Shown here piece by piece: positions 1-64,000 of a DNA stretch of 64,000 bases. The notes below the pieces were generated by a model. It had not been told where the DNA came from. It was given only the letters and a program-made list of their open reading frames with translations, and made no database searches. The DNA is from Actinomycetota bacterium (GTDB taxonomy: Bacteria; Actinomycetota; Thermoleophilia; Solirubrobacterales; 70-9), in contig JAFDWF010000073.1 of assembly GCA_018268575.1 (NCBI GenBank), positions 62,001-126,000 of the forward strand. Direction: 5' to 3'. The stretch's first letter is position 1, and each line of letters opens with the position of its first letter. A program made the position numbers and the translations under genes.

Positions 1-139
1 CGGCGGTCCCGCCGACGCCTTCGCCACGCAGGTGCAGCCGGCGGGCAAGGGCAAGCTCCTCGTCGGCGGCGGCATCACCTCGCCCCAGCTGGCGAGCGGC
101 GGCGGCTTCGCCATCGCCCGCTACCTGACCGGCGAGTAG
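1..139 (+). CDS. C-terminal end of a delta-60-repeat-like protein (partial)
   Basis: The window opens inside an open frame (codons start at base 2) that ends at TAG 137-139. The last 45 residues contain GKGKLLVGGGIT and then GGGFAIARYLTGE. The pattern G-K-hydrophobic-V-G-G followed by F-A-(I/V)-A-R-Y-L is what delta-60 repeats (about 55-residue beta-propeller-like units in secreted bacterial proteins) look like. Only one unit is visible, so the size and location of the full protein cannot be judged. It converges on the MBL-fold gene, with a long hairpin in between. Confidence 0.55.
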   Translation, partial: GGPADAFATQVQPAGKGKLLVGGGITSPQLASGGGFAIARYLTGE

Positions 140-147
140 CCGCCCGA

Positions 148-190
148 GCGTTCGCACTTCCCCACAACCAGTGTGGGGAAGTGCGAACGC
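148..190. repeat. GTTCGCA-family palindrome, copy 1; likely bidirectional terminator
   Basis: A near-perfect hairpin with 19-bp arms (148-166 and 172-190) that begins GCGTTCGCACTTCC and ends with the reverse complement. It sits between two convergent genes, 9 bases after one stop and 14 bases from the other. Three further palindromes with the same GTTCGCA/TGCGAAC outer arms occur at 5949, 12945 and 18678. It lacks a T-run, so intrinsic termination is plausible but not proven. Confidence 0.7.
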
Positions 191-204
191 ACGCCGGGCG
201 GGGC

Positions 205-867
205 TCAGGGGCGGAGGTCGGCGGGGAGCCGGCCTTCGCCCTCGAGCTTTTCCAGGTGCGCCTCCATCGCCATCGCCGCCATCGGCAGCAGCTCCGGCGG
301 GACGTCGTCCCAGACGGCGGCGAGGAGGGCGGCGCGGGAGCGCTCGCCGGCGTCGAGTGAGTCGACGAGGCGGCGCTCGCGCATCTGGCGATGCTCGACG
401 TATTCGGCCAGCTTCGCCGCCGGGTCGGTGATCCACGGCCCGTGCCCCGGGCAGATCAGCGCCAGGTCCTCGGCCTGGAGCAGCGCCAGCGAGTCCATGA
501 AGGCGGCCAGCGCGTTGCCGCCCGGCGGCACGATGGTCGAGCCGAGCCCGAGCACCAGGTCACCGCTGAAGCAGACCCCGTCGGCGGCGAGGAAGACGAC
601 GTGGTCGGCGGCGTGGCCGGGGGTGGCGCGGGCGGTCAGGCCGCCGTGCACCTCGCCGTCCCCGGGCTGGACCACGGGCGCGCCGAGCCGGTCGGCGCCG
701 GAGATGTGGTCGCCGTGGGAGTGGGTGACGAGGACCGTGCCGATGCCGCCGCGCGCGGCGGCCGCCGCGCGGACCCGGCCCAGGTGGCCGGCGTCCTCGA
801 CCCCCGGGTCGATCACCACGCAGGGGTCGGCTCCATATATGTAGGTGTTGGTCCCTTCCAGCGTCAT
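205..867 (-). CDS. MBL-fold metallo-hydrolase (LACTB2/glyoxalase II-like)
   Basis: Zinc-dependent hydrolase of the metallo-beta-lactamase fold, probably cytoplasmic. The metal motif T-H-S-H-G-D-H is at residues 48-54, a second histidine lies in ATPGHAADH, the aspartate in FSGD, and a later one in PGHGPW. The last 60 residues look like the small helical C-terminal domain of the LACTB2 group. The ATG at 867 gives 220 residues, but conserved family sequence (TAPGHPEILRIVAPNPGP) continues upstream in frame as far as a CTG at 930 that overlaps the pafBC stop codon. The true start is therefore probably upstream, and translation may be coupled to pafBC. The substrate is unknown. Confidence 0.85.
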   Translation of the reverse strand: MTLEGTNTYIYGADPCVVIDPGVEDAGHLGRVRAAAAARGGIGTVLVTHSHGDHISGADRLGAPVVQPGDGEVHGGLTARATPGHAADHVVFLAADGVCFSGDLVLGLGSTIVPPGGNALAAFMDSLALLQAEDLALICPGHGPWITDPAAKLAEYVEHRQMRERRLVDSLDAGERSRAALLAAVWDDVPPELLPMAAMAMEAHLEKLEGEGRLPADLRP

Positions 868-926
868 CGGCCCCGGGTTCGGGGCGACGATGCGGAGGAT
901 CTCCGGGTGCCCTGGGGCGGTGTCGG

Positions 927-2978
927 TCAGCCTTCGACCTCAGCCGCGATCGCCGCGCGGGCGTCGGCAGGCTCGAGCACGACCAGGTCGCCGGCGCCGC
1001 GGAGGATCTCGCGCACCAGCCAGGCCTTGCCCGCGTAGGGCAGCTCGACCACGACGGCGCCGTCGGCCAGCTCCTCGACCACGGTCCGCTCCTCGCGCAG
1101 CCAGCGGGCCCGCTCCGGCGAGACCCAGACTCGCGCCACCTCGGCGGCGGGCACCTCGCCGTGCGTCATCCAGCCCTCGACCCGGGCGAACTCCTCGATC
1201 TCCGGCCGCGGCTCGAAGGTGTCACCGGTCATCTCCGCCTCTTTGATCCGGTCGAGCTTGAAGTGGCGGACGCCGTCCTTCTTCAGGTCGTAGGCCTCGA
1301 CGTACCAGCCCTCGCGCCCGTTCTGCAGCCGGTAGGGCTCGATCCGCCGCGTGTTCAGTTCGTCCTCGTTCTCCTTGTAATAGGAGAGCTCCAGCACCTT
1401 GGAGTCGGCGATCGCCTGGTTCAAGAGGCGCGCGACGCTGGCGTCGCCACCGCCGGCGGGGACGATCTCGAGCCCCTCCTCGGAGGGGTCGTGGCCGAGC
1501 GCCTTGACGATTTTCTCGCGCGCCTTCTCCAGGTTGGACTGCGGCAGGTGGTCGCCGAAGAGGTCGATCGCGGCGATCAGCGCCTTCGCCTCCAGCGGCA
1601 GCAGGCGGGCCGGGCGGGCGAAGTTGTCGCCGTAGGGCTGGGAGTCGACCTCGATCTCTTCGCCGAGGATTTCGGCGTAGAGCACGTAGGTGCCGCCGCC
1701 GAAGTTGACCACGTTCAGCAGCTCGATGTCCTCGCGCAACTCTTCCTCGGTCAGTTCGAGGCGGCGCCTCAGGTCGGCGACCTCGAGCCGCTTGCCCGCT
1801 TTCGCCGCTTCGATCAGCATCCCGGCGAGGGTGACCAGGCGGGCGAAGCGCTCCGGCCGGATCGCCGCGTCGCCGCGTCCGTTGGAGCGCGAGCGGCGCG
1901 AGGAGTCGCGCAGCGGCCGATCGACCACCTTGGCGGGCTTGAAGCCATTGTTGTGGCGGTCGCGCAGGGTGGCGACCCGCGCCTCGGTCTCCTCGCGCAG
2001 GTCGTCGGGGGCGAGCACCTTGGCGTTGGCGCGCCAGCGCAAGACCCAGGCGATCAGCTCGCGATGGGAGGCGTAGTCGGTTTCGAAGATCTTGCCCTTG
2101 CCCGGCGCCTTGTCGGCCGATTTGGCGTCGCGGATCTCCCCGTAGGCACCGAAGTCGCGCTCGATCAGCCAGGCGATCCGCTCGCGAATCCAGATCGCCG
2201 CCCGCCCCTGGGTCTCTCCCAGCTGCCAGTCGGCGCGGCTGCCGTAGTCGCGGCGGTCGAAGTCCTCCGGCGGCGAGAAGTCGTGCTCGGCCTTGGTCGC
2301 GTAGCCGACCTTGCCCTGGATCCGGGAGAGGCGGAAGACGCGCACCGCGCCGCGCTCGTGCGCATGGCCGATCAGGTAGAACTGCCCGCCGCGGAAGACC
2401 AGGTGGTAGGGGTCGACCTTGCGCTTCGCCGTGTCGCCGCGCTCCATCGTGAAGTAGGTGAACTCGATCGTCTTGCGGCGCGAGATCGCGGTCTCGATCT
2501 TCGACAGCCGCTGCGAGAGGTCGCGCCCCCCGGCCGAGGCGGTCATCGCCATCTCGACCGGCGCGCGCTCGCCCGCGGCGAGCGGGTTCGGGTGGCCCCA
2601 GGCGACCTGCTGCAGCGCCAGGCGGAGCGGCTCGGCGTAGGCGAAGCCGCCGTCGGTGAGTAGCAGCAGGGCGGTCGAGAGCGCCGCCAGCTCGTCGTCG
2701 GAGAAGGAGATCGCGTCGAGGTAGAAGTTCTCCGGCGGCAGCGAGTAGAGCTCGGCCTCGAAGAACCCCTCACCGGGCTTCTCCACCCCCAGCTGGATGC
2801 CGAGGCTCTCCAGCTCGGCCCGGTCCGCGTAGAAGCGGCGCGCGAAGGCGTCGTCGTTCATGTCGCTGTAGCCCTCGACCTCGCGCTTGATCTCGAGCGC
2901 CGAAACCGGCCTCCCCTGAGCCATCAGGAACGAGATCAGCGAGAGCTGTCGGATCAGCTTCTCGGTGTCCTTTGCCAC
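927..2978 (-). CDS. pafBC: Fused PafB-PafC WYL-domain transcriptional regulator
   Basis: This 683-residue protein contains two consecutive copies of the HTH-WYL-WCX architecture. Copy one covers about residues 1-335 (N-terminal winged helix LIRQLSLISFLMAQGRPVSA; WYL core around RKTIEFTYF and KVDPYHLVFRGGQFYLIGH). Copy two covers about residues 375-683 (FARLVTLAGMLIEAAKAGK; core ELSYY, RRIEPYRLQNGREGWYVEAYD). PafB and PafC are separate heterodimeric regulators in mycobacteria, where they activate the LexA-independent DNA-damage response; natural fusions are known in other actinobacteria. The start is GTG at 2978. It is divergent from the small membrane protein gene at 3006 and shares a 27-bp gap with it. 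Confidence 0.9.
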   Translation of the reverse strand: MAKDTEKLIRQLSLISFLMAQGRPVSALEIKREVEGYSDMNDDAFARRFYADRAELESLGIQLGVEKPGEGFFEAELYSLPPENFYLDAISFSDDELAALSTALLLLTDGGFAYAEPLRLALQQVAWGHPNPLAAGERAPVEMAMTASAGGRDLSQRLSKIETAISRRKTIEFTYFTMERGDTAKRKVDPYHLVFRGGQFYLIGHAHERGAVRVFRLSRIQGKVGYATKAEHDFSPPEDFDRRDYGSRADWQLGETQGRAAIWIRERIAWLIERDFGAYGEIRDAKSADKAPGKGKIFETDYASHRELIAWVLRWRANAKVLAPDDLREETEARVATLRDRHNNGFKPAKVVDRPLRDSSRRSRSNGRGDAAIRPERFARLVTLAGMLIEAAKAGKRLEVADLRRRLELTEEELREDIELLNVVNFGGGTYVLYAEILGEEIEVDSQPYGDNFARPARLLPLEAKALIAAIDLFGDHLPQSNLEKAREKIVKALGHDPSEEGLEIVPAGGGDASVARLLNQAIADSKVLELSYYKENEDELNTRRIEPYRLQNGREGWYVEAYDLKKDGVRHFKLDRIKEAEMTGDTFEPRPEIEEFARVEGWMTHGEVPAAEVARVWVSPERARWLREERTVVEELADGAVVVELPYAGKAWLVREILRGAGDLVVLEPADARAAIAAEVEG

Positions 2979-3005
2979 GGGCCCAGGATAGTCTGCGCGC
3001 GCTGA

Positions 3006-3251
3006 ATGGCACTTCTGCTCGCGCCTCTCCGCTGGCTTACTTCCTCGATTATCCGGCTCCTGATCTTCGCCGGCCTCCTCGTCGCGCTCTATTTAGTGCT
3101 GCTCAAGCCGGCAATCGAAGGCGGCGAGAAGAAGGTCGGCCAGGGCCTCCACACGCTCGAGAACGCGGCCAACCCGAAGCGCCTCGCCCACTGCCTCGAG
3201 CACGCCGGCGGCAACGTCGAAAAGATCAAGCGCTGCACGCGGATCTTCTGA
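3006..3251 (+). CDS. Small single-pass membrane protein, unknown function
   Basis: 81 residues. There is one clear hydrophobic segment at about residues 5-33 (IIRLLIFAGLLVALYLVLL), followed by a charged soluble tail with two cysteines in HCLEHAGGNVEKIKRC. The gene starts with ATG and is transcribed away from pafBC. Only 13 bases separate its stop from the stop of the convergent HD-domain gene. The tail length and paired cysteines suggest a small exposed domain. I do not recognise the family. Confidence 0.7.
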   Translation: MALLLAPLRWLTSSIIRLLIFAGLLVALYLVLLKPAIEGGEKKVGQGLHTLENAANPKRLAHCLEHAGGNVEKIKRCTRIF

Positions 3252-3264
3252 GCAGAGACGCTTG

Positions 3265-4413
3265 CTAGGCGGCGCGCTGGGAGAACCAGGCCGAGCCGGA
3301 GAGGGCGCGGTCGAAGCCCGACCAGGACTCGCCGTCGGGCAGCTGTCGCTCGAGCCGGTCGAAGGAGCCGAGCCGGCCGCCGAGGTTGTCGATCATGTGG
3401 ACCAGTACCGCCTCGCGGGTGGCGGGGACGACCGGCGAGCCGTGCTCGAGCTGGCCGTGGTGACTGAGGATGATGTGGAGCACGCACTGGGCGAGCCGCG
3501 GGTCGAAGCCGGGGATGTCCTCGATCGCCCGGCGCACGGTGTAGTAGCCGAGCGGGATCTCGCCCTGCAGCCGGCCCGCGTCGGTGAGGTCGATCGCCAG
3601 CGGGTCGTCGTTGTAGGCGTGCAGCTTGCCGATGTCGTGCAGCAGCGCGCCGGTCACCGCGATGTCGCGGTCGATGCCAGGGAAGAAGTTGGCCGCCGCC
3701 GAGACCGCCTGGGCGACCGAGAGCGTGTGCTCGAGCAGCCCGTGCCGGTAGGCCTGGTGGTAGGTCTTCGCCGCGGGCGCGTCGCGGAACCGCGCCCAGG
3801 TCTCGCGATCGGGGGCGAAGAAGAGGTCGAGCAGCTCGCGCAACTCGGCGTTGCGGACCGTCTCCAGCAGGTCGCGCAGGTCGGACTCGAGCCGCTCGGC
3901 CGAGACCTCGGAGCCGATCGCGAGCTCCTCGATCGCGTACTCGCCGTCCTCGGCGAGGCGCAGCTCGGTCACCTTGATCTTGGCGCCCCACCGCTCGGAG
4001 TTCTCGAAGACGCCGCTGACGTGGATCGGCGTGCCCGAGGCGCAGAGCGCGTAGCGGACCTCGGCGTCGTCCCAGCAGACCGCCTCGGCGGTGCCGGTCG
4101 CGTCGCCGACGGTCATCCGCAGCCACGGATCGCCGTTCTTCTTGCGCCGCAGCTCACGGCCGCGGACCGCGTAGACGCCGCGCACCCGCTGTCCGTCCTC
4201 GAGATCGCGGATCGCGACCCGCGCGGCCTTGGTCACCGGCTCGGGGTGCACCGCGGCGGGGGGCTCGGGGGCACGCTCGATCGGCACCTCGACGATCGGC
4301 TCCAGAACGGGCTCGGTCGGCACCGGCGCGATCGGCTCGGGCACGAGCGGCTCGACCGGAGCGAAGGCGGGCTCGCCCGGGGCCAAGCTCTCCATCTGCG
4401 TCTGTTCGCTCAT
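3265..4413 (-). CDS. OB-fold plus HD-domain phosphohydrolase (YhaM-like 3'-5' exoribonuclease family)
   Basis: 382 residues from an ATG at 4413 preceded by GGGAG; the open frame continues upstream but without family-like sequence. Residues 1-60 are a Pro/Glu-rich low-complexity leader. An OB-fold nucleic-acid-binding domain follows (about 68-160: GQRVRGVYAVRGRELRRKKN, WLRMTVGDATGTAEAVCW). An HD metal-dependent phosphohydrolase domain comes next (about 225-345) with HGLLEHTLSVA and the diagnostic ALLHDIGKL, then HIILSHHG. This order is that of YhaM/CBF1-type 3'-5' exoribonucleases. The acidic N-terminal extension is unusual and its role is unknown. Confidence 0.8.
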   Translation of the reverse strand: MSEQTQMESLAPGEPAFAPVEPLVPEPIAPVPTEPVLEPIVEVPIERAPEPPAAVHPEPVTKAARVAIRDLEDGQRVRGVYAVRGRELRRKKNGDPWLRMTVGDATGTAEAVCWDDAEVRYALCASGTPIHVSGVFENSERWGAKIKVTELRLAEDGEYAIEELAIGSEVSAERLESDLRDLLETVRNAELRELLDLFFAPDRETWARFRDAPAAKTYHQAYRHGLLEHTLSVAQAVSAAANFFPGIDRDIAVTGALLHDIGKLHAYNDDPLAIDLTDAGRLQGEIPLGYYTVRRAIEDIPGFDPRLAQCVLHIILSHHGQLEHGSPVVPATREAVLVHMIDNLGGRLGSFDRLERQLPDGESWSGFDRALSGSAWFSQRAA

Positions 4414-4517
4414 CTCCCGACCCAAGGTAGGGAGCGCGCCGGACGGCTCCCTCGCAAACAGAGGGCTGAAAAGTCCCGCAAACAGCGCTTTTTCTGGCCG
4501 CCCTCGCGGACTCCTTC

Positions 4518-5549
4518 CTACCTCAGGGTGATCGCCCTGGGAACGGCTTGGGAGTGGACGAGACTGCCCTCGCACGCCAGTTCGAGCGCCATCGCCCGCC
4601 ACCGCTCCGCCCGCTCGGGTGCGTCGAGCGCTTCGACGATCATCGGCACGTCGCGCCGCAGTGCCAGCACCCGGTCCCCGTGCGGCTCCCCGCCGCCGCG
4701 GAACCCCCAGACACCGCGCAGAGCCGCCGCCCCCGCCGCCCCATTGCGGCGCAGCTCATGAATCAGCGCCACGTAAAGCGGATGAGATCCGCACTGAGCG
4801 ATCTCCGAGGTCACGAGCGTGACCCGTGCCGCCTCGCCGTGGAGTTTCGCTCCCGCTATGCGGGAGCAATCCTCCACACCCTCGACGGTGACGAAGTGCG
4901 CAGCCCCATCGACCTCCGCCAGGGCGCGCTCGATCGCCCCCCGCTCCCCGACCGCGACGGTCAGCGCGGGCACGCCCCGATTCCCGGCGACGAACCGAGC
5001 CCGTCGTCGCTCCCCTTCGAGGACCCCGTCGACGCCGAGCAGCACCGTGGCCGAGTCGGCACCGTGCCTCCGGAGCGCCGCGACGGCATCGAGGTGTGGC
5101 GCCTTCGGCCCCGTGCGAGGCCCCCAGATCGTCGCCTTGACCAGATCCTTTCCCCCATCCCCCGGAGATCCGACCACCGGCACACCCACCCCAGCTGCAG
5201 TGGTGGTGGGTGTGCCGGTGGTCGCGAGCCCCGCCTCTACGACCCCGACCTCCTCCAGCGTCAGCAGCCCCTCACTCGCGATCTCCTCCACCTCCTCCGC
5301 CAGGCCTTCGATCACCTCCCCCTCCCCCACCGCCACCGCCACGAGCGGTGCGTCTTCCGACAGCGACAGCAGTCGATCGGTGCGCAGCAGGTGCTTGGCC
5401 CCGAACCCCTCCACCCCGCGCAGCAGCGCCGCCGCCTCGACCCCGCGCCGCGCGCAGGCGTCCATCACCGCGTCCTCGAGCGGCCCATCGCCGTCCCGGT
5501 CGCGCTCGCCGAAGTAGAGCCGCATCTGCGCCGGCGCGCCGCCGCTCAC
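4518..5549 (-). CDS. Triple-DUF190 protein of the fluoride cassette
   Basis: 343 residues from a GTG at 5549 that overlaps the crcB stop by four bases (GTGA). It contains three DUF190 domains in a row: about residues 9-105 (MRLYFGERDRDGDGPLEDAV, LLRGVEGFG, LSEDAPLV, LLTLEEVGVV), 135-225 (KATIWGP, ATVLLGVDGVL, VPALTVAVGE), and 240-335 (ARVTLVTSE, AALRGVWGFRGGG, LRRDVPMIVEALD). Single DUF190 proteins are often encoded beside crcB and are thought to assist fluoride export or its control; their structure resembles the PII fold. Three domains in one chain would give a covalent trimer, which would suit the PII-like trimeric state. That idea is inference. Confidence 0.85.
   Translation of the reverse strand: MSGGAPAQMRLYFGERDRDGDGPLEDAVMDACARRGVEAAALLRGVEGFGAKHLLRTDRLLSLSEDAPLVAVAVGEGEVIEGLAEEVEEIASEGLLTLEEVGVVEAGLATTGTPTTTAAGVGVPVVGSPGDGGKDLVKATIWGPRTGPKAPHLDAVAALRRHGADSATVLLGVDGVLEGERRRARFVAGNRGVPALTVAVGERGAIERALAEVDGAAHFVTVEGVEDCSRIAGAKLHGEAARVTLVTSEIAQCGSHPLYVALIHELRRNGAAGAAALRGVWGFRGGGEPHGDRVLALRRDVPMIVEALDAPERAERWRAMALELACEGSLVHSQAVPRAITLR
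5174..5221. repeat. 17-bp-arm inverted repeat inside the DUF190 gene
   Basis: Arms 5174-5190 and 5205-5221 are perfect reverse complements (CCACCGGCACACCCACC) with a 14-base loop. They lie in the linker between DUF190 domains 1 and 2 and encode the low-complexity TGTPTTT/GVGVPVV stretch. The mRNA would fold strongly here. This may be a pause or cleavage site, or the scar of a small inserted palindrome. Confidence 0.6.
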
Positions 5550-5938
5550 AACAGTCCCCCGATCCAGTGCCCGAGCGCCACCGCCGCCAGGCCCGCGACC
5601 AGCGAGACGGCGATGTTCAGCCACAGCACCCGGGCGGCGCCGTCCTCGCCGGCACGGTGGGACTCCAGCATCCAGGTCGAGAACGTGGTGTAGGTCCCCA
5701 CCCCGCCGCCGGCGAGGATCGTGTAGGCCGTGCCGCTGAGCGTCGCGCCCGCGAGGACGCCGAGGGCGACCGCGCCGCTGAGGTTCACCGCCAGCGTCCC
5801 GACCGGGAAGTCGTCGTCCCCCAGCCAGGATCCGCCGAGCCGCCGCGCCACGGTCGTATCGAGGAGGAAGCGGGCGATCGCCATCGCGCCGCCGAGCGCC
5901 CCGACCGCGACCCACGCCAGCGCCGTCACCGTCCCCAC
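5546..5938 (-). CDS. crcB: Fluoride channel protein CrcB/Fluc, second copy
   Basis: About 130 residues with four predicted membrane helices (AWVAVGALGGAMAIARFLL; TLAVNLSGAVALGVLAG; ILAGGGVGTYTTFSTWMLE; VLWLNIAVSLVAGLAAVALG). Family hallmarks are G-A-(L/M)-G-A-x-x-R near the N-terminus, the pore Asn in VNLSG, and T-T-F-S-T. Fluc proteins form dual-topology fluoride channels, and tandem pairs usually build heterodimers. An in-frame ATG at 5968 lies inside the upstream hairpin; GTG at 5938 (or 5929) is the more natural start. It overlaps the downstream DUF190 gene by four bases. Confidence 0.87.
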   Translation of the reverse strand: MGTVTALAWVAVGALGGAMAIARFLLDTTVARRLGGSWLGDDDFPVGTLAVNLSGAVALGVLAGATLSGTAYTILAGGGVGTYTTFSTWMLESHRAGEDGAARVLWLNIAVSLVAGLAAVALGHWIGGLL

Positions 5939-5948
5939 CCCCCGGTGC

Positions 5949-5987
5949 GTTCGCAGTTCCCTACACATAGTGGGGGGAAGTGCGAAC
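5949..5987. repeat. GTTCGCA-family palindrome, copy 2, between the two crcB genes
   Basis: Arms GTTCGCA (5949-5955) and TGCGAAC (5981-5987) enclose an imperfect inner stem (GTTCCCTACAC / GTGGGGGGAAG). On the minus strand the arm begins directly after the TGA stop of the upstream crcB (TGA-GTTCGCA), the same arrangement as copy 3. It may attenuate expression between the two crcB genes or stabilise the upstream message. Confidence 0.65.
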
Positions 5988-6392
5988 TCATCGGAGGACC
6001 CGGGCGCGGCGGGTCGCCACGGTGCCGAAGTGGACGCAGAGGAAGCCGCCCGCGATCGTCGCCGCGGCGTAGGTCACGGCCAGCCCGACGTAGCCGCCTT
6101 CGAGCATCTTGAAGAGCTCCAGTTGCAGAGTCGAGAAGGTGGTCAGCGCGCCGCAGACGCCGGTGCCGAGGAAGGGGCGCCGGTAGGCGGACGGGGGCAA
6201 CCGCTCGCCGAGCCGGGTGACGAACCAGCCGAGCAGCGCCGCGCCGACCATGTTCACCGCGAAGGTCGCCCAGGGCCAGGCGTCGGCGCCGTGCGGCAGC
6301 GCCACCGAGAGGCCGACCCGGCCGAGGGCGCCGATCACGCCACCCGCGTAGATCGCGGCCAACTCCCGGCGATCGAATCGTCTCTGTCCCAT
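5988..6392 (-). CDS. crcB: Fluoride channel protein CrcB/Fluc, first copy
   Basis: 134 residues, four predicted helices. Landmarks are AAIYAGGVIGALGRVGLS (the G-A-L-G-R motif), FAVNMVGAALLGWFVTRLGE, TGVCGALTTFSTLQLELFKML and a final helix. The ATG at 6392 has a strong Shine-Dalgarno sequence (GTAGGAGG, 6401-6408) eight bases upstream, and a fluoride riboswitch lies just before it. It is the first gene of a crcB-crcB-DUF190 operon. The different lengths of the two copies suggest a heteromeric channel with opposite topologies. Confidence 0.92.
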   Translation of the reverse strand: MGQRRFDRRELAAIYAGGVIGALGRVGLSVALPHGADAWPWATFAVNMVGAALLGWFVTRLGERLPPSAYRRPFLGTGVCGALTTFSTLQLELFKMLEGGYVGLAVTYAAATIAGGFLCVHFGTVATRRARVLR

Positions 6393-6400
6393 TACCGCAG

Positions 6401-6433
6401 CCTCCTACGCGTCCTCGTCGACGTCGGTAGGAG
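6401..6433 (-). promoter_or_regulatory. Likely expression platform: aptamer 3' strand complementary to the crcB ribosome binding site
   Basis: The 3' end of the aptamer carries CTCCTAC (6427-6433 on the minus strand). The crcB ribosome binding site carries GTAGGAG (within 6401-6408), an exact 7-base complement. Without fluoride this pairing would hide the ribosome binding site. With fluoride the CTCC strand is held in the pseudoknot and the site would be free. Translational control is inferred from this complementarity; no poly-T terminator is visible. Confidence 0.7.
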
Positions 6434-6477
6434 CCATCAGCGGTCGCGCCGCGGTTATGGAGCGAGCCCCATCGCTC
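6427..6477 (-). promoter_or_regulatory. Fluoride riboswitch (crcB motif) aptamer
   Basis: Read on the minus strand, the 51 bases follow the crcB RNA consensus step by step. There is a P1-type stem GAGC/GCTC enclosing GATGGGGCTC, then ATAACC, then a second stem GCGG-CGCGA-CCGC, then TGATGGCTCCTAC. The loop GGGGCT can pair with the 3' GGCTCC to make the pseudoknot known from the Thermotoga fluoride riboswitch. It lies directly upstream of a crcB gene, which is the classic position. Fluoride binding is expected to switch the operon on. Confidence 0.93.
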
Positions 6478-6544
6478 GGTTGCAGGAGGCGAACCCTATC
6501 CCAGGTCGAAGGTGTCCCGAGTAAAACGACCCGAGGAGGGGGAG

Positions 6545-7225
6545 ATGTTGCGGGCGATCGGACGACGACTTACCTACGCAAACGTGGTCGCGAGCCTGGC
6601 GCTGTTCCTGGCGCTGGGCGGCGGCGCGGTCTGGGCGGCGTCCCACAGGCAGGCGAACAAGGTGGGCACCGGCAGGCTGAAGCCGAACGCCGTCACCGCG
6701 GGGAAGATCAAGGCGAACGCGGTGACGACCTCGAAAATCCGCGACAACGCGGTGACCAGCTCGAAGCTGCGCGAAGGGGCGGTCAGCTACGCGAAGCTCG
6801 CCGCGGGCACGGGCGTCGTCGCCACCGCGACCAGCTACTCGACCGCGGTCGACGGCGCGAGCGCGGTCGGGGTCGGCTTCCCCACCCCGATCTCCTTCAC
6901 CCCGGCCGCGGGCAGCGTCTACCTGATGAGCGTCGAAGCACGTAGCGCCAACCTCGCCCGCTCGGGCAGCGAACCGTGCCGGGTCACGGTCACGCCGCTG
7001 GTCAACGGCAGCGAATGGGGGACCGAGGCGCCGCTCGTCCTCACCGCCTTCCAGCCGACCCCGGAAGCGCCCGCGGGCGTCGTCCCGGCGGCCGGGGCGA
7101 CGACCCCGATCGGCCTCGCCGCCACCGGGGCGACGCAGACGATCGGCGCCAAGCTGATCGGCGGCCCGCGCTGCGCCTCGTCGGGCTCGGTCACCGTCGC
7201 GATCGCCGTCACCCAGGCGAAATGA
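6545..7225 (+). CDS. Secreted protein with NAVT-SKI repeats, Thermoleophilia type
   Basis: 226 residues from the ATG at 6545, which follows a strong GAGGAGGGG ribosome site; the open frame also has an earlier start at 6512. The N-terminus is a signal peptide or membrane anchor (RRLTYANVVASLALFLALGG then AVWAA). About four short repeats follow (NAVTAGKIKA, NAVTTSKIRD, NAVTSSKLRE, GAVSYAKL). The remainder is a beta-rich domain with two cysteines (EPCRVTV, RCASSG). Proteins of this style are abundant in Solirubrobacterales-type genomes and have no assigned function. It is divergent from the crcB operon. Confidence 0.75.
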   Translation: MLRAIGRRLTYANVVASLALFLALGGGAVWAASHRQANKVGTGRLKPNAVTAGKIKANAVTTSKIRDNAVTSSKLREGAVSYAKLAAGTGVVATATSYSTAVDGASAVGVGFPTPISFTPAAGSVYLMSVEARSANLARSGSEPCRVTVTPLVNGSEWGTEAPLVLTAFQPTPEAPAGVVPAAGATTPIGLAATGATQTIGAKLIGGPRCASSGSVTVAIAVTQAK

Positions 7226-7230
7226 TCGAT

Positions 7231-7260
7231 CGGACGCCGCCGCCGGGGTGGCGGCGTCCG
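7231..7260 (+). terminator. GC-rich hairpin after the secreted-protein gene
   Basis: Arms CGGACGCCGCC (7231-7241) and GGCGGCGTCCG (7250-7260) are exact complements with an 8-base loop. The hairpin starts 6 bases after the stop codon. There is no T-run, as is common for high-GC actinobacterial terminators. Confidence 0.55.
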
Positions 7261-7315
7261 CGCCAGATCCGCCGTCCCACCGAGCCGACGATGCCACTTC
7301 ACTAACCTTCCGTAA

Positions 7316-8248
7316 GTGGAGCGGATCGTCGCCACGCACTTCACCGACCCGGGTTGTCCCTGGGCCTACTCCTCGCGCCCCGCGATCGCGCGGCTGCGCT
7401 GGCGCTTCGGCGACCAGCTCGAGTGGCGCCTCGTCCTGATCGGCCTCAGCGAGAGCGGCCGGCGCTACGAAGAACGCGGCTACACGGCGGCCCGCATGGC
7501 GGCCGGCTGGGGCAAGTTCGAGCAGCGCTTCGGGATGCCCTTCGCCACCGCGGTGAAGCCGGGGGTGGCGGGGACTTCGCGCGCCTGCCGCGCCGTGATC
7601 GCCGCCCGCGAGGAGTCGCCGGCGCTCGGCTACGCGGCGCTGCGGGCGCTGCAGATCATGCAGTTCACGACCGCCGACCTGCTCGACGACGACGAGGCGC
7701 TGCGCCGCGCCCTGGCGAAGGTCGACGGGCTCGACGCCGCGGCGGCGGTCGGCCGCATCGACGACCCGGCGATCGTCGCCATCTACGAGGAGGACAAGGC
7801 GCGCGCCCGCACCGCCGACGGCCGCCCCACCCACGTGCAGAACCGCCACGCCGAAACCGACGGACCGGTCCGCTACACGGCCCCCTCGGTGGTCTTCGAG
7901 ACGGCCGACGGGCGCTGGCTCGAGGTCGGCGGCTTCCAGCCCTTCGAGTCCTACGACACCGCGCTCGCCAACCTCGATCCGTCGCTGGAGCGCCGCCCCG
8001 CTCCCGAGCGCGCCGCCGACGCGGTGCTCGCCCACCCGATCGGCCTCACCACCGCCGAGGTCGCCGCGATCATGCGCGGCTCCGACCTCCAGGACGCCGA
8101 CCTCCCGGCCACCGAGCGCGAACTGATCGCCGCGGTCGGCGAGGGCGAGCTGGTCGCCGAGGCCGCCGGCTCAGACGCCGTCTGGCGCCCCGCCGACGCG
8201 GTCCGCAGCGGCGGCGACGCGGCCGACGCCCTCGGCGCCGCCGCCTGA
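7316..8248 (+). CDS. DsbA-family thioredoxin-fold protein (FrnE/2-hydroxychromene isomerase-like)
   Basis: 310 residues from GTG at 7316. The N-terminus reads VATHFTDPGCPWAYSSRPAI, a strand followed by D-P-x-C-P-W-(A/S)-Y, which is the active-site region of FrnE-like DsbA proteins with a single cysteine instead of CxxC. A helical insertion domain is present (about 60-160), and the thioredoxin fold closes with YTAPSVVFETADGRWLEVGGFQ, the cis-Pro region. The last 80 residues form an extra domain (AAIMRGSDLQDADLPATERE) not found in plain DsbA. Cytoplasmic, as no signal peptide is visible. The substrate is unknown, and isomerase or transferase activity is possible. Confidence 0.75.
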   Translation: MERIVATHFTDPGCPWAYSSRPAIARLRWRFGDQLEWRLVLIGLSESGRRYEERGYTAARMAAGWGKFEQRFGMPFATAVKPGVAGTSRACRAVIAAREESPALGYAALRALQIMQFTTADLLDDDEALRRALAKVDGLDAAAAVGRIDDPAIVAIYEEDKARARTADGRPTHVQNRHAETDGPVRYTAPSVVFETADGRWLEVGGFQPFESYDTALANLDPSLERRPAPERAADAVLAHPIGLTTAEVAAIMRGSDLQDADLPATERELIAAVGEGELVAEAAGSDAVWRPADAVRSGGDAADALGAAA

Positions 8249-8250
8249 TT

Positions 8251-8700
8251 GAGTAGTTCCACGACTCAGGCCACGTAGTCGACGAGCGCCCGGCTGTTCC
8301 GTCCCAGTTCGTGGTTCAGCGAGATCGCCGCAACGAGCGCGAGGAAGCGTGAGGCGGTGCGGACCCGCAGCCGGCCCAGGGTACGGGCACCGTGGCGCTC
8401 CAGGCCGAGGATGTCCTTGGCGGTCCAGTGGATCGACTCGATCCGTTGGCCCAGCGGGGCCAGATGCGGACCTTTTGCCGGGCTCGTCCTTGCGACGGGC
8501 GGACGACGGTGGCCCCGAGCTCTGCCGCCTCGGCCTCGAAGTCGGCGCCGGCGTAGCCCTTGTCGCCGAGTACCGTGACGGGCCCCTGCGCTCGACCCGA
8601 CCCAACAGCCGCAGGCAGACCTCGCGCTCGCCCTCCTCGGGACCGCGCTGCTCCCTACCCCTGTCGGTGCCCTCCGACCGGAGGATTCGTGGAACTACTC
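8251..8700 (-). mobile_element. IS982-type transposase relic with terminal inverted repeats
   Basis: GAGTAGTTCCACGA at 8251-8264 and its complement at 8687-8700 bound a 450-bp remnant. Inside, on the minus strand, are the C-terminal parts of a transposase. One frame encodes VTVLGDKGYAGADFEAEAAE, and after a frameshift come QRIESIHWTAKDILGLERHG and RTASRFLALVAAISLNHELG, ending in LVDYVA at the stop (8266-8268). These are the conserved C-terminal blocks of IS982-like transposases of actinobacteria. The N-terminal two-thirds are missing, so the element cannot move by itself. It abuts the stop codon of the DsbA-like gene. Confidence 0.75.
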
Positions 8701-8702
8701 GT

Positions 8703-8956
8703 CTGATGCGTATCCGGTTGGTTCCGTCTGCGGTCGGGCGGCCCGGCTGGTGATCTCGCGGTAGGTCGTCGGTGGGCGCGTGGCGCCGAGCCCGAGCAAG
8801 GCCTGGAAGGCGGCGATCGGGGTGCCGCGGCGGTTGTGGCGGAAGACGAGCTCGTCGAAGTAGGCCGGCGGGGCAGGTGAACCCATCCGGCCGGCCCGAG
8901 GCGAACAGGTACTCACGGCAATCCTCCTCGGTCGCGAGGCGGTCCCGGAGCTCCAA
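8703..8956 (-). pseudogene. IS1595/ISXO2-type transposase relic with internal deletion
   Basis: The minus strand from 8956 encodes MELRDRLATEEDCREYLFAS then RPDGFTCP, the N-terminal region of IS1595-family transposases (normally followed by a zinc ribbon). After about 30 codons the match jumps, in another frame, to AYFDELVFRHNRRGTPIAAF and PPTTYREI, the C-terminal block of the same family. The catalytic core is deleted. It lies directly against the right end of the IS982 relic. Confidence 0.7.
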
Positions 8957-9018
8957 GATGCGGATGGAGGGCGAGCCGGTCGAGCTCGACCTCTCCGGGC
9001 GGCGTGGTCAGCCCGGTC

Positions 9019-9447
9019 TCAGCCCAGAGGATCGCTCCAGCGAAGGCCGGGGAACCTGGCGAAGTCGGTGTCGGCCGAGCAGAGCTCGGCGCCGTGTTCG
9101 ATCGCAAGCGCGGCGAGGTGGGCATCGGTGGTCAGGTTGCCTGCCGTACCGAGAGGGTCGAGCAGGCGACGCAGGAGCGCGGGGTGCCCGGCGCCGGGCT
9201 CGACCACGCCCGCCGCCGGCTGGGCCAGCCAGCCATCGATCAGGTCCAGCGCCTCGCCGGCCACGAGCGGGGCCTCAAAGATCCGCGGGTTCGTCGTCAG
9301 GCGCAGGAAGCCGAGCAGGACCACCCAGGCGAAGCCGACCTCCTCGGTCCCCGAGAGGGAGCCCTCGAGCCAGGAGCGTGCCGGCCGATGACGCGGCGAG
9401 GATTCGTCGACCGCGTAGATCAGCAGGTTGAGGTCGGGAAGCCTCAC
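9019..9447 (-). CDS. vapC: VapC-type PIN-domain ribonuclease toxin
   Basis: 142 residues with the PIN fold. The first acidic residue is D5 (RLPDLNLLIYAVDE), then comes WVVLLGFLRLTTNPRIF. The late acidic residues are in NLTTDAHLAALA and SADTDFARFPGLRW. PIN toxins cleave RNA and are neutralised by the partner antitoxin. The start overlaps the vapB stop by four bases, the usual toxin-antitoxin coupling. Genes of this type often sit among transposon debris, as here. The expected mid-chain glutamate is not obvious; a glycine stands in LLGFLR, which is common in this subgroup. Confidence 0.87.
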   Translation of the reverse strand: MRLPDLNLLIYAVDESSPRHRPARSWLEGSLSGTEEVGFAWVVLLGFLRLTTNPRIFEAPLVAGEALDLIDGWLAQPAAGVVEPGAGHPALLRRLLDPLGTAGNLTTDAHLAALAIEHGAELCSADTDFARFPGLRWSDPLG

Positions 9448-9716
9448 TTGCGCAGCTCGAGCTTGCGGGAGCTCTCCTCGTCCTCGAGCTCTCCGGCCAG
9501 GGCGAGCGCGCGGTCGAGTTCGATGCCCGGGCGCGCGCGCAGCTCCCTCGTCGGCAGGCGATATGGCGTTCCCTCGCGGGCGGGCGCGTCGAGGCCGGCC
9601 CGGACGGTGGCGTTCAGCGCCTCCTTGAAGCTCAGGTCCCCCTCCTCCATCAGTCGCCGCAGCCGTGCGGCGACATCGGGGTCGAGGGTGACGGTCGTCC
9701 TCATTTGATGCATCAT
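9444..9716 (-). CDS. vapB: VapB-type ribbon-helix-helix antitoxin
   Basis: Up to 90 residues. The N-terminus RTTVTLDPDVAARLRRLMEE is a ribbon-helix-helix DNA-binding unit. The charged C-terminal half (ALALAGELEDEESSRKLELRK) would wrap the toxin. Three possible ATG starts lie within 15 bases (9716, 9713, 9704), and none has a good ribosome site, so the message may be leaderless. The start region itself contains the operator-like TGATGC repeats, so autoregulation is likely. Confidence 0.87.
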   Translation of the reverse strand: MMHQMRTTVTLDPDVAARLRRLMEEGDLSFKEALNATVRAGLDAPAREGTPYRLPTRELRARPGIELDRALALAGELEDEESSRKLELRK

Positions 9717-9743
9717 AGCATCAGGCAGAAGATGTCTTGATGC
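9706..9743. promoter_or_regulatory. Likely vapBC operator
   Basis: A perfect palindrome TGATGCATCA (9706-9715) is followed by GCATCA (9718-9723) and TGATGC (9738-9743), all copies of one hexamer in both orientations. It spans the vapB start codons and upstream DNA, where VapB/VapBC complexes typically bind. Confidence 0.6.
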
Positions 9744-9846
9744 GCTCGATTATCAGGCGAACCCCGTCGGCAGTCGCCCGGTGTCGTCGACCCGGCCTCC
9801 GGAGTTATCGGTCAACCGAGGCAAGTCGCTGCGGAGCTGTCGTCGA

Positions 9847-10212
9847 TCAGCCGCCCGAGACCGCGAACTTGATCTTCTTGCTGCCCTTCTTGGCCAGCTC
9901 GGGGACGAGGCCTTCGGGGGCTTCGAAGTGGGCGCTCGCGGTCTTCCAGCCCGGCAGAGGCTTGCCCTCCAGGCCACCGGCGATCACTTTGTAGGCTTCC
10001 GCGCAGCTGACGCCGCCTTCGATGCTGATCGCCTTGACCGTGATGTGAAGGGTCTGGCCCGCTTCGGTCTTGATCGCGAGGCTCTTGTCGGCACAGGTGC
10101 TCGCCGCTCGTGCCGAGGCGGCGGGCGGGGCGACGGCGATCGCCGTGCCCGCCAGCGAGGCGACGCAGGCGAGGATCGCGAGACGATGCCCGAGACCGGG
10201 TCTGCTCTTCAT
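9847..10212 (-). CDS. Small secreted protein, unknown function
   Basis: 121 residues from the ATG at 10212, behind a GGAAA ribosome site. The signal peptide is KSRPGLGHRLAILACVASLA with an Ala-rich cleavage region (ASARAAS). The mature part has two cysteines (STCADKS, GVSCAEAYKVIAGGLEGKPL) that could form a disulfide. It lies downstream of the next two secreted-protein genes on the same strand. The family is not recognised. Confidence 0.6.
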   Translation of the reverse strand: MKSRPGLGHRLAILACVASLAGTAIAVAPPAASARAASTCADKSLAIKTEAGQTLHITVKAISIEGGVSCAEAYKVIAGGLEGKPLPGWKTASAHFEAPEGLVPELAKKGSKKIKFAVSGG

Positions 10213-10302
10213 GTATTTCCTTTTCTCTGTGTGTGCGCGGCAGTGCGCGCTCGGATTGGACCGGGCTTTCAGATCAGACATAGGTGGGGATCATCTCCTG
10301 GC

Positions 10303-10809
10303 TCAGCGTTCACCCGGGACGAAGGGAAGCGTGAAGCTCTTCTGGGTCGAGGGCTGGCAGATCGGGGAGGAGTCGGTCCCGATCGCCTCGTAGGCGCCGT
10401 CCCTACCCTTCCTGAAGCGTCCCTTGATCGTGTAGGTGGTCTGGATCGGGGCTTCGGACCGGGCTTCTTCCGCGCTCAGGGTGACCGGCCCGCTGAAGGA
10501 GAACGATCCGCCTACGGCGATCGTCAGCGTCCTCGGGATGTGGATCGAGACCTCGTCGTAGGAGGGCACGCCGACGGGCGGCGTCGAGCCGGTGTAGCAG
10601 GCGACCCCGCTCGGGAAGACGATCTTGCCGCCGCCGGAGGCGACCTCGAGGTTGACCGCGCCGTTGCTGTAGGGGAGGTTGCCGCTCGCCTTCGGTGCGT
10701 AGAGGCCGTCGGTCGATCGATTCCCGGCGGCCACCGATTGGGAGGCGAGCGCCGCGGTCAGGCCGAGGGCGAGGAAGAGGGTCAGGGCGAGCGTGCGGGC
10801 GCGGGTCAT
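10303..10809 (-). CDS. Secreted protein, unknown function
   Basis: 168 residues from ATG 10809. The signal peptide is TRARTLALTLFLALGLTAAL, ending ASQSVAAG. The mature domain is beta-rich with two cysteines (GVACYTG, SSPICQPS) and short strands such as ISFSFSGPVTLS-like and TTYTIKGRFRKG. The start overlaps the stop of the upstream gene by four bases, so the two are co-translated. It shares the segment order strand-GKI-C-Y-phosphate-like loops with that neighbour and may be a distant paralogue. Function unknown. Confidence 0.65.
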   Translation of the reverse strand: MTRARTLALTLFLALGLTAALASQSVAAGNRSTDGLYAPKASGNLPYSNGAVNLEVASGGGKIVFPSGVACYTGSTPPVGVPSYDEVSIHIPRTLTIAVGGSFSFSGPVTLSAEEARSEAPIQTTYTIKGRFRKGRDGAYEAIGTDSSPICQPSTQKSFTLPFVPGER

Positions 10810-11309
10810 CGGACGCTCCCGCCGATCTTGGCGCTGAAGGTGACCGCACCGCTGTCGCACTTGATCCCGCCTTCGAGCGTGCTCGTGGAGCGCACCTTCC
10901 CGGCCAGGCTGCCGCCGTGGCCGACCTTGATCGTGGCGGTCGTCTTCGAGAAGCCTTCCTGGTCGGCGTGGACGGCGCCGCTCCTGGTGACGAGGTCACC
11001 GAAGAGCGAGAGGTATTCGTTGGCCGAGGCTTCCGGGGCGTTGCAACTCTCGGCGACGTAGATCTCGTCCTCGTCGCTCGGCGCGTAGAGGCATGGCCTG
11101 CCGCTGCACGCCTGGTCGTCGCCGACCACGAGGCGCAGCTTCACCGGGTATCCCTGGCTGGTCTTGCCGACGTAGAGGCCGGGTCTGAAGGGACTCTTGG
11201 CGGCTGCGGACCCGGCCGCGGGAAAGATGGCTGCCATCGCCATCGCCAGGAGGAGGACCGCGCCGATCATGCCGCGGGCACCGTTCGTGGATCTACCCCT
11301 GCTCCTCAT
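10806..11309 (-). CDS. Secreted protein, unknown function (paralogue of its downstream neighbour)
   Basis: 167 residues from ATG 11309 (AGGAG five bases upstream); the longer open frame upstream is not credible. The signal peptide is RGMIGAVLLLAMAMAAIFPA. The mature part holds four cysteines (DDQACSGRPCLYAP, AESCNAPEA, GIKCDSG) and the stretch SKTTATIKVGHGGSLAGKV. Gene order, size and beta-rich composition match the downstream gene (10303), so I treat the pair as an operon of related exported proteins. Confidence 0.65.
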   Translation of the reverse strand: MRSRGRSTNGARGMIGAVLLLAMAMAAIFPAAGSAAAKSPFRPGLYVGKTSQGYPVKLRLVVGDDQACSGRPCLYAPSDEDEIYVAESCNAPEASANEYLSLFGDLVTRSGAVHADQEGFSKTTATIKVGHGGSLAGKVRSTSTLEGGIKCDSGAVTFSAKIGGSVR

Positions 11310-11378
11310 CGGACTCCTGTCGGTCGCTGACGGGCGGACGAGGCACGTCGGCGCCAGGGCGCTGCGGCAGCTAGCCGG

Positions 11379-11624
11379 ATGGTCGAGGACCGGGTTCGGG
11401 TCAGTTCGCAAGAACTGCGAAGCTGGGCGGTGATGGACGGCGAGTCGGAGCGAGTGCTCGAGCTGATCGGCGAGGTCGCCTCGAGCGCCGACGCCGCGAC
11501 CTCGCTCGGGGTAGGTGTGCGCACCATCGACAAGCACCTCCAGCACGCCTTCGCGAAGCTCGGGGTCGAGAACCGCTCCCGTGCCGCAGCGCGGGCCTGG
11601 GAGCTGGCGGACGGGTCCGCCTGA
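11379..11624 (+). pseudogene. LuxR-type HTH fragment
   Basis: 81 residues. The second half, ATSLGVGVRTIDKHLQHAFA then KLGVENRSRAAA, is a LuxR-family C-terminal helix-turn-helix; the recognition helix and KLG-x-x-(S/N)-R signature are clear. No receiver, GAF or ATPase domain precedes it, and the upstream sequence is non-coding. It is most likely the surviving tail of a regulator. A minus-strand fragment of a LuxR-regulator N-terminal domain lies 80 bases downstream in the opposite orientation. Stand-alone single-domain LuxR proteins do exist, so a functional gene is not excluded. Confidence 0.5.
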
Positions 11625-11699
11625 GGTTCGAGGTTGCGCCAGGAACGCCTTCGATCCTTCGAGTAGGAGGTGAGGCGCAGGACCCGTAGGGGCTCGTTG

Positions 11700-11862
11700 A
11701 GACCGGGACTTCACGGCAGGCGACGACCCCGGCGCGGCGGCGGGGATCGACCGCGTTGCAGGAGGCGACGTGACAGGGGATCAACTCGCCGAGCAGGCGG
11801 GCGACCGCAGCCGGGTACTCGGCGAGGGCGTCGAGCTCGTAGACCGCCCACAGCACCCTGGA
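11700..11862 (-). pseudogene. Fragment of a LuxR-regulator N-terminal (GAF-like) domain
   Basis: The minus frame encodes VLWAVYELDALAEYPAAVAR, LLGELIPCHVASCNAVDP and RRRAGVVA. This resembles the start of actinobacterial GAF/LuxR regulators (L-x-x-L-IPCD-ASYNEVDP). The resemblance stops after about 50 residues in both directions. Together with the HTH fragment facing it, this suggests a broken and partly inverted regulator gene. Confidence 0.4.
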
Positions 11863-11936
11863 GCGCCGCCGCCGCCCCCCGGCGAGGGCGGCGGCCTGAC
11901 CCTGTTCGCGCTCCTGCGCGAGCTGTAGACGCTCGT

Positions 11937-11970
11937 CGCCTGCAGGTGGGGCATGCCCCACCTGCAGGCG
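11937..11970. repeat. 34-bp perfect palindrome
   Basis: CGCCTGCAGGTGGGGCA and its exact reverse complement meet without a spacer at GCATGC. It lies in gene-less DNA 60 bases left of the 0.9-kb TIR-bounded element. Perfect palindromes of this length are unstable in replication and rarely persist by chance. Confidence 0.8.
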
Positions 11971-12305
11971 GAGGCTGCCGCCCGAGACTCCCTATCTGAA
12001 GCCGCCCGGATCGAGCTGACGGAGCACCACTAGATGAGTAGTTCCACGAGGGCGCTCCGGGGGACGACCGCGTTTGGCGGCTGGCGCTCGGGACGTGAAA
12101 GGGACCCGGCCGAGTCATGGGGGGACGACAGAGGGTCCGGGCGAGCGGCGGGGATCGCGGCGGGGTGCGAACTCGTCGCGGCGGGGACCGGGGTCGTGAC
12201 GAAGACGCCGGGAAGTCGGGGAGACGTCACGAAGACGCCGGGAACCGCGCGGGTGACGTGAGGGAGACGTCACGGGTTCCACGCTTCCTCCACGGTCACG
12301 AAGAC

Positions 12306-12349
12306 GCTGCGTGGATCGACCCTGCCATGGCAGGGTCGAACTACGCAGC
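12306..12349. repeat. Two-step hairpin inside the 0.9-kb element
   Basis: A 24-bp perfect palindrome (12316-12339, centred on CCATGG) is enclosed by outer arms GCTGCGT (12306-12312) and ACGCAGC (12343-12349). Confidence 0.75.
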
Positions 12350-12426
12350 GCGAGACGGGGCCTCCGAACCTCCCCGTGAAGGCATACGCCTTCCCTGCGA
12401 TCGTGGAGGCTTCGTCACCGACCGAC

Positions 12427-12457
12427 CATGATCCGGCGGGGATCCCGCCGGATCATG
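12427..12457. repeat. 14-bp-arm hairpin with GAT loop inside the 0.9-kb element
   Basis: Arms CATGATCCGGCGGG (12427-12440) and its complement (12444-12457) are separated by the three bases GAT. Confidence 0.75.
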
Positions 12458-12503
12458 CATCTCCCCGACGGGACCCGCGCGGATCGCACGGTCTTCGTGG
12501 CGT

Positions 12504-12682
12504 CTTCCCTCGGCCTCGTCACGGAGACGTCGCATTCCTCGGTCCCGTCACGGGGACGCCGCTTTCCTCGGTCCCGTGACGGAGATGTCGCTTTCCTCGG
12601 TCTCGTCACGAAAGACGCTCCTTTCGCCGGGGCCAGTCACGAAGATGCCGTTTCCCTCGGCTCCGTCACAGGACGCCGATCC
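12504..12682 (+). repeat. 29-bp tandem repeat array
   Basis: The motif GTCAC (once GTGAC) followed by GGAGACG-like sequence and TTTCCTCGGTC recurs at 12518, 12547, 12576, 12605, 12636 and 12665, so the spacing is 29, 29, 29, 31 and 29 bases. Units differ by several substitutions each. The period is not a multiple of three and no frame is open through a conserved peptide, so it is not a protein repeat. There are no unique spacers, so it is not CRISPR. Confidence 0.75.
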
Positions 12683-12744
12683 CCGCCACGCACCCGTCCC
12701 TGCGCCGGCCCGTCCCTGCGCCAGTTCCCCTGCGGAACCTCCCG

Positions 12745-12802
12745 TCCCGGGCGTTTCGGAGGCGGCCACAGCCTGCCCGGGTCGCCTCCGAGACGCCCGG
12801 GA
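12745..12802. repeat. 20-bp-arm inverted repeat inside the 0.9-kb element
   Basis: Left arm 12745-12764 (starting TCCCGGGCGT) and right arm 12783-12802 (ending ACGCCCGGGA) pair with one mismatch across an 18-base loop. Confidence 0.75.
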
Positions 12803-12944
12803 CGCCGGAGCTCCGATCGGTCCGGTTCGGACCCTTGCCGGTCCGCACCCCCCCGGGCGCCAGCTTGCCCCGGCCCGAACCCACCCAGCCGCCACCCCCA
12901 CCCGCCACGCCACCCTCGCACCCTCGTGGAACTACTCATCTAAG

Positions 12945-12986
12945 GCGTTCGCACTTTTCCGCGGATAGCGCGGAGAACTGCGAACT
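12945..12986. repeat. GTTCGCA-family palindrome, copy 3, abutting the GNAT stop codon
   Basis: Outer arms GCGTTCGCA and TGCGAAC enclose an inner stem TTTTCCGCG/CGCGGAGAA. On the minus strand it begins directly after TGA of the GNAT gene, as copy 2 does after crcB. It starts three bases after the right end of the 0.9-kb element. Confidence 0.7.
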
Positions 12987-13297
12987 CACTCCGCGGGTAG
13001 GCCGAACTCGGCGCGGCGGTCGGCGGGAACCAGCTCCAGGAACTCGGGGTGGGTGCCGATGTAGGAGGCGGCGAACCAGCAGAACGGGATCACCACGAGC
13101 TCCTCGTCGCGGGCGTCGCGCAGCGCCCGGTCGATCATCCGCCCGGCGTGCCCGTGGCCTTTGTGGCCGTCGAAGGTTTCGGTGTGGGTGAAGGAGACGG
13201 TCCCCGGCTGCTTGACGTAGTCGGCGATCGCCACCGTCTCGCCGTCCTCGTGGACCTCGTAGCGCGACTGCTCCTTGTCGTCGACGATCTCGGCCAC
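12986..13297 (-). CDS. GNAT-family N-acetyltransferase (short type)
   Basis: 103 residues, typical for the short GNAT group related to human GTLF3B/YjdJ proteins. Landmarks are a substrate strand SRYEVHEDGETVAIADYV, the FTHTETFDGHKGHGHAGRMI segment where the acetyl-CoA pyrophosphate loop (G-x-G-x-A) lies, and VVIPFCWFAASYIGTHPEFL. The acceptor is unknown; such proteins often act on small amines or protein lysines. It follows the PEP-mutase-family gene with a 9-base gap, so the two are probably co-transcribed. Confidence 0.85.
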   Translation of the reverse strand: MAEIVDDKEQSRYEVHEDGETVAIADYVKQPGTVSFTHTETFDGHKGHGHAGRMIDRALRDARDEELVVIPFCWFAASYIGTHPEFLELVPADRRAEFGLPAE

Positions 13298-13306
13298 GGG
13301 GTTCGA

Positions 13307-14119
13307 TTACCCGGCCGGGCGCTCGAGCCACGCGGCGACCTGGCCGCCGCCGCGCAGGCCGGCGAGGTCGCCGTCGTCGCGCATCCGCCTCGCCACCTCG
13401 CCCATCGCCTCGACCGTCGCCCAGGCGAGCGAGCCGCCGACGCTGATCCGCCGCGCCCCGGCGGCGGCGATCTCGGCGACGGTCAGGTTCGGCCGCGCCA
13501 GCACGTTGAGCGGCAGCCCGACCGCGCCGACGACCGCGTCGATCTCCGCGACGCTCGCCAGCCCCGGCACGTAGAGCACGTCGGCGCCCGCCGCCTCGTA
13601 GGCCCGCAGGCGGGCGATCGTGTCGTCGAGGTCGGGGTTGCCGCGGATCTGGTTCTCGGCCCGCGCCGTGAGCGTGAACGGGAAGGGCAGCTCGGCTGCC
13701 GCCGCGGCCGCGGCGGCGATCCGCTCGCTCGCCGCGCCGATCTCATAGATGCCGTCCTCGCGACCCCAGTCCTCGATCGAGCCGCCGACCGCGCCCACCG
13801 CGGCGACCGCTTCGACCGCCCGCGCCGCGTGCTCGGGCGACGCCCCGAAGCCGTTCTCCATGTCGACCGAGATCGGCAGGTCGCAGGCCTCGGCGAGGAC
13901 CTTCACGTGCTCGACCAGCTCGTCGAGGCTGACCTCGCCGTCGCCGCGGGCGAGGGTGAAGGCGAAGCCGCTCGAGGTGGTCGCCAGCGCCTCGAAGCCG
14001 AGCGACTCCAGCACCCGCGCCGAGCCGCCGTCCCAGGGGTTCGGGATCAGGAAGCAGCCGCTCTCGTGCAGGGCCGCGAAGCGCCCGCCGAGCTCCTCCT
14101 GTGTCGGGCCGCTCGCCAT
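13307..14119 (-). CDS. Isocitrate lyase/PEP mutase-family protein
   Basis: 270 residues, a TIM barrel of the PEP phosphonomutase/2-methylisocitrate lyase superfamily. Visible motifs are FLIPNPWDGGSARVLESLGF, the metal-binding region PISVDMENGFG, VGGSIEDW, and LTARAENQIRG with later LARPNLTVAEIAAAGARRIS. Members break or form C-C or C-P bonds in 2-hydroxy or oxo acids. The KKCGH active-site loop of true isocitrate lyase is absent, as in the phosphonomutase-like branch. The exact reaction cannot be assigned. Confidence 0.85.
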   Translation of the reverse strand: MASGPTQEELGGRFAALHESGCFLIPNPWDGGSARVLESLGFEALATTSSGFAFTLARGDGEVSLDELVEHVKVLAEACDLPISVDMENGFGASPEHAARAVEAVAAVGAVGGSIEDWGREDGIYEIGAASERIAAAAAAAAELPFPFTLTARAENQIRGNPDLDDTIARLRAYEAAGADVLYVPGLASVAEIDAVVGAVGLPLNVLARPNLTVAEIAAAGARRISVGGSLAWATVEAMGEVARRMRDDGDLAGLRGGGQVAAWLERPAG

Positions 14120-14148
14120 GAAGGGACGGTAGCTCAGGCGGCACCTAA

Positions 14149-14311
14149 GGACCTATCCCGGTAGGGAGCGTGCCACCGGGGCGACCTGGGGGCGAGCGGG
14201 GCGAGGACGCAGGAAGTCCGAATAGCAGCGCTATTCGGACTTCCGAGGACGAAGCAGCCGCGAAGTCATCCAGGCCGTATCCGGGGGTGCGATCCCTGCC
14301 GGGACAGGTCC
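14149..14311. mobile_element. MITE-like element, family A, copy 1
   Basis: Ends GGACCTATCCCGGTAGGGAG and (complement) GGACCTGTCCCGGCAGGGA match the ends of the element at 46183-46347. Its left end plus about 15 more bases (GTGCCACCGGG) match the complement of that copy's right end. A central hairpin with 15-bp arms (14212-14244, GGAAGTCCGAATAGC) fills the middle. Flanks are TAA (14146-14148) and TCA (14312-14314), compatible with a TNA target as used by some IS5-type elements. The TCA is the stop codon of the deacetylase gene. Confidence 0.7.
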
Positions 14312-15085
14312 TCAGCGCCGGTAGAGCATTCGCCCGCCGAGCAGTTCGGTCACGGTGACGAGGCGGAAGCCGCGCGCCTCGAGCCCTTCGACGATCCCCG
14401 GCAGCGCCGCCACCGTCTGGGGATGGTGGCCGCCGTCGTGGAGGAGGACGATCGAGCCCGGCCTCGCCCGCCGCACCACGCGGGCGCGGATCGCCCCCAC
14501 GCCGGGGTGCGCGTCGTCTTCGGAGTCGAGCGTCCAGAAGACGGTCTGCAGCCCGTTCGCCAGCGCCGCCTCCTTGACGCGGCGGTCGAGTTCGCCGTAG
14601 GGCGGGCGGAAGAGGCAGGGCTCGAAGCCGGTCGCGGCGCGGATCGCTTCGTTCGTCGAGCGCAGCTCCGCCGGGCCGGGGTCGACCGGATGGTGGAAGG
14701 AGTGGTTGCCGATCTCCTCGCCGGCGGCGAGGATCTGGCGCATCAGCGCTTCGCGGCCGCGCACGTGCCGGCCCTCCTCGAAGAAGGTGGCGCGGGCGCC
14801 GAGGCGGACCAGCGTTTCGAGGATCGCCGGGGTCTGCGTGCGGCTCGGCCCGTCGTCGAAGCTCAGCGCCACCTCGTCGCCGCCGCGCGGCCCGCGCCGC
14901 GCGATCTGCGCCGGCACCGAGGTGCAGCCGAACGGTTCGGCTTCGCTCGCGCCGACCACGGTGCCGCCGTCGAAGCCGCCGCGCGCGCTCGCCGCGCCGA
15001 TGAGTGCGAGGGCGCCGAGCGCAAGCGCGAGGCTGACCAGCACCGTCGCGCCGCGCGCTCGCGCGCCGCGGGCGAGGGCCGGCAT
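14312..15085 (-). CDS. Polysaccharide deacetylase (NodB homology), exported
   Basis: 257 residues. The N-terminal signal peptide or anchor is ATVLVSLALALGALALIG. The NodB domain follows: motif 1 EVALSFDDGPS (D77, D78), motif 2 NHSFHHP (H128, H132 bind metal), motif 3 RPPYGELD, and later TVFWTLDSEDD and IVLLHDGG. These enzymes remove N-acetyl groups from peptidoglycan or other amino-sugar polymers outside the membrane. Its stop codon coincides with the end of the MITE-like element, and its start abuts the MOSC gene without a gap. Confidence 0.87.
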   Translation of the reverse strand: MPALARGARARGATVLVSLALALGALALIGAASARGGFDGGTVVGASEAEPFGCTSVPAQIARRGPRGGDEVALSFDDGPSRTQTPAILETLVRLGARATFFEEGRHVRGREALMRQILAAGEEIGNHSFHHPVDPGPAELRSTNEAIRAATGFEPCLFRPPYGELDRRVKEAALANGLQTVFWTLDSEDDAHPGVGAIRARVVRRARPGSIVLLHDGGHHPQTVAALPGIVEGLEARGFRLVTVTELLGGRMLYRR

Positions 15086-15736
15086 CTACACGAGCTCCGC
15101 CATCTGCTCGCGCAGCGAGTCGATCAGCTGCGGCGCCTCGCGCGCTCGCGCGATCAGGCCGTGGTCGACCAGCATCGCTTCGCTGACCAGCCGCACACTG
15201 ACGCCGTGGTCGGGGCGCCCGTCGAGGTCGACCTTGATCGCGTCGCCGGCGCCGAGCTCGCCCTCGGCGACGATCTTCAGGTAGGCGCCCGGCCGCGAGG
15301 CCCGGGCAAAGCGCTTCACGAACGTCGGATCGCCCATCCGCAGGCCGAGCTTGAAGCAGGGCAGCCGCGGCTGGACCACCTCGAGCACGGTCGTCCCCAC
15401 CCGCCAGCGCTCGCCCAGCACCGCGCCGGAGACGTCGACCCCCTCGGTGGTCAGGTTCTCGCCGAAGGCGCCGGCGCCGAGCTCACGCCCGAGCTCCTCC
15501 TCCCAGGTCCGCACCTCCTCGAGCGCGTAGGCGTAGACCGCCTTGTCGGGACCGCCGTGGACGCTGCGGTCGGCCTGTCGATCCCCCTCCAGGTTGATCC
15601 CGCGCACCTTCACCCGCCCCTCGACCGGGTGCTTCCAGATCGCCGTCTCGACCTCTCGCTGCCCGGTGTCGACCAGCTTCGGCAGGCCGACGTTGACGCT
15701 GATCAGACGGCCTGGGGGTGGACCGAGGGCGTCCAT
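15086..15736 (-). CDS. MOSC-domain protein (YiiM-like)
   Basis: 216 residues. The MOSC core is seen in VRGINLEGDRQADRSVHGGP DKA (about 44-67), FGENLTTEGVDVSG, VLEVVQPRLPCFKLG (conserved Cys) and GAYLKIVAEGELGAGD. YiiM-like proteins use a molybdenum cofactor to reduce N-hydroxylated compounds such as 6-N-hydroxylaminopurine. The C-terminal helical tail (LIARAREAPQLIDSLREQM) is as in YiiM. It is encoded directly upstream of the deacetylase. Confidence 0.85.
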   Translation of the reverse strand: MDALGPPPGRLISVNVGLPKLVDTGQREVETAIWKHPVEGRVKVRGINLEGDRQADRSVHGGPDKAVYAYALEEVRTWEEELGRELGAGAFGENLTTEGVDVSGAVLGERWRVGTTVLEVVQPRLPCFKLGLRMGDPTFVKRFARASRPGAYLKIVAEGELGAGDAIKVDLDGRPDHGVSVRLVSEAMLVDHGLIARAREAPQLIDSLREQMAELV

Positions 15737-15819
15737 CCCGGCAATGATCGCACCCCGCCCGCGCGGATCCGGCCGGTGCCGGCTGCAACGCCCGGCGCGA
15801 ACCGGACATATATGGGTGG

Positions 15820-16371
15820 ATGGCCCCCGGTCAGGTCGAGATGGACGCGCTCGGGCAGGAGCTCGCCCAGGTCCGCTTCACCAAGCTCTACCGCGAGCAG
15901 GGACGGGCGATCCTCGAGTACTCGCTGCGGCGGGTGGAGGATCCCGAGGACGCCGCCGACGTGGTCGCGGAGACCTTCCTGGTCGCCTGGCGACGGCTCG
16001 GCGAGGTGCCGATCGGCGACGGCGCGCGGCTCTGGCTCTACGGGGTGGCGCGGCTGGTGCTCGCCAACCTGGCGCGAGCGGAGCGGCGGCGGACGCGGCT
16101 CGGACGGCGGCTGGCGGAGACGCTGCGGACCGAGCTGACCGCGCAGCCGGCGCCGCAAGGTGAGGCGGCGGAGGTGCTGCGGGCGATCGGCCTGCTCGGT
16201 GAGGAGGACCGCGAGCTGCTCCTGCTCGTCACCTGGGAGGAGCTCTCGCCGAGCCAGGCGGCGCGGGTGCTGGGGATCTCGGCGCTGGCGGCGCGGAGCC
16301 GACTGCATCGCGCCCGGCGGCGGTTGCGCCAGGCGCTGGAGGAACGCGAGACGGAAGGGGGTGAGAGATGA
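15820..16371 (+). CDS. ECF-type RNA polymerase sigma factor
   Basis: 183 residues. Region 2 is FTKLYREQGRAILEYSLRRV and EDPEDAADVVAETFLVAWRR. Region 4 is LLLLVTWEELSPSQAARVLG then ISALAARSRLHRARRRLRQA, an HTH. The spacing is that of extracytoplasmic-function sigma factors. The start could also be the ATG at 15841. The stop overlaps the start of the next gene by four bases (ATGA). That gene has one membrane helix, so it is the likely cognate anti-sigma or signal partner. Confidence 0.9.
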   Translation: MAPGQVEMDALGQELAQVRFTKLYREQGRAILEYSLRRVEDPEDAADVVAETFLVAWRRLGEVPIGDGARLWLYGVARLVLANLARAERRRTRLGRRLAETLRTELTAQPAPQGEAAEVLRAIGLLGEEDRELLLLVTWEELSPSQAARVLGISALAARSRLHRARRRLRQALEERETEGGER

Positions 16372-17642
16372 ACGCGCGCGAAATGCGGAGGGCGCTCGCC
16401 GCGGCCGATCCGGTCGGGCGCGAGCGGCTCGACGGGCTCGACTTCGAGGCGATGGAAGCCGACCTGCTCGCCGATGTCGACGGCGAGCGGGAGGCGCTCG
16501 AGGTCGAGCCCGCCCGCACCCGTCTGGTCGGGCGCAGCCGCTTGGCGCTCGGCATCGGGGTCGCCTCGGTCGCCGCCCTCGTCGTCGTCTTCCTGATCCT
16601 CGGCGGCGGCTCGGGCGAGCCGACGAAGGCCTACAACGCCGACCTGGTCCGCTTCGCCGAATCGACGCCGCTGCTGCTGCTCGAAGGGCCGGGCTGGCGG
16701 GTCCAGGACGTCACCGAGTCGAGGTCGCGCGAGGGCACCGAAGGGCAGATGGAATTCGTCACCGGCAAGCCGATCCCCTACGAAACCCTGCAGATCACCG
16801 GCAACGAGGCAGAAGGCGAGCGGGTCGAAGGCCTGGCCCCGGCCGCGGTGCGCCAGCGCCGGGTGGAACTGCGTTGGCGCCCGGAAGCCGCGGAAAGCCT
16901 CGCCGAAGTGATCGCCAACCGGCGCGAATACATCCACCCGCACGGGAAGCACTTCGTCCGCCTGCCGGTCCTCGACACGACCGCCTTCGTCGACACCCGC
17001 CCCGAAGTCTTCGTCAACCAGGGCGGCCCGGGGGACCGCGAAATGCTCGCCCTCTGGAGCGAAGCCGGCTACGTGCTCGAAATGCACGCCGCGGTGGCCG
17101 ACCTGGCGGGCATGGAGGAACGGCTGGACTGGCTGACCAAGGTGGACTCGACCACCTGGCTCGACGCGATGCCGGCGAAGGTGGTCAAGGCCGCCGACCA
17201 CCGAGCCGCGGTCGCCGGAATGCTGCGGGGGATCCCGCTGCCGAGGACCTTCGCCCCCTCGCGCGTGCCCGACGAAGGGCTCACCACCAACCGCTACCAG
17301 GTGGGAGCTAACGTGGCCGGCACCGTCGCCTGCCTCTGGTTGCGACAGTGGGGCGAGGCGCAGCGGACCGGCGACACCGCCGCGGCGGCGGAAGCGGTGC
17401 GGGCGATGGCGACCGCGCGGCACTGGCCGATCCTGCGCGAGATGAGCCGCGACGGCGCCTACCCCCAAGTGCTCTGGGAAATCGCCGCGGCGATGCCGCA
17501 GGGCTACTTCGGATGGGACGGCCACCACCGCGACCTGCTCGCCCACGCCGAAGGCCTCGGCTGCGCCCGCTTCGGCCTCCCCCTGGTCCCGGCGAAGATG
17601 AAGCACCAGCGCGAACGCGGCGTCCCGCCGCCGCCGGACTAG
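16368..17642 (+). CDS. Membrane-anchored partner of the ECF sigma factor (CU044_5270-like)
   Basis: 424 residues. The N-terminal 60 residues are cytoplasmic and acidic/helical (MRRALAAADPVGRERLDGLD). One transmembrane helix follows (ALGIGVASVAALVVVFLILG, about 63-82). A large extracytoplasmic domain contains WRVQDVTESRS, MEFVTGKPIPYETLQI and VELRWRPEA, followed by a C-terminal helical part (YQVGANVAGTVACLWLRQWG). The arrangement matches the CU044_5270 family found next to ECF sigma factors in actinobacteria. An anti-sigma role is inferred from position and topology. Confidence 0.7.
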   Translation: MNAREMRRALAAADPVGRERLDGLDFEAMEADLLADVDGEREALEVEPARTRLVGRSRLALGIGVASVAALVVVFLILGGGSGEPTKAYNADLVRFAESTPLLLLEGPGWRVQDVTESRSREGTEGQMEFVTGKPIPYETLQITGNEAEGERVEGLAPAAVRQRRVELRWRPEAAESLAEVIANRREYIHPHGKHFVRLPVLDTTAFVDTRPEVFVNQGGPGDREMLALWSEAGYVLEMHAAVADLAGMEERLDWLTKVDSTTWLDAMPAKVVKAADHRAAVAGMLRGIPLPRTFAPSRVPDEGLTTNRYQVGANVAGTVACLWLRQWGEAQRTGDTAAAAEAVRAMATARHWPILREMSRDGAYPQVLWEIAAAMPQGYFGWDGHHRDLLAHAEGLGCARFGLPLVPAKMKHQRERGVPPPPD

Positions 17643-17661
17643 CGCCGAGCGTCGAGCCGGC

Positions 17662-18387
17662 TCACGTCGCGTCGTGGAAGATGATCCCGAGCGCGGTCCG
17701 CGAGCCCCGCGTCAGCGTGCTCACCCCGTGGCGCATGCCGGCCCGGTGCCAACCCCGCTTGCCAGCCCCGGGACGGTGGTGGGTGGGGAAGATGACGAAC
17801 GCGCCCTGGGCCGGGCTCAGCACGTGGGCGCGGCTCTGCGCCCGCGGCCGCTGTTCCAGCAGGACGAACTCGCCGCCCTCGAAGTCGACCCCGGGGCAGG
17901 AGAGGATCGTCAGCACCTGGAAGGGGAAGAAGACCTCGCCGTAGAGGTCCTGGTGCAGGGCGTTCCAGTCGCCCTCGCCGTAGCGGAGGATCAGCGGCGT
18001 CGGCCGCTCCTGGCCCGCGGCCGTGCAGCGCGCCAGCAGTTCGGCATGGTCGGCCGGATAGTGCTCCTCCTCCCCCAGCCGCTCCGCCCACTCGTTCGCC
18101 ACCGGCGCCAGGTGGGAGTAGAAGGCGGAGCGCAGCTCCCCGATCGGGGTCGGCAGCGGGTGGTCGAAGTAGCGGTAGCGGCCATCGCCGAAGCGGTGGC
18201 GCGCCATCTCGACGGTCGAGCGGAAGCGGCCGTCGTCGAAAAGCGCCGCCAGCTCGGCGCACTCGCCCTCGCCGAGCACCGGCTCGGTGACGGCGAAGCC
18301 GCGCTCGTCCAGCCGCGCGCCGAGGGCGTCCCAGTCGAGCGCGTCGACTCGATCCGGCAGGGTGGTCGCGGTCAGGGTTCTGCTCAT
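17662..18387 (-). CDS. 2OG-Fe(II) oxygenase (PF09859-type)
   Basis: 241 residues. The iron ligands are visible as H145 and D147 in NALHQDLYGE and H220 in RHGVS; the 2-oxoglutarate arginine is R230 in RGSRTALGIIFHDA. Family-specific stretches are FPFQVLTILSCPGVDFEGGE and FVLLEQRPRAQSR. These dioxygenases couple 2-oxoglutarate decarboxylation to oxidation of a substrate that is unknown for this family. The gene stands alone, facing the sigma/anti-sigma pair, with 19 bases between stops. Confidence 0.87.
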   Translation of the reverse strand: MSRTLTATTLPDRVDALDWDALGARLDERGFAVTEPVLGEGECAELAALFDDGRFRSTVEMARHRFGDGRYRYFDHPLPTPIGELRSAFYSHLAPVANEWAERLGEEEHYPADHAELLARCTAAGQERPTPLILRYGEGDWNALHQDLYGEVFFPFQVLTILSCPGVDFEGGEFVLLEQRPRAQSRAHVLSPAQGAFVIFPTHHRPGAGKRGWHRAGMRHGVSTLTRGSRTALGIIFHDAT

Positions 18388-18755
18388 CTTCGTCCTCTCC
18401 GTCTGCAGTGGGGTCCGAGAGGAAAACGCCCGAGGGTGGGGGAACGTGAGATCGGATGGAGGCTGAGCAGGAGACGCCGGCTGGCGCCTCGCGGCCGGGA
18501 GTCACAGAGAGGGGCGGGTCAAGGACGGAGGCGTAAGGGTCGGCGCGCGCCGGGTCACGCCGACGCCCCGCACGGAAAACGTGTCGCCCCGTCCCTCGCC
18601 TTCCCCTCCGGGCCGCCGCGGATGCCGGGCCGACCTCAGCCAGCCCGGGTCGGACCGACGTCCGCGGCAGTCGCGATGCGTTCGCACTTATCTCCGCATG
18701 GCGACCAGAACTGCGAACGCGCGGGAGGGGCTCCGGGCGGCGGCCGGGGGTCAGA
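18388..18755. other. Intergenic stretch without a gene
   Basis: 368 bases upstream of the oxygenase gene and downstream of the ferredoxin gene. Apart from the GTTCGCA palindrome at 18678 I see only GC-rich sequence with no credible frame. The oxygenase promoter must lie at its left end. It also marks the change from backbone-like genes to the long catabolic run. Confidence 0.6.
18678..18720. repeat. GTTCGCA-family palindrome, copy 4
   Basis: GCGTTCGCA (18678-18686) and TGCGAACGC (18712-18720) form perfect 9-bp outer arms. The inner part (CTTATCTCCGCATGGCGACCAGAAC) pairs poorly, so this copy is the most decayed. It lies 36 bases beyond the ferredoxin stop. Confidence 0.6.
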
Positions 18756-19052
18756 TCACCTGGGCGCCAACGGATGGGTCTCGAGGTAGTCCCCGAGGAC
18801 GTCGTCGACGCGCTCCAGGCCTTCTTTGAACGTCGCGTTGATCGCGAGGAACCCGCTCAGCTCCTCGGGCACCTCCTCGTCGACGTAGATCGCATCCACG
18901 GGGCACTCGGGCAGGCAGGCGCCACAGTCGATGCACTCCTCCGGGTCGATCACGTGCATGCGGCCGGCGATGTGGATGCAGTCGACCGGACAGACGGCCC
19001 GGCACGAGTCGTCGTTCACGTCGATGCAGGCCTCGGTGATGACGTAGGTCAT
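18756..19052 (-). CDS. fdxA: 7Fe ferredoxin (FdxA-like)
   Basis: 98 residues. The [3Fe-4S] motif C9-x7-C17-x3-C21-P (ACIDVNDDSCRAVCP) with C25 nearby and the [4Fe-4S] motif C40-x2-C43-x2-C46-x3-C50-P (CIDCGACLPECP) give the classic actinobacterial seven-iron ferredoxin, with its usual C-terminal tail. It is the last gene of the long run; its ATG overlaps the dehydrogenase stop by four bases. It may feed electrons to the Rieske oxygenase encoded upstream. That pairing is inferred from position, and no reductase gene is seen in the window. Confidence 0.92.
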   Translation of the reverse strand: MTYVITEACIDVNDDSCRAVCPVDCIHIAGRMHVIDPEECIDCGACLPECPVDAIYVDEEVPEELSGFLAINATFKEGLERVDDVLGDYLETHPLAPR

Positions 19053-20146
19053 GCGAACACCAGCACCGGCTTGATCGCCGTTCCGTCGAGGGACGCCGCC
19101 GCGGCTTCGTCGATCTGCTCGAACGGGTACGTCGTCACCAGTCGGTCGATCGGGAGGCGGCCCGACTCCACCAAGGCGACGAGGGTCGGCACGAAGACGT
19201 CGGCGATGCTGTCGCCCATGATCGTGCCGCGGACGCCACGGCCGCGCAGCACGGTCGTCATGTCGAGGGTGAACTCGGCGCCATAGGCAGCGGCGCCGAC
19301 GAGCACGCACTCGCCGGTCTCGCGCAGGCAGTCGACCGCCTGGCGCAGCACCTCAGGCCGACCCGCGACCTCCAGCGAGTACTGGGCGCCACCCCCCGTG
19401 GCCGCCTGGATCGCGACCACCGGGTCCTCCGCGGACGCATCGACGACGTCGGTGGCGCCGAGGGACCGGGCCAGCTCGAGGCGGGAGGGGACGACGTCGA
19501 CGACGACGATCGGCGAGCAGCCGGCGACCACGGCCATCGCCAAGGCGCTCAACCCCACCGCCCCGGCGCCGAAGATCGCCAGCGCGGCCCCGACCCGCGG
19601 CCGCAGCGCGTTGGCAACCGCTCCCGCCCCCGTCTGCACGCCGCAGGCAAGCGGCGCCAGCAGCTCCGGCGGCAGCGCGGACGTGAGCTTGACCACCGTG
19701 CGCTCGTCGGCGACCGCGTGGCGGGCGAACGACGACTGGCCCATGAAGTTGCCGTGCACCGGCCGACCGTCCTGCGAGATCGGGCTGGTGCCGTCCTCGC
19801 GCGCGCCGCCGAAGTTGACCTGGAACATCTGGTCGCAGTAGGGCTCGGCGGCGCTGCGACAGTTCTGGCAGTGGCCACAGGACCAGTAGGAGAGCAGCAC
19901 GCGATCGCCGGGCGCGACCTTGCGCACCGCCGCGCCGACCTCCTCGACGATCCCGACGCCCTCGTGCCCGCAGACCAACGGCAGCGGGCAGGGGTAATCG
20001 CCGTCCCGCGCGATCAGGTCGGTGTGGCAGATCCCGACCGCCTCCATCCGCACCAGCACCTCGGAGGCGCGCGGCGCCTCGAGCTCGATCGGCTCGATCG
20101 AGAACGGCGCGCCCGCCTCGTGCACGATCGCCGCTTCGCTCCTCAT
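19049..20146 (-). CDS. Zinc-dependent NAD(P) alcohol dehydrogenase (aryl-alcohol type)
   Basis: 365 residues, medium-chain dehydrogenase. The catalytic zinc site is C40 (VGICHTD) and H61-E62 (CGHEGVG). The structural zinc cysteines are C90, C93, C96 and C104 (CGHCQNCRSAAEPYC). The Rossmann motif is AIFGAGAVGLSAL. The NFGG...GRPVHGNFMGQSSFA stretch is typical of aryl/benzyl-alcohol and related class III-like dehydrogenases. It presumably oxidises an alcohol released by earlier steps of the operon. Both ends overlap the neighbours by four bases. Confidence 0.88.
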   Translation of the reverse strand: MRSEAAIVHEAGAPFSIEPIELEAPRASEVLVRMEAVGICHTDLIARDGDYPCPLPLVCGHEGVGIVEEVGAAVRKVAPGDRVLLSYWSCGHCQNCRSAAEPYCDQMFQVNFGGAREDGTSPISQDGRPVHGNFMGQSSFARHAVADERTVVKLTSALPPELLAPLACGVQTGAGAVANALRPRVGAALAIFGAGAVGLSALAMAVVAGCSPIVVVDVVPSRLELARSLGATDVVDASAEDPVVAIQAATGGGAQYSLEVAGRPEVLRQAVDCLRETGECVLVGAAAYGAEFTLDMTTVLRGRGVRGTIMGDSIADVFVPTLVALVESGRLPIDRLVTTYPFEQIDEAAAASLDGTAIKPVLVFA

Positions 20147-21429
20147 CCCAGCGCCTCCGGCACGATCGCGATCACGTCGCACATCACCTGGGCGCCCGCG
20201 ATCAGCGGCCGCGCGTCCATCCCGACCACGTTCCAGGCCGGCGGGCTCTGCGGGAACTCCCGCTTCAGGACCTCGTTGAACGCGTCGAGCTGCGCCATGT
20301 CGCGCAGGTGGGTCTGGATCTTCGCCACGTGGGCGAGCGAGCTCCCGGCCGCCGCGCAGACGCGACCGACGCGCTCGAGGATCAGCTCGGTCTCGAGCCG
20401 CCCCGGGGCGCCGAGCCAGGGGAACCCCGGCCGGGGCCGGGCCGCCGGTGCGAGCCCCTGGTCGTCGTGGGCCAGGCAGGTCGAGAGGAAGAGCAGCGGC
20501 CCGGCCTGCACCGCGTGCGGCTCGTGGAACAGCGGCTCCGGCACCCCGTCGGCGCTGATCGTCCGACGGGCGAGGCCCGCGGTCGGGTCGAGCGCGATCA
20601 CGTTGATCTCGATCCGGGCCGCCGGGATCGCGAAATCGTCGACCGTGAACAGCGACCGCGCCGGCGGGTTCTCCGGGAACCACTCGGCCCAGGCCTCGTC
20701 GAGCTGGGTGACGTCGATCGGGTCGCGCAGGAACACCTCGGCCTTGACCACGTCCTGCAGGGAGAGGCCGTCGGAGGCGAGGATCTCCTTGTACATGCCG
20801 AGGATGTAGTCGGTCTCCGAGCGGATCGGCGAACCCATCCACATCCACTCGGCGCTCGTCAGCGCCTCCGGCGCGAGCCCGGCGCGGTAGTCGGACGCCA
20901 TCCGGCCCGAGAGGAACGCGAAGGGCCCGCATCGCACGCCCATCGGCAGCCGGGCCGGCGAGGTCGGGACCGCGTCGCTGAAGATCCCGTGCCGGGCGCC
21001 GCGCACGCCGATCGCGTCGATCGCGTAGGTGGCCCCCTCGGCCGGATAGGCGGCGGTGCCGACCGCGGTGCTGGCGGGCTTGCTCTCCGGGGTCCCCGGA
21101 TAGAACTCGTCGCGGGCGGCGAAGTGGCCGTTGGCGACCGCGCGGTGGCCGTAGTAGTTGTCGACCCGGGCGAGCTCGTCGAGCGACATCCCGGCGGCCG
21201 CGACGACCGCGTCGAGGTTGGCGAAGACGCGCCGGACCTCGGCGCGGGTCGAGTCCCCCGCGTGCGGCAGCAGGGTCTCGGCCGGGCGCGCATCGATCCA
21301 GTCCGTCGCCAGCTGCCCGGAGACGAACAGGTAGTCGCCGTAGCGGATCGCGGGCGAGGCGTGCAGGGGCGAGCGCGGGCCGTCGGGCGTGACCGCGACG
21401 CGCTCCACCTTCGCTCCCTCAGGCGCCAT
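20143..21429 (-). CDS. Protein with three tandem RidA/YjgF domains
   Basis: 428 residues, about three times the length of a RidA monomer. Domain 1 (about 10-145) has GDYLFVSGQLATDW and FANLDAVVAAAGMSLDELAR. Domain 2 (about 160-290) has CGPFAFLSGRMASDY, ILASDGLSLQDVVKAEVFLR and RIEINVIAL. Domain 3 (about 305-428) has AGPLLFLSTCLAHD, VCAAAGSSLAHVAKIQTHLR and MCDVIAIVPEAL. RidA proteins form trimers and hydrolyse reactive enamines and imines such as 2-aminoacrylate. A covalent triple would make one pseudo-trimer. It overlaps the hydrolase gene by 11 bases. Confidence 0.85.
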   Translation of the reverse strand: MAPEGAKVERVAVTPDGPRSPLHASPAIRYGDYLFVSGQLATDWIDARPAETLLPHAGDSTRAEVRRVFANLDAVVAAAGMSLDELARVDNYYGHRAVANGHFAARDEFYPGTPESKPASTAVGTAAYPAEGATYAIDAIGVRGARHGIFSDAVPTSPARLPMGVRCGPFAFLSGRMASDYRAGLAPEALTSAEWMWMGSPIRSETDYILGMYKEILASDGLSLQDVVKAEVFLRDPIDVTQLDEAWAEWFPENPPARSLFTVDDFAIPAARIEINVIALDPTAGLARRTISADGVPEPLFHEPHAVQAGPLLFLSTCLAHDDQGLAPAARPRPGFPWLGAPGRLETELILERVGRVCAAAGSSLAHVAKIQTHLRDMAQLDAFNEVLKREFPQSPPAWNVVGMDARPLIAGAQVMCDVIAIVPEALG

Positions 21430-22552
21430 CGGGAGCGCTCCAGTCGAGCCGATCGAGGACCCAGTCGAAGATCAACTCGTTGGCCATGCTGAGGTCGTCC
21501 TGCTGACAGTGGGCAGAGCCCGGCGTGCCCGACGGGATCAGCATCAGCTCCTTCTCGCAGGTCAGCTCGTCGTAGGTGCGCTGGGCGTGGGAGACCGGCA
21601 CGCTGCGGTCGTCCTCGCCGTGGATCACGAGCGTCGGGCAACGCACCTGGTCGAGGATCCCGCGCAGGCTGAACGTCTTCATCACCTCACGCGCCTCGCC
21701 GATCGTCTCGGTGCCGAACAGCGAGGTCATGTGGTCGGCGAGCGGATGGTCGTCGGGGCGCTTCTCCCAGACCTCGGAGTAGTCGTAACAGGCGCCCCAG
21801 ATCACGGTGGCGGCGAAGCGGTGCTCGAAGGCGGCGGCGCGACCGGCGTAGTAGCCGCCGAGGCTCATCGAGCAGAGGACGAGCGCCTCCGTGTCGACGT
21901 CGGGCCGGGTGAGCGCGTAGTCGACCGCCGCGGTGACCGGGACCTCGTAGTCGTAGCGGCTCGGGATGCCGCCGATCCGCAGCGCCCCGCCCTGGCCGGG
22001 GCCGTCGACGATCAGGCAGCCGAGCCCGCGGTCGGTGATCCCGGGGGCGGTGAAGTAGAGCTCCTCGGCGGTGGAGTCGGCGCCGCCGAAGAAGACGACC
22101 GTGGGACGCTTCTCGCCGGGCTTCTGGCCGCGTCCGGGGACCCACCAGGCGGGCAGCGCCGTGCCTTCGAAGGGCACCTCGACCCGTTCGACGCCGTTGC
22201 CGGCCGCGCCCATCGCGGCGGTGAAGCAGTGGACGCTGCGGTCGTAGGAGGCGCGCCGGCGGGGATCGTCCGGCGCCAGCAGGAAGTCCGCCATCCGCCA
22301 GTACTCGCAGGCCCGCGAATACCGGGTCACGGCGCTGACCGTATGGCCGGCGGCGAGCGCCTCCCCCGCCTCGGCCTCGGTCGCGCCCGCGGTCGCCTTC
22401 CACTGCTCGTGCCAGCTCTCGCGGTCGCCCGCCTCGATCCGGCTGCAGACGTCGTAGATCTCGGAGAACTGGCCGCCGCCGAAGTGCGCCTGCGAGACCA
22501 CGCGGATGACGTTGAAGGACCAGATGTACTCGTCGAACAACTGCATGAACAT
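21419..22552 (-). CDS. Alpha/beta hydrolase (2,6-dihydroxypseudooxynicotine hydrolase-like)
   Basis: 377 residues. A long helical N-terminal lid domain (about 1-120, FDEYIWSFNVIRVVSQAHFG) precedes the alpha/beta core, an organisation seen in 2,6-dihydroxypseudooxynicotine hydrolase and FrsA-type enzymes. The nucleophile elbow is S-M-S230-L-G-G, with Ser replacing the first Gly of GxSxG. The acid is probably in HGEDDRSVPVSHA and the histidine in GSAHCQQDD. The oxyanion region is VVFFGGADSTAEE. Such enzymes cleave C-C bonds next to a ketone after ring hydroxylation. Confidence 0.78.
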   Translation of the reverse strand: MFMQLFDEYIWSFNVIRVVSQAHFGGGQFSEIYDVCSRIEAGDRESWHEQWKATAGATEAEAGEALAAGHTVSAVTRYSRACEYWRMADFLLAPDDPRRRASYDRSVHCFTAAMGAAGNGVERVEVPFEGTALPAWWVPGRGQKPGEKRPTVVFFGGADSTAEELYFTAPGITDRGLGCLIVDGPGQGGALRIGGIPSRYDYEVPVTAAVDYALTRPDVDTEALVLCSMSLGGYYAGRAAAFEHRFAATVIWGACYDYSEVWEKRPDDHPLADHMTSLFGTETIGEAREVMKTFSLRGILDQVRCPTLVIHGEDDRSVPVSHAQRTYDELTCEKELMLIPSGTPGSAHCQQDDLSMANELIFDWVLDRLDWSAPDGA

Positions 22553-22556
22553 AAGG

Positions 22557-23522
22557 TCAGCCTCCGATCGGGATCGCCACGGGGCGCATCGGTGAGCCGG
22601 TCGAGCCGCGCAGCCGCAGCGGCATGCCGAGGAAGGCGAACTCCCAGCATTCCTGGGCGGCGAGCTCCTCCAGCCAGAGCACCTCGATGATCTGCGCGCC
22701 CGCCGTGGCGAACATGTAGCCGTGCACCGGCAGGAACGTCTCCGGCTCCTCGTGGGGGATCACCTCGAAGGCGATCGTGTCGGTCCCGAGGACCATCGCC
22801 CCGTGCTCCTCGCAGAGGAGGCGGGCGGCCTCGAGGCCGACCCCGGCGCCGCTTTCGAGGTAGCTCTGCTGTGGCCAGCGCTCCATCACGCCCGTGCGCA
22901 GCAGCACCACGTCGGCGCGCTGCAGCCGGACGCCCTGGCGCTCGGCCGCGCCGCGGACGTCGGCGGCGGTGATCGCGTAGCCGTCGGGCAGACAGGCGAC
23001 GTCGTGGAGCGCCGCGACGTCGAGGAGGACGCCGCGAGCGATCACAGGCGGGTAGGCACTCGCGCCGCCGACCATCCAGCCGCGACCGCCCAGCTGCTCC
23101 TCGGCTGTCCAGCCGTTCCAGTACGTACCGCAGTGACCCATGTGGGTGAGCGTGTCGATGTGCGTACCGCAGTGGGTGTTCATCAGGATCGCGTCGGCCG
23201 AGAGGCTGTAGCGCTCGTGCACCGGTCCCGGCGTGCCGGTCATCCCGTCGAGCACCGACGCCTGCGGGGTGTGGGTGACGAAGCTCTGGTACGGCGGGTC
23301 GCCGGAGACGGTGAACGCCGGCATCCCGACGAAGTAGTCGACCGAGAGGTCGTAGACGCGCTCGCCGCGGAGCTGGGAGAGGACCGCCCCGGTCGACTCC
23401 GGGGTGATCCAGTTGAGTCGGCCGATCTCGTCGCCGGGCCCCCAGGGGCTGGCCGAGACGACGAGCCCGTCGCGCTCGAGCAGCGGCTCGAACGCGGTCC
23501 GCCCTCCCTCTGCCGGGGTCAC
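22557..23522 (-). CDS. Cyclase-family metallohydrolase (kynurenine formamidase/isatin hydrolase-like), copy 1
   Basis: 321 residues. The metal motif reads H117-C-G-T-H121-I-D123-T-L-T-H127, the HxGTHxDxPxH signature with Leu-Thr replacing Pro-x. Other family landmarks are WGPGDEIGRLNWITPES, YDLSVDYFVGMPAFT, ADVVLLRTGVMERW and GTDTIAFEVIPHEE. Members use Mn or Zn to hydrolyse cyclic or formyl amides (isatin, N-formylkynurenine). It is closely related to the gene at 47179. Its start overlaps the Rieske oxygenase stop by four bases. Confidence 0.85.
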   Translation of the reverse strand: MTPAEGGRTAFEPLLERDGLVVSASPWGPGDEIGRLNWITPESTGAVLSQLRGERVYDLSVDYFVGMPAFTVSGDPPYQSFVTHTPQASVLDGMTGTPGPVHERYSLSADAILMNTHCGTHIDTLTHMGHCGTYWNGWTAEEQLGGRGWMVGGASAYPPVIARGVLLDVAALHDVACLPDGYAITAADVRGAAERQGVRLQRADVVLLRTGVMERWPQQSYLESGAGVGLEAARLLCEEHGAMVLGTDTIAFEVIPHEEPETFLPVHGYMFATAGAQIIEVLWLEELAAQECWEFAFLGMPLRLRGSTGSPMRPVAIPIGG

Positions 23523-24532
23523 GGCTTGTACTCTCCGACGCTGCCGATCGTCGCCAATTCGCGGCGGAAGGCGATCCCCGACGCGTCCGGCACCTTCAGG
23601 TGCAGCTCCTCCCGCAGGCTGACCGGGATTTCCTCGGGCCGCTGGCTCTCGACGATCCGGCGGTCCTGCTCGAGCACGCGGTTGGAGAAGTGATCGAAGA
23701 GCGCGTCCGGCTCCTCGAGCGCGTAGTTGCGCACGAAGGTGAGGTAGAGCTCGGTTTCCTTCTCCGCGCGGGGGCTGGCCATCAGGGTGACGAAGGTGAC
23801 CCCACCATCCGGGGTGACCTTCTTCACGTGCACGGTGAACGGCTTCACGTAGCGGTACTCGAAGCGCACCACGTCGCCCTCGGCACTGCTCGGCGACTCC
23901 GGCTCGACGGTGTCGTATGCGTACATCAATCCGTAGTCGGTCTTCTCCATCTCCACCGCCGGCACTTCCGTCTGGTCCGGCGGCGCGAGCAGGTTCGGGT
24001 GGACGAAGGGGAAGTGCGAGAAGTCCATGAAGTTCTCGACCGCGCGCCCGGCCGAGCAGCGCCAGATGTTCCGCGAGGAGAGGTGATGGTGGTAAGCGGG
24101 GTCGTCGTACTCGTTCTCGGGCCAGGTCGGGACCGCCGCGGCCGGATCCTCGAGGGCGACCCAGACAAGCCCGTAGCGCTCCTGCGCCTGGTAGGCGATC
24201 GCCCGTGCTTTGCGGGGGACGTTCGAGCCCTCGGGCAGCGACGGGATCTTCACGCAGTTGCCCTCGGAGTCGTACTGCCAGCCGTGGTAGGGGCAGGTGA
24301 TGCAGCCGTCGGTCACCCAGCCGAGCGACAGCGCCGCGCCGCGGTGGATGCAGAGGTCGCGGAAGACCGACACTCCCTGCGGTCCGCGAAAGCCGACGAG
24401 CTCGGTCCCGAGAAGCTGGAAGCGCTTCGGCTGTTCGGTCAGGTCGCTCGACTCCGCGATCGGATGCCAGTAGTTGGCAAGCGTGGGCGCCGCGACGTCG
24501 GTGCTCTCGGAGACGACGGTGCTCTCAGACAT
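23519..24532 (-). CDS. Rieske non-heme iron oxygenase, alpha subunit
   Basis: 337 residues from ATG 24532. The Rieske [2Fe-2S] ligands are C61-x-H63 (DLCIHRGAALSLG) and C80-x2-H83 (CPYHGWQYD). The catalytic iron motif is D170-x2-H173-x4-H178 (NFMDFSHFPFVHPN). Size and layout fit the vanillate O-demethylase/phenoxybenzoate type, which acts as a homotrimer without a beta subunit. These enzymes demethylate or hydroxylate ring compounds with electrons from a ferredoxin and reductase. No reductase is encoded in the window; fdxA at the operon end is a candidate donor. Confidence 0.92.
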   Translation of the reverse strand: MSESTVVSESTDVAAPTLANYWHPIAESSDLTEQPKRFQLLGTELVGFRGPQGVSVFRDLCIHRGAALSLGWVTDGCITCPYHGWQYDSEGNCVKIPSLPEGSNVPRKARAIAYQAQERYGLVWVALEDPAAAVPTWPENEYDDPAYHHHLSSRNIWRCSAGRAVENFMDFSHFPFVHPNLLAPPDQTEVPAVEMEKTDYGLMYAYDTVEPESPSSAEGDVVRFEYRYVKPFTVHVKKVTPDGGVTFVTLMASPRAEKETELYLTFVRNYALEEPDALFDHFSNRVLEQDRRIVESQRPEEIPVSLREELHLKVPDASGIAFRRELATIGSVGEYKP

Positions 24533-25349
24533 GTTCTGCTCCTTGCGGGATCTCGATTCGTTGCGCTTCCTCGTGAAGGGCGGCCAGGCGGACCACGGCG
24601 TCGGCGAGCTCCGCGGCGGCGGGCGGCGCCTCCTCGGCACCGGGAGTCAGCTCGTACCAGCCCCGGTAGCCGCTTGCGGTCAAGCCGGAGATCAAGGCGC
24701 CGATGCTCCCGTCGGGTCCCGGCTCCGCGTCCAGGAGCGAGAGCGAGACGCGGACGCAACCGATCCGCGGGGCCGACGCGATCGCCTCCGCGAGGCTGGC
24801 CTCGCCACCCGCTCCGGCGGCCACCACGATTCGCACGGCCGGCTCGCCCGCGGCGTCGATCAGGCGAGCGGCGTCGGCGGGGGTGCGCACCAGGGAATCG
24901 CCGTCGCCCGGCGCGATCCCGAGCGGGACGCCGCGCGGGTGCAGGCCGCGCGCCGTGCGGGCCAGCTGACGCACGCCGTCGGCGAGCAGCTCCCAGGCCT
25001 CCGCGACGGACGCGCCGGCGGGCAGCGCGCCGCTGCCGATCACGACCGCGTGGGGATCGAAGACGGCAAAGCGACGCAGGCTGTGGGCGATCGCGGCGAT
25101 CCGCTCGGCCGGGTCGACCGGGTCCTCGCCAGGGCTCGCCGGCAAGATCGTGGCGATCGCCGGCTCCACCGTCGTCGCCTTCAGGCCGCTCTCGATGAAG
25201 TGGAACAGCGCCTCCGGATCGCGCCCGGCGGCGAAGCTGCGCTCGCTCAGCCCGATGCCGCCCGCGCCCGCCTCGACCAACGCGAGGTAGTCCTCGTTGA
25301 CGTTCGCGCCCGGCCGACAGCGCTCCGAGATCGCGATCCGCGGGATCAC
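24525..25349 (-). CDS. TIM-barrel sugar phosphate isomerase/epimerase-like protein
   Basis: 274 residues from GTG 25349, which overlaps the amidase stop by four bases. The sequence IAISERCRPGANVNEDYLAL, then GAGGIGLSERSF and later GDGDSLVRTPADAARLIDAA and SGYRGWYELTP, follows the xylose-isomerase-like TIM barrel family (AP endonuclease 2 fold). Metal-ligand Glu and His residues are fewer than usual, so activity is uncertain. Its end overlaps the Rieske gene by eight bases, indicating coupled translation. Confidence 0.65.
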   Translation of the reverse strand: MIPRIAISERCRPGANVNEDYLALVEAGAGGIGLSERSFAAGRDPEALFHFIESGLKATTVEPAIATILPASPGEDPVDPAERIAAIAHSLRRFAVFDPHAVVIGSGALPAGASVAEAWELLADGVRQLARTARGLHPRGVPLGIAPGDGDSLVRTPADAARLIDAAGEPAVRIVVAAGAGGEASLAEAIASAPRIGCVRVSLSLLDAEPGPDGSIGALISGLTASGYRGWYELTPGAEEAPPAAAELADAVVRLAALHEEAQRIEIPQGAEHV

Positions 25350-26830
25350 GAGCCGACCTCGTGGCGACGCGGCTCGGCGGAGCGCGGCGGGACGGGGTCG
25401 GGCCAGCGTCGCTGCAGCTCCGGGGTCGCCGCGAAGAGGCAGCCGGCCACCGCCAGCACGCGCCGGTCGGCGCCCCCCGGCCCGGTGATCTGGACCCCGA
25501 CCGGGATGCCGAGGCGATCGAAGCCGGCGCGGACCGAGCAGCTCGGCAGCCCGGCGAGGCTCTGGGGAACCGTGTAGCCCATCACCGCCTCGCGGAAGAG
25601 CACCCGGCGGTCCATGTGGAGGACGTGCTCGTTGCCGACGATCGGTGGCGAGACCGCCGAGATCGGCGAGATCAGGAGGTCCACCGTGTGGAAGACTTCG
25701 TGGAAGCGCGCCCGGATCCGCTGGCGATCGGCTTGCGCGTTGAGGTAGTCGGCGAGCGTCGCTTCGGCGGCGCGGTCGAGCCGGCTGCGCACGTCCGATC
25801 CGTACTCGGTGCGGCGCGGGAACAGTCCGGCGCGCTCGTGCACGTGCGCCGCTTCGGCCCGCTGGACCGCGCCGAACGCCGCGTAGGCCAGATCGCTCTC
25901 GGGAAAGTCGACCTCGATCACCCGCGCGCCGAGCTCTTCGCAGCGCGCCACGGAAGCTTGGAAGACCTCGTCGATATCGGCCGCCAAGGGGACCTGCAGG
26001 AGGTCCGGGGAGACGCCGACGCGCAACCCCAAGAGCCCCTCGAGGTCTGCGAGCGGGTCGCGGTCCATCGGCGCGAAGGAGTACGGGTCGTCGGGATCGG
26101 GGCCTTCGAGGATGCCGAGCAGCAGGTTCGCATCGGCCGGGTTGCGTGCCATCACCCCGACCTCGTCGAGCGACGGGGCGAGGGGGAAGAGGCCGGCTTT
26201 CGAGAGGCGGCCGGCTGACGGGCGGTGGCCGACGACGCCGCAGAACGCGCCCGGGATGCGGGTCGAGCCGCCGGTGTCGGTGCCGATCGCGATCGGCACG
26301 TAGCCGCAGGCGAGGGCGACCGCCGAGCCACCGGAGGAGCCGCCCGGCGTGCGGTCGATCGCCCACGGGTTGCGCGTCGGCCCGAAGTGCTGGCTGTTCG
26401 TCGTGATGCCCCAGCCGAACTCGTGGGTCGCGCTCTTGCCGACCACGATCGCGCCCGCATCGCGCAGTCGCTGGACCATCGTCGCGTCGCGGAGGGGCAC
26501 GTGCCCGATGAACATCGGGGAGCCGTAGGTCGTCGGGATCGCGGCGGTGTCGAACAGGTCCTTGACCGCGACCGGGATCCCCAGCAACGCGGGCTGGGTA
26601 TCGCCGGCGCGGTAGGCGCGCTCGGCCGCTGCGGCGCTGATCCGGGCGTCCTCGAGCAGGAGCGTGAAGAACGCCTCCACGTGCGGCTCGATCCGTTCGA
26701 TCCGCTGGCTCACCGCATCGATCACCTCGACCGGCGAGAACTCGCCGGCGAGAAAGCCCGCGCGCAGCTGGCGCACGCTCAGCGACGCCAGGCTGCCGTC
26801 GGTGCCGACCAGCTCGGGCGCTCCGCTCAT
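25346..26830 (-). CDS. Amidase (amidase-signature family)
   Basis: 494 residues. The Ser-cisSer-Lys triad is visible: K90 (PVAVKDLFDT), the cis-Ser in TPGGSSGGSAVA (165-166) and S189 in GTDTGGSTRIPG. Members hydrolyse linear amides, carbamoyl groups or aryl amides; allophanate hydrolase and GatA belong here. A GatA role is unlikely because gatB and gatC are absent. In this operon it is the likely second or third C-N bond hydrolase after ring opening. The start overlaps the pucR-like stop by four bases. Confidence 0.9.
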   Translation of the reverse strand: MSGAPELVGTDGSLASLSVRQLRAGFLAGEFSPVEVIDAVSQRIERIEPHVEAFFTLLLEDARISAAAAERAYRAGDTQPALLGIPVAVKDLFDTAAIPTTYGSPMFIGHVPLRDATMVQRLRDAGAIVVGKSATHEFGWGITTNSQHFGPTRNPWAIDRTPGGSSGGSAVALACGYVPIAIGTDTGGSTRIPGAFCGVVGHRPSAGRLSKAGLFPLAPSLDEVGVMARNPADANLLLGILEGPDPDDPYSFAPMDRDPLADLEGLLGLRVGVSPDLLQVPLAADIDEVFQASVARCEELGARVIEVDFPESDLAYAAFGAVQRAEAAHVHERAGLFPRRTEYGSDVRSRLDRAAEATLADYLNAQADRQRIRARFHEVFHTVDLLISPISAVSPPIVGNEHVLHMDRRVLFREAVMGYTVPQSLAGLPSCSVRAGFDRLGIPVGVQITGPGGADRRVLAVAGCLFAATPELQRRWPDPVPPRSAEPRRHEVGS

Positions 26831-28341
26831 CGCACGATCCTCAGCGACTGGCCCGGCTTCGACGGCGCGCCGGAGCGATCGGCGCAGCCGCCTTCGCGTG
26901 CTTCCAGCAACCGCTTGGCCTTGAGCGCAAACCAGAAGGCCATGCGGTGATCCGGATCTTCGGGGTCGCGACCGGTGCGCTCCTTCAGCCGCGCCATCCG
27001 GTAGCGCAGGGTGTGCCGGTGGACGCCCAGCTCCTGGGCCGCGACGTTCCAACGCCAGCTCGAGCGGGTCAGGGCATCCAACGCTTCGATCACCGCCTCG
27101 TCCTCGACCGCGCCCTCGAGCACCTGGTCGACGAACGCGCGCAGGGTCTCCTCCGGCAGCGACAGCAGCAGCTCGACCGAACCGAGGTCGCGGTAGGAGG
27201 CGATCGGCCGGTCGGTCGCCGTCAGCGAGGCGCGGGCCTCGGCGATCGAGTGCGGAAGATCGGCCGTGTCGGCCGCCCGCCCGAGCCCGACGCGGACGCC
27301 CGGGCGCGAGGCCACCAGCGCCTCGGCCAGCTCGATCAGTTTGCTTTCGCCACGCGCTTCGACGATGAACTCGGCGCGATCGGTCCGCGCGGTCGAGAGG
27401 TAGCGGGCGGGCCGGCGGTCGAGCGCGCTGGCGATCGAAAGGCGGAGCTTCTCGCCGGAGAGGCTGTCCGAGGGCAAGGCGAGGAACGGCACGTGGCGCT
27501 GCTCGGGACGCAGGCCGAAGGCCGTCATCTTGCGCGCGAGCTCGCGCTCGCTCAGGCGTCCCTCCTCGATGTCGGTGAGCAGGTCGCCGGCCAGGCGCAG
27601 CTCGGCGGCGCTGACCGCGCGCCGCAACGAGAGGTGCAGGGCGATCGCGTTCTGGGCCTGCTGCAGGATCAGGCGCTCGGAGTCGCTCATTTCCTCCGCC
27701 GGCAGCGAGATCCGCAGCGTCGCCGCGCGGTCGCCGGCCAGCACCGGCAGCTCGGCACCCCCTTCGAACGAGGTGCGTTGGCCGACGTGGTTTTCGGCGA
27801 TCGCCCGATGGCTCTCGTCGAGCAACACGACCGAGCAGCCCAACGAGCGCGAGATGACCAAGAGCAGCTGGGGCAGGTCGGCTCCCGAGACGACGGCCTG
27901 TGTGAGCTCCTCGTTGACGGCCAGCGCCCGCGAGACCGCTTCCAGCCGCTCGCTCGCGAGCCGACCGAAGACGAAGGTCGAGAGCGCGATCGTCGGCACG
28001 TGGCGGGGGACCGAGAAGACCGGGAAGTCGACGGCGTTGGCGGCCGCGACCAGCGCCGACGGGACCGAGGCGAGGCCGTAGCCGAGGCAGACGCCGAGCC
28101 CGGCGACGTCTTTCTCCGCCAGCCGCCGCAGGTAGGCCCGCTGGCGCGTGGCGATGTCGCCGAGCGCGCTGCCGAGGGTGAGCAGGAGCTCGCCTCCCTC
28201 CAGGTATCCGGTCGGCTCCTCGAGCTCGGAGACGTGGAGGCCGGTGACCTCGTGCCCGAGTCCTCGCTCCCCCGCAACGAGCGTCAACTCGAGGTCGTCG
28301 GCGCCAACGATCTCGCCCACGGTGATCACCTCGGCGATCAT
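26827..28341 (-). CDS. PucR-family transcriptional regulator
   Basis: 504 residues. The N-terminal PucR domain (about 8-130, LTLVAGERGLGHEVTGLHVS, GGELLLTLGSAL) is a ligand-sensing region in purine-catabolism regulators. A central GGDEF-like/CdaR region follows, and the C-terminal HTH_30 reads NVAAQELGVHRHTLRYRMAR LKERTG. PucR in Bacillus controls purine breakdown; relatives control other nitrogen-compound pathways. It is encoded inside the long run, 21 bases after the amidohydrolase gene and overlapping the amidase, so it probably controls its own operon. Confidence 0.9.
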   Translation of the reverse strand: MIAEVITVGEIVGADDLELTLVAGERGLGHEVTGLHVSELEEPTGYLEGGELLLTLGSALGDIATRQRAYLRRLAEKDVAGLGVCLGYGLASVPSALVAAANAVDFPVFSVPRHVPTIALSTFVFGRLASERLEAVSRALAVNEELTQAVVSGADLPQLLLVISRSLGCSVVLLDESHRAIAENHVGQRTSFEGGAELPVLAGDRAATLRISLPAEEMSDSERLILQQAQNAIALHLSLRRAVSAAELRLAGDLLTDIEEGRLSERELARKMTAFGLRPEQRHVPFLALPSDSLSGEKLRLSIASALDRRPARYLSTARTDRAEFIVEARGESKLIELAEALVASRPGVRVGLGRAADTADLPHSIAEARASLTATDRPIASYRDLGSVELLLSLPEETLRAFVDQVLEGAVEDEAVIEALDALTRSSWRWNVAAQELGVHRHTLRYRMARLKERTGRDPEDPDHRMAFWFALKAKRLLEAREGGCADRSGAPSKPGQSLRIVR

Positions 28342-28362
28342 AGGTACGCTCTGGAGAAAGGG

Positions 28363-29796
28363 TCAATCGACATTTCCATCCGATCCTCGGATGCTTTTGG
28401 CCAATCGGGCAGGACGGCCATCCGACACCTCGGCAGCTCGCTCTCGCGAGCCCGCGCCGGGCAGCCATTCGCCGCGGCGATCGCCGCGGACGATCCGGTC
28501 GCGGGCGATCTCCTCGCCGCGCAGATAGGTGGCGACGACGCGGCCCCGCAGGGTCCGCCCGGAGTAGGGCGACCAGCGGGCCAGCGAGTGGATGTCCTCG
28601 TCGCGCACCTCCCAGCCGCCATCCGGATCGATCAGCACCAGGTCGGCATCGTCACCGGGATTCAGCGAGCCCTTGCCGGCGAGCCCGTAGACCTGGGCGG
28701 GGCGCAGCGCGTAGGCCTCGGCGACGCGCTCGAGCGTGGTGCGGCCACGCAGCGCCGCGTCGAGCATCAACGGCATCGTCGTGTCGATCCCCGGCAGGCC
28801 GAAATGCACGTCCCAGATGTCGCCGTCGCGCTTCTGCGCCGCGGTCGAGGGAGCGTGATCGCTCGAGAGGTGATGGACCAGGCCCTCGTTGAACGCGTCC
28901 CACATCCGCTGCTCGTCAGCGGCGGAGCGGATCCGCGCGGGCGGGGTGAACTTGCGGAAGGCGCCGAGCTCGACAACCTCGCGCTCCCACAGGTTCAGGT
29001 ACTGCGGGCAGCACTCGGCGAGGATCCTCGATCCCGCCCCCCGCTCCCGGGCCAGCAGCTCGAGCAGGGCGGCGTTGCTGACGTGCGCGACGATCAGGGG
29101 TGCGCCGGTCTCGCGGGCGACGCCGGCGACCTCGCTGGTCGAAACGCGCTCCGCCTCGACGCTGCGCCAGACCGGGACGATCCCGCCGTCGTGGCGCCCG
29201 GCGGCGCGCAGCGCCCGCTCGTTCGCCGCGGTGATCGCATCGTCCTCGCTGTGCACCAGGCAAGGCGCCTCCAGCTCGGCGACGGTCCGCGCCAGCTCGG
29301 CGAGCTTCTCGCCCTTGATCGCGGGCACGCCGTGCGTCGCGCAGGTGAACGCCTTGAAGTAGACGACGCCCTCGCCCCACAGGGCCGGCAGATCGCCCAG
29401 CCGGTCGGGCCAGACGTGCGCGACGAGCCCGTAGTCGACGTGCGATCGGCCCGCCAGCGCGGCTCGCTTCTCGACCAGCGATTCGACATCGGTGACCGGC
29501 CTGCCGTGCGTGTGCTCGACGACCGTGGTGACGCCGGCGCATGCCGCCGCGGCCGAGCCGCTGGGAAAGTCCTCGCGGGTCGGATCGCCCGGCTCCATGA
29601 AGTGGACGTGCGTGTCGACCATCCCCGGCATCAACAGGTGGCCCCGCACGTCGACCTCGCGGGCGCCGGTCGGTGCCGGCGCGGTCCGCGGATGCCGCGC
29701 GACCACCTTGCCGTCGCGCACCTCGAGGTCCAGATCGGCTCGCCCGTCGGCAGCGACGATCGTCGCGCCGCGGAAGATGTGGTGGCCGTCGCTCAT
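28363..29796 (-). CDS. Dihydropyrimidinase/allantoinase-like cyclic amidohydrolase
   Basis: 477 residues of the amidohydrolase superfamily. The metal motifs are H63-x-H65 (VDTHVHFMEPG), the carbamylated lysine K148 (VVYFKAFTC), H182 (CLVHSED), a histidine in IVAHVSN and the final aspartate in HHLSSDHAPST. These enzymes open cyclic imide, hydantoin, allantoin or dihydropyrimidine rings. The sequence lies nearer allantoinase/dihydroorotase than true D-hydantoinase, by my reading. It overlaps the asparaginase gene by four bases. It is the probable ring-opening enzyme of the operon. Confidence 0.88.
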   Translation of the reverse strand: MSDGHHIFRGATIVAADGRADLDLEVRDGKVVARHPRTAPAPTGAREVDVRGHLLMPGMVDTHVHFMEPGDPTREDFPSGSAAAACAGVTTVVEHTHGRPVTDVESLVEKRAALAGRSHVDYGLVAHVWPDRLGDLPALWGEGVVYFKAFTCATHGVPAIKGEKLAELARTVAELEAPCLVHSEDDAITAANERALRAAGRHDGGIVPVWRSVEAERVSTSEVAGVARETGAPLIVAHVSNAALLELLARERGAGSRILAECCPQYLNLWEREVVELGAFRKFTPPARIRSAADEQRMWDAFNEGLVHHLSSDHAPSTAAQKRDGDIWDVHFGLPGIDTTMPLMLDAALRGRTTLERVAEAYALRPAQVYGLAGKGSLNPGDDADLVLIDPDGGWEVRDEDIHSLARWSPYSGRTLRGRVVATYLRGEEIARDRIVRGDRRGEWLPGAGSRERAAEVSDGRPARLAKSIRGSDGNVD

Positions 29797-30785
29797 CGGT
29801 CGAAGGACGCGAAGAGGGCGGCGAGCCCTTGCGGATCGAGTTGTGCGCCCAGGCCGACCAGCAGCAGGACCCGCGCGGCGACGGGGGAGAGCATCCCGGC
29901 CGGCAGCGCGCCGGTCGCCCGCATGCTGCGCTCCGAGCCGTGGAAGCCGTAGGTCCCGCGCAGCAGCCGGCCGACCCGGGGGCGGCAGGTCAGGGCGACC
30001 GGGATCCCGGCCTCGACCGACTCCTGGATCGCCGCGAGGACCTGCGGCGAGCCGTGGCCGGCACCGAGCAGGGCGACGACGATCGCGTCCGCGCCGTGCT
30101 CGCGGGAGAGGGTGATCTGGCGCGCTTCGTCGCCGAGCGCGACGAGGACGATGTCGACGCGCGCGTCGAGGGTCGCGGGCGCGACGCAGGGAAGCCGCTC
30201 GAGGCGACCGTTGAGGGCGACCTCGTTCTCGACCACGCGGCCGAGCGGACCGGTCTGCGGGGAGGCGAAGGCGAGCGGGCTGACCGAGTTCTCCTTGCGC
30301 GCGTAGCGGGCGGCGTGGACCTCGCCACCGAGGGTGACCAGGACGCCGAGCCCGCGCGCCGGCTGCGAGCGCGCCACGGCGAGCGCGTCGAGCATGTTCT
30401 GGGCGCCGTCGGCACTCGGCGCCGAGGCGGCCCGCATCGCGCCGGTGAAGACGATCGGGTGCTCGCCGTCGTAGAGCAGGTCGGTGAGGAAGGCGACCTC
30501 CTCGAGCGTGTCGGTCCCGTGCGTGACGACGACCGGGCCGGCGAGCGCCGCGGCGATGATCTCGCGGGCTGCCGCGAGCGCGCCGCTGAGGTCGAGGTGG
30601 GCGCTGGGAAGGTTGCCGAGCGCCCGCACCTCGAGGTCGGTGTGGTCGAGGCCGTCGATCGCCCGCGCCAGCTCGTCGCCGTCAAGTGCCGGGCGCGCCG
30701 GGTCGCCGACCATCGCGATCGTCCCGCCGAGGCTCAACAGCTGCACGGCAACGGTCCCCGTCGCGTCGTCCGCCGCCTGCGTCAT
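29793..30785 (-). CDS. L-asparaginase-family amidohydrolase
   Basis: 330 residues from ATG 30785. The first catalytic threonine lies in LSLGGTIAMV (T22), the second in VVVTHGTDTLEEVAF (T91, D92). A lysine in ARKENSVSPLAF completes the site. Length and absence of a signal peptide fit the cytoplasmic type. Although the family is named for asparagine, members also deaminate other amides. Its place between an importer ATPase and a cyclic amidohydrolase, with four-base overlaps on both sides, suggests a role in releasing ammonia from a pathway intermediate. Confidence 0.88.
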   Translation of the reverse strand: MTQAADDATGTVAVQLLSLGGTIAMVGDPARPALDGDELARAIDGLDHTDLEVRALGNLPSAHLDLSGALAAAREIIAAALAGPVVVTHGTDTLEEVAFLTDLLYDGEHPIVFTGAMRAASAPSADGAQNMLDALAVARSQPARGLGVLVTLGGEVHAARYARKENSVSPLAFASPQTGPLGRVVENEVALNGRLERLPCVAPATLDARVDIVLVALGDEARQITLSREHGADAIVVALLGAGHGSPQVLAAIQESVEAGIPVALTCRPRVGRLLRGTYGFHGSERSMRATGALPAGMLSPVAARVLLLVGLGAQLDPQGLAALFASFDR

Positions 30786-32329
30786 GCGGCGGCGCTCCCG
30801 CGGTCGAGGAGGCACTGCTGGACGATCCGATCCTCGGTCAGGTCGTTGCCGCTGAGCACGCTGACGACCCGGCCGTCGCGGAAGACGAACACGCGGTCGC
30901 ACATCTGCGCGAGCTCGCCGTACTCGGCGCTGGCCATCACCACGGGGGTGCCCTCCTCTGCGAGATCGCGGATGCGGCGGAACAGCTGCCGGCGGGCACC
31001 GACGTCGACGCCCTGGGTCGGCTCGTGCATCAGCAGCGCCTGCGGCCCGGTCGAGAACCACTTCGCCATCAGCGCCTTCTGCTGGTTGCCGCCCGACAGG
31101 CTCGCCAGCGGCAGATCTGGATTGGGCGGCTCGACGCTGAAGTCGCGCAACAGCGCGTGGGTGGCGCGACGCTCCTTCGCCTTCTGCAGGCGGGTCTTGG
31201 AGACGAAGCTCGGCAGCGTCGGCAGCGTCACGTTCTCGGTCAGCGTCGCCTCGCCGGCGCCACCGTTGACGAGGCGGTTCGCCGGCAGCAGCGCCAGCCC
31301 GGCGGCAAGCGCGCGGCGCGGGTCGAGCCGCGCCGCGTCGTGGGTCGCGCCGCCGAGCCGCAGCTTGCCGGCGCTCGCCCGCTCGGCTCCCGCCATCATG
31401 TACAGGGCGCGCTCGTACCCGGTGCCGACGAGGCCGGTCAGCCCGACGATCTCAGAGCGCCGGACCTGCAGCGAGAAGGGCGCCGTCAGGTCGCTCCCCT
31501 GGAGGTCCTCGACCTCCAGCACGACCTCGCTCTCGGGGTGGTGGGCAGGCGGGAAGAGCTCCTCCAGCGCGCGGCCGACGATCAACTCGACCAGGCCGTC
31601 CTCGTCCAGGCCGCTCACCTCCGCGGTCGCGACGCGGGCGCCGTTGCGCAGGACGGTGACCCGGTCCGCCAACGCGGTCACCTCCTCCAGGCGGTGGGTG
31701 ACGAGCAACACGCCGAACCCGCGGCCGGTCACCTCGTGGATTGCGGCGAAGAGGTGCTCGACCCCGTCGCGCGGCAGGTAGGCGGTCGGCTCGTCGAGGA
31801 TCAACGCGCCTTCGTCGACGCCCTCGAGCTGCTCGAGCGCGCGCACGATGGCGACGATCGCGCGCTCCACCTCGCGCAGGTCTTCGACCGACTTGTAAGG
31901 CGAGACGTCGAGGCCGAACGAGCTCAAGGCGGCGCGGGCGCGGCGTGCCTCGTCGCGCCACGGGATCCGCCAACCGGCCTTCGTCTGGTAGCGGCCGATG
32001 CGGAGGTTCTCGAGGATGCTGAGGCTCGGCGCCAGCGCCAGGTCCTGGTGCACCACGGCCAGCCCGTGCTCGACCGCGTCACCGGCGCTCAGCGGCAGGT
32101 CCACGGCCTGCCCACCGATCTCCAGCTCTGCGCCCGGCTCCGGCGCGTGGTATCCGGCGAGGATCTTCACCAGCGTCGACTTCCCCGAGCCGTTCTGCCC
32201 GAGCAGGCCGTGCACCTCCCCGCCGCGCAGGTCGAGGTCGACGTCGCGGAGCACCTTGCGCGGACCGAACTGCTTCGACATCTTGCGCGCGGAGAGGACC
32301 ATGCGCGGCTCTGGCTGATTCGATGTCAT
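30782..32329 (-). CDS. CUT2 (ribose-type) ABC importer ATPase, copy 1
   Basis: 515 residues with two fused nucleotide-binding domains as in RbsA. NBD1 has Walker A GQNGSGKST and Walker B LILDEPTAYL, but the signature is degenerate (DLREVERAIVAIVRAL instead of LSGGQ). NBD2 has the atypical Walker A GLVGTGYER, an intact LSGGNQQK signature, and HEPTQGVD where DEP is usual. The same peculiarities occur in the ATPase at 57834, so the two importers are paralogous. It powers uptake with the permease (33671) and lipoprotein (32392). Confidence 0.9.
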   Translation of the reverse strand: MTSNQPEPRMVLSARKMSKQFGPRKVLRDVDLDLRGGEVHGLLGQNGSGKSTLVKILAGYHAPEPGAELEIGGQAVDLPLSAGDAVEHGLAVVHQDLALAPSLSILENLRIGRYQTKAGWRIPWRDEARRARAALSSFGLDVSPYKSVEDLREVERAIVAIVRALEQLEGVDEGALILDEPTAYLPRDGVEHLFAAIHEVTGRGFGVLLVTHRLEEVTALADRVTVLRNGARVATAEVSGLDEDGLVELIVGRALEELFPPAHHPESEVVLEVEDLQGSDLTAPFSLQVRRSEIVGLTGLVGTGYERALYMMAGAERASAGKLRLGGATHDAARLDPRRALAAGLALLPANRLVNGGAGEATLTENVTLPTLPSFVSKTRLQKAKERRATHALLRDFSVEPPNPDLPLASLSGGNQQKALMAKWFSTGPQALLMHEPTQGVDVGARRQLFRRIRDLAEEGTPVVMASAEYGELAQMCDRVFVFRDGRVVSVLSGNDLTEDRIVQQCLLDRGSAAA

Positions 32330-32343
32330 CGTCGAAAGCCGGT

Positions 32344-32376
32344 GGCTCGCGGGCGGGCGATGCCCGCCCGCGAGCC
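32344..32376. repeat. Hairpin between binding-protein and ATPase genes
   Basis: Perfect 15-bp arms GGCTCGCGGGCGGGC and complement enclose the loop GAT. It begins 15 bases after the binding-protein stop codon on the minus strand. Such hairpins commonly protect the binding-protein message or reduce read-through so that the binding protein is made in excess over the ATPase. Confidence 0.75.
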
Positions 32377-32391
32377 GGTCCGGTACTTCCC

Positions 32392-33630
32392 CTATTCGAG
32401 GCCCCAGAGCTTTTTATAGGCTTCCTGGTAGTTCGTCTTCGTGTACCAGGTGGACTCCGGCGCTTCCAGGTCGATGCTTTCGATGTTTTCTTCGGTGAAC
32501 AGTCGCTCGGGCACGCCGATGTTGTCCAGGGGAGGCTTGTTGAGCAGCACGCGGAACGTCTGGTCGGCGTATCCCCAGCCCTGCAGTACGGTCGCGTCAC
32601 CGACCTCGGCGGCGACGATGTCACCCTTTGCGAGATATTCCATTACTCCCGGGCTCGCGTTGAAGGTGACCATCTTGACCGAGCTCGACTTCCCGGCAGT
32701 GGTGATCCCCGGGATCATGAAGAGGGCCATCCCGTCGAATACCGGCACCACGTAGTTCACTTCCGGATTCGACCGGAGGATCGACTGGATCTGGCTCTGT
32801 AGTCCGTTCCACTGTGCGACCGGAACGTTGAACTGCTTCACCGAGCATTCCGGGCAGACTTTCCCGAGCTCCTTCAGGAAGGCGGCCGAGACCAGGTTCG
32901 AAGTGTCGAGTTCCTTCGATTCGATCAATGCGACGTTGGCCGAGCCTTCCGAGTCAGATGCGGTGAAGTCGGCCATGATTTCACCGGGGAAGCTGTAGGA
33001 GTGGGTCGCGTAAGCCGCGATCGTGCCCTTGTCTTCACCAGTGACCGGGCCCGGATCGGTGGTGTGGGTGGCGATCACCGGGATACCGGCGGCCTTCGCC
33101 TTCGCTAGCGCCGGCTTCACCAGGACGGTGGGGAAGCCGCCGAGAAGAATCGCATCAGCGTTCTGTGCGATCGCTTTTTCGATCCCGCTGCTGAAGTTCG
33201 AGACCATCGATTTGCCGTCGACGACCGTCAGGTTCACTCCGGCGGCTTCCATGCCTTCGGTGAGGCCTTCGGTGAGCTCCTGCTCGAATGGGATCGAGAG
33301 GTCGTAGTCGACGTACCAGACGTTCTTGCCCTTCAGGGAGGAGACGTCGATCGGTTCTCCGGGTGGTTTCCACTTGACCGGTTCGAGAGCTTTGGTCACC
33401 GCGGCTTCGGCTTCGGCGATGGCACCGGAGCTCGATTCAGATTCCGTTTCCGCCGCCGGTTCGGTTTCCGCTTCCGACGAGCCGCCCGATTCCGCTTCCG
33501 TCGATTCGCTCGTGCTCGAGCTGCTGCTGGAGCCGCTGCTCCCACAGCCCGCCGCGATGAGACCGAGGGCCGCCAGCAAGGCAAGCAGCGCAAGGGCTCG
33601 AGCGACGACGGATTTCCCACTTCGTTGCAT
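32392..33630 (-). CDS. CUT2-type ABC importer substrate-binding lipoprotein, copy 1
   Basis: 412 residues. The signal peptide with lipobox LALLAALGLIAAGCGS gives a membrane-anchored lipoprotein, followed by a long Ser/Glu linker (30-75). The periplasmic-binding-protein type 1 fold follows: GKNVWYVDYDLSIPFEQE, DAILLGGFPTVLVKPALAKA, AGIPVIATHTTDPGPV. The protein ends YKKLWGLE, nearly identical to the end of the binding protein at 55590. The ribosome site GGAGGAG is strong. The ligand is unknown; despite sugar-type homology, the operon suggests a nitrogenous ring compound. Confidence 0.9.
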   Translation of the reverse strand: MQRSGKSVVARALALLALLAALGLIAAGCGSSGSSSSSSTSESTEAESGGSSEAETEPAAETESESSSGAIAEAEAAVTKALEPVKWKPPGEPIDVSSLKGKNVWYVDYDLSIPFEQELTEGLTEGMEAAGVNLTVVDGKSMVSNFSSGIEKAIAQNADAILLGGFPTVLVKPALAKAKAAGIPVIATHTTDPGPVTGEDKGTIAAYATHSYSFPGEIMADFTASDSEGSANVALIESKELDTSNLVSAAFLKELGKVCPECSVKQFNVPVAQWNGLQSQIQSILRSNPEVNYVVPVFDGMALFMIPGITTAGKSSSVKMVTFNASPGVMEYLAKGDIVAAEVGDATVLQGWGYADQTFRVLLNKPPLDNIGVPERLFTEENIESIDLEAPESTWYTKTNYQEAYKKLWGLE

Positions 33631-33670
33631 CTCTCCTCCATCCAGTCCGTTTAGACCGTTGACGTTTCCC

Positions 33671-34681
33671 TCAACTGGCCCGTCGCCGGGACGCCAGCCG
33701 CGAGATCGCGACCGCCAGGACGAGCGACGTGCCGTAGAAGATCTGCTCTATCCATCCCGAGAGGCCGAGCAACTCGAGACCGGTGATGCCGGTGACCAGG
33801 AAGTACACGGCGATCAGCGAGCCGATCGGATTGAAGCGGCCGGGCACGATCACGCTCGAGCCGAGGAACGCCGCGGCGAAGGCCGGCAACAGGTAGCTGT
33901 TGCTGATCGTCGGGTCGGCGGCGCCGAGCGAGCCCGCCAGGACCACGCCTGCCAACGCGCTCAGGAACCCGCTCAGCAAGAACACGAGTATGCGCATGCG
34001 CGCGACGCGCACTCCGGCAAGCCGAGCCACATTGCGGTTCGCGCCGACGAAGTACAGATAGCGGCCGAACGGCGTGCACGAAAAGACGTACCAGCAGATC
34101 AGCGTCAGGGCCAATCCGTAATAGAACAGCGCCGGGATCCCGAGCAGAGGGTGCTGTACGGCGTTGACGAGGTCTTCGGAGACACCGCCGATGCTCGTCT
34201 GGTTGATCGCCAGCGCCAGCCCGCCGAGGAAGGTTCCGGTCCCCAGCGTGACGACGATAGATTCCACGTCGATCACGACGACGAAGAACGCGTTCACCGC
34301 CCCCACGATCAGGCCCGCGGCGAGGGCGACGGCGATCGTCGGCAGGATCGCCCATTCGTGGACCACGTTCAGCCAACCGACGAGCACGAGCGCCAGCCCG
34401 AGGGTGCCGGAGATCGAGAGATCGAACTCACTGGCGGCAAGCGGGAACAGGAGCGCAAGCGTGACGATCACCAGGACGGCCTGCGAGCTGGCGATCGTGG
34501 TGACGTTCCCCCAGGTCGCAAAAGTGTCGGGCCGGGCGATCGAAAACCCTATGATCATCACGATCCAGACGCCGATCACACCATAACGACGGCCTAGCTC
34601 GGCACGATCGAGTGGCGGACGACGCGGTTCGGAAGGCGGAGCTTTCTCGGGCGCTGACGGTGAAGAACCGGCGATCTCCAT
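33671..34681 (-). CDS. CUT2-type ABC importer permease, copy 1
   Basis: 336 residues with about nine hydrophobic segments (VIGVWIVMIIGFSIARP, LVIVTLALLFPLAASEFDLS, and others). The BPD_transp_2 landmarks are FDLSISGTLGLA, GAVNAFFVVVIDVESIVVTL, TPFGRYLYFVGANRNVARLA and LPAFAAAFLG. It is the first gene of the fourteen-gene minus-strand run. The 282 bases upstream (34682-34963) contain no credible gene and should hold the operon promoter; I see no clear operator there. The MocR-type gene lies further upstream on the same strand. Confidence 0.9.
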   Translation of the reverse strand: MEIAGSSPSAPEKAPPSEPRRPPLDRAELGRRYGVIGVWIVMIIGFSIARPDTFATWGNVTTIASSQAVLVIVTLALLFPLAASEFDLSISGTLGLALVLVGWLNVVHEWAILPTIAVALAAGLIVGAVNAFFVVVIDVESIVVTLGTGTFLGGLALAINQTSIGGVSEDLVNAVQHPLLGIPALFYYGLALTLICWYVFSCTPFGRYLYFVGANRNVARLAGVRVARMRILVFLLSGFLSALAGVVLAGSLGAADPTISNSYLLPAFAAAFLGSSVIVPGRFNPIGSLIAVYFLVTGITGLELLGLSGWIEQIFYGTSLVLAVAISRLASRRRAS

Positions 34682-34963
34682 TGGCAGCTAGCCTAGGTTT
34701 GGCCTGGAGAGCCGGTCAATGGACGATCGGGCACGAGAACACCCTCCGAATGCCAAGATGTCGGAATCCGCGTTGCGACGAGCGGGTGCTCTCGACGTCG
34801 GTCAGGTCACGCGGATCGGAGTTTCGGGCGTTTCCGTGGGTTGGGTCACGAGATCGGTGCAGTGATCGATGCAGATCGTCGTCGTGGAGTCGCGGTAGCG
34901 CGCGATGATCGTGGACACGGTCCGGGTCGCCCTCGAGCGAGCTGCCGAAGCTCGAGGCGGTAC

Positions 34964-36445
34964 TCAGGTGGTGCCGAGCGCGGAGCGCAGCACGTCGGCC
35001 AGCCGGCGAATGCCGAACTTGATCTGCGCCGGGGTGACCCCAGCGTAGCCGAGGACCAGGGCCCCTCGCTTCGGAGACTCGATCGAGTAATAGGAGAGCG
35101 GTGGCGCGGAGATCTCCGCCTCGGCGGCGGCCTCCGCCATCGATGTGTCGTCGACTCCCGGCGGTAGCCAGGCGACGAGATGCATTCCGGCAGGGTCGGG
35201 CGCGACCTCGAGGATGTCGGGGAGGCGGTCGCGCACCCGCTCTAGCATCAGCTGCTGGCGTTCCCCGTACGCGGCCCGGACACGCCGCAGATGACGGATG
35301 AAGTGTCCCTCGGCCAGGAAGTCGGCGAGGACCGCCTGATCGACCGCGGGGACGTGCCGGTTGGCAAGAGCGTGCGCGGCGCGGAACGGCTCGACCAGCG
35401 CGTCGGGCGCGACGAGATACCCGATGCGCAGCGCTGGGAAGAGCACCTTGCTGAAGGTGCCCGTGTAGATAACGCGACCGGCGGTGTCGAGGCCCTGAAG
35501 CGCCGGCAGCGGCTGCCCCGCGTAGCGGAACTCGCTGTCGTAGTCGTCTTCGAGGATCCAGGTCCCCGAAGACGAGGCCCAATCGAGCAACTGCAGCCGC
35601 CGCACCAGGCCCATCGTCGGTCCGAGCGGGAACTGGTGCGACGGCGTGACGTGGGCGAGACGCGCTCCCGGACGGCGGCGCCGAGCCGCGTCCAGGTCGA
35701 ATCCGTCGTCGTCGATCGGGACTGGGACGAGCTCCGCCCCGGCCGCCAGGAAGGCGCTGCGCGCGCATTGCCATCCGGGGTCCTCCATCCATACGGCGTC
35801 GCCCGGATCCAACAGGACCCGGGCTGCCAGGTCGACCGCCTGCTGCGTGCCGGCGACCACGAGCACCTGGTCGGGCGTGCATTTGACGCGCCGGCTCGCG
35901 CCGACGTAGGCCGCGATCGCCTCGCGCAGTTGCGGCAACCCCTCCGATGCGCCGTAGTGGAACAGGTCCGCCGCCCTTGCGGGCGTGATGTGGCGGTCGA
36001 CCAGCTGGCGCCACACTTTCAGAGGGAACAGCTCGAAAGATGGGATCCCCGGATAGAACGGTCGCAGGCGACTCCACGGACGAATCGGGAGGGGGTCACT
36101 CTCGACGATTTGCCTTCCCCGCTCGGAGATCATCGTCTCCACCGACGGCGCGCTTTCGCGCGTCGAGACCGATCGCGCACTGAGCAGCGCGTCGGGCAGG
36201 TCCTGTGTCACGTATGTGCCGGAGCCGACTCGGCCCTCGACGTAGCCCTCGGCCTGGAGGCGGGCGAAGGCCTCGAGCACGGTGTTGCGGCTGACGGACA
36301 GTTGTGAGCACATCTCCCGTGTCGATGGCAGCTTGACTCCCGGCTGGAGGTGCTGATCAAGGATCGCGGCACGCAGGGTGTCGTACAGCTGGTCGTACAT
36401 CGGGCTGGCGGCGTCCCGGTCGAGGGGTGGCAGCAGGAGCTCCAT
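34964..36445 (-). CDS. MocR-type GntR/aminotransferase-fold regulator
   Basis: 493 residues. The N-terminal GntR winged helix (about 15-80) has LRAAILDQHLQPGVKLPSTR and LSVSRNTVLEAFARLQAEGY. The class I aminotransferase-like domain (about 120-490) has VVAGTQQAVDLAARVLLDPG, EDPGWQ, LEDDYDSEFRY and the PLP lysine in GTFSKVLFPALRIGY. MocR proteins bind PLP or its adducts with amines and act as activators or repressors. It lies downstream of the Pot-like importer genes, so control of polyamine or amine uptake is likely. Confidence 0.9.
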   Translation of the reverse strand: MELLLPPLDRDAASPMYDQLYDTLRAAILDQHLQPGVKLPSTREMCSQLSVSRNTVLEAFARLQAEGYVEGRVGSGTYVTQDLPDALLSARSVSTRESAPSVETMISERGRQIVESDPLPIRPWSRLRPFYPGIPSFELFPLKVWRQLVDRHITPARAADLFHYGASEGLPQLREAIAAYVGASRRVKCTPDQVLVVAGTQQAVDLAARVLLDPGDAVWMEDPGWQCARSAFLAAGAELVPVPIDDDGFDLDAARRRRPGARLAHVTPSHQFPLGPTMGLVRRLQLLDWASSSGTWILEDDYDSEFRYAGQPLPALQGLDTAGRVIYTGTFSKVLFPALRIGYLVAPDALVEPFRAAHALANRHVPAVDQAVLADFLAEGHFIRHLRRVRAAYGERQQLMLERVRDRLPDILEVAPDPAGMHLVAWLPPGVDDTSMAEAAAEAEISAPPLSYYSIESPKRGALVLGYAGVTPAQIKFGIRRLADVLRSALGTT

Positions 36446-36452
36446 CAGCGTG

Positions 36453-36472
36453 GTCTCATCATAGGACGAGAC
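36453..36472. promoter_or_regulatory. Candidate MocR operator/promoter
   Basis: GTCTCaTCATAGGAcGAGAC is a 20-base inverted repeat eight bases upstream of the mocR start codon. Its minus strand contains TATGAT, a good -10 box. An operator over the -10 of its own gene suggests autoregulation and a very short or absent leader. Confidence 0.5.
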
Positions 36473-36528
36473 TCGCCGAGGAACGGGATTTTGGCCCCTC
36501 CCGCCAAGCCGGAGGTGGCACCTATGGC

Positions 36529-37317
36529 CTACTCGCGCACCAAGTCCGCGGCCCCGAACTTCGACCAGACGACGACGGCGACCAGCGAGAAGGCAAGGAT
36601 GACGGTTCCGATCGCGTTTATTTCCGGCGAAATGGTGCGGCGCAGACTGGAGAGGACGACGATCGGCAGGGTGTTCTGTTCGCCGGAGACGAAGACGGTC
36701 CGTGCCGTCTCGTCAAGGGAAATGGCGATCCCGAGAAGCGCGGCGCCCAGGATCGCCGTCCTGACGTGCGGCCAGACGACGTAGCCGAAGGTCTGGAGCT
36801 CGTTGGCTCCGAGGTCTTGCGCAGCCTGCTCCAAGGAGCGGTCCCAACGGCCGAGGACGATCACCATCTGTGCGACCACTACGGCGATCAGCATCGAGGC
36901 ATGGGTGACGATGATCGTCTCCAACGAGAGTTCGAGATGAAGGTCGAGAATGACCGTAAGCATGGCCAGGCCGCCGATCAGCCCCGGCATCAGGAACGGG
37001 AGATACAGCAGCGACTCGAATACCGTCTTGCCGGGGAAGTCGAAGCGGTCGAGTCCGAAGCCGACGGGGACACCGAGCAGCACCGCGATCGAGACGCTCA
37101 TCAGCGCGACGATCACCGAGTTTTTCAGCCCTTCCATCAGGGCTGGGTTGGAGAAGGCCTTGGAGAACCAATTCAACGATCCGGGTTCCGGTGGCCAGCT
37201 CATCACCGATCCCTTGTTGAAGGCATAGACGGCGATCACAACGGCGGGCAGATAGAGGAATGCCATGATCGTTCCGATCCCCAAGCCGACGCCGAGCTTC
37301 GACACCCATCGCTTCAA
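36529..37317 (-). CDS. potC: Spermidine/putrescine-type ABC permease (PotC-like)
   Basis: 262 residues with six hydrophobic helices, starting at TTG 37317 that overlaps the PotB-like stop by four bases (TTGA). Landmarks are YLPAVVIAVYAFNKGSVMSW, the EAA-type loop QAAQDLGANELQTFGYVVWP and GIAISLDETARTVFVSGEQN. It forms the membrane channel with PotB for a polyamine-like or amino-acid-derived solute. Sequence and order (ATPase, binding protein, PotB, PotC) are canonical for this importer class. Confidence 0.88.
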   Translation of the reverse strand: MKRWVSKLGVGLGIGTIMAFLYLPAVVIAVYAFNKGSVMSWPPEPGSLNWFSKAFSNPALMEGLKNSVIVALMSVSIAVLLGVPVGFGLDRFDFPGKTVFESLLYLPFLMPGLIGGLAMLTVILDLHLELSLETIIVTHASMLIAVVVAQMVIVLGRWDRSLEQAAQDLGANELQTFGYVVWPHVRTAILGAALLGIAISLDETARTVFVSGEQNTLPIVVLSSLRRTISPEINAIGTVILAFSLVAVVVWSKFGAADLVRE

Positions 37318-38249
37318 GGCGCCATCGCCCCTTGGCCCGAAGCCGCCCCAAAGGAGGTCCGATCACCGCGCTTGGCGCCGGCGCTGTTCACGACTCGCCG
37401 ATAGGCCCATAGAAGCAGGGGCACAAGCGCCAGGGCCGCGAGAATCGCCACCGTCATCACCAAGCCGATGGCGGCGCCGAGCGGCCAGGCGATCCCCTTG
37501 TCGAACTGACTCGTGGCGACGTTCGCGATCCCGATCGAGCCCGGGTTTCCAACGAGCGTCGGAGCGAAATAGTCGCCGAACGACAGGATGAAGGAAAAGG
37601 TGGCGGCTATGGCGACCCCCGGAGCGATGAGAGGAGCCTCGACCTCGAGAATCTGGCGCCAGCGAGGCGCACCGAGGTCGGCGGCAGCGTTCATCAGTCG
37701 GTGGGGAACACGCTGCATGACGACGAAGACCGGGATGAAGGCGAACGACATCGCCAGGTGGGTCTGCACAAGGATCACAGCGAACGGACTGAAGACGAGA
37801 ACCGTCGTCGGATGGTCGAGGATGCCAAGACTGGTCAGCAGGCCGTTGAGGACTCCCTCCCGCCCGAGCAAGATGCGCCATCCGACGATTCGCAGCAGGT
37901 ATCCGAGCCAGAGGGCCACGACCACCGAGGCAAACCAGAGAAGCTGGTGGCGCTTGACCCGGAAAGAGATGAAGTGGGCGAGGGGCAGGCTCAAGCCGAC
38001 GGCGAACGCGGCCACGATGACGCCGCGCACGGCCGAGCGTAGCAGGGCTTCCATGTACAGCGGACTGGAGAAGAAGGTGTCATAGGCCTTCAGCGTCCAG
38101 TCGTGCACAAGATGGTAATTCTGGACCTGCGAGAGGCTCATTTTGAGCGTCTCGACCATCGGGAAGACGCAGAAGAGAGCGGCCCAGATGGCTGCAGGCC
38201 CGAAGAGGAGCAGCGCCTGCAGCCATCTGTGCTTACGAATGAGTGTCAT
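37314..38249 (-). CDS. potB: Spermidine/putrescine-type ABC permease (PotB-like)
   Basis: 311 residues, six predicted helices after an N-terminal anchor (LQALLLFGPAAIWAALFCVF). The EAA loop is NAAADLGAPRWRQILEVEAP LIAPG. FSFILSFGDYFAPTLVGNPG is typical of PotB/PotH proteins. It lies 15 bases after the binding-protein gene. GC content at wobble positions is lower than in the catabolic operons on either side, which is consistent with separate acquisition of the importer. Confidence 0.88.
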   Translation of the reverse strand: MTLIRKHRWLQALLLFGPAAIWAALFCVFPMVETLKMSLSQVQNYHLVHDWTLKAYDTFFSSPLYMEALLRSAVRGVIVAAFAVGLSLPLAHFISFRVKRHQLLWFASVVVALWLGYLLRIVGWRILLGREGVLNGLLTSLGILDHPTTVLVFSPFAVILVQTHLAMSFAFIPVFVVMQRVPHRLMNAAADLGAPRWRQILEVEAPLIAPGVAIAATFSFILSFGDYFAPTLVGNPGSIGIANVATSQFDKGIAWPLGAAIGLVMTVAILAALALVPLLLWAYRRVVNSAGAKRGDRTSFGAASGQGAMAP

Positions 38250-38264
38250 CTGGAGTCCAGCCAG

Positions 38265-39434
38265 TTAGCCGAGTCCAGAGATGATTTCTTGGAGCGTCTG
38301 ATCGTAGGCTTCGGGATTTGTCGGGGCCTGCTTGATGATCGCGTTGCCGCGGAACGCGTTCACGTTGTTCAGGCCCACCGCTTGGATCGTTTCCTTCTTG
38401 AGATATTTCGCAGCGCCTGGGTTGGCGGGTGAATATCCGGTCGCTTCGACCAATGCCGCCTGGCCTCGCGGCGACACCATTTCATTCAGGAACGCGTAAG
38501 CAGCCGCTTCGCAATCCGGGCTGATGGCCGACGACAGCTGCATGGCTTCCGCCCAAGCCTGGGCCCCAATATCGCTCGGGACGGCCTCGGCGACGGGCAC
38601 GCCCTGCTTCTTGAGTTCAGGGTACTGGTACCCACCCCAGTCAGGCGATGCAGCAACCTCATTGTTGGCCATGAGCTGGATCAGGTCCCCGCCGCTGTTC
38701 CACACGGCGCGAACGTTGCCCTTCAGTTCGAGCATTTTGTCTCTGATGTTGTTCAGCTGTTCCTGGCTGAGGTTCCACAGCTGTTCCGGGTTCTTGTCGT
38801 ACCCGAGTACCGCGGCGCCGATGTACAGCATCGAGACATCTTCCCAGAGACCAACCTGACCCTTAAGCTTCGGGCTCCAGAGTTCCTTCCAGCTAGTGGG
38901 TGCGGTCTTCAGTACTTCAGTCGAGTAGAGGAGCTTGTTGACGCCCCAGAGAGATGGCACACCGTAGTACTGGCCTTTATCTTCAAAGGGTTCGGCGTCG
39001 AACGGGAACAGCTTGGCGAATTCGTGGATTTTTGAGACATCTATCGGCTTAATCACGCCGGCTTCGACGCTCGGTTTCAGCACACTGGCTTCGTTCGACA
39101 CGATGTCGATCTGCTGCGTCCCACCAGCCGCGAGCTTGGCCAGTGCCTCGGCGGCGCTGGTCATGTATGAAACCTTCACAGGTACGCCGTATTTCTTTTC
39201 GAATGGTTCCAGCAGCCCTGCCGGAGCCTGCCCTTCCCAGGTGTAGAGCCGCAGCGCCTTACAATTATGGAGATTCCCGGTGGCGCCGGCCGTCGTTTCG
39301 CCCCCGGCCGAACTCGACCCTCCACACGCGGAGAGGATCGCCGCCGCGGCCAGGGCTACCGCAACGACCAACAGCGCCAGCCCCAGAGGCCTACGCGGCC
39401 TCGGCTTCCTCACCGCACTCTTGCTAGCTCTCAT
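38265..39434 (-). CDS. potD: Polyamine-type ABC importer binding lipoprotein (PotD-like)
   Basis: 389 residues from ATG 39434, eleven bases after AGGAGG; a TTG at 39443 is the alternative. The signal peptide ends in LAAAAILSACGG, a lipobox. The mature protein is an extracellular binding protein type II: LRLYTWEGQAPAGLLEPFEK, GVPVKVSYMTSAAEALAKLA, YYGVPSLWGVNKLLY, VRAVWNSGGDLIQLMANNEV, and AYAFLNEMVSPRGQAALVEA. PotD-like proteins bind putrescine or spermidine, and close relatives bind other small amines. The coding sequence is visibly AT-richer than its neighbours. Confidence 0.88.
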   Translation of the reverse strand: MRASKSAVRKPRPRRPLGLALLVVAVALAAAAILSACGGSSSAGGETTAGATGNLHNCKALRLYTWEGQAPAGLLEPFEKKYGVPVKVSYMTSAAEALAKLAAGGTQQIDIVSNEASVLKPSVEAGVIKPIDVSKIHEFAKLFPFDAEPFEDKGQYYGVPSLWGVNKLLYSTEVLKTAPTSWKELWSPKLKGQVGLWEDVSMLYIGAAVLGYDKNPEQLWNLSQEQLNNIRDKMLELKGNVRAVWNSGGDLIQLMANNEVAASPDWGGYQYPELKKQGVPVAEAVPSDIGAQAWAEAMQLSSAISPDCEAAAYAFLNEMVSPRGQAALVEATGYSPANPGAAKYLKKETIQAVGLNNVNAFRGNAIIKQAPTNPEAYDQTLQEIISGLG

Positions 39435-40659
39435 TGTCGGCAAAACCTCCTATCTCGGAACTCGGGGCTTCCGTTACCGGCGAATCCGCTGGAACGAGGA
39501 CGGTGCGGTCAGGGGGGAAGCAGGCGGTGACGACCGCGCCGGGACCAAAGACTTCGGCTGACGCCGGCATTCGTGACATCAGTCGATCGCCGGCCTGCGT
39601 TTCGAGGAAGTAGTGGACATCGCTCCCGTCGTACTCCAGCTCGGCGACCGTCCCCCGGATCGCGTTGCCCCCGCGGGGTCCGGAGCCATCCGCGCCGTAC
39701 CCCTGATGGAGCACGACGTGCTCGGGACGGACCATGGCCACGGCCACGGCGGCGTCGGGGACCACGCCAGGGGCCACCAGGATTCGCTCGCCGCTGGCCA
39801 GCGAGAAGTTGACCAGGCTGCCGTCACCGCCCGAGCGGGAGCCCCTGAGAAAGCTCGAGCGGCCGATGAAGTCGGCCACGAAGCGGTTGGCCGGATGGTC
39901 GTAGATCTCACGCGGTGAACCGATCTGGAGAGCCTGGCCGGCGTTCATCACGGCGATCCGGTCCGCCATCGCAAGCGCCTCTTCCTGGTCGTGGGTGACG
40001 TAGACGAAACTGATCCCGACGTCGCGCTGGATCGACTTCAGCTCCAGCTGCATCTTGCGGCGGAGCTTCAGGTCGAGGGCACCCAGGGGCTCGTCGAGGA
40101 GGAGGACCTTGGGGTTGTTGATCAGAGCGCGGGCGAGGGCGACACGCTGCTGCTGGCCGCCGGAGATCTCGCTGATCCTGCGGTCGCCGAGGTCCGCTAG
40201 GGCCATTCGCTCGAGCATCTCCTCGGCGCGGCGGCGGCGCTGCGCACGGCGGATCCGCTTGATCTTGAGACCGAACGCAACATTGTCACGGACGCTCAGG
40301 TGAGGAAAAAGGGCATATTCCTGGAAGACCAGGTTGACGTCGCGGTGGAAGGGCGGCGAAACGGTCACGTCCAGGCCTTCGAGCCGAATCACGCCTACAT
40401 CGGGATGCTCGAACCCGGCCATCATCTTCAGGGTCGACGTCTTGCCGCAACCCGACGGTCCGAGTAGAGCGAAGAACTCACCCTGAGCGATCCGTAGGTC
40501 CAGATCGTCAACCGCCAGGACGGACCCGTAGGTCTTCGTTATATGAGACAACTCGAGCGCCACTCCGAGTCCATCAGGTCGCGCGGGCACCGCCTCTGGC
40601 ACGGCACTGTTCGTCACCAAGGCAGTCGAATCGGCAGGCATCACACCCAGCACGGACAT
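39424..40659 (-). CDS. potA: Polyamine-type ABC importer ATPase (PotA-like)
   Basis: 411 residues. Walker A is [13 protein letters not shown], signature [16 protein letters not shown], Walker [17 protein letters not shown], and H-loop [16 protein letters not shown]. The C-terminal part (about 290-390) is a TOBE domain as in PotA/CysA-type ATPases. It is the first gene of the importer operon; a 240-bp divergent region separates it from the aminotransferase gene. It overlaps the binding-protein start slightly. Confidence 0.92.
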
Positions 40660-40900
40660 ACCACCTCATGACATACCCTCCTTGGCGAGCTGCGGTCCAA
40701 CTGATTTCCCTCCTCCATCACCCGGCGACCAGTGGCAAGCCGGCTTCGCAAATACCCTGGCCAAGATTTACCACAAGGCCGGGGTGCCATAAGGCGGAAA
40801 ACGGCCAGGCCATTTCTGGCGTCGAGTGGCACTGCCAAGCCCATGCCAAATGGACCTTCCGCGGATCCCGTCGGTGTGTACTCTGCCGCCCAGATTGAAT
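40660..40900. promoter_or_regulatory. Divergent control region with TGGCA half-sites
   Basis: The region between potA and the aminotransferase holds TGGCACTGCCA (40827-40837), a perfect odd palindrome, and further TGGCA or TGCCA copies at about 40732, 40787 and 40843. Repeated half-sites in a divergent promoter suggest a regulator acting on both genes. MocR-type control is possible. No clear -35/-10 pair could be fixed. Confidence 0.35.
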
Positions 40901-42298
40901 ATGACCTCTAGCTCTACCGGCACTGATTCCGCTTCTCGCTCGAAGCCAGCTATGAACACGGTTCTGCACGACGACCATGACTTCCTACTCCGGCCCTGGA
41001 CGATCAATGACGGGGCGAAGCCGCTCCACATCACGGGCGGCCAGGGAGTACGGTGCTGGGACGCCGACGGTCGCAAGTACCTCGACTTCTCCTCCCAGCT
41101 GACCAACCTCAACATGGGGCACCAGCATCCTCGCGTAGTCGAGGCGATTCAGAAGCAGGCGGGGCGCCTGTGCACGATCGGCCCGCAGCACGCCAACGGT
41201 CCCGCCTCCACCCTGGGGCGCCTCCTGGCGGAGGTGACTCCGGGGAAGCTGACGCGATCCTTCCTTACGCCGGGAGGCAGCGAGGCGAACGAGGCGGCGA
41301 TCAAGACGGCCCGGGCGTACACCGGTCGCGACAAGATCATCACGCGCTACATGGGCTACCACGGAGGGACCTACGGGGCGTTGAGCGCAAGCGGTGAGGC
41401 CCGACGGCTCGACAACGAGCCCGGGATCCCCGGCGTTGTCCGGATGTTCGACCCCTATACCTATCGCTGCCCGGTGGGTTGCACCGGGGACGGGCCTTGC
41501 GGTGTGTGCGGTGGCGAGCAGCATCTGGAGCAGATCCTCACCTACGAGGGAGCCGAGAATGTCGCCGCGGTGATGATGGAGACGGTGACCGGTGGAAACG
41601 GATACATCTATCCTCCGAACGGCTACCTCCAGAACATTCGGCGGGTGTGTAACCGGCACGGCATTCTCCTCATCCTCGATGAGGTGTTGGTGGGATTCGG
41701 GCGGACCGGAGCCTGGTTCGCCTGCGACCACTGGAGCGTTGAGCCGGACATCCTCACCGTGGCAAAGGGGATGAACTCAGGCTATGTTCCGCTCGGAGCG
41801 ATGGTCGTCTCGGAGGAGATCGGCGCGTTCTTGGCCCAGCGCTTCATCTCCTTTGGTCACACCTACTCGATGCACCCGCTCGCCTGCGCGTCCGCGGTGG
41901 CGACCATCGAATTGCTGCGCGACGAGGGTATCGTCGAGCATGCAGCCGAGATGGGCGCTTATCTTGAGCCCCGACTCAGGGAGCTCGCCGATGCCCACCC
42001 CTCGGTGGGCGAGATCAGAGGTCGCGGGTTGCTCTGGGGACTCGAGCTCGTGCGCAACCGTGACACCCGGGAGCCGCTTTCGCCATACAACGAGCGCGGT
42101 CCCGCGGCGGCGCCGTTCAAAGAGGTGCAGGCGGCCATCCTCGAGCGGGGCGTCCTCCCGCACGGGCGTTGGAACTCCCTGGGCATCGCCCCGCCCCTGA
42201 TCATCGAGCGCGACGAGCTCGACGAGGGGCTCGCGGTCTACGACGAGGCGCTCGCGATCGCCGACAGGTACTACGACGTGCGTGTCACCCCCAGCTGA
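40901..42298 (+). CDS. Class III PLP-dependent aminotransferase
   Basis: About 465 residues from ATG 40901; ATG 40952, where family similarity begins (NTVLHDDHDFLLRPW), is an equally good start, and neither has a strong ribosome site. Motifs are FLTPGGSEANEAAIKTARAY, YMGYHGGTYGALSASG, ILLILDEVLVGFGRTG (PLP-binding Asp) and the Schiff-base lysine in ILTVAKGMNSGYVPLGAM. A cysteine-rich insert YRCPVGCTGDGPCGVCGG resembles that of taurine-pyruvate and related omega-aminotransferases. It probably transaminates the amine imported by the divergent Pot-like system. Confidence 0.87.
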   Translation: MTSSSTGTDSASRSKPAMNTVLHDDHDFLLRPWTINDGAKPLHITGGQGVRCWDADGRKYLDFSSQLTNLNMGHQHPRVVEAIQKQAGRLCTIGPQHANGPASTLGRLLAEVTPGKLTRSFLTPGGSEANEAAIKTARAYTGRDKIITRYMGYHGGTYGALSASGEARRLDNEPGIPGVVRMFDPYTYRCPVGCTGDGPCGVCGGEQHLEQILTYEGAENVAAVMMETVTGGNGYIYPPNGYLQNIRRVCNRHGILLILDEVLVGFGRTGAWFACDHWSVEPDILTVAKGMNSGYVPLGAMVVSEEIGAFLAQRFISFGHTYSMHPLACASAVATIELLRDEGIVEHAAEMGAYLEPRLRELADAHPSVGEIRGRGLLWGLELVRNRDTREPLSPYNERGPAAAPFKEVQAAILERGVLPHGRWNSLGIAPPLIIERDELDEGLAVYDEALAIADRYYDVRVTPS

Positions 42299-42331
42299 GC
42301 CTGCCGCCGCCCCCGCGGCGCCTCAGCTGGG
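42290..42331. terminator. Bidirectional terminator whose arms include both stop codons
   Basis: CCCAGCTGAG (42290-42299) and CTCAGCTGGG (42322-42331) are perfect 10-bp arms. Each arm carries the last two coding triplets and the TGA of the gene that ends there (CCC AGC TGA, Pro-Ser-stop), so the two convergent genes have identical ends facing one another. Confidence 0.65.
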
Positions 42332-43111
42332 TTCCACCGTGGCCAGGCCGCCATCGACGACGAGAACATGGCCGTTGACGTAGGCGGCGGACTCGCCGGC
42401 GAGGAAGGCGAGGGCGGCGGCGACGTCTTCCGGAGTTCCCACACGTCGGGCGGGTATCACCTCCGCGGCTTCGGCCAGCTTCGCCCCTCCCAGTGAGTTG
42501 ACGGGATCCAGGCTCTGGGGTGAGCGGATCAGGCCGGGGGCGACTGCGTTGGCGGTGATCCCGGCCTCAGCCTGCTCCATCGCGTAGGCCCGGACCAGCC
42601 CCACCAGCGCCGCCTTGCTGGCACAGTAGGCGGCGTGATGGTTCCAGCCGTAGAGATGGCCGGAGGTCGAGGAGGTGGCGAGCAGCCGACCCCAGCCGCG
42701 CTCGCGCATCGAGGGGATCGCCGCCCTGAACAGGTGGTGGGCGCCGAGGAGGTTGACGCCCAACACCCGCCCGAAGGCGGCCTCGGTCAGCTCCTCGGTC
42801 GGGATCCGGGTGGCGATTCCCGCATTGGCGACGACGACGTCCGGGGGTCCGATCATTTCAGAGCACGAAGCGACGAGCGCGGCGGTCGCGCTCTCGGAGG
42901 CGGCGTCGGCTGCCTTCGCGTGAACCTCGAGGCCATCGGCCCGCAGCTCAGCTGCGACGTCCTCGGCTTCACGCGGGTCGCCAGGCTCGTAGGCGAGCAG
43001 CACGGCGAGGCCTTCGCCGGCGAGCTTCCGGGCCAGGGCCGCGCCGATGCCGGACCCGGCGCCGGTGACGATGGCCGCGCGATTCCCCCTACTTGGCTCC
43101 ACCGACGTCAC
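42323..43111 (-). CDS. Short-chain dehydrogenase/reductase
   Basis: 262 residues from GTG 43111, overlapping the stop of the upstream SDR gene by four bases. Cofactor motif IVTGAGSGIGAALARKLAGE, VVVANAGIA, catalytic Ser in LLATSSTSGHLYGWN, Y-x3-K in AAYCASKAALVGLVRAYAME, and the C-terminal AAYVNGHVLVVDGG. Classical SDR oxidising or reducing a hydroxyl/keto group. With the second SDR and the APC permease it probably forms an operon. It could process the carbon skeleton left by the aminotransferase. Confidence 0.88.
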   Translation of the reverse strand: MTSVEPSRGNRAAIVTGAGSGIGAALARKLAGEGLAVLLAYEPGDPREAEDVAAELRADGLEVHAKAADAASESATAALVASCSEMIGPPDVVVANAGIATRIPTEELTEAAFGRVLGVNLLGAHHLFRAAIPSMRERGWGRLLATSSTSGHLYGWNHHAAYCASKAALVGLVRAYAMEQAEAGITANAVAPGLIRSPQSLDPVNSLGGAKLAEAAEVIPARRVGTPEDVAAALAFLAGESAAYVNGHVLVVDGGLATVEPS

Positions 43112-43854
43112 TGAAGGACGTCGCCGCCGGAGACGTTGAGCGTCGATCCGGTGTAGAACGACCCGGCTTCGGAGGCAAGCAGGATTACGGTCGGGACGAT
43201 CTGATCGACCCTGCCGAAATCGCCGGTCAGCAGTTCGCCGCGCTTCTTTGCGAGCCACTCGTCGGGGAACAGGTAGAGCATCTCGGTGTCGACCGGCCCG
43301 GGAGCGATGACGTTGACGTTGATCTTGTGTGGGGCCAGGTCGATCGCGGCGCAGCGAGCAAGGCCGTGGACCCCGGCCTTGGCGGCGCCGTAGGGAGAGA
43401 TTTCCTCTCCTCCCTTCAGCGCGATGTTGGAGCCGAACATGATCACGCGGCCGCGGCCGCGGCGCAACATCCCGGGGATCACGGCCTTGAGGCAAAAGAA
43501 GGTGCCGCTGAGGTTGATGTCGAGCATTTCACGCCAGACGTCGATCTCGAGGTCGACCACGTTGACGGCCTTGTCGATGGCCGCGGCGGTAACGAGGACC
43601 GTCGGGTCACCGAGGGTTTCGGTGGCGGCGGCGATCGCGGCATGCACCGCGGCCGGATCGCGGACGTCCACCGGATGGTGGGTGACCTTCCCGTTCGCGC
43701 CGATGCGCTCAGAGACGGCGCGCAGGCCGGCCGGGTCGCGATCGAGCAAGGCCACGCCGGCCCCCGCCTCCACCATTGCCGACGCGACGCCCTGGCCGAT
43801 CCCGCCGGCGGCACCCGTGACGACGGCGACCTCGCCGTCAAGCCTCAACTCCAT
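43108..43854 (-). CDS. Short-chain dehydrogenase/reductase
   Basis: 248 residues from ATG 43854, six bases after GGAGG; the ATG at 43860 is too close to the ribosome site. Motifs are VVTGAAGGIGQGVASAMVEA, VTAAAIDKAVNVVDLE (NAG replaced by AAA), VIMFGSNIALKGGEEISPYG, the Y-G-A-A-K active site, and INVNVIAPGPVDTEML. Classical SDR, probably NAD-dependent. It lies 85 bases after the APC permease gene and overlaps the next SDR gene. Confidence 0.88.
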   Translation of the reverse strand: MELRLDGEVAVVTGAAGGIGQGVASAMVEAGAGVALLDRDPAGLRAVSERIGANGKVTHHPVDVRDPAAVHAAIAAATETLGDPTVLVTAAAIDKAVNVVDLEIDVWREMLDINLSGTFFCLKAVIPGMLRRGRGRVIMFGSNIALKGGEEISPYGAAKAGVHGLARCAAIDLAPHKINVNVIAPGPVDTEMLYLFPDEWLAKKRGELLTGDFGRVDQIVPTVILLASEAGSFYTGSTLNVSGGDVLQ

Positions 43855-43939
43855 CAGCATCCTCCTTCGATGTGTCCACGTGGATTCGAACGACCGAGGT
43901 AGATCGCGCGCAGCCCCCCCACTTCCACCAAGGGGATCG

Positions 43940-45403
43940 TCATCGCCCGTCCTCGGCAAGCTCCAGCGAGAGCCGGTCGCCGATCCGGCGAGACAGGCCG
44001 GGCGTCAAAGTCACGAAAGCGAGCCCCACGGCCAACCAGCCGAGAACGAGATACGGGTACAGGCTGTACGGGTATTCCGGAGCGGGATATACCTGGCGGT
44101 AGAGGATGTAGCAGATGACGATCATGGCGACGACGGGGAATGCAAAGTCGAAGATCCGCCGGCGGGGAGCGTCGAAGACGAGATATTTCCAGGCGCCGAC
44201 GGTGGTCAGTAGGTAGGCGACAAGCAGGGACAAGACCCCGATCGTGCCCGCCTGGAAGTATGCGTCGATCCCGGCCTCCCCCTGCAGCCGCATGGCGACC
44301 AGCACGCAGGAGGCGATGCCAGAGATCACGGCAAGCGCCACCACCGGCTCGCCGGTGCGCGAGACCCTTCCCACGGCTCTCCCGCCGAACAGACCGTCGC
44401 GATCGAAGGCGAACAGCAATCGCGAGCCGGCCGCAAGGACGGCCATCAGGGAGCCGCTGCCCGAAATCGAGGCCCCGAAGTTGATCACCTCGGCCATCGC
44501 GCCACCGACGTAGGTATGGGCGAGCTCGGCCAGCGGCGAGGCGGAGCTGCCAAATGCTTCGACACCGGCGGCGTCGATCCCGAATCCCATCGACTGGGCG
44601 CTGATCACAACGATGAAGAACGCGGCAGCGACAAGCAGGGCACCGCCGAGGGCCCTGGGGATGTTGCGTCGCGGTTCGTTCGTCTCCTCCCCCATCGAGC
44701 CGGCAGCCTCGAAACCTGCGTACGACAGGATGCCGTAGACGGCCGCGAGCCCGACCACCGAGGACGGCACGCCGTCGGGGAGGGAGAAGACCTGCAACGT
44801 GAAGGTTTGATGACCTGGGGGGTCGCCGCCGATCAGTCGGGCGTAGATGACGACCACGAGTGCCAGCACAACGGAGATCGAGATCGCCTCGACGCCGAGG
44901 ATCAACCGCATGACGGCCCGCACGTCGCCATATGCGATCACGGTGGATAGCGCAAGTCCGAGCAGCGCCAGCGGCAGCCAGTCGACCTCGCCGATGCCGA
45001 GCTCGGAGAGAAACGCCTGGCTGAAGATCGCGAAGAGGACAGGGATGCTGACGGCGAAGGCCAGGTAGCACCCGAACAGGGCCCACCCTGAGAGGAACCC
45101 GGTTCGCGGTCCGAGAGTGGCGCCGGTGAACGCGTATACCGAGCCGGCGTGGCTGAAGCGCCGCGTGAGCCGCATGAACCCGTAGGCGACGAAGGCGATG
45201 CCGATCGTCGCGAGGATGAAGGCGAGCGGCACGGCGCGGCCGACGAGCGTGGCCGGCAAGACGCCGTTGAGCGCGATGGCGGCGGTTGGGGCCATCAGCC
45301 CGACCGAGATCGCGATGGCTCCCGGCAGACCAAGCTCCCGCCGCAGAGCAGATTCGCCGGTTCCGTCGTCCTCCGGACGGGGGGCAGCCTCGATTCCGCT
45401 CAT
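43940..45403 (-). CDS. APC-superfamily amino acid permease
   Basis: 487 residues with about twelve hydrophobic segments. Landmarks are GAIAISVGLMAPTAAIALNG in helix 1, GSVYAFTGATLGPRTGFLSG, LSYAGFEAAGSMGEETNEPR (the conserved F-x-G-x-E helix 6 to loop region) and FGASISGSGSLMAVLAAGSR. Proton-coupled uptake of an amino acid or amine at the plasma membrane. Strong ribosome site GAGGAGA. The two downstream SDR genes suggest import and oxidation of one compound. Confidence 0.87.
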   Translation of the reverse strand: MSGIEAAPRPEDDGTGESALRRELGLPGAIAISVGLMAPTAAIALNGVLPATLVGRAVPLAFILATIGIAFVAYGFMRLTRRFSHAGSVYAFTGATLGPRTGFLSGWALFGCYLAFAVSIPVLFAIFSQAFLSELGIGEVDWLPLALLGLALSTVIAYGDVRAVMRLILGVEAISISVVLALVVVIYARLIGGDPPGHQTFTLQVFSLPDGVPSSVVGLAAVYGILSYAGFEAAGSMGEETNEPRRNIPRALGGALLVAAAFFIVVISAQSMGFGIDAAGVEAFGSSASPLAELAHTYVGGAMAEVINFGASISGSGSLMAVLAAGSRLLFAFDRDGLFGGRAVGRVSRTGEPVVALAVISGIASCVLVAMRLQGEAGIDAYFQAGTIGVLSLLVAYLLTTVGAWKYLVFDAPRRRIFDFAFPVVAMIVICYILYRQVYPAPEYPYSLYPYLVLGWLAVGLAFVTLTPGLSRRIGDRLSLELAEDGR

Positions 45404-45521
45404 ATTCTCTCCTCGCTCGGAGGCGCCGAAGAGGCGCGCCTCGACCGCAACAAGCTAGGCCCGGGACCAGACGACCGCCGGCGCTCGAAGAGGTACTCGC
45501 GCTCTCGCCGTCGGAGAACCC

Positions 45522-46010
45522 CCGCGAAGGGACGGTCTTATTCCAGGTGTAGAGCCCGAGCGGGTCTTGGGCGTGGACCAGCGACAGCATCGGCCCGAAG
45601 ATCTCCTTGCACGCCGGCTCCATCTCCGGCGCGACGACGTCGAGCATCCTCGGACCGAGGAACCAGCCCGCGGCGAGGCCCGGATCGCGCCCGTCGAGGA
45701 TAGGCTGCGCCCCGTCGGCGGGGCCCTTCTCGACCGCCTCCGGGATCCGCCCTCGTTCCGCTGCCGAGACGACCAGGCCAAACTCGTTGCGAAGCCGTCG
45801 CCGACGGCGATTCGCCGAGACCTCGCGGCGCGCCGGCAGCACCTGCCGCGCCGAGGCCACCACGGCGCCCACTTCCATGGGGCCCGAGAGCGGCGCCTGG
45901 GCCAGCAGCTCGTCGTTCACGGGGTTTCTCACGCCGAGAGGCTTTTGCGCTGGAGCCCAGATCCCATCCACGTAGTCTTCGAGCATGCGCGTCGTGGTCG
46001 GTGCGGTCAT
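45522..46010 (-). pseudogene. Remnant of methylmalonate-semialdehyde dehydrogenase (MmsA)
   Basis: The frame from ATG 46010 keeps three islands of an MmsA-type aldehyde dehydrogenase. The N-terminus is EDYVDGIWAPAQKPLGVRNP and VNDELLAQAPLSG. A middle part reads LVVSAAERGRIPEAVEKGPA, LDGRDPG, GWFLGPRMLDVVAPEMEPA and CKEIFGPMLSLVHAQD. The C-terminal tail is YTWNKTVPSRGF (family: YTxxKTVTSRWF). Two large in-frame internal deletions remove most of the protein, including the catalytic cysteine, leaving about 165 of some 490 residues. The frame has stayed open, but activity is impossible. Confidence 0.72.
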
Positions 46011-46182
46011 CGAACCTCAATTCACTGGCTTGTCGTGCGCGGACGGTACGGTCGCAGTGGACCGAGCGCCAGATCCATTCCCAGGACCTTGAAGGGACCA
46101 CTCTTCGGCGTGAGGAAGCCGGGCCGAGATGTCCCAGATGCCTGTCGAGCGCCTTCAGCCGTACCACCTGGCGCTGCACTAA

Positions 46183-46347
46183 GGGCCTATCCCGGTAGGG
46201 ACGGCACCCCTGGACACGGCCCAGGACACGGCGCGGATGCGGCCCCGTCGCGGATCCCACATGGCGCTGCCATGCGGAACCCGCGCCGTCACCGCCCCGC
46301 TTGGTCCTGAACCGTCCCAGTGGCACCCTCCCTACCGGGATAGGCCC
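46183..46347. mobile_element. MITE-like element, family A, copy 2
   Basis: 165 bp with nearly perfect inverted ends (GGGCCTATCCCGGTAGGGA), flanked on both sides by the direct repeat TAA (46180-46182 and 46348-46350). The target TNA and the end sequence fit small IS5-related elements. The centre holds an imperfect hairpin around GCATGGCAGCGCCATG (about 46257-46275). No coding capacity. It abuts the stop codon of the nitrilase-family gene. Confidence 0.8.
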
Positions 46348-47159
46348 TAATGGTCGAATCCGTACAGCTCGGGCCGGCGATCGTCGAACACGTCGTTCGT
46401 CGTCCCCGGCACCACCTTCCGCCGGGCCACCGACAGCTCACAGTCGGCGATGACCATCGAGGGGCGGTCACCAGGCGGTCCGCCGATCACGCGCCCGTCA
46501 GGGTCGACGATCACGCTGCGGCCCACCCAGTCCGTCCCCCGCTCGGTGCCCCATCGGTCGCAGACCGCCATGTAGACGCGGCTCACGTGTGCGGCGGCGC
46601 GCGTGACCGCGATGCCGATGTCGGCGTTGGACCCGTCACCGACGGCCGGCGAGTTCGTCGGCACGACGATGATCTCGGCGCCGGCCCGAGCGAGGCTACG
46701 CGTCATCTCGGGGAAGAAGAGGTCGTAGCAGATCGCGACGCCGATCGACCCGACACCAGTGGGCACCACGGGCGGCCGCCCCTGGCCGGCCGCGAAGATC
46801 CGCGGCTCGTCACACCATAGGTGCGCCTTGCGGTAGATCGCGAGCACTCCTGTCCCGTCGACGACCGCGGCCGAGTTGTAGAGGAGATCGCCCTCGCCCA
46901 GCTCCGCAAAGCCACCCACCACGACGGCATCGCCGCCGGCGGCCTCACTCCAGTAGTCCAACCCACCGTCGGCGGGCCGGACGGCGAGCCCACGCGCCTC
47001 GGCCTTGGAGCGGAGCACGTATCCGGACGTGCTGAGCTCGGGCAGGACCACGATCCGCGCGCCCGAGGCCACGGCCGCGCGGATCGCCTTCTGGATCGCC
47101 AGGCGGTTGCTCTCACCGGCGCCGACCTGCGGCGCGATCTGGCAACACGCTACCTTCAC
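46347..47159 (-). CDS. Nitrilase-superfamily amidohydrolase
   Basis: 270 residues from GTG 47159 with GGGAGG upstream. The Glu-Lys-Cys triad is visible: VVLPELSTSGYVL (Glu), IYRKAHLWCDEP (Lys) and GVAICYDLFFPEM (Cys). The sequence fits the carbon-nitrogen hydrolase branch (amidases, carbamoylases) rather than true nitrilases. Its stop codon TAG is shared with the edge of the MITE-like element; without the insertion the frame would also end there. It is the last gene of a three-gene operon with the cyclase and DUF1185 genes. Confidence 0.88.
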   Translation of the reverse strand: MKVACCQIAPQVGAGESNRLAIQKAIRAAVASGARIVVLPELSTSGYVLRSKAEARGLAVRPADGGLDYWSEAAGGDAVVVGGFAELGEGDLLYNSAAVVDGTGVLAIYRKAHLWCDEPRIFAAGQGRPPVVPTGVGSIGVAICYDLFFPEMTRSLARAGAEIIVVPTNSPAVGDGSNADIGIAVTRAAAHVSRVYMAVCDRWGTERGTDWVGRSVIVDPDGRVIGGPPGDRPSMVIADCELSVARRKVVPGTTNDVFDDRRPELYGFDH

Positions 47160-47178
47160 CGCCGGCAAGCCTCCCGAG

Positions 47179-48141
47179 TCACACCAGCGGGATCGCCAAC
47201 GGACGCATGGGAGCGCCGGTCGCGCCCGCAAGCTTCAGTGGTCCGCCGATGAAGGCGAACTCGTAGACGCGCTCGGCCGCCAACTCCTCGAGCCACAGCG
47301 ACTCGATGATCTGGGCGCCGGCGGTGGCAAACATGTACGGATGGACGGGAATGAACTCGCTGGGATCCTCGGCCGGGACGACCTCGAGCGAGTCATTGTC
47401 GCCGCCGATGCACATCGCGCCCGCCTCCTCGCACAGATAGCGCGCAGCAGCCATCCCGATCCCCGGCGAGTCGAGGACGTATTCGTCGGTGTTCGGCCAT
47501 TTGATCATCCGGCCGGTTCGGATACAGACGACGTCGCCCCTACGCAGCTCGATGCCGTGCTCGCGAGCGGCGGCACAAAGATCCTCGGGCGTGATCACGT
47601 AACGATCGGGCAGGCAGTCGACGCCGTGGAGCGTGGCGACGTCGAGCATCACGCCACGGGCAACGATGTTCGGGTATTTCTCTGGCCCTCCCACCAGCCA
47701 ATGTCGGCTGCCGAGATGCTCGTCCGGCGTCCAGTCGTTCCAGAAGCGGCCACAGTAGCCGAGGTGCGTGAGCATGTCCATGTGCGTGCCCGTGTGCGTG
47801 TACATGGCGATCGAGTCGCCGCAATAGGAGGCCCGACTGTGCGCCTCCGGCCCCATCCCGGTCAGGTTGTCGTTAATCGATCCCTGCGGCGTGTGCGACA
47901 TCCAGATCTCGTACTTCATGTCGCCGGCCAGCTGGAACGTCGGCATATCCAGCGTGTAGGAGACCGAAAGGTCGAACGCCTTGCTGCCATCGAGGCGCTG
48001 CAACACCCGTTGCCGTGACTCGGGCGTGATCCAGTTCAGTCGTCCGATCTCGTCGTCGGGACCCCATGGGCTCCGCGAAACCTTGCGGCCGCCCTCTTCG
48101 AAGACCGGCTCGAACGTGAAACGCTCCTCCTCGGTGGCCAT
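47179..48141 (-). CDS. Cyclase-family metallohydrolase, copy 2
   Basis: 320 residues, colinear with the protein at 22557 over its whole length (shared PWGPxDEIGRLNWITPES, GAQIIExLWLEELAA, PMRPLAIP). The metal motif is H116-T-G-T-H120-M-D122-M-L-T-H126. Predicted Zn/Mn-dependent hydrolase of cyclic amides or formamides. Its differing neighbours (nitrilase-type amidohydrolase and DUF1185 protein) suggest a related but distinct substrate. Confidence 0.85.
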   Translation of the reverse strand: MATEEERFTFEPVFEEGGRKVSRSPWGPDDEIGRLNWITPESRQRVLQRLDGSKAFDLSVSYTLDMPTFQLAGDMKYEIWMSHTPQGSINDNLTGMGPEAHSRASYCGDSIAMYTHTGTHMDMLTHLGYCGRFWNDWTPDEHLGSRHWLVGGPEKYPNIVARGVMLDVATLHGVDCLPDRYVITPEDLCAAAREHGIELRRGDVVCIRTGRMIKWPNTDEYVLDSPGIGMAAARYLCEEAGAMCIGGDNDSLEVVPAEDPSEFIPVHPYMFATAGAQIIESLWLEELAAERVYEFAFIGGPLKLAGATGAPMRPLAIPLV

Positions 48142-48170
48142 CGAGTCCTCCTCCGCTCGCCCCGCCGAGT

Positions 48171-48746
48171 CTATGGGGTTTGATCGACCTCGACGTCCGC
48201 GGCGGCAAGCGGCGCCAGCCGGGCCAGCGGCCGGCCTCCGTCCGCTGCCGCGAGAGCAATCAGGATCTCGCCCTCGGCAGGAGCGTCGGGCACCTGGAAG
48301 GTAAACGTCTGATGGTGCGAGCGGGTCCTCGCCTCGAGCTTGTGCTTGAGCGGAATATCCATCGTTGCGCCCGCCAGCCCGCGCTTCTCGGCTGCCGGCA
48401 GCAACTCGGTTCCCTGCGCAGCCTCGCGGAACGGATTACCGAAGCCCATGTTGTGGATGAGCGCCGAGCCGTGCTCCACCTCTCCGCCGAAGCCCACCAG
48501 GGCACCCTTGCCGAACGCCTCCACCTCGGTCCCCAACAACTCCACCACCGCCGGTGCCATCAGGCTGCCAAGTTCGGCCGCGGCCTCGTCGGCGGTGCTG
48601 ACAAGATCGTCCGCATACTCGAGAGGGAAGGGGTTCTCGATGATGACGGCGAGCACCGCGACCCGGTACGGGCGCCCGAGGTCGCGACCGTTCTCGCGGT
48701 AGGTCTCATCGACGTGACGAACGATCTTACGAATGGTGATGGGCAC
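48171..48746 (-). CDS. Amino-acid-synthesis-family protein (DUF1185/PF06684)
   Basis: 191 residues from GTG 48746 with GGAGG upstream. Recognised by ITIRKIVRHVDETYRENGRD, YRVAVLAVIIENPFPLEYAD, GTEVEAFGKGALVGFGGEVE HGSALIHNMGFGNPFREA and MDIPLKHKLEARTRSHHQTF. The family name comes from an old annotation; its biochemical function is not established. Repeated co-occurrence with amidohydrolases in catabolic clusters suggests a hydrolytic or binding role. First gene of the operon with the cyclase and the nitrilase-type enzyme. Confidence 0.8.
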   Translation of the reverse strand: MPITIRKIVRHVDETYRENGRDLGRPYRVAVLAVIIENPFPLEYADDLVSTADEAAAELGSLMAPAVVELLGTEVEAFGKGALVGFGGEVEHGSALIHNMGFGNPFREAAQGTELLPAAEKRGLAGATMDIPLKHKLEARTRSHHQTFTFQVPDAPAEGEILIALAAADGGRPLARLAPLAAADVEVDQTP

Positions 48747-48895
48747 GGATTCCTCCAGGCTTGGACTGAATGCGATGCACGCTAGCCAGTGCAACCGTCA
48801 CCGCACCAGATCCACATTGCTCGGTTCGGGGAGAGCCATTCCGCAAGTGCAGGTCACTCGAAGAGTGAGAAGACGGACCTTTCGATATCGCGCCG

Positions 48896-48924
48896 CCGAC
48901 CGACGATCAAGAACCGTCGGTTGG
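48896..48924 (-). terminator. Hairpin between the aldehyde dehydrogenase end and the DUF1185 gene
   Basis: CCGACCGACG (48896-48905) and CGTCGGTTGG (48915-48924) pair with one G-T across a 9-base loop. It lies about 90 bases beyond the aldehyde dehydrogenase stop on the minus strand and could end the second long operon. The rest of 48747-49015 shows no gene and should contain the DUF1185 promoter. Confidence 0.4.
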
Positions 48925-49015
48925 TCGCCGAAGCTCTCGCACCGGATTAACCGGATGGACCACCAGCCGGGCATGGGTCATCGGTTCGGCGAGCGCCAGC
49001 CTGACAGGGTGCCTT

Positions 49016-50419
49016 TCAACGAAGCTCGGTGAGCACGACCGACTGCATGTTGACGAAGGCGCGGATGCCGTATTCGCCGCCGAGCTCCCGGCCGACGCCG
49101 CTCCGCTTCACGCCGCCGAAGGGGATCCGGGGATCGGAGGTGGTCATCGCGTTGACGAAGACCATGCCCGCCTCGATCTCGGCGCTGAGCTTCTCGGCAC
49201 GCTCCAAGTCTTCGGTCCAGAGGCTGGAGCCGAGGCCGAACTCCGATTCGTTGGCGAGCTCGATCGCCGCCGCCTCGTCCGGGACCCGCGCCACCGCGGC
49301 GACCGGGCCGAAGGTCTCCTCGCGCATCACCGGGGCGCCCGAGGAGGCGGCGGCGGAGACCACCGTCGGCTCATACCAGGCCCCGGGCTCGTCGGGACAT
49401 ACGCCGCCGGTGAGGACGCGGGCGCCCGCCGCCTCGGAGGCGCGGACGATCCCCGCGAGCTCGTCGCGCAGGTCCTCGCGGGCCATCGGGCCGAGCTGGG
49501 TCTCGGGATCGGACGGGGCGCCGCGGCGTAGCCCCTCGGCCGCCTCGGCGAAGCGCCCCTCGAACTCCTCGGCGACCGCCTCGACGACGATGAACCGCTT
49601 CGCCGCGATGCAGCTCTGGCCGGTGTTCTGGAAGCGGGCGGTGACCGCGGTCGCGACCGCCTTGTCGAGGTTGGCGTCGCGGAGCACGATGAAAGGATCG
49701 GAGCCGCCGAGCTCCAGCACGACCGGCTTGATCGCCCGCCCGGCCGCCTCGCCGACCGCGACGCCGGCGGCGTCGGAGCCGGTCAGGGTGACGCCGGCGA
49801 TCCGCCGGTCGCCGATCAGCTCGCTCGCCTTGCGCCCCGAGACGACGATCGTCTTGAAGACGCCCGGCGCCGCGCCCGCCCGCTCGAAGGCCTGCTCCAG
49901 CAGCAACCCGCAGCCGGTCACGTTGGAGGCGTGCTTGAGCACGAAGGTGTTGCCCGCCGAGACGATCGGCGTCGCCGCCCGCACCGCCTGCCAGAGCGGG
50001 TAGTTCCACGGCATGATCGCCAGCACCGGCCCGAGCGGGCGCTTGTGGACGACGACCCGGCGGCCCTCGCCGGCGTCGATCGGCTCCGGCGCCAGGTAGG
50101 CGTCGCCGTGCTCGGCGTAGTGCTCGGCCGCCCAGGCGCACTTCTCGACTTCGGCCTCGGCTTCCTTGATCGGCTTGCCCATCTCGCGGCTGACCATGCC
50201 CGCCAGCTCGTCGCGCATCGCGCGCATCTCGCGGGCGATGCCGCTCATCAGCGCGGCGCGCTCGCTCCAGGGGGTGCGGCGGTAGTTGCGAAAGGCGTCG
50301 TGGGCGAGGTCGAGGGCGGCGTCGATCCGACCCTCCGAGAAGACCTCGTAGGTGCCGACGACCTCGCCATTTGACGGGTCGATCGACTCGATCGTCGCGG
50401 GACCTGCGGTTGCGCTCAT
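49016..50419 (-). CDS. NAD(P)-dependent aldehyde dehydrogenase (succinate-semialdehyde type)
   Basis: 467 residues with AAGGAG upstream of the ATG. Motifs are GPVLAIMPWNYPLWQAVRAA, the coenzyme loop GVTLTGSDAAG, the general base Glu in VVLELGGSDPFIVL, and the catalytic Cys in ARFQNTGQSCIAAKRF. Closest in style to succinate-semialdehyde/gamma-aminobutyraldehyde dehydrogenases. It is the last gene of the second long run and probably oxidises an aldehyde formed by the pathway. Confidence 0.9.
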   Translation of the reverse strand: MSATAGPATIESIDPSNGEVVGTYEVFSEGRIDAALDLAHDAFRNYRRTPWSERAALMSGIAREMRAMRDELAGMVSREMGKPIKEAEAEVEKCAWAAEHYAEHGDAYLAPEPIDAGEGRRVVVHKRPLGPVLAIMPWNYPLWQAVRAATPIVSAGNTFVLKHASNVTGCGLLLEQAFERAGAAPGVFKTIVVSGRKASELIGDRRIAGVTLTGSDAAGVAVGEAAGRAIKPVVLELGGSDPFIVLRDANLDKAVATAVTARFQNTGQSCIAAKRFIVVEAVAEEFEGRFAEAAEGLRRGAPSDPETQLGPMAREDLRDELAGIVRASEAAGARVLTGGVCPDEPGAWYEPTVVSAAASSGAPVMREETFGPVAAVARVPDEAAAIELANESEFGLGSSLWTEDLERAEKLSAEIEAGMVFVNAMTTSDPRIPFGGVKRSGVGRELGGEYGIRAFVNMQSVVLTELR

Positions 50420-50479
50420 CTCTATCTCCTTAAGACTGTTCCGGGCACCCTACGGCGTTTCCTATGTTCCCCGGCGCCA

Positions 50480-51517
50480 TCACAGCTTCAGCTGTTTCTG
50501 CACGGCGTCAGTCATCTCGATCGTCGTGGCGGAGCCGCCCAAGTCCCGGGTCCGACTGCCGGTCTGCAGGGCCTGCGCGATCGCCTGCCGCAGGCGCTCG
50601 CCGCTCTCGCGGCGGCCAAGGTGGTCGAGCATAAGTGACGCGCTCCAGATCGCACCGGTCGGGTTGGCGATGCCCTTTCCCGCGATGTCGGGGGCGGAGC
50701 CGTGAACTGGCTCGAATATCCCCGGACGGTCGGAGCCGGGAGCGACGTTGGCGCTGGCCGCGATGCCCATCCCCCCCTGCACGGCGGCGCCGAGGTCGGT
50801 GAGGATGTCGCCGAAGAGGTTCGAGGCGACGACGACGTCGATGCTCGCCGGAGCCGAGACCATGCGTGCGGCGAGGGCGTCGACGAGCATCCGCTCGACG
50901 GTCACGTCCGGGTAGTCGCGCCCGACCTCCGCGACCACCTCGTCCCAGAGGACGTAGCCGAAACGGGAGGCGTTCGACTTCGTGGCGCTGACGAGGCGAC
51001 GGCGGCGACGGCGGGCGCAGTCGAAGGCGTGGCGGGCGATGCGCTCGACCCCGGCACGGGTGAAGACGCTGACCTCGATGCCCGCCTCGTGGGCGAGGCC
51101 TCGGTGGACCCGACCGCCGACCCCGGCGTACTCGCCCTCGCTGTTCTCGCGGAGGAAGAGCATGTCGACATCCTCGGGCCCGACGTCGCGCAGCGGAGAG
51201 GGGACACCGGGCAGGAGCCTCACCGGCCGCTCGTTCGCCCACAGGTCGAGCCCCTGGCGGAGGGCGAGGAGGAGGCCCCAGAGCGTCACCTCGTCAGGGA
51301 CCCGGGGGTCACCGACTGCGCCGAGGAGCACCGCGTCGAAGCCGCCGACCACCTGGATCGCGTCCTCTGGCATCATCTGGCCGCTCCGCAGCCAGTGCTC
51401 GGAGCCCCAGTCGAGCTCCGTCCACTCGATCCCCGGCTCGAGCACTGTGACGAGTCGCCGCGCCCCGGCGATGACCTCCGGGCCGACGCCGTCGCCGGGG
51501 ATCAAGCCCACCTTCAT
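50480..51517 (-). CDS. Tartrate/isopropylmalate dehydrogenase-family protein
   Basis: 345 residues. Motifs of the beta-decarboxylating dehydrogenase family are KVGLIPGDGVGPEVI, MLFLRENSEGEYAGVGGRVH, TKSNASRFGYVLWDEV, ASNLFGDILTDLGAAVQGG and EPVHGSAPDIAGKGIANPTG. The N-S-E-G-E-Y loop places it nearer tartrate/D-malate dehydrogenases (TtuC/DmlA) than leucine biosynthesis. It oxidatively decarboxylates a 2-hydroxy acid. Its start overlaps the hyuB stop by four bases, so it acts in the same pathway. Confidence 0.85.
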   Translation of the reverse strand: MKVGLIPGDGVGPEVIAGARRLVTVLEPGIEWTELDWGSEHWLRSGQMMPEDAIQVVGGFDAVLLGAVGDPRVPDEVTLWGLLLALRQGLDLWANERPVRLLPGVPSPLRDVGPEDVDMLFLRENSEGEYAGVGGRVHRGLAHEAGIEVSVFTRAGVERIARHAFDCARRRRRRLVSATKSNASRFGYVLWDEVVAEVGRDYPDVTVERMLVDALAARMVSAPASIDVVVASNLFGDILTDLGAAVQGGMGIAASANVAPGSDRPGIFEPVHGSAPDIAGKGIANPTGAIWSASLMLDHLGRRESGERLRQAIAQALQTGSRTRDLGGSATTIEMTDAVQKQLKL

Positions 51518-53376
51518 CGTGTCGGAGGGGCGCTACGTGACGCGGTCGGCGATCCGGTTGCGCGGCGTGCTTCGGTTGCAGGCAGGTCGACCGCCAGCGT
51601 CTCGACGCGACCCGGATCGCCGCTGAGGACGACGCCATAGCTCTCACCGGCCGCGGCAGGGCTGACGAAGCCTTCGACGACGTCTGCAAGCACGCGCTCG
51701 GGCTCGCGCCGAAAAGGATCGCCATATCCCCCGCCGCCCGTCGTCCGGGAGCCGATCAGCTCGCCGGGCTCGAGGTCGATCTGGACCACCAGATCCGGCT
51801 GCTCGACCTCCTCCCCCTCCGCATCGACGAGGAAGGCCTCGTTCGGCCACCCCGGGCCGCCGCCGCGGACGCCCTGCGGCGGGTGGACCTTCCCGTCGAG
51901 GGAGTAGTTGCAGGTCAGCGGCGCCGGGCCGACCGGGCCGTAGGTCGAGATGCTGCCGGGTGCCCCGCGGCGCCACCCGACCCCGCCAGAGTCGGTTCGC
52001 ACGCGCCTCTCGCGCACCACAAACGGGTACTTCCGCTCGTCGGCCTCGACCGAGTCGATGAAGAGCGAGCCCGACCCGGTGGCCTGGAGATAGTTCAGCC
52101 AGCCGTCCGCAAACGGCCCCCCCGGTCCGCCCAGGGTCGCCAGGAAGAGCTGGCTGACGTACGGTTGCCCACCGCCGTCCGGCCGATGGTCCTCGCCCGA
52201 GACGACCGCCAGCATCGGCGGGTAGCCGTTGGCCCCCTCGGCGAGTCCATAGCCCTCGCCGAGGTCGGCGAAGGCCGCCTGGGTCATGTTGATGATGCGG
52301 CTGCCCACATTGGCGGTGGCCATCGAGCAGGAGGTCGGGTGGACTGGTATGCCTGCGACGCAGTTCTCCCGCAGCTGCACATCGATGCGCCGGAAGGCGC
52401 CCGAGTTGTGGGGCACCTCCTCGATCGAGAAGCAGAGGCCCGCGATCGCGTTGTTGATCGCGGTCGTCCTCGACTGGTTCATGCCGTTGGGAGTCGAGTC
52501 CGGGTTGTCGCGCAGATCGAGCTCCACCCGCGCCTCCTCGGGATCGATCCGCACCGTCACGTTGAGCGGCAGCCCGCCCTCGGGCATGCCGGGGAACGGA
52601 TCGTGGAAGGTGTGCCCGGTCAACTCGCCCGCGGGTAGTGAGCGGATCGTCTGCACCATCCGCCACTCGCTGTAGTCGAGCCACTCCTTGATCCAGGCGC
52701 GGACCAGCTCGAGGCCGTACTTCGCGCAGAGGTCCTTCAGCGCCCGCTCGCCGACCCGGGCGGCGCCCAGCGAGGCGAGATAGTCGCCGTACCACTGGTC
52801 GGGCACCCGGATCCGCGTTTTCGCCATGCGAATGATGTCGTCGACGTCCTGGTGGTCGCGCTGCACCTTGACGCAGGGGAAGTTGATCGCCCCCTCCGCG
52901 TAGACGTCGATCGCGGTCGGCATGTAGGTGCTCGGCAGCGCGTTGCCGCAGTCGGCCTGGTGCGCCTTGGCGCAGGTGGTGAAGACGTGCTCGCCTTCGA
53001 AGAAGACCGGCACCAGGATCGTATGGTCGGCGGCGTGCGTGTTGCCCAGGTAGGGGTCGTTGTGCAGGAAGGCGTCGCCCTCGCGCATGTCGGGGTGCAG
53101 CTCGGTCATCGCCTCGGCCAGCGCCTCGGAGCCGATCACGTGGACCGGCAGGCCCTCGGCGGCCGCGATCAGGTCGTTGTCCGCCGAGATGATCGAGCAG
53201 GAGAAGTCCTTGGCCACCGCGAGGACCGAGGAGCGTGCCGAGCGCAGCAGGGTGTTGGTCATCTGCCGACAGACGCCGTCGACACGGTTCGCCATCACCG
53301 CCAGGGTGATCGGGTCGAAGTCGGAGGCGTAACCGGTGCGGTCTTCGCTCATGGCGGAATCCGTCGAAGCATTCAT
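51514..53376 (-). CDS. hyuB: Hydantoinase B/5-oxoprolinase beta-subunit-like protein
   Basis: 620 residues from ATG 53376 (GAAGGGAAG upstream). Family landmarks are DPITLAVMANRVDGVCRQMT, SCSIISADNDLIAAAEGLPV, HVIGSEALAEA, FLHNDPYLGNTHAADHTILV and the C-terminal SRTTGGGGYGDP. With HyuA it forms ATP-dependent enzymes that open cyclic amides (5-oxoproline, N-methylhydantoin) or carboxylate ketones (acetone, acetophenone carboxylases). Which type cannot be told from sequence alone; the absence of a gamma or delta subunit gene argues for the hydantoin/oxoproline kind. Confidence 0.9.
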   Translation of the reverse strand: MNASTDSAMSEDRTGYASDFDPITLAVMANRVDGVCRQMTNTLLRSARSSVLAVAKDFSCSIISADNDLIAAAEGLPVHVIGSEALAEAMTELHPDMREGDAFLHNDPYLGNTHAADHTILVPVFFEGEHVFTTCAKAHQADCGNALPSTYMPTAIDVYAEGAINFPCVKVQRDHQDVDDIIRMAKTRIRVPDQWYGDYLASLGAARVGERALKDLCAKYGLELVRAWIKEWLDYSEWRMVQTIRSLPAGELTGHTFHDPFPGMPEGGLPLNVTVRIDPEEARVELDLRDNPDSTPNGMNQSRTTAINNAIAGLCFSIEEVPHNSGAFRRIDVQLRENCVAGIPVHPTSCSMATANVGSRIINMTQAAFADLGEGYGLAEGANGYPPMLAVVSGEDHRPDGGGQPYVSQLFLATLGGPGGPFADGWLNYLQATGSGSLFIDSVEADERKYPFVVRERRVRTDSGGVGWRRGAPGSISTYGPVGPAPLTCNYSLDGKVHPPQGVRGGGPGWPNEAFLVDAEGEEVEQPDLVVQIDLEPGELIGSRTTGGGGYGDPFRREPERVLADVVEGFVSPAAAGESYGVVLSGDPGRVETLAVDLPATEARRATGSPTASRSAPPTR

Positions 53377-53408
53377 CGGCTTCCCTTCGGAATGGAGGTT
53401 GGTACTTG

Positions 53409-55499
53409 TCACCGGGACTGGATCTCGATCAGGTAGTTGCCCAGCTCGGTGACGCTGAGCTTCGAGCCTTGGCTGAGGACGATCGTCGTCGCCCACTCCT
53501 GGACGATCGCCGGGCCCTCGATCGCCTCGCCCTGCTCCAGCGCCGGGCCGAAGGCGACCGACGCCGTGATCAGGCCGGGGCCGTCGAAGTAGGCCTCGCG
53601 CTCGCCGCGCACCACCGCCGGCGCGGTGCGCTCGACGTTGTCGGCGGGCCGCCCCAGCGCCGGCTTGTCGCGCACCCGCCGCGCCCGCCCGCGCCAGTTC
53701 AGGCACTCGACCACGGCACCCGGCTGCTTGACCGCGAAGACGCGCTCGTGGACCGCGTCGAAGCCATCCATCAGCGCCGTGGGCGAAGGCGCGGCGCCGG
53801 CGGGATCGCGCTCGAAGGGAACGTCGAGCTCCCAGACCTGGTTTGCGTAGCGCGCCTCGCAGATGTATTCGCGCCGCTCCGCCTCGCTGCGGCCGAGCTC
53901 GGCGAAGAAGCCGTCGATCTCGGCGTCGAGGTCCGCCAGCGCCGAGCCCACGCCGGCCGCGTCGAAATCGTCCGTGTCGGTGAAGACGGTGCGTTGGAAG
54001 TCGGCGATCAGATCGGGGTACTGGGCGCCGGTGGCGCTGAGGCCCGCGGCCATGTTCGGGATCAGCACCTTGGAGATCCCCAACGCCTGGGCGATCAGCG
54101 TAGCGAGCAGGCCGCTGGCACCGCCGCCGGCGACCAGCACGCACTCGCGCGGATCGAGGCCCTGGCCGACCGTCATCGCCAGGGTCAGCTTCTGCATCTC
54201 CTCGGCGGCGACGACGAGGATTCCGTACGCCGCCCGCAGCACGTTGAGGCCGAGCGGCCGGGCGATGTCGCGCTCGATCACCCGGCGCGAGGCCTCGACG
54301 TCGAGGGTCATCGCGCCGCCGAGGAAGAAGTCGGGGTCGATGTAGCCGAGCGCCACCGCGGCGTCGGTCACCGTCGGGCGGTCGCCTTTGCCGTAGGCAG
54401 CGGGCCCGGGGACGGCACCGGCGCTCTCCGGACCGACTCGCAAGAGGCCGCCGGGATCGACCCAGGCGATCGAGCCGCCACCCGCCCCGATCGATTGGCA
54501 ATCGACCGTCGGCAGCCCGGTCATGTGGCCGATGTAGCGCTGGCCGAGCCATTTTTCGCGCGCGTAGACGAGCTCCCGCGAGCGCAGCAGGCTGACGTCG
54601 AAGGAGGTGCCGCCGGTGTCGACGATGATCGCGTCCTCGCCGAACCCCGCCGGCTCCTGCGAGAGGTAGGCCTGGGCGGCGACGGGCGCCATCACCGGGC
54701 CTGAGTCGACCGTGTAGAGGGGCCGGGCGATCATCTCGGCGAAGTGCAGCACGCCGCCGGTGACGTGGGTGACCATCAACGGCGTGCCGGCGAACCCGAG
54801 GTCGCGCAGCCGCTGCTCGAAGTCCTCGAGGTGGGTCTGCATCAGAGGCTTGATCGAGGCGTCGAGCGCCGTCGCCGCGGCCCGCCGGTACTCACGGAGG
54901 ATCGGGTTGACGGCGTGCCCGAGCGAGTACTTCATCCCCGGCAGGCGCTCCTCGATCAGCTCGCCGACGCGCTGCTCGTGGACCGGGTTGACGATCGACC
55001 ACAAGAGGCAGACGGCGACCGCTTCGACGTCCAGCTCCACCAGGCGGTCGAGGGTGGCCATCAGCCGCTCCTCGTCGAGCGGGACGTCGACGGAACCGTC
55101 GCTGAGCACGCGCTCGCCGACCTCGAAGGTCAGCGACCTGGGGATGTAGGGAGCGGGCGTCTCGATCGTGAAGTCGAAGGCGTTGGGCTTTCCGCCCTCG
55201 CGAAACAGCAGGATGTCCGGGTGCCCCTCGGTGGTGAGGAAGGCGGTCTTCGCGGTTTTGCCCTGGAGGATCGCGTTGGTCGAGTGGGTCGTCGCGTAGA
55301 CGAAGGTCGAGGTGTCGGCGAGCAGTGCGGCGATGTCGGCGCCGCGCGCCTCCGCCGCCAGCCGGATCCCGGCTTCCACCGCCTCGAACGGGTCGTGCGG
55401 GGTGGTCGATGCCTTGTAGAGCCCGAGCAGTTCTTGCTCGTCGGCAAGGACGACGTCGGTGAACGTCCCGCCCGTGTCAACGGTGATGGTGAAACCCAT
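53409..55499 (-). CDS. hyuA: Hydantoinase A/5-oxoprolinase alpha-subunit-like protein
   Basis: 696 residues. The N-terminal ATP-binding actin-like fold starts TITVDTGGTFTDVVLADEQE. FVYATTHSTNAILQGKTAKT, SLGHAVNPILREYRRAA, IIVDTGGTSFDVSL and CVLVAGGGASGLLATLIAQA are the usual family stretches. It provides ATP-dependent phosphorylation of the substrate amide or ketone, with HyuB completing the site. The hyuB gene follows after 32 bases. A strong hairpin precedes this gene. Confidence 0.92.
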   Translation of the reverse strand: MGFTITVDTGGTFTDVVLADEQELLGLYKASTTPHDPFEAVEAGIRLAAEARGADIAALLADTSTFVYATTHSTNAILQGKTAKTAFLTTEGHPDILLFREGGKPNAFDFTIETPAPYIPRSLTFEVGERVLSDGSVDVPLDEERLMATLDRLVELDVEAVAVCLLWSIVNPVHEQRVGELIEERLPGMKYSLGHAVNPILREYRRAAATALDASIKPLMQTHLEDFEQRLRDLGFAGTPLMVTHVTGGVLHFAEMIARPLYTVDSGPVMAPVAAQAYLSQEPAGFGEDAIIVDTGGTSFDVSLLRSRELVYAREKWLGQRYIGHMTGLPTVDCQSIGAGGGSIAWVDPGGLLRVGPESAGAVPGPAAYGKGDRPTVTDAAVALGYIDPDFFLGGAMTLDVEASRRVIERDIARPLGLNVLRAAYGILVVAAEEMQKLTLAMTVGQGLDPRECVLVAGGGASGLLATLIAQALGISKVLIPNMAAGLSATGAQYPDLIADFQRTVFTDTDDFDAAGVGSALADLDAEIDGFFAELGRSEAERREYICEARYANQVWELDVPFERDPAGAAPSPTALMDGFDAVHERVFAVKQPGAVVECLNWRGRARRVRDKPALGRPADNVERTAPAVVRGEREAYFDGPGLITASVAFGPALEQGEAIEGPAIVQEWATTIVLSQGSKLSVTELGNYLIEIQSR

Positions 55500-55523
55500 T
55501 GAATCCTCCAGATTCGTGCCGGT

Positions 55524-55569
55524 TGCGTGAGAGAGGCCCCGCAGAACCCGCCGGGGCCTCTCTCACGCA
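55524..55569. repeat. 18-bp-arm hairpin between binding-protein and hyuA genes
   Basis: TGCGTGAGAGAGGCCCCG (55524-55541) and its exact complement (55552-55569) enclose a 10-base loop. It lies 20 bases after the binding-protein stop on the minus strand, the same position as the hairpin at 32344 in the first importer operon. Likely an mRNA-stabilising or attenuating structure that raises binding-protein level relative to downstream genes. Confidence 0.8.
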
Positions 55570-55589
55570 GCATCTGCTCCTCGTCGCCG

Positions 55590-56768
55590 CTAGCCGAGGC
55601 CCCAGAGCTTCTTGTATTCGGCTTCGTAGTTCGCTTCCTTGCCGGTGAACGCCTGGCCCTTGGGCGGCAGGTTCACTTCTTTGGTGATCAGGGCAAACGG
55701 GATGTGCTCGTCGACCAGCTTCTGTTCGGCCATCGCCCTCAGCATCTCGTCGACGGCTGCCCAGCCGCTCCATTCGTACGGCACGGCGACCGTCGCCTCT
55801 TGTTCACCGTTACGGATGAATTCGATGTTCGGCTGATCGCCGTACTCCGAATAGAGCTTGACTTTGTCGATCAGCCCGGCAGCTTTCAACGCTGGCACCT
55901 GGAACAGCGCAACCGGGTCATAGCCGGTCAGCACCGAGTCGATTTCGGGGTTGGTGCGGATCGCCTGGACCGTCTGACTCGGGATCTGATTCTGGACTTC
56001 GCTCGAGTTCGTTTCGACGTTTTCGACGATTTCGCATTCGGGGCATTTTTCGACCTCTTCGACCGCCGATTCGATGAAGATCCCGACCGAGGCGTACTCG
56101 GCGTCGTTCATCGCCAGCAGGTGGGCCTTCTGTTCGCCCTTGCAGACGATCGCCTTCCCGATCAGTTCACCCATCGCTTTCTCGTCCGGCGAGACGTCGA
56201 CGTAATAGCCTTCGCTCGGCGGGGTCGGTTCGACTTCGGTGACGCCCGTCTCGGCGTCGGAGATGACGATGATGCCGTGCGAGCGGGCGTCGGCGAGCGA
56301 GTTCTTCACCAGCGCCGGGTCGAGCCCATCGGTGATGATCGCGTCGGCGTGCAGGTTGATCGCCTGCTGGATGTTCTTGTTGTAGATCGACGGGGTGAAT
56401 TCGCCGTCGAGGACCTTGAATTCCCAACCAAGGGCCGTGAGCGCTTCTTCCATCCCTTCGATCGGCCGGGCGGCGGCTTCGAGTTCGAGCGCCGGCGGGA
56501 TCAGGACCGCCAGGTGCTTGCCCGAGGGGGGCTTGACCGGTTCGGTCGGGCCTTCCCAGGTCAGTTTGGTCGGTTCTTCGACGCTGCTGCAGTCGACTTC
56601 TTCCGAGCCCGACGACGCGATGGTCGACGATTCTGCCGGTTCGCCCGACGAGCCCGAAGACGACGGTTCTGACGATGACGACGACGAGCTCCCTCCGCCG
56701 CCGCAACCGGCGACGATCAGGCCGACCGCCACCAACGGCAGCAGCACGCCCAGGAAAAGCCTCCTCAT
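55590..56768 (-). CDS. CUT2-type ABC importer substrate-binding lipoprotein, copy 2
   Basis: 392 residues. Lipobox VAVGLIVAGCGG, then a Ser/Glu-rich linker to about residue 60. The binding fold contains GKHLAVLIPPALELEAAARP, DAIITDGLDPALVKNSLADA, IIVISDAETGVTEVEP and AIRTNPEIDSVLTGYDPVAL. The protein ends YKKLWGLG, almost the same octamer as the other binding protein (32392), while most of the body differs. Ligand unknown. Its start overlaps the permease stop by four bases. Confidence 0.9.
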   Translation of the reverse strand: MRRLFLGVLLPLVAVGLIVAGCGGGGSSSSSSSEPSSSGSSGEPAESSTIASSGSEEVDCSSVEEPTKLTWEGPTEPVKPPSGKHLAVLIPPALELEAAARPIEGMEEALTALGWEFKVLDGEFTPSIYNKNIQQAINLHADAIITDGLDPALVKNSLADARSHGIIVISDAETGVTEVEPTPPSEGYYVDVSPDEKAMGELIGKAIVCKGEQKAHLLAMNDAEYASVGIFIESAVEEVEKCPECEIVENVETNSSEVQNQIPSQTVQAIRTNPEIDSVLTGYDPVALFQVPALKAAGLIDKVKLYSEYGDQPNIEFIRNGEQEATVAVPYEWSGWAAVDEMLRAMAEQKLVDEHIPFALITKEVNLPPKGQAFTGKEANYEAEYKKLWGLG

Positions 56769-57862
56769 TTCTCTATCTCCTCTGTAGGGGACTGACCAGT
56801 CCGCGTATCCGCGGCCAGATTTCGTGCGCTGCCGATGCGCTTGCTGATCAGCGTCACCGAGACAGCGATGATGAGCGCGGCACCGTTGAAGACGGGCTCG
56901 ACCCAGTTAGGTGCGCCGAGCTGCTCGAGCCCGGTGACGCCGACCGCGATCAGGAAGATCGCGACGATCGTGCCGAAGACGTTGAAGCGGCCGTTCTCCC
57001 CCATCGTCGTGCCGAGGAAGCAGGCGGCAAGCGCCGGGAGCAGGAACTCCGGACCGATCGAGGCTGATGCCGAGCCGATCAGGCCAAGCTCGAGCAGCCC
57101 CGCGCAGCCGGCGACGAAGCCAGATGCCACCAGCGAGGCGGCGCGGATCGACTCGGTCGGGACGCCGGCCAGGCGGGCGCTGTCACGCCCTCCCCCGGTC
57201 GCGTACATATATCTGCCGAACGCCGTATAGCGGAGCAGGTAGACGATCGCGGCAACGAAGGCGAGCGCCACCAAGACGTTGATCGGGACCCGCCCGAAGT
57301 GGCCTGAGCCGAGCTTGGTCAGCACCTGCGGTATCCCTTCGAACAGCGTCTTGTTGTTGGAGATGTAGGAGCTGAAGCCGACCAGGATGCTGCCGGTGCC
57401 GAGCGTCGCGATGAAGGAGTTGACACCGATCCCGACGACGAGGAAGGCGTTGGCCGCGCCGATCGCGGCACCGATCAGGAGCACCACCACGGTCGCCAGC
57501 ACCGGGTCCCAGCCGTCGCCACCGATCAACTTCGCCTCGAGGATCGCGGTGATCGAAGCGATGTAGCCGACCGAGAGGTCGAACTCGCCGACGATCAGGG
57601 GCAGGATCGAGGCCAACGCGATGATCAGCAGGACCATCTCGTTCTGGGCGATCGTCGAGGCGTTGTCCCAGGTCGCGAACGTTTCCGGGCGCAGCAGGCA
57701 GAAGAGGACGATCAGGATGATCAGGACGGCGGGCACGCTGAGGCGCGAGCCGGCGCCGCGCACGCGATCGGCTATCCCCGCGGTTCTGCCGCGGGAGCCC
57801 GACGTCGGCGGGATGGCGCCGCGGGTCGGCTTCTCAACTGGCGGTGATTCGGGCATGCGCAT
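56765..57862 (-). CDS. CUT2-type ABC importer permease, copy 2
   Basis: 365 residues with about nine hydrophobic segments. Landmarks are SVPAVLIILIVLFCLLRPET, EFDLSVGYIASITAILEAKL, GAANAFLVVGIGVNSFIATL, TAFGRYMYATGGGRDSARLA and LPALAACFLGTTMGENGRFN. It is related to the permease at 33671 (shared FDLS and FGRY blocks). The start overlaps the ATPase gene by 29 bases; a second ATG six bases further in is possible. Confidence 0.9.
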   Translation of the reverse strand: MRMPESPPVEKPTRGAIPPTSGSRGRTAGIADRVRGAGSRLSVPAVLIILIVLFCLLRPETFATWDNASTIAQNEMVLLIIALASILPLIVGEFDLSVGYIASITAILEAKLIGGDGWDPVLATVVVLLIGAAIGAANAFLVVGIGVNSFIATLGTGSILVGFSSYISNNKTLFEGIPQVLTKLGSGHFGRVPINVLVALAFVAAIVYLLRYTAFGRYMYATGGGRDSARLAGVPTESIRAASLVASGFVAGCAGLLELGLIGSASASIGPEFLLPALAACFLGTTMGENGRFNVFGTIVAIFLIAVGVTGLEQLGAPNWVEPVFNGAALIIAVSVTLISKRIGSARNLAADTRTGQSPTEEIEK

Positions 57863-59387
57863 CTCCGGGATTGAGGGCCTGCATCAGTGATTCGGGGGTG
57901 AGGGCGGCGCCGGACAGCTCGCCGTCGACACGACCGTCGACGAGGACGAGCACGCGGTCGCAGATCTCCGCCGCCTCCTCGATCTCGCTGCTGATCACGA
58001 GGACGGAGAGGCCTTGCGCGGCGGCGTCGCGGAGGATCCGGTAGATCGCCGCGCGGGCGTTGATGTCGACGCCGCGGCACGGTTCGTGTAGGACGAGGAC
58101 GCGCGGGTCGGTGCGCAGCCAGCGCAGCAGCGCGACCTTCTGCTGGTTGCCGCCGCTGAGCGTGCCGACCACCCGGCCGGGGTCGGGCGGCGATACCTGG
58201 AAGCGATCGAGGAGCTCCTGCGTGGCGGCCCGCTCGGCGCCGCGTCGGAGGTAGGCCGAGCCGAACGGGCCGAGGTCGGCGAGCGTCGCGTTCTCGGTCA
58301 CCGAGAGGCTCTTCAGCAGGCTGAGGTCGCGCGAGGCGGCGACGTAGGCGACGCCCGCCGACTTGGCCGCGCGCGGTGAGCGCGGGCGGTAGCGCTCGCC
58401 TTCGAGCGTGATCTCGCCGCCGCGGGCCCGGGCGGCGCCGAAGAGGATGCGACCGATCTCCCCCGCCTCGGCCTCGACGACGCCGGTCAGGCCGAGGATC
58501 TCGCCGGGCGCGAGGTCGAAGCTGACGTCCGTCGCGTAGGCGCCGCGCAGCCCGGCGACGCGCAGGCGCGGCGCGGTGTCGGCGGGCCGAGCACCGGCCG
58601 CCTTCGCCGTGGGCGACGCAGTCGCGGCGGCACCGAACATCGACGCAGTCAGCCGCTCGAGGCTCCACTGCGAGGAGCCTTCGGTCGAGCGCAGCGCGCC
58701 GACGACATGACCGTCGCGCAGGACCGTGACCGAGTCGCAGACGCCGAGCACCTCGTCGAGCCGGTGGGAGACGAAGAGCACGCCGACCCCGTCGGCAGCG
58801 GTGCGGCGGATCAGCTCGAGTACGGTGCCGGCGTCGTTCCATGGCAGCCCCGAGGTCGCCTCGTCGAGCACCAGGAGCGTCGTCGCCCCCGCCGCGTCGG
58901 TGACCGCGCGGACCACGGCGACGAGGACCTGCTCGGAGACGGCGAGGTCGCCGACCAGGGTGCGCGGATCGTGGTCGAGCCCGAACCGGCGCAGGCGTGC
59001 GCGGCAGGCGTCCTCCTCCTGGCCGCGCGTCTTCAGCCCGAACGCGCGGGCCGAGAGGCCCGGCTCGAGGGTGAAATTCTCGGCGATCGACAGCGACGGC
59101 ATCAGGCCCAGGTCCTGGTGGACGAAGCGCGCCCCCGCCGCCATCAGCGCCCCGGGCCCCGCCGGCAGCGGCAGGGTCGCCTCGCCGATCCGCAGCGAGC
59201 CGCCGCCGTCGGGGGCGTGGAAGCCGGAGACGGTCTTGATCAGCGTCGACTTCCCGGCGCCGTTTGCGCCGACCAGGCCGTGCACTTCGCCGCGCCCGAC
59301 CGTCAGCGAGACGTCGTGCATGACCGTGCGGCCGTTGAAGGACTTGCTCGCGCCGGTCAGGGCCAGCGCGGGGGCCTGGCCCGCCAT
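57834..59387 (-). CDS. CUT2 ABC importer ATPase, copy 2
   Basis: 517 residues with two fused NBDs. NBD1: Walker A GANGAGKSTLIK, Walker B LLVLDEATSGLPWNDAG, signature replaced by DLAVSEQVLVAVVRAV. NBD2: GVVEAEAGEIGRILFG in place of Walker A, intact LSGGNQQK, and LHEPCRGVD with His instead of Asp. The same unusual set occurs in the ATPase at 30782. Its ATG directly follows the stop codon of the upstream gene (TAGATG). Confidence 0.9.
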   Translation of the reverse strand: MAGQAPALALTGASKSFNGRTVMHDVSLTVGRGEVHGLVGANGAGKSTLIKTVSGFHAPDGGGSLRIGEATLPLPAGPGALMAAGARFVHQDLGLMPSLSIAENFTLEPGLSARAFGLKTRGQEEDACRARLRRFGLDHDPRTLVGDLAVSEQVLVAVVRAVTDAAGATTLLVLDEATSGLPWNDAGTVLELIRRTAADGVGVLFVSHRLDEVLGVCDSVTVLRDGHVVGALRSTEGSSQWSLERLTASMFGAAATASPTAKAAGARPADTAPRLRVAGLRGAYATDVSFDLAPGEILGLTGVVEAEAGEIGRILFGAARARGGEITLEGERYRPRSPRAAKSAGVAYVAASRDLSLLKSLSVTENATLADLGPFGSAYLRRGAERAATQELLDRFQVSPPDPGRVVGTLSGGNQQKVALLRWLRTDPRVLVLHEPCRGVDINARAAIYRILRDAAAQGLSVLVISSEIEEAAEICDRVLVLVDGRVDGELSGAALTPESLMQALNPGDAHARITAS

Positions 59388-60476
59388 CTAACCCGCACCG
59401 CCCCCGGCTTCGCCCCAGCCCGCGGCGACCGGGCCGCGTCGATCGCCGGCGGCAAGAGAGGCGAGCATGAAGCTGACCCAGAGCGTGTGCTCGGCGGTCT
59501 TTTCGATCCCGTGGCTGTCGTTCGGCTCGGCGACGAGGAAGCTGCTCGGCACCCAGCTGCCGTCCTCGCCCTGCGATTCGACGTACCAGCGGGCCATGCG
59601 CAGAAGGTGGCTGCGCTCGGGCCCACCGGGGTCGATCTCGGCCGCCATCGCCGAGCCCCAGCCGAACTTGCAGATCTGCATCGACTCGTGGAAGTTGTAC
59701 TGGTCATCGGTGCCGTTGGCCGAGAGCTCCAGCATCGACGTGGCAATCTCCTTGGCGCGCGGCTCGCGCGTGACCATGAAGTACTTGGAGAGGAAGGCGG
59801 CGCTGATGCCGGGGTTGTAGAAGGCCTGTCGCGGCCGGCGGAAATCGACGATCGTCCAGAACTCGTCGTCGCGGTCGGCCACGGTGCGCAGGCCGTCCGG
59901 CCCCCAGGAAGGGTAGAGGACGTCGGGCAGGTCGGGCTGCGCGTCCCAGAGGCGCTTGAACCAGCCGAAGACCGCGTCGGCGACGTCGCGGCGGCCGACG
60001 GTCAGCCCGGCAAGGCCCATCGAGGCGGTGGGGAAGATGAACTGCCGGCCGGTCCGCGCCTCGGGGCGCTCCATATAAGCGCCACCGGTCTCCGGGTCCT
60101 GGAAGCCGCTCGCCATCGTCTCCACCAGCGCCAGCGCGGTGTCGAAGCGTTCGAGCATCCAGGCGCCGACGGCGAGCAGGGCGTGGGGGTAGGTCGCCCA
60201 GCGATCGACGAAGGCGTCGCGGGGAACGCCCTCGCGCAGGTCGCCGTCCGCGGTCAGCGCGTTGCGCTCGATCCACGACATCACCGTCGCCGCCGCCTCG
60301 CGCTCGCCGAGCACCGCCAGCACGTAGGGCATCCGGTAATAGCCGTTGCGGACCTGCGCCGCCGCCGGCTCGCCGTCCTCGCCGATCTTCGAGAGCAGCC
60401 AGCCGCGGCCGCGCTCGCGCACCTGGCGCAGTTCCTCGATCATCTCGGCCTCGGTCATCTCGGCGGTCTGGGTCAT
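59388..60476 (-). CDS. Unknown protein, probably an alpha/alpha-barrel (helical repeat) enzyme
   Basis: 362 residues from ATG 60476 (AAGGAG nine bases upstream); an ATG at 60497 has no ribosome site. The chain is a series of paired helices with aromatic loops: GYYRMPYVLAVLGEREAAAT, YPHALLAVGAWMLERFDTAL, FIFPTASMGLAGLTVGRRDV, AFYNPGISAAFLSKYFMVTR and HTLWVSFMLASLAAGDR. This spacing resembles six-hairpin alpha/alpha barrels such as prenyltransferase-like, glycosidase-like or epimerase folds. I do not recognise the family. Position between a cyclase and an importer ties it to the pathway. Confidence 0.65.
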   Translation of the reverse strand: MTQTAEMTEAEMIEELRQVRERGRGWLLSKIGEDGEPAAAQVRNGYYRMPYVLAVLGEREAAATVMSWIERNALTADGDLREGVPRDAFVDRWATYPHALLAVGAWMLERFDTALALVETMASGFQDPETGGAYMERPEARTGRQFIFPTASMGLAGLTVGRRDVADAVFGWFKRLWDAQPDLPDVLYPSWGPDGLRTVADRDDEFWTIVDFRRPRQAFYNPGISAAFLSKYFMVTREPRAKEIATSMLELSANGTDDQYNFHESMQICKFGWGSAMAAEIDPGGPERSHLLRMARWYVESQGEDGSWVPSSFLVAEPNDSHGIEKTAEHTLWVSFMLASLAAGDRRGPVAAGWGEAGGGAG

Positions 60477-60496
60477 CGCGGTCGTCTCCTTTTCCA

Positions 60497-61468
60497 TCAC
60501 TTCACGGCAAGTGCGTTGGCGGTCGAGCCGAAGCCGCCGCGGGTGTTGAGCGGGGCGCTGGTGAAGAGCACCTCGTGGACCCCGTCGGCAGCACAGTCGG
60601 CAGCCAGCTCGTCGAGCGCGAAGAGCTCGCCGATCGCCATCCCGAACTGGCCGAGGATCATCTGGTGCAGGCAGCCGAAGGGGAAGAGCTCGGGGCTGTA
60701 GTCCATCGGCCAGACCTCGAGCGCCGGGCAGTCGCAGGCCGCGGCGGCGATGTGAGAGTCCCAGAGGTAGCGGGCCATGTCCTCGGTGTGCTCGATGCCG
60801 CAGGCGGTCATCTCGGCGCGGTTTGAGATCCGCTCCCGCTCTGCCGCCGGCAGCTCGGCGTAGCGCCGCATGAAGCCGGTCCGCAGGAGGAGGACGTCGC
60901 CGGTCCGCAGCTCGACCCCGGCCGCGGCCCGCGCCCGCTCCAGGTCCTCGACCGAGAAGGCGTGACTGGCGAGCGGGTCGTACTCGCGGCCCTCGGCGGC
61001 GGCGGTGCGCTCGAGGTCGAGCAGGACGCCGCGGGTGACGATCCCGCGCTCGGCCCAGGCGTCGACGGTGTTGCGCTCGCCCGCCAGGACTTCCTCCAGC
61101 GTGGCGCCGTTGTAGAAGCGGCCCGCGGCGAAGGAGACGTGGGAAAGCGCGTCCCACTGCGAGGAGGACTGCGGGTTGAAGTCGCTGTAGACCTCGTTCA
61201 AGGCATGGCCGCCGCGGACCTGCTGTTTCTCGATCTTGAGCGGGGGGCGTTCGAAGAGGGGCGGGTCGAGGAAGTCGTTGGGGGCGTTGAGGGAGAAGAC
61301 CGCGCCGCGCCTGGCCAACGTGGCCGCGGCGCGGGTCACCTCTGCTGTGACCAGGTTGAAGAGGCCGACGCGGTCCTTCTCGCCGAAGAGACCCCAGGCG
61401 CTCCGGCCGCCGCCGGGCGCCTCCGGCAGCTCGTCGTATGAGGGCAGCGGGTCGGGGATCTCAGACAC
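60497..61468 (-). CDS. Cyclase-family protein, copy 3, divergent metal site
   Basis: 323 residues from GTG 61468, nine bases after GGAGGAGGT; an ATG at 61495 is the alternative. It follows the putative-cyclase fold (LFNLVTAEVTRAAATLARRG, VTRGVLLDLERTAA, VELRTGDVLLLRTGFMRRY, AALEVWPMD-like region). The usual HxGTHxDxPxH reads N-P-Q-S-S-S-Q-W-D-A-L-S-H, so two metal-ligand histidines are replaced. That form is known in a subset of the family whose reaction is unknown. Distant from the cyclases at 22557 and 47179. Confidence 0.8.
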   Translation of the reverse strand: MSEIPDPLPSYDELPEAPGGGRSAWGLFGEKDRVGLFNLVTAEVTRAAATLARRGAVFSLNAPNDFLDPPLFERPPLKIEKQQVRGGHALNEVYSDFNPQSSSQWDALSHVSFAAGRFYNGATLEEVLAGERNTVDAWAERGIVTRGVLLDLERTAAAEGREYDPLASHAFSVEDLERARAAAGVELRTGDVLLLRTGFMRRYAELPAAERERISNRAEMTACGIEHTEDMARYLWDSHIAAAACDCPALEVWPMDYSPELFPFGCLHQMILGQFGMAIGELFALDELAADCAADGVHEVLFTSAPLNTRGGFGSTANALAVK

Positions 61469-61982
61469 GGCTGAACCACCTCCTCCGGAAGACATGCCCG
61501 TCGACGGTGAGCACGCTGGCGAGGTAGGAGTCGCCGTCGTCGCTCAGGCGCCGCATCATCACCGACTGGGCGCCGCCGTCCTCGGGGCTCTTGCTGAGTC
61601 GGTAGTGGGTGCGCTCGTCGACGCCCACGGTGCGCACCAGGCCGTAGGCGCGGCCGACCTCGAAGTGGCGCTCGCGTGCCCCGGAGTCCGCCTTGATCCG
61701 CCGCCTCATCGCCGCGACCGAGGCCTCTACGTCCTCGCTCGAGCTGCGCACTTCGCGGACCAGGTAGGGCACCCATTCGGGATCGTCGTAGCGGCTTTCG
61801 TAGCCCATCCGCACGACCGGGTCGGAGCCGTATTCGACCTCGTAGTCCTGCACGTCGCCGTCGATCCGCAGGCGGATCACCTCGTCGCCGATCTGGTCGG
61901 CGACGTAGGCGCCGGCCTCGGCGTCCCAGACCACGCTGCGGTCAAGGTCGATCCGCCAGGTGCCGTCGAAGGTCGCGGGCAT
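61461..61982 (-). CDS. Unknown 173-residue protein, possibly lipocalin-like
   Basis: 173 residues without signal peptide. It begins FDGTWRIDLDRSVVWDAEAG, in which G-T-W at the start of the first strand recalls calycin/lipocalin barrels. IRLRIDGDVQDYEVEYGSDP, GYESRYDDPEWVPYLVREVR and THYRLSKSPEDGGAQ follow, consistent with a beta-barrel. It overlaps the next cyclase start by eight bases. It may bind a hydrophobic or ring-shaped pathway compound; that is speculation. The family is not recognised. Confidence 0.6.
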   Translation of the reverse strand: MPATFDGTWRIDLDRSVVWDAEAGAYVADQIGDEVIRLRIDGDVQDYEVEYGSDPVVRMGYESRYDDPEWVPYLVREVRSSSEDVEASVAAMRRRIKADSGARERHFEVGRAYGLVRTVGVDERTHYRLSKSPEDGGAQSVMMRRLSDDGDSYLASVLTVDGHVFRRRWFSRV

Positions 61983-61989
61983 CGCCTAG

Positions 61990-62149
61990 TGCCCCGCGTC
62001 ATAAGTTGGGTGCCACATCCGACGAGTGGATCGGCGCCTGTGGCAAGGACGCAGGATGCAGGCTTTGCCGATGGCAAAGCCAAACCCGAGGACGCCGCCA
62101 CGGGTGGCGAGACGCCGTCGGGGTGGTGCGGAACTTATGACGCGGGGCA
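61990..62149. mobile_element. MITE-like element, family B
   Basis: 160 bp with perfect 18-bp inverted ends (TGCCCCGCGTCATAAGTT), flanked by the direct repeat CTAG (61986-61989 and 62150-62153), the target type of another IS5 subgroup. The centre has a GCTTTGCCGATGGCAAAGC hairpin inside a frame GGACGCAGGA...CGAGGACG that is also present in the family A copy at 14149. No coding capacity. One CTAG contains the TAG stop codon of the reductase gene. It splits the second long run. Confidence 0.85.
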
Positions 62150-63268
62150 CTAGCTCACCGCCGTCCTCGCCAGGTCGGGGAAGACGCCCCGGCCGACCAT
62201 GTCGCGGAGCCAGAAGCGGAAGCACTCGTCGGTGTCCATGCAGTGACCGAACCCCGCCTTGCGGATCTTGATCGTCGAGATGAACTTCGCCCGCGGCTGG
62301 CTGGTCTGCCCGTAGGCGAAGCAGTAGTCGGCCATGTGGGCGGACTCGCCGAGCATCGCGTCCAGCCCGCGGGGGCGGAGGTCGTTCTCGACCGCGATCT
62401 CGTCCCAGATCGCCTCGTGGGCGGGGAGGAACTCGGCCAGCGCGATTTCCTCGTCGGGACCGGCCTCCACCGCGAGCGCCTCCATCATCCCCGGCCAGAG
62501 GTCGCGCCAGGCGAAGACGTCGCCGTTGGTCACGTTGTAGGTCTCCCCCGCGGCAACCGGCGAGAGCGCCGCCCACTCGGTGGCGCGGGCGACGAGGCGG
62601 ACGTCGGAGGCTTCCCAGACGAATGCCGGACCGCCGGGGAACCCGCAGGGGCGTCCGAGGCGGGTGCAGATCATCGCGTAGGCGCCGACCGCCGGGAGGA
62701 CGTTCATCGCCACCCCGACCGCGCCGCCGGCGACCATCTGCGGGCGCAGGATGGTGAAGGCGAAGTCGCGCTGCGGGGCCAGCTCGCGGACGTAATCCTC
62801 CTGCAGCCAGTAGAAGTTCGGGTGCGGGTCGCGCGGCTCTGACTCCTTCGAGGGGATGCGGATGTCGTGCAGGTGGCTGCCGTAGGCCTTGGTCCCCTGG
62901 AAGACGGTCGCGTGGCGGAGGCTGCCGGTGGCCGAGAGCGAGTCGAGCAGGTTGCGGAACATCTGCAGGTTGGTCTGCATCTGATCCGCTTCCGCCCAGC
63001 CGGCGACCAGGCCCGGTTTCTCGTAGAGCGCCGCGTAAACCAGGTGCGTCGCCTCGGTGAGGCCGGCGATGGCGGCGGCGCAGGCGTCGGCCTCGCGGAG
63101 GTCGACGGGGAGGTGCTGGAGGCGCGGATGGTCGAGCCCCTCCGGCGGCCGGCGGGAGACCCCGACCACGTTCCAGCCGGAACCCAGAAACTGCTTGACC
63201 GCGGCCTGGCCGATGATTCCGGAGGCGCCGGCGATCACCACGGTCTTCGGGTCGGCTGCCACGCTCAT
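62150..63268 (-). CDS. PRISE-type SDR reductase (progesterone 5-beta-reductase/iridoid synthase-like)
   Basis: 372 residues from ATG 63268; the open frame upstream overlaps another gene and is not credible. NAD(P) motif VVIAGASGIIGQAAVKQFLG, then VGVSRRPPEG. The family's own catalytic pair is in VFQGTKAYGSH (Lys) and PNFYWLQEDYV (Tyr). The C-terminal AKFISTIKIRKAGFGHCMDT is also characteristic. PRISE enzymes reduce activated C=C bonds next to a carbonyl. It follows the SnoaL-like gene after two bases. Confidence 0.85.
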   Translation of the reverse strand: MSVAADPKTVVIAGASGIIGQAAVKQFLGSGWNVVGVSRRPPEGLDHPRLQHLPVDLREADACAAAIAGLTEATHLVYAALYEKPGLVAGWAEADQMQTNLQMFRNLLDSLSATGSLRHATVFQGTKAYGSHLHDIRIPSKESEPRDPHPNFYWLQEDYVRELAPQRDFAFTILRPQMVAGGAVGVAMNVLPAVGAYAMICTRLGRPCGFPGGPAFVWEASDVRLVARATEWAALSPVAAGETYNVTNGDVFAWRDLWPGMMEALAVEAGPDEEIALAEFLPAHEAIWDEIAVENDLRPRGLDAMLGESAHMADYCFAYGQTSQPRAKFISTIKIRKAGFGHCMDTDECFRFWLRDMVGRGVFPDLARTAVS

Positions 63269-63270
63269 CG

Positions 63271-63780
63271 TCACCAGGGGGCGTCGAAGGCGCCGAACAG
63301 CTCGGCGATCAGCCAGTCGCCATCGATCTTGCGCATGCCGACGCGGTAGATGCCGGTGCAGCGCGGGGTGACGATCTCGTCCTTGGCGCCGGTGATCAAG
63401 CACATCGAGAAGACCCGGGCGGCGTCCTCGACCAGCTCGTCGACGACCGGGTTGATGAAGAGATGACGGCGCTGGTCGACCATCGTCACGAAGGAACCGG
63501 CCAGCCACTCGGCGATCCCCGCCGCGCCCTCAAAGGGGCCGTAGTCTTCTTTGCCGTAGAGGTCCGCGGTCCAGGTCGCGTCCTCGGTGAAGCATTCGGC
63601 GAGCGGCTGCTGGAGGCACTCGTCGAGCGCCCAGCTGTAGCGATGAAGGCGCTCGAGGATCAACAGCCGGTCGATCGCGGAGCTCGATCCAGCCTCCGCC
63701 GAGGCCGGGTTGAGGGGGACGTATCCATGCGCGCTCGCCCAGCCGGGCCCTGGCACCAGGTTCTCGCTCTTCTCGGCCAC
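63271..63780 (-). CDS. SnoaL/NTF2-like protein
   Basis: 169 residues from GTG 63780 with GAGGAG upstream. The NTF2-like cone is seen in IDRLLILERLHRYSWALDEC, CFTEDATWTADLYGKEDYGP FEGAAGIAEWLAG, QRRHLFINPVVDELVEDAAR and RVGMRKIDGDWLIAELFGAF. Family members include polyketide cyclases, ring-hydroxylating dioxygenase beta-like proteins and steroid isomerases. It is the first gene of the second long run and may isomerise or dehydrate the substrate of the adjacent reductase. Confidence 0.8.
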   Translation of the reverse strand: MAEKSENLVPGPGWASAHGYVPLNPASAEAGSSSAIDRLLILERLHRYSWALDECLQQPLAECFTEDATWTADLYGKEDYGPFEGAAGIAEWLAGSFVTMVDQRRHLFINPVVDELVEDAARVFSMCLITGAKDEIVTPRCTGIYRVGMRKIDGDWLIAELFGAFDAPW

Positions 63781-64000
63781 GACTGCTCCTCTCTCTCCTC
63801 GTCGATACCTGTACTCAGCCCCTTCCCGTTGCCGACCAGATGAGCCGACGGGGGTGCGGTCGGAGGAGTGTCTATCGTTCGAAGCGCCAAAGCAAGTGGC
63901 TGGAACACCTAACTTTCGCCTTCCGGTGAGCGTGGATTTGTCCAGACCTACAAGGCCAGCCCCGGGAGCGTTCACGTCGACTCCCGCAGTTCGAACTTCT
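63781..64000. other. Upstream region of the second long run; no gene seen
   Basis: No credible frame on either strand in the last 220 bases apart from the ribosome site of the SnoaL-like gene. The operon promoter is expected here. I could not identify a convincing -35/-10 pair or operator. Confidence 0.4.

Follow-up and report, generated by a model that had tools for sequence, protein, structure and literature searches.

A candidate operon with Rieske oxygenase and triple RidA genes, probably for importing and degrading a nitrogen-containing ring compound, in an actinobacterial contig

Layout and content of the gene run

The 64,000-nucleotide stretch of DNA analysed here (the window) raises the question whether a long run of genes on its minus strand encodes a single pathway and, if so, for what kind of compound. 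A first-pass annotation had described fourteen genes on one strand, running from 34681 to 18756, and this layout was confirmed by translation and Pfam searches, which found all fourteen intact (Table 1). Its statement that most junctions are four-base overlaps holds by a slim majority: 7 of the 13 junctions (54%) overlap by exactly four bases. Two larger overlaps, of 8 and 11 bases, bring overlaps of any size to 9 of 13 (69%), and the remaining junctions are gaps of 40, 62, 21 and 4 bases. The minus strand carries on past both ends, after a gap of 369 bases (down to 18387) and one of 282 bases (up to 34964), and the upstream genes include a MocR-type regulator and an ABC operon of polyamine type. 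A consensus scan of the region gave a single promoter-like match (28366-28337, directly before the PucR gene; 0.5 expected by chance) and nothing resembling a terminator on the minus strand; being uninformative, it was set aside as evidence on operon structure. Judged from the sequence, the view that the fourteen genes form one operon-like run is supported. Some of the earlier gene names call for correction: the "allantoinase-like" enzyme is nearest to L-hydantoinase 1gkr, the "aryl-alcohol dehydrogenase" is a zinc enzyme resembling class III/NDMA-dependent dehydrogenases, and the TIM barrel is a weak match.

Table 1. Features of the window
Feature	Position	Strand	Basis
CUT2-type importer permease	33671..34681	-	PF02653, 2.2e-29
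Importer substrate-binding protein	32392..33630	-	PF13407
CUT2-type ATPase, two ABC domains	30782..32329	-	Pfam domains
Asparaginase-family amidohydrolase	29793..30785	-	PF00710 + PF17763; GGTI and HGTDT motifs
Hydantoinase/allantoinase-like cyclic amidohydrolase	28363..29796	-	nearest solved structure L-hydantoinase 1gkr, 1.2e-61
PucR-type regulator	26827..28341	-	Pfam
Amidase-signature amidase	25346..26830	-	7.1e-112; GGSSGGS motif
Xylose-isomerase-like TIM barrel	24525..25349	-	weak PF01261 match, 1.3e-8
Rieske non-heme-iron oxygenase, NdmA/SxtT-like	23519..24532	-	NdmA 9.3e-46; SxtT 3.8e-44
Cyclase-family hydrolase	22557..23522	-	PF04199; HxGTHxDxxxH motif
Alpha/beta hydrolase, DHPON-hydrolase-like	21419..22552	-	nearest solved 2jbw, 4.4e-31
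Triple RidA (3x-RidA) fusion	20143..21429	-	three PF01042 domains; catalytic Arg in domain 2 only (R258)
Zn-dependent alcohol dehydrogenase, class III/NDMA-dependent-like	19049..20146	-	catalytic + structural zinc motifs
7Fe (3Fe-4S/4Fe-4S) FdxA-like ferredoxin	18756..19052	-	FdxA_Actino 100.5 bits, cut-off 125; cysteine motifs
Second catabolic module	42323..61495	-	gene content listed in the text

The importer is of the CUT2 ABC type by all three of its components, the two-domain ATPase, the permease and the binding protein. Sugars are the usual cargo of CUT2 importers. The binding protein resembles sugar-binding proteins of known structure weakly (best match 4.7e-9), too weakly to name a ligand, and this comparison was dropped. 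The cyclic amidohydrolase contains the metal-site motifs HxH, a lysine and SSDHAP, and its nearest solved relatives are L-hydantoinase and allantoinase. The alpha/beta hydrolase is nearest to 2,6-dihydroxypseudooxynicotine (DHPON) hydrolase, 2jbw. Their alignment runs from residue 44 to 367 and takes in the regions of the nucleophile, the acid and the histidine; by this sequence similarity the window enzyme may catalyse a DHPON-like C-C hydrolysis, the reaction known for an acyl-dihydroxypyridine. Relatives of this hydrolase (40-44%) on Hymenobacter and Emticicia plasmids have carbohydrate and aromatic (protocatechuate-type) genes as neighbours; such contexts name no substrate, and these relatives were not used as a guide to one. 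The N-terminal part of the PucR-type regulator matches the PmfR model with a score of 95.9 against a cut-off of 800. The models nearest to the zinc alcohol dehydrogenase are the NDMA-dependent, class III and S-(hydroxymethyl)glutathione/mycothiol dehydrogenases, all far below cut-off.

Active sites of the triple RidA protein

The window protein matches PF01042 at three stretches of one chain, the arrangement called 3x-RidA. The statements on 3x-RidA in Niehaus et al. 2015 (PMC4433059; example EF_0115) describe three RidA domains per chain, presumed to form a covalently linked trimer, assign no function and do not mention loss of sites. The predicted structure of the window protein contains three alpha/beta units (pLDDT 90.9), the second of which matches RidA structures with a Z of about 19. 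The catalytic arginine (Arg105 of TdcF) is present in domain 2 in 64 of 64 aligned homologues; at the same position domain 1 has S, T, H, A or D and domain 3 has S (W in the window protein), never arginine. As a control, the protein encoded at L161:5536-6834 has arginine in all three domains. The window protein thus does not have a full active site in each of its three units, as a RidA trimer would, and because arginine is found in the middle domain alone in the aligned homologues, it is, on these alignments, a one-site pseudo-trimer. In this respect, and in the position of its gene among genes for catabolism of nitrogen compounds, it differs from the 3x-RidA proteins as previously described.

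Three concatenated YjgF-type units are also present in cyanuric acid hydrolase (AtzD) and barbiturase, which likewise act in degradation of nitrogen rings; AtzD has a Ser-Lys site in the central barrel (PMC3758960). The window protein, in contrast, keeps the RidA-type arginine and gave no sequence match to the AtzD/TrzD family, PF01042 being the only model matched at E<=0.001. AtzD, which has the toblerone fold, was also absent among the structural matches listed for the model, although absence from that list is no proof. The best whole-chain structural matches were the chorismatases 4bps and 5ag3 (Z 26.7, rmsd 2.9 over 285 residues), which are alike in structure but share 13% identity and have a different gene context.

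The Rieske oxygenase and its pairing with triple RidA in other genomes

The Rieske oxygenase carries a VanA_C domain and its motifs are intact: the Rieske CxH...CxxH, the iron site N-x2-D-x2-H-x4-H and a C-terminal Asp. Its nearest solved relative is the methylxanthine N-demethylase NdmA, with SxtT almost as close, and motifs and best match together place it in the NdmA/SxtT type. The reaction of SxtT is a hydroxylation, not a demethylation. No reductase for the oxygenase is encoded among the fourteen genes, and the description of the route as complete was therefore not upheld.

No other genome searched contained the complete fourteen-gene set. No close relative of the window triple RidA was present among 84,980 species genomes, and the plasmid collection gave no match at E<=1e-15. 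The view that all fourteen genes form one conserved unit is therefore not supported; parts of the set do, however, co-occur beyond the source strain. The most prominent case is the pairing of Rieske oxygenase and triple RidA in Acidimicrobiia. Of 14 genomes bearing triple RidA, six, from Acidimicrobiia, contain a single Rieske homologue that reaches E<=1e-100 (48-53% identity), the next best in any of them being 1e-68 or weaker. In the five of these six that could be judged, no more than about 10 kb separates the Rieske gene from the triple RidA gene, a proximity expected by chance in about 0.6% of cases per genome (20-kb target, genome of ~3 Mb). Besides the pair, these loci encode an importer and enzymes that hydrolyse amides or rings. 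At L162, one strand carries genes for the Rieske oxygenase, two permeases, a binding protein, an isochorismatase-family amidohydrolase and triple RidA, with a four-base overlap at the Rieske/permease junction, and in L161-L163 nitrilase and cyclase genes adjoin the Rieske gene. The Acidimicrobiia cyclases, with 281 aa, are shorter than the 321-aa enzyme of the window, to which they show no close similarity. The clusters carry Mo-hydroxylases as well; no MoCoBD_1 protein was detected in the source assembly, which is 87% complete. Elsewhere, neighbours of triple RidA include amidohydrolases, formamidase, hydantoin-racemase family proteins, Mo-hydroxylases and PnrA-like importers. Close Rieske relatives were also found without triple RidA, in 14 of 399 class genomes, none of which is a triple RidA carrier. 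A Rieske tree could not serve as proof of kinship, the window branch not being resolved and falling in no starred group; by path, the Acidimicrobiia rows linked to triple RidA lie nearest to it. That Rieske and triple RidA genes are also neighbours in distantly related bacteria suggests a genuine route, as yet without a name.

Proposed route and alternatives

The reading that we consider probable is that the run is an operon whose products import a polar nitrogen-containing ring compound and break it down step by step. The enzyme families fit the earlier proposal of such a function, and two further findings strengthen the nitrogen-heterocycle theme: the nearest solved relatives (NdmA/SxtT, DHPON hydrolase and L-hydantoinase) and the genes conserved around triple RidA in other genomes; a particular substrate is not favoured by these data. 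The content and order of the genes, the motifs, the nearest families and the recurring pairing of Rieske and triple RidA are observations, from which we infer the substrate class, every reaction and the order of steps, as follows. The CUT2 importer would take up the substrate. The Rieske oxygenase would hydroxylate it, either at a carbon of the ring or at an N-methyl group, with electrons that probably come through the FdxA-like ferredoxin from a reductase whose gene lies outside the run. The resulting imine or enamine would be hydrolysed by the middle domain of triple RidA, where its sole complete arginine site lies. Ring amide bonds would be opened by the cyclase-family and hydantoinase-like enzymes, ammonia would be released by the amidase and the asparaginase-like enzyme, and the DHPON-hydrolase-like enzyme would cut a C-C bond. 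The alcohol dehydrogenase might oxidise an alcohol or a formaldehyde adduct, and PucR may sense the compound. Several findings count against this reading: the full set was absent from the other genomes searched, close Rieske relatives exist without triple RidA, the Acidimicrobiia clusters differ in their cyclases and Mo-hydroxylases, the run has no gene for a Rieske reductase, and CUT2 importers mostly transport sugars.

More tentatively, we propose an undescribed catabolic route, patchy across Actinobacteria (the source lineage and Acidimicrobiia). In it, an NdmA-like Rieske oxygenase would convert a nitrogen heterocycle into an unstable imine or enamine, on which a one-site triple RidA that has given up two of its three sites would act next, as a true pathway enzyme dedicated to this step and not a general damage-control protein. 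If so, 3x-RidA proteins, noted in 2015 without a function, would gain one, and there would be a concrete example of a RidA protein that serves one particular pathway. The route would also indicate an environmental nitrogen compound with an undescribed breakdown route, and define a gene set for substrate screening: Rieske oxygenase, triple RidA and the importer binding protein. Consistent with the earlier claim that no described pathway has this combination, the literature searched (most subscription journals being outside it) held no published match, no work joining RidA, Rieske and PucR or treating the Acidimicrobiia gene set, and no use of the name 3x-RidA other than that of 2015.

A specific form of the operon reading, which we regard as rather unlikely, is that the Rieske oxygenase N-demethylates a methylated purine- or hydantoin-like compound and the alcohol dehydrogenase oxidises the formaldehyde. 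NdmA as best solved relative, the models nearest to the dehydrogenase, and the PucR regulator agree with this, as do hydantoinase A/B in the next module and the adjacent Rieske, HyuA and HyuB genes of L120. Moreover, frmA/frmB flank the caffeine genes ndmABCDE in Pseudomonas putida CBB5 (PMC4408171), likewise a clustering of an NdmA-type Rieske oxygenase with a formaldehyde-dehydrogenase-like zinc enzyme for an N-heterocycle. The fourteen genes lack NdmD-type reductase, NdmC/E, xanthine dehydrogenase and uricase-type genes, however, and add the importer, triple RidA, cyclase, C-C hydrolase and hydantoinase, of which the C-C hydrolase would be superfluous for demethylation alone. The undetected Mo-hydroxylase, the low dehydrogenase scores and the nearly equal closeness of the hydroxylating SxtT also argue against it.

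It is less likely still that the run comprises two or more independent units for different substrates: importer, asparaginase and hydantoinase; PucR, amidase and TIM barrel; and Rieske to ferredoxin. The gaps of 40, 62 and 21 bases and the promoter-like match before PucR, for all its chance expectation, would allow such a division, and relatives hold parts alone: CUT2, amidase and cyclase in L145, triple RidA and alpha/beta hydrolase in L040, and the Acidimicrobiia pairing. Against it, overlaps join PucR, amidase, TIM barrel, Rieske and cyclase as well as ATPase, asparaginase and hydantoinase, the gaps are short, and the strand is free of terminator-like sites.

Quite improbable is a pyridine/nicotine-like pathway, in which the DHPON-hydrolase-like enzyme would cleave a hydroxylated pyridyl ketone under a PmfR-like PucR regulator. 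The run has in common with the nicotine pyridine pathway encoded on pAO1 of Paenarthrobacter (Kdh, DHPON hydrolase, PmfR) a DHPON-hydrolase-like enzyme, with 2jbw as its best solved relative, and a PucR-type regulator, with its partial PmfR match. In strain S33, moreover, a Rid6 protein belongs to the nicotine cluster (PMC7688666). The PmfR score is far from its cut-off, however, the hydrolase family is broad, with its plasmid relatives in other contexts, and the run has a Rieske oxygenase in place of Mo-hydroxylases and nicotine-type oxidases, and no dihydroxypyridine hydroxylase. A purine/ureide or caffeine operon was rejected because the defining genes are absent.

Besides the run, the module at 42-62 kb is related to it. 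It contains cyclase 3, a second CUT2 importer, hydantoinase A and B, an isopropylmalate/tartrate-type dehydrogenase and an ALDH, and further a PF06684 protein, cyclase 2, a nitrilase, an amino-acid permease and two SDRs. CUT2, amidase, cyclase and PF06684 genes are found together in G383, a genome of the same family as the source.

Gene content and organization of the run

The first-pass annotation had described 14 consecutive minus-strand genes for uptake and breakdown of a nitrogen-containing ring compound. Translation and family models bore out the gene run itself: all 14 genes are open and each can be assigned to a family. The junctions include seven four-base overlaps, overlaps of 8 and 11 bases (one each), and gaps of 40, 62, 21 and 4 bases. 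The run is set off by 282 bases upstream and 369 downstream and, as the same strand goes on beyond both edges, it is bounded by spacing and not by a strand switch. The window comes from a contig of 131 kb, one of the 226 contigs in a 4.3 Mb assembly that is 87% complete. The 2OG-Fe(II) oxygenase gene just downstream is probably unrelated.

Location of the features in the window
Feature	Coordinates	Strand	Content
Gene run	34681-18756	minus	14 genes
Rieske oxygenase	23519..24532	minus	NdmA/SxtT-like
Triple RidA	20143..21429	minus	three RidA domains
PF09859 2OG-Fe(II) oxygenase	17662-18387	minus	annotated for damaged DNA
Likely amine-use unit	34964-42298	minus	MocR/PdxR-type regulator, polyamine-type ABC operon
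Opposing gene of this unit	40826-42298	plus	class III aminotransferase-like
Second module	42323-61495	minus	CUT2 importer, second cyclase, hydantoinase A and B, nitrilase, PF06684 protein, ALDH, isopropylmalate/tartrate-type dehydrogenase, amino-acid permease
Third cyclase-family protein	60497-61495		QSSSQWDALSH

Enzymes and proposed route

In the Rieske oxygenase the Rieske motif is complete, and both the N-x2-D-x2-H-x4-H iron site and the C-terminal Asp are present; among solved structures this enzyme is closest to NdmA and SxtT/SxtDIOX. None of the 14 genes encodes a Rieske reductase. The alpha/beta hydrolase is closest to 2,6-dihydroxypseudooxynicotine (DHPON) hydrolase, and the allantoinase-like protein to L-hydantoinase, with allantoinase next. 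The amidase is typical of amidase-signature enzymes, and its best relatives include GatA and biuret hydrolase. The cyclase retains HxGTHxDxxxH; its sole solved relative by sequence, 5ibz, is uncharacterised. The zinc alcohol dehydrogenase (ADH) retains its catalytic and structural zinc motifs, and its best-scoring models, all below cut-off, are NDMA-dependent and S-(hydroxymethyl)glutathione/mycothiol dehydrogenases. The ferredoxin is of the 7Fe, FdxA-like type.

Judged from these families, the most likely route is import of the substrate, hydroxylation or N-demethylation by the Rieske enzyme, imine/enamine hydrolysis by the triple RidA, and ring opening as cyclase and hydantoinase hydrolyse the ring amides. 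The amidase and asparaginase-like enzymes would set ammonia free, the DHPON-like hydrolase would cleave a C-C bond, and the ADH would carry out an oxidation. For the N-demethylation version, the caffeine ndm cluster offers a known parallel, its Rieske genes being flanked by frmA and frmB (PMC4408171). However, the NdmD reductase and xanthine-oxidising genes are absent from the run, and the 87% complete assembly yielded no Mo-hydroxylase. The nicotine hybrid pathway, with a RidA-family protein in its N-heterocycle cluster (PMC7688666), provides a precedent for such a protein among N-heterocycle genes.

A triple RidA with its catalytic arginine in one domain

Such fusions are named 3x-RidA, and supposed to be linked trimers, by Niehaus et al. 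2015 (PMC4433059). A three-sequence profile run against 84,980 genomes picked out 63 loci, almost every one of which has a full-length 3x-RidA. The 60 scan sequences aligned were 27-37% identical to the window protein. The catalytic arginine was present in the middle domain of all 64 aligned proteins, and in domains 1 and 3 of none (0/64 each). This residue lies outside all scan patterns, but one pattern is situated just ahead of it. A 3x-RidA of another type (L161, a region around an Acidimicrobiia Rieske gene, 5536-6834) has the arginine in all three domains, which indicates that the alignment can reveal such a difference. This three-arginine protein shares its contig with a one-arginine 3x-RidA (L047). 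One further divergent three-domain RidA protein is encoded in two Acidimicrobiia-type genomes (L160, 12588-13901; L164, 8261-9574).

Over most of its length, the predicted structure (pLDDT 90.9, pTM 0.92) matched chorismatases (Z 26.7, rmsd 2.9, 285 residues); for the middle domain, RidA structures matched with Z about 19. We read the protein as a pseudo-trimer in which one site is canonical and the other two are presumably inactive.

Recurrence of modules and a second catabolic module

The whole set was not found in the genomes compared, and regions around the best Thermoleophilia relatives of the Rieske and cyclase genes hold fragments only. Among 399 class and 396 phylum genomes the window triple RidA has only distant relatives. 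Of 14 genomes with a 3x-RidA, mostly Acidimicrobiia, 6 contain just one Rieske homologue that reaches E<=1e-100 (48-53% identity); the second-best Rieske in any of these six scores 1e-68 or weaker. In five (L036, L037, L044, L047 and L053) the homologue is no more than about 10 kb away from the 3x-RidA gene, and in the sixth it is on another, short contig. In a ~3-Mb genome, one place falls within 10 kb on either side with a chance probability of about 0.6%. Since L036, L037 and L044 are related, we count at least three separate cases of linkage. That an NdmA-like Rieske oxygenase and a one-site triple RidA repeatedly occur as a pair is the firmer new point.

Nitrilase and PF04199 cyclase genes surround the Rieske gene in L161-L163, and Rieske, HyuA and HyuB genes are adjacent in that order in locus L120. 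A Solirubrobacterales locus (L040) combines 3x-RidA with a DHPON-like hydrolase, a Mo-hydroxylase, DUF1989 and an ABC importer, and a genome of the window's family (G383) groups CUT2 importer, amidase, cyclase and PF06684 genes. Other 3x-RidA neighbours are amidohydrolases, acetamidase/formamidase, hydantoin-racemase family proteins, luciferase-like monooxygenases and creatinase-like M24 proteins. The theme common to these modules and neighbourhoods is C-N bond catabolism. The nitrogen-ring reading of the first-pass annotation is partly supported: the recurrent modules favour it, whereas the lack of the whole set in the other genomes compared counts against it. What is new in the operon is the way in which already known families are combined.

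In Binatia and relatives (L017, L020-L022, L024, L025), amidohydrolase, acetamidase/formamidase, SnoaL-like and creatinase-like genes flank 3x-RidA in conserved order. In marine Rhodospirillaceae and others (L054-L072), 3x-RidA belongs to a conserved cassette that also encodes an S15-family hydrolase, a hydantoin-racemase-family protein and two 3-hydroxyisobutyrate-dehydrogenase-like proteins; this is a separate unnamed pathway. Two 3x-RidA contigs from metagenome bins (L015, L068) bear the doubtful-looking names Klebsiella pneumoniae and Candidatus Uhrbacteria.

The window holds a second, related module, so that the run forms one portion of a catabolic region roughly 45 kb long. The CUT2 ATPases of module and run are 38% identical, and their cyclases 56%. 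The third cyclase-family protein lacks HxGTHxD; the motif in its place resembles QGSTQWDALSH of 5ibz, and by its sequence this protein may have a different chemistry.
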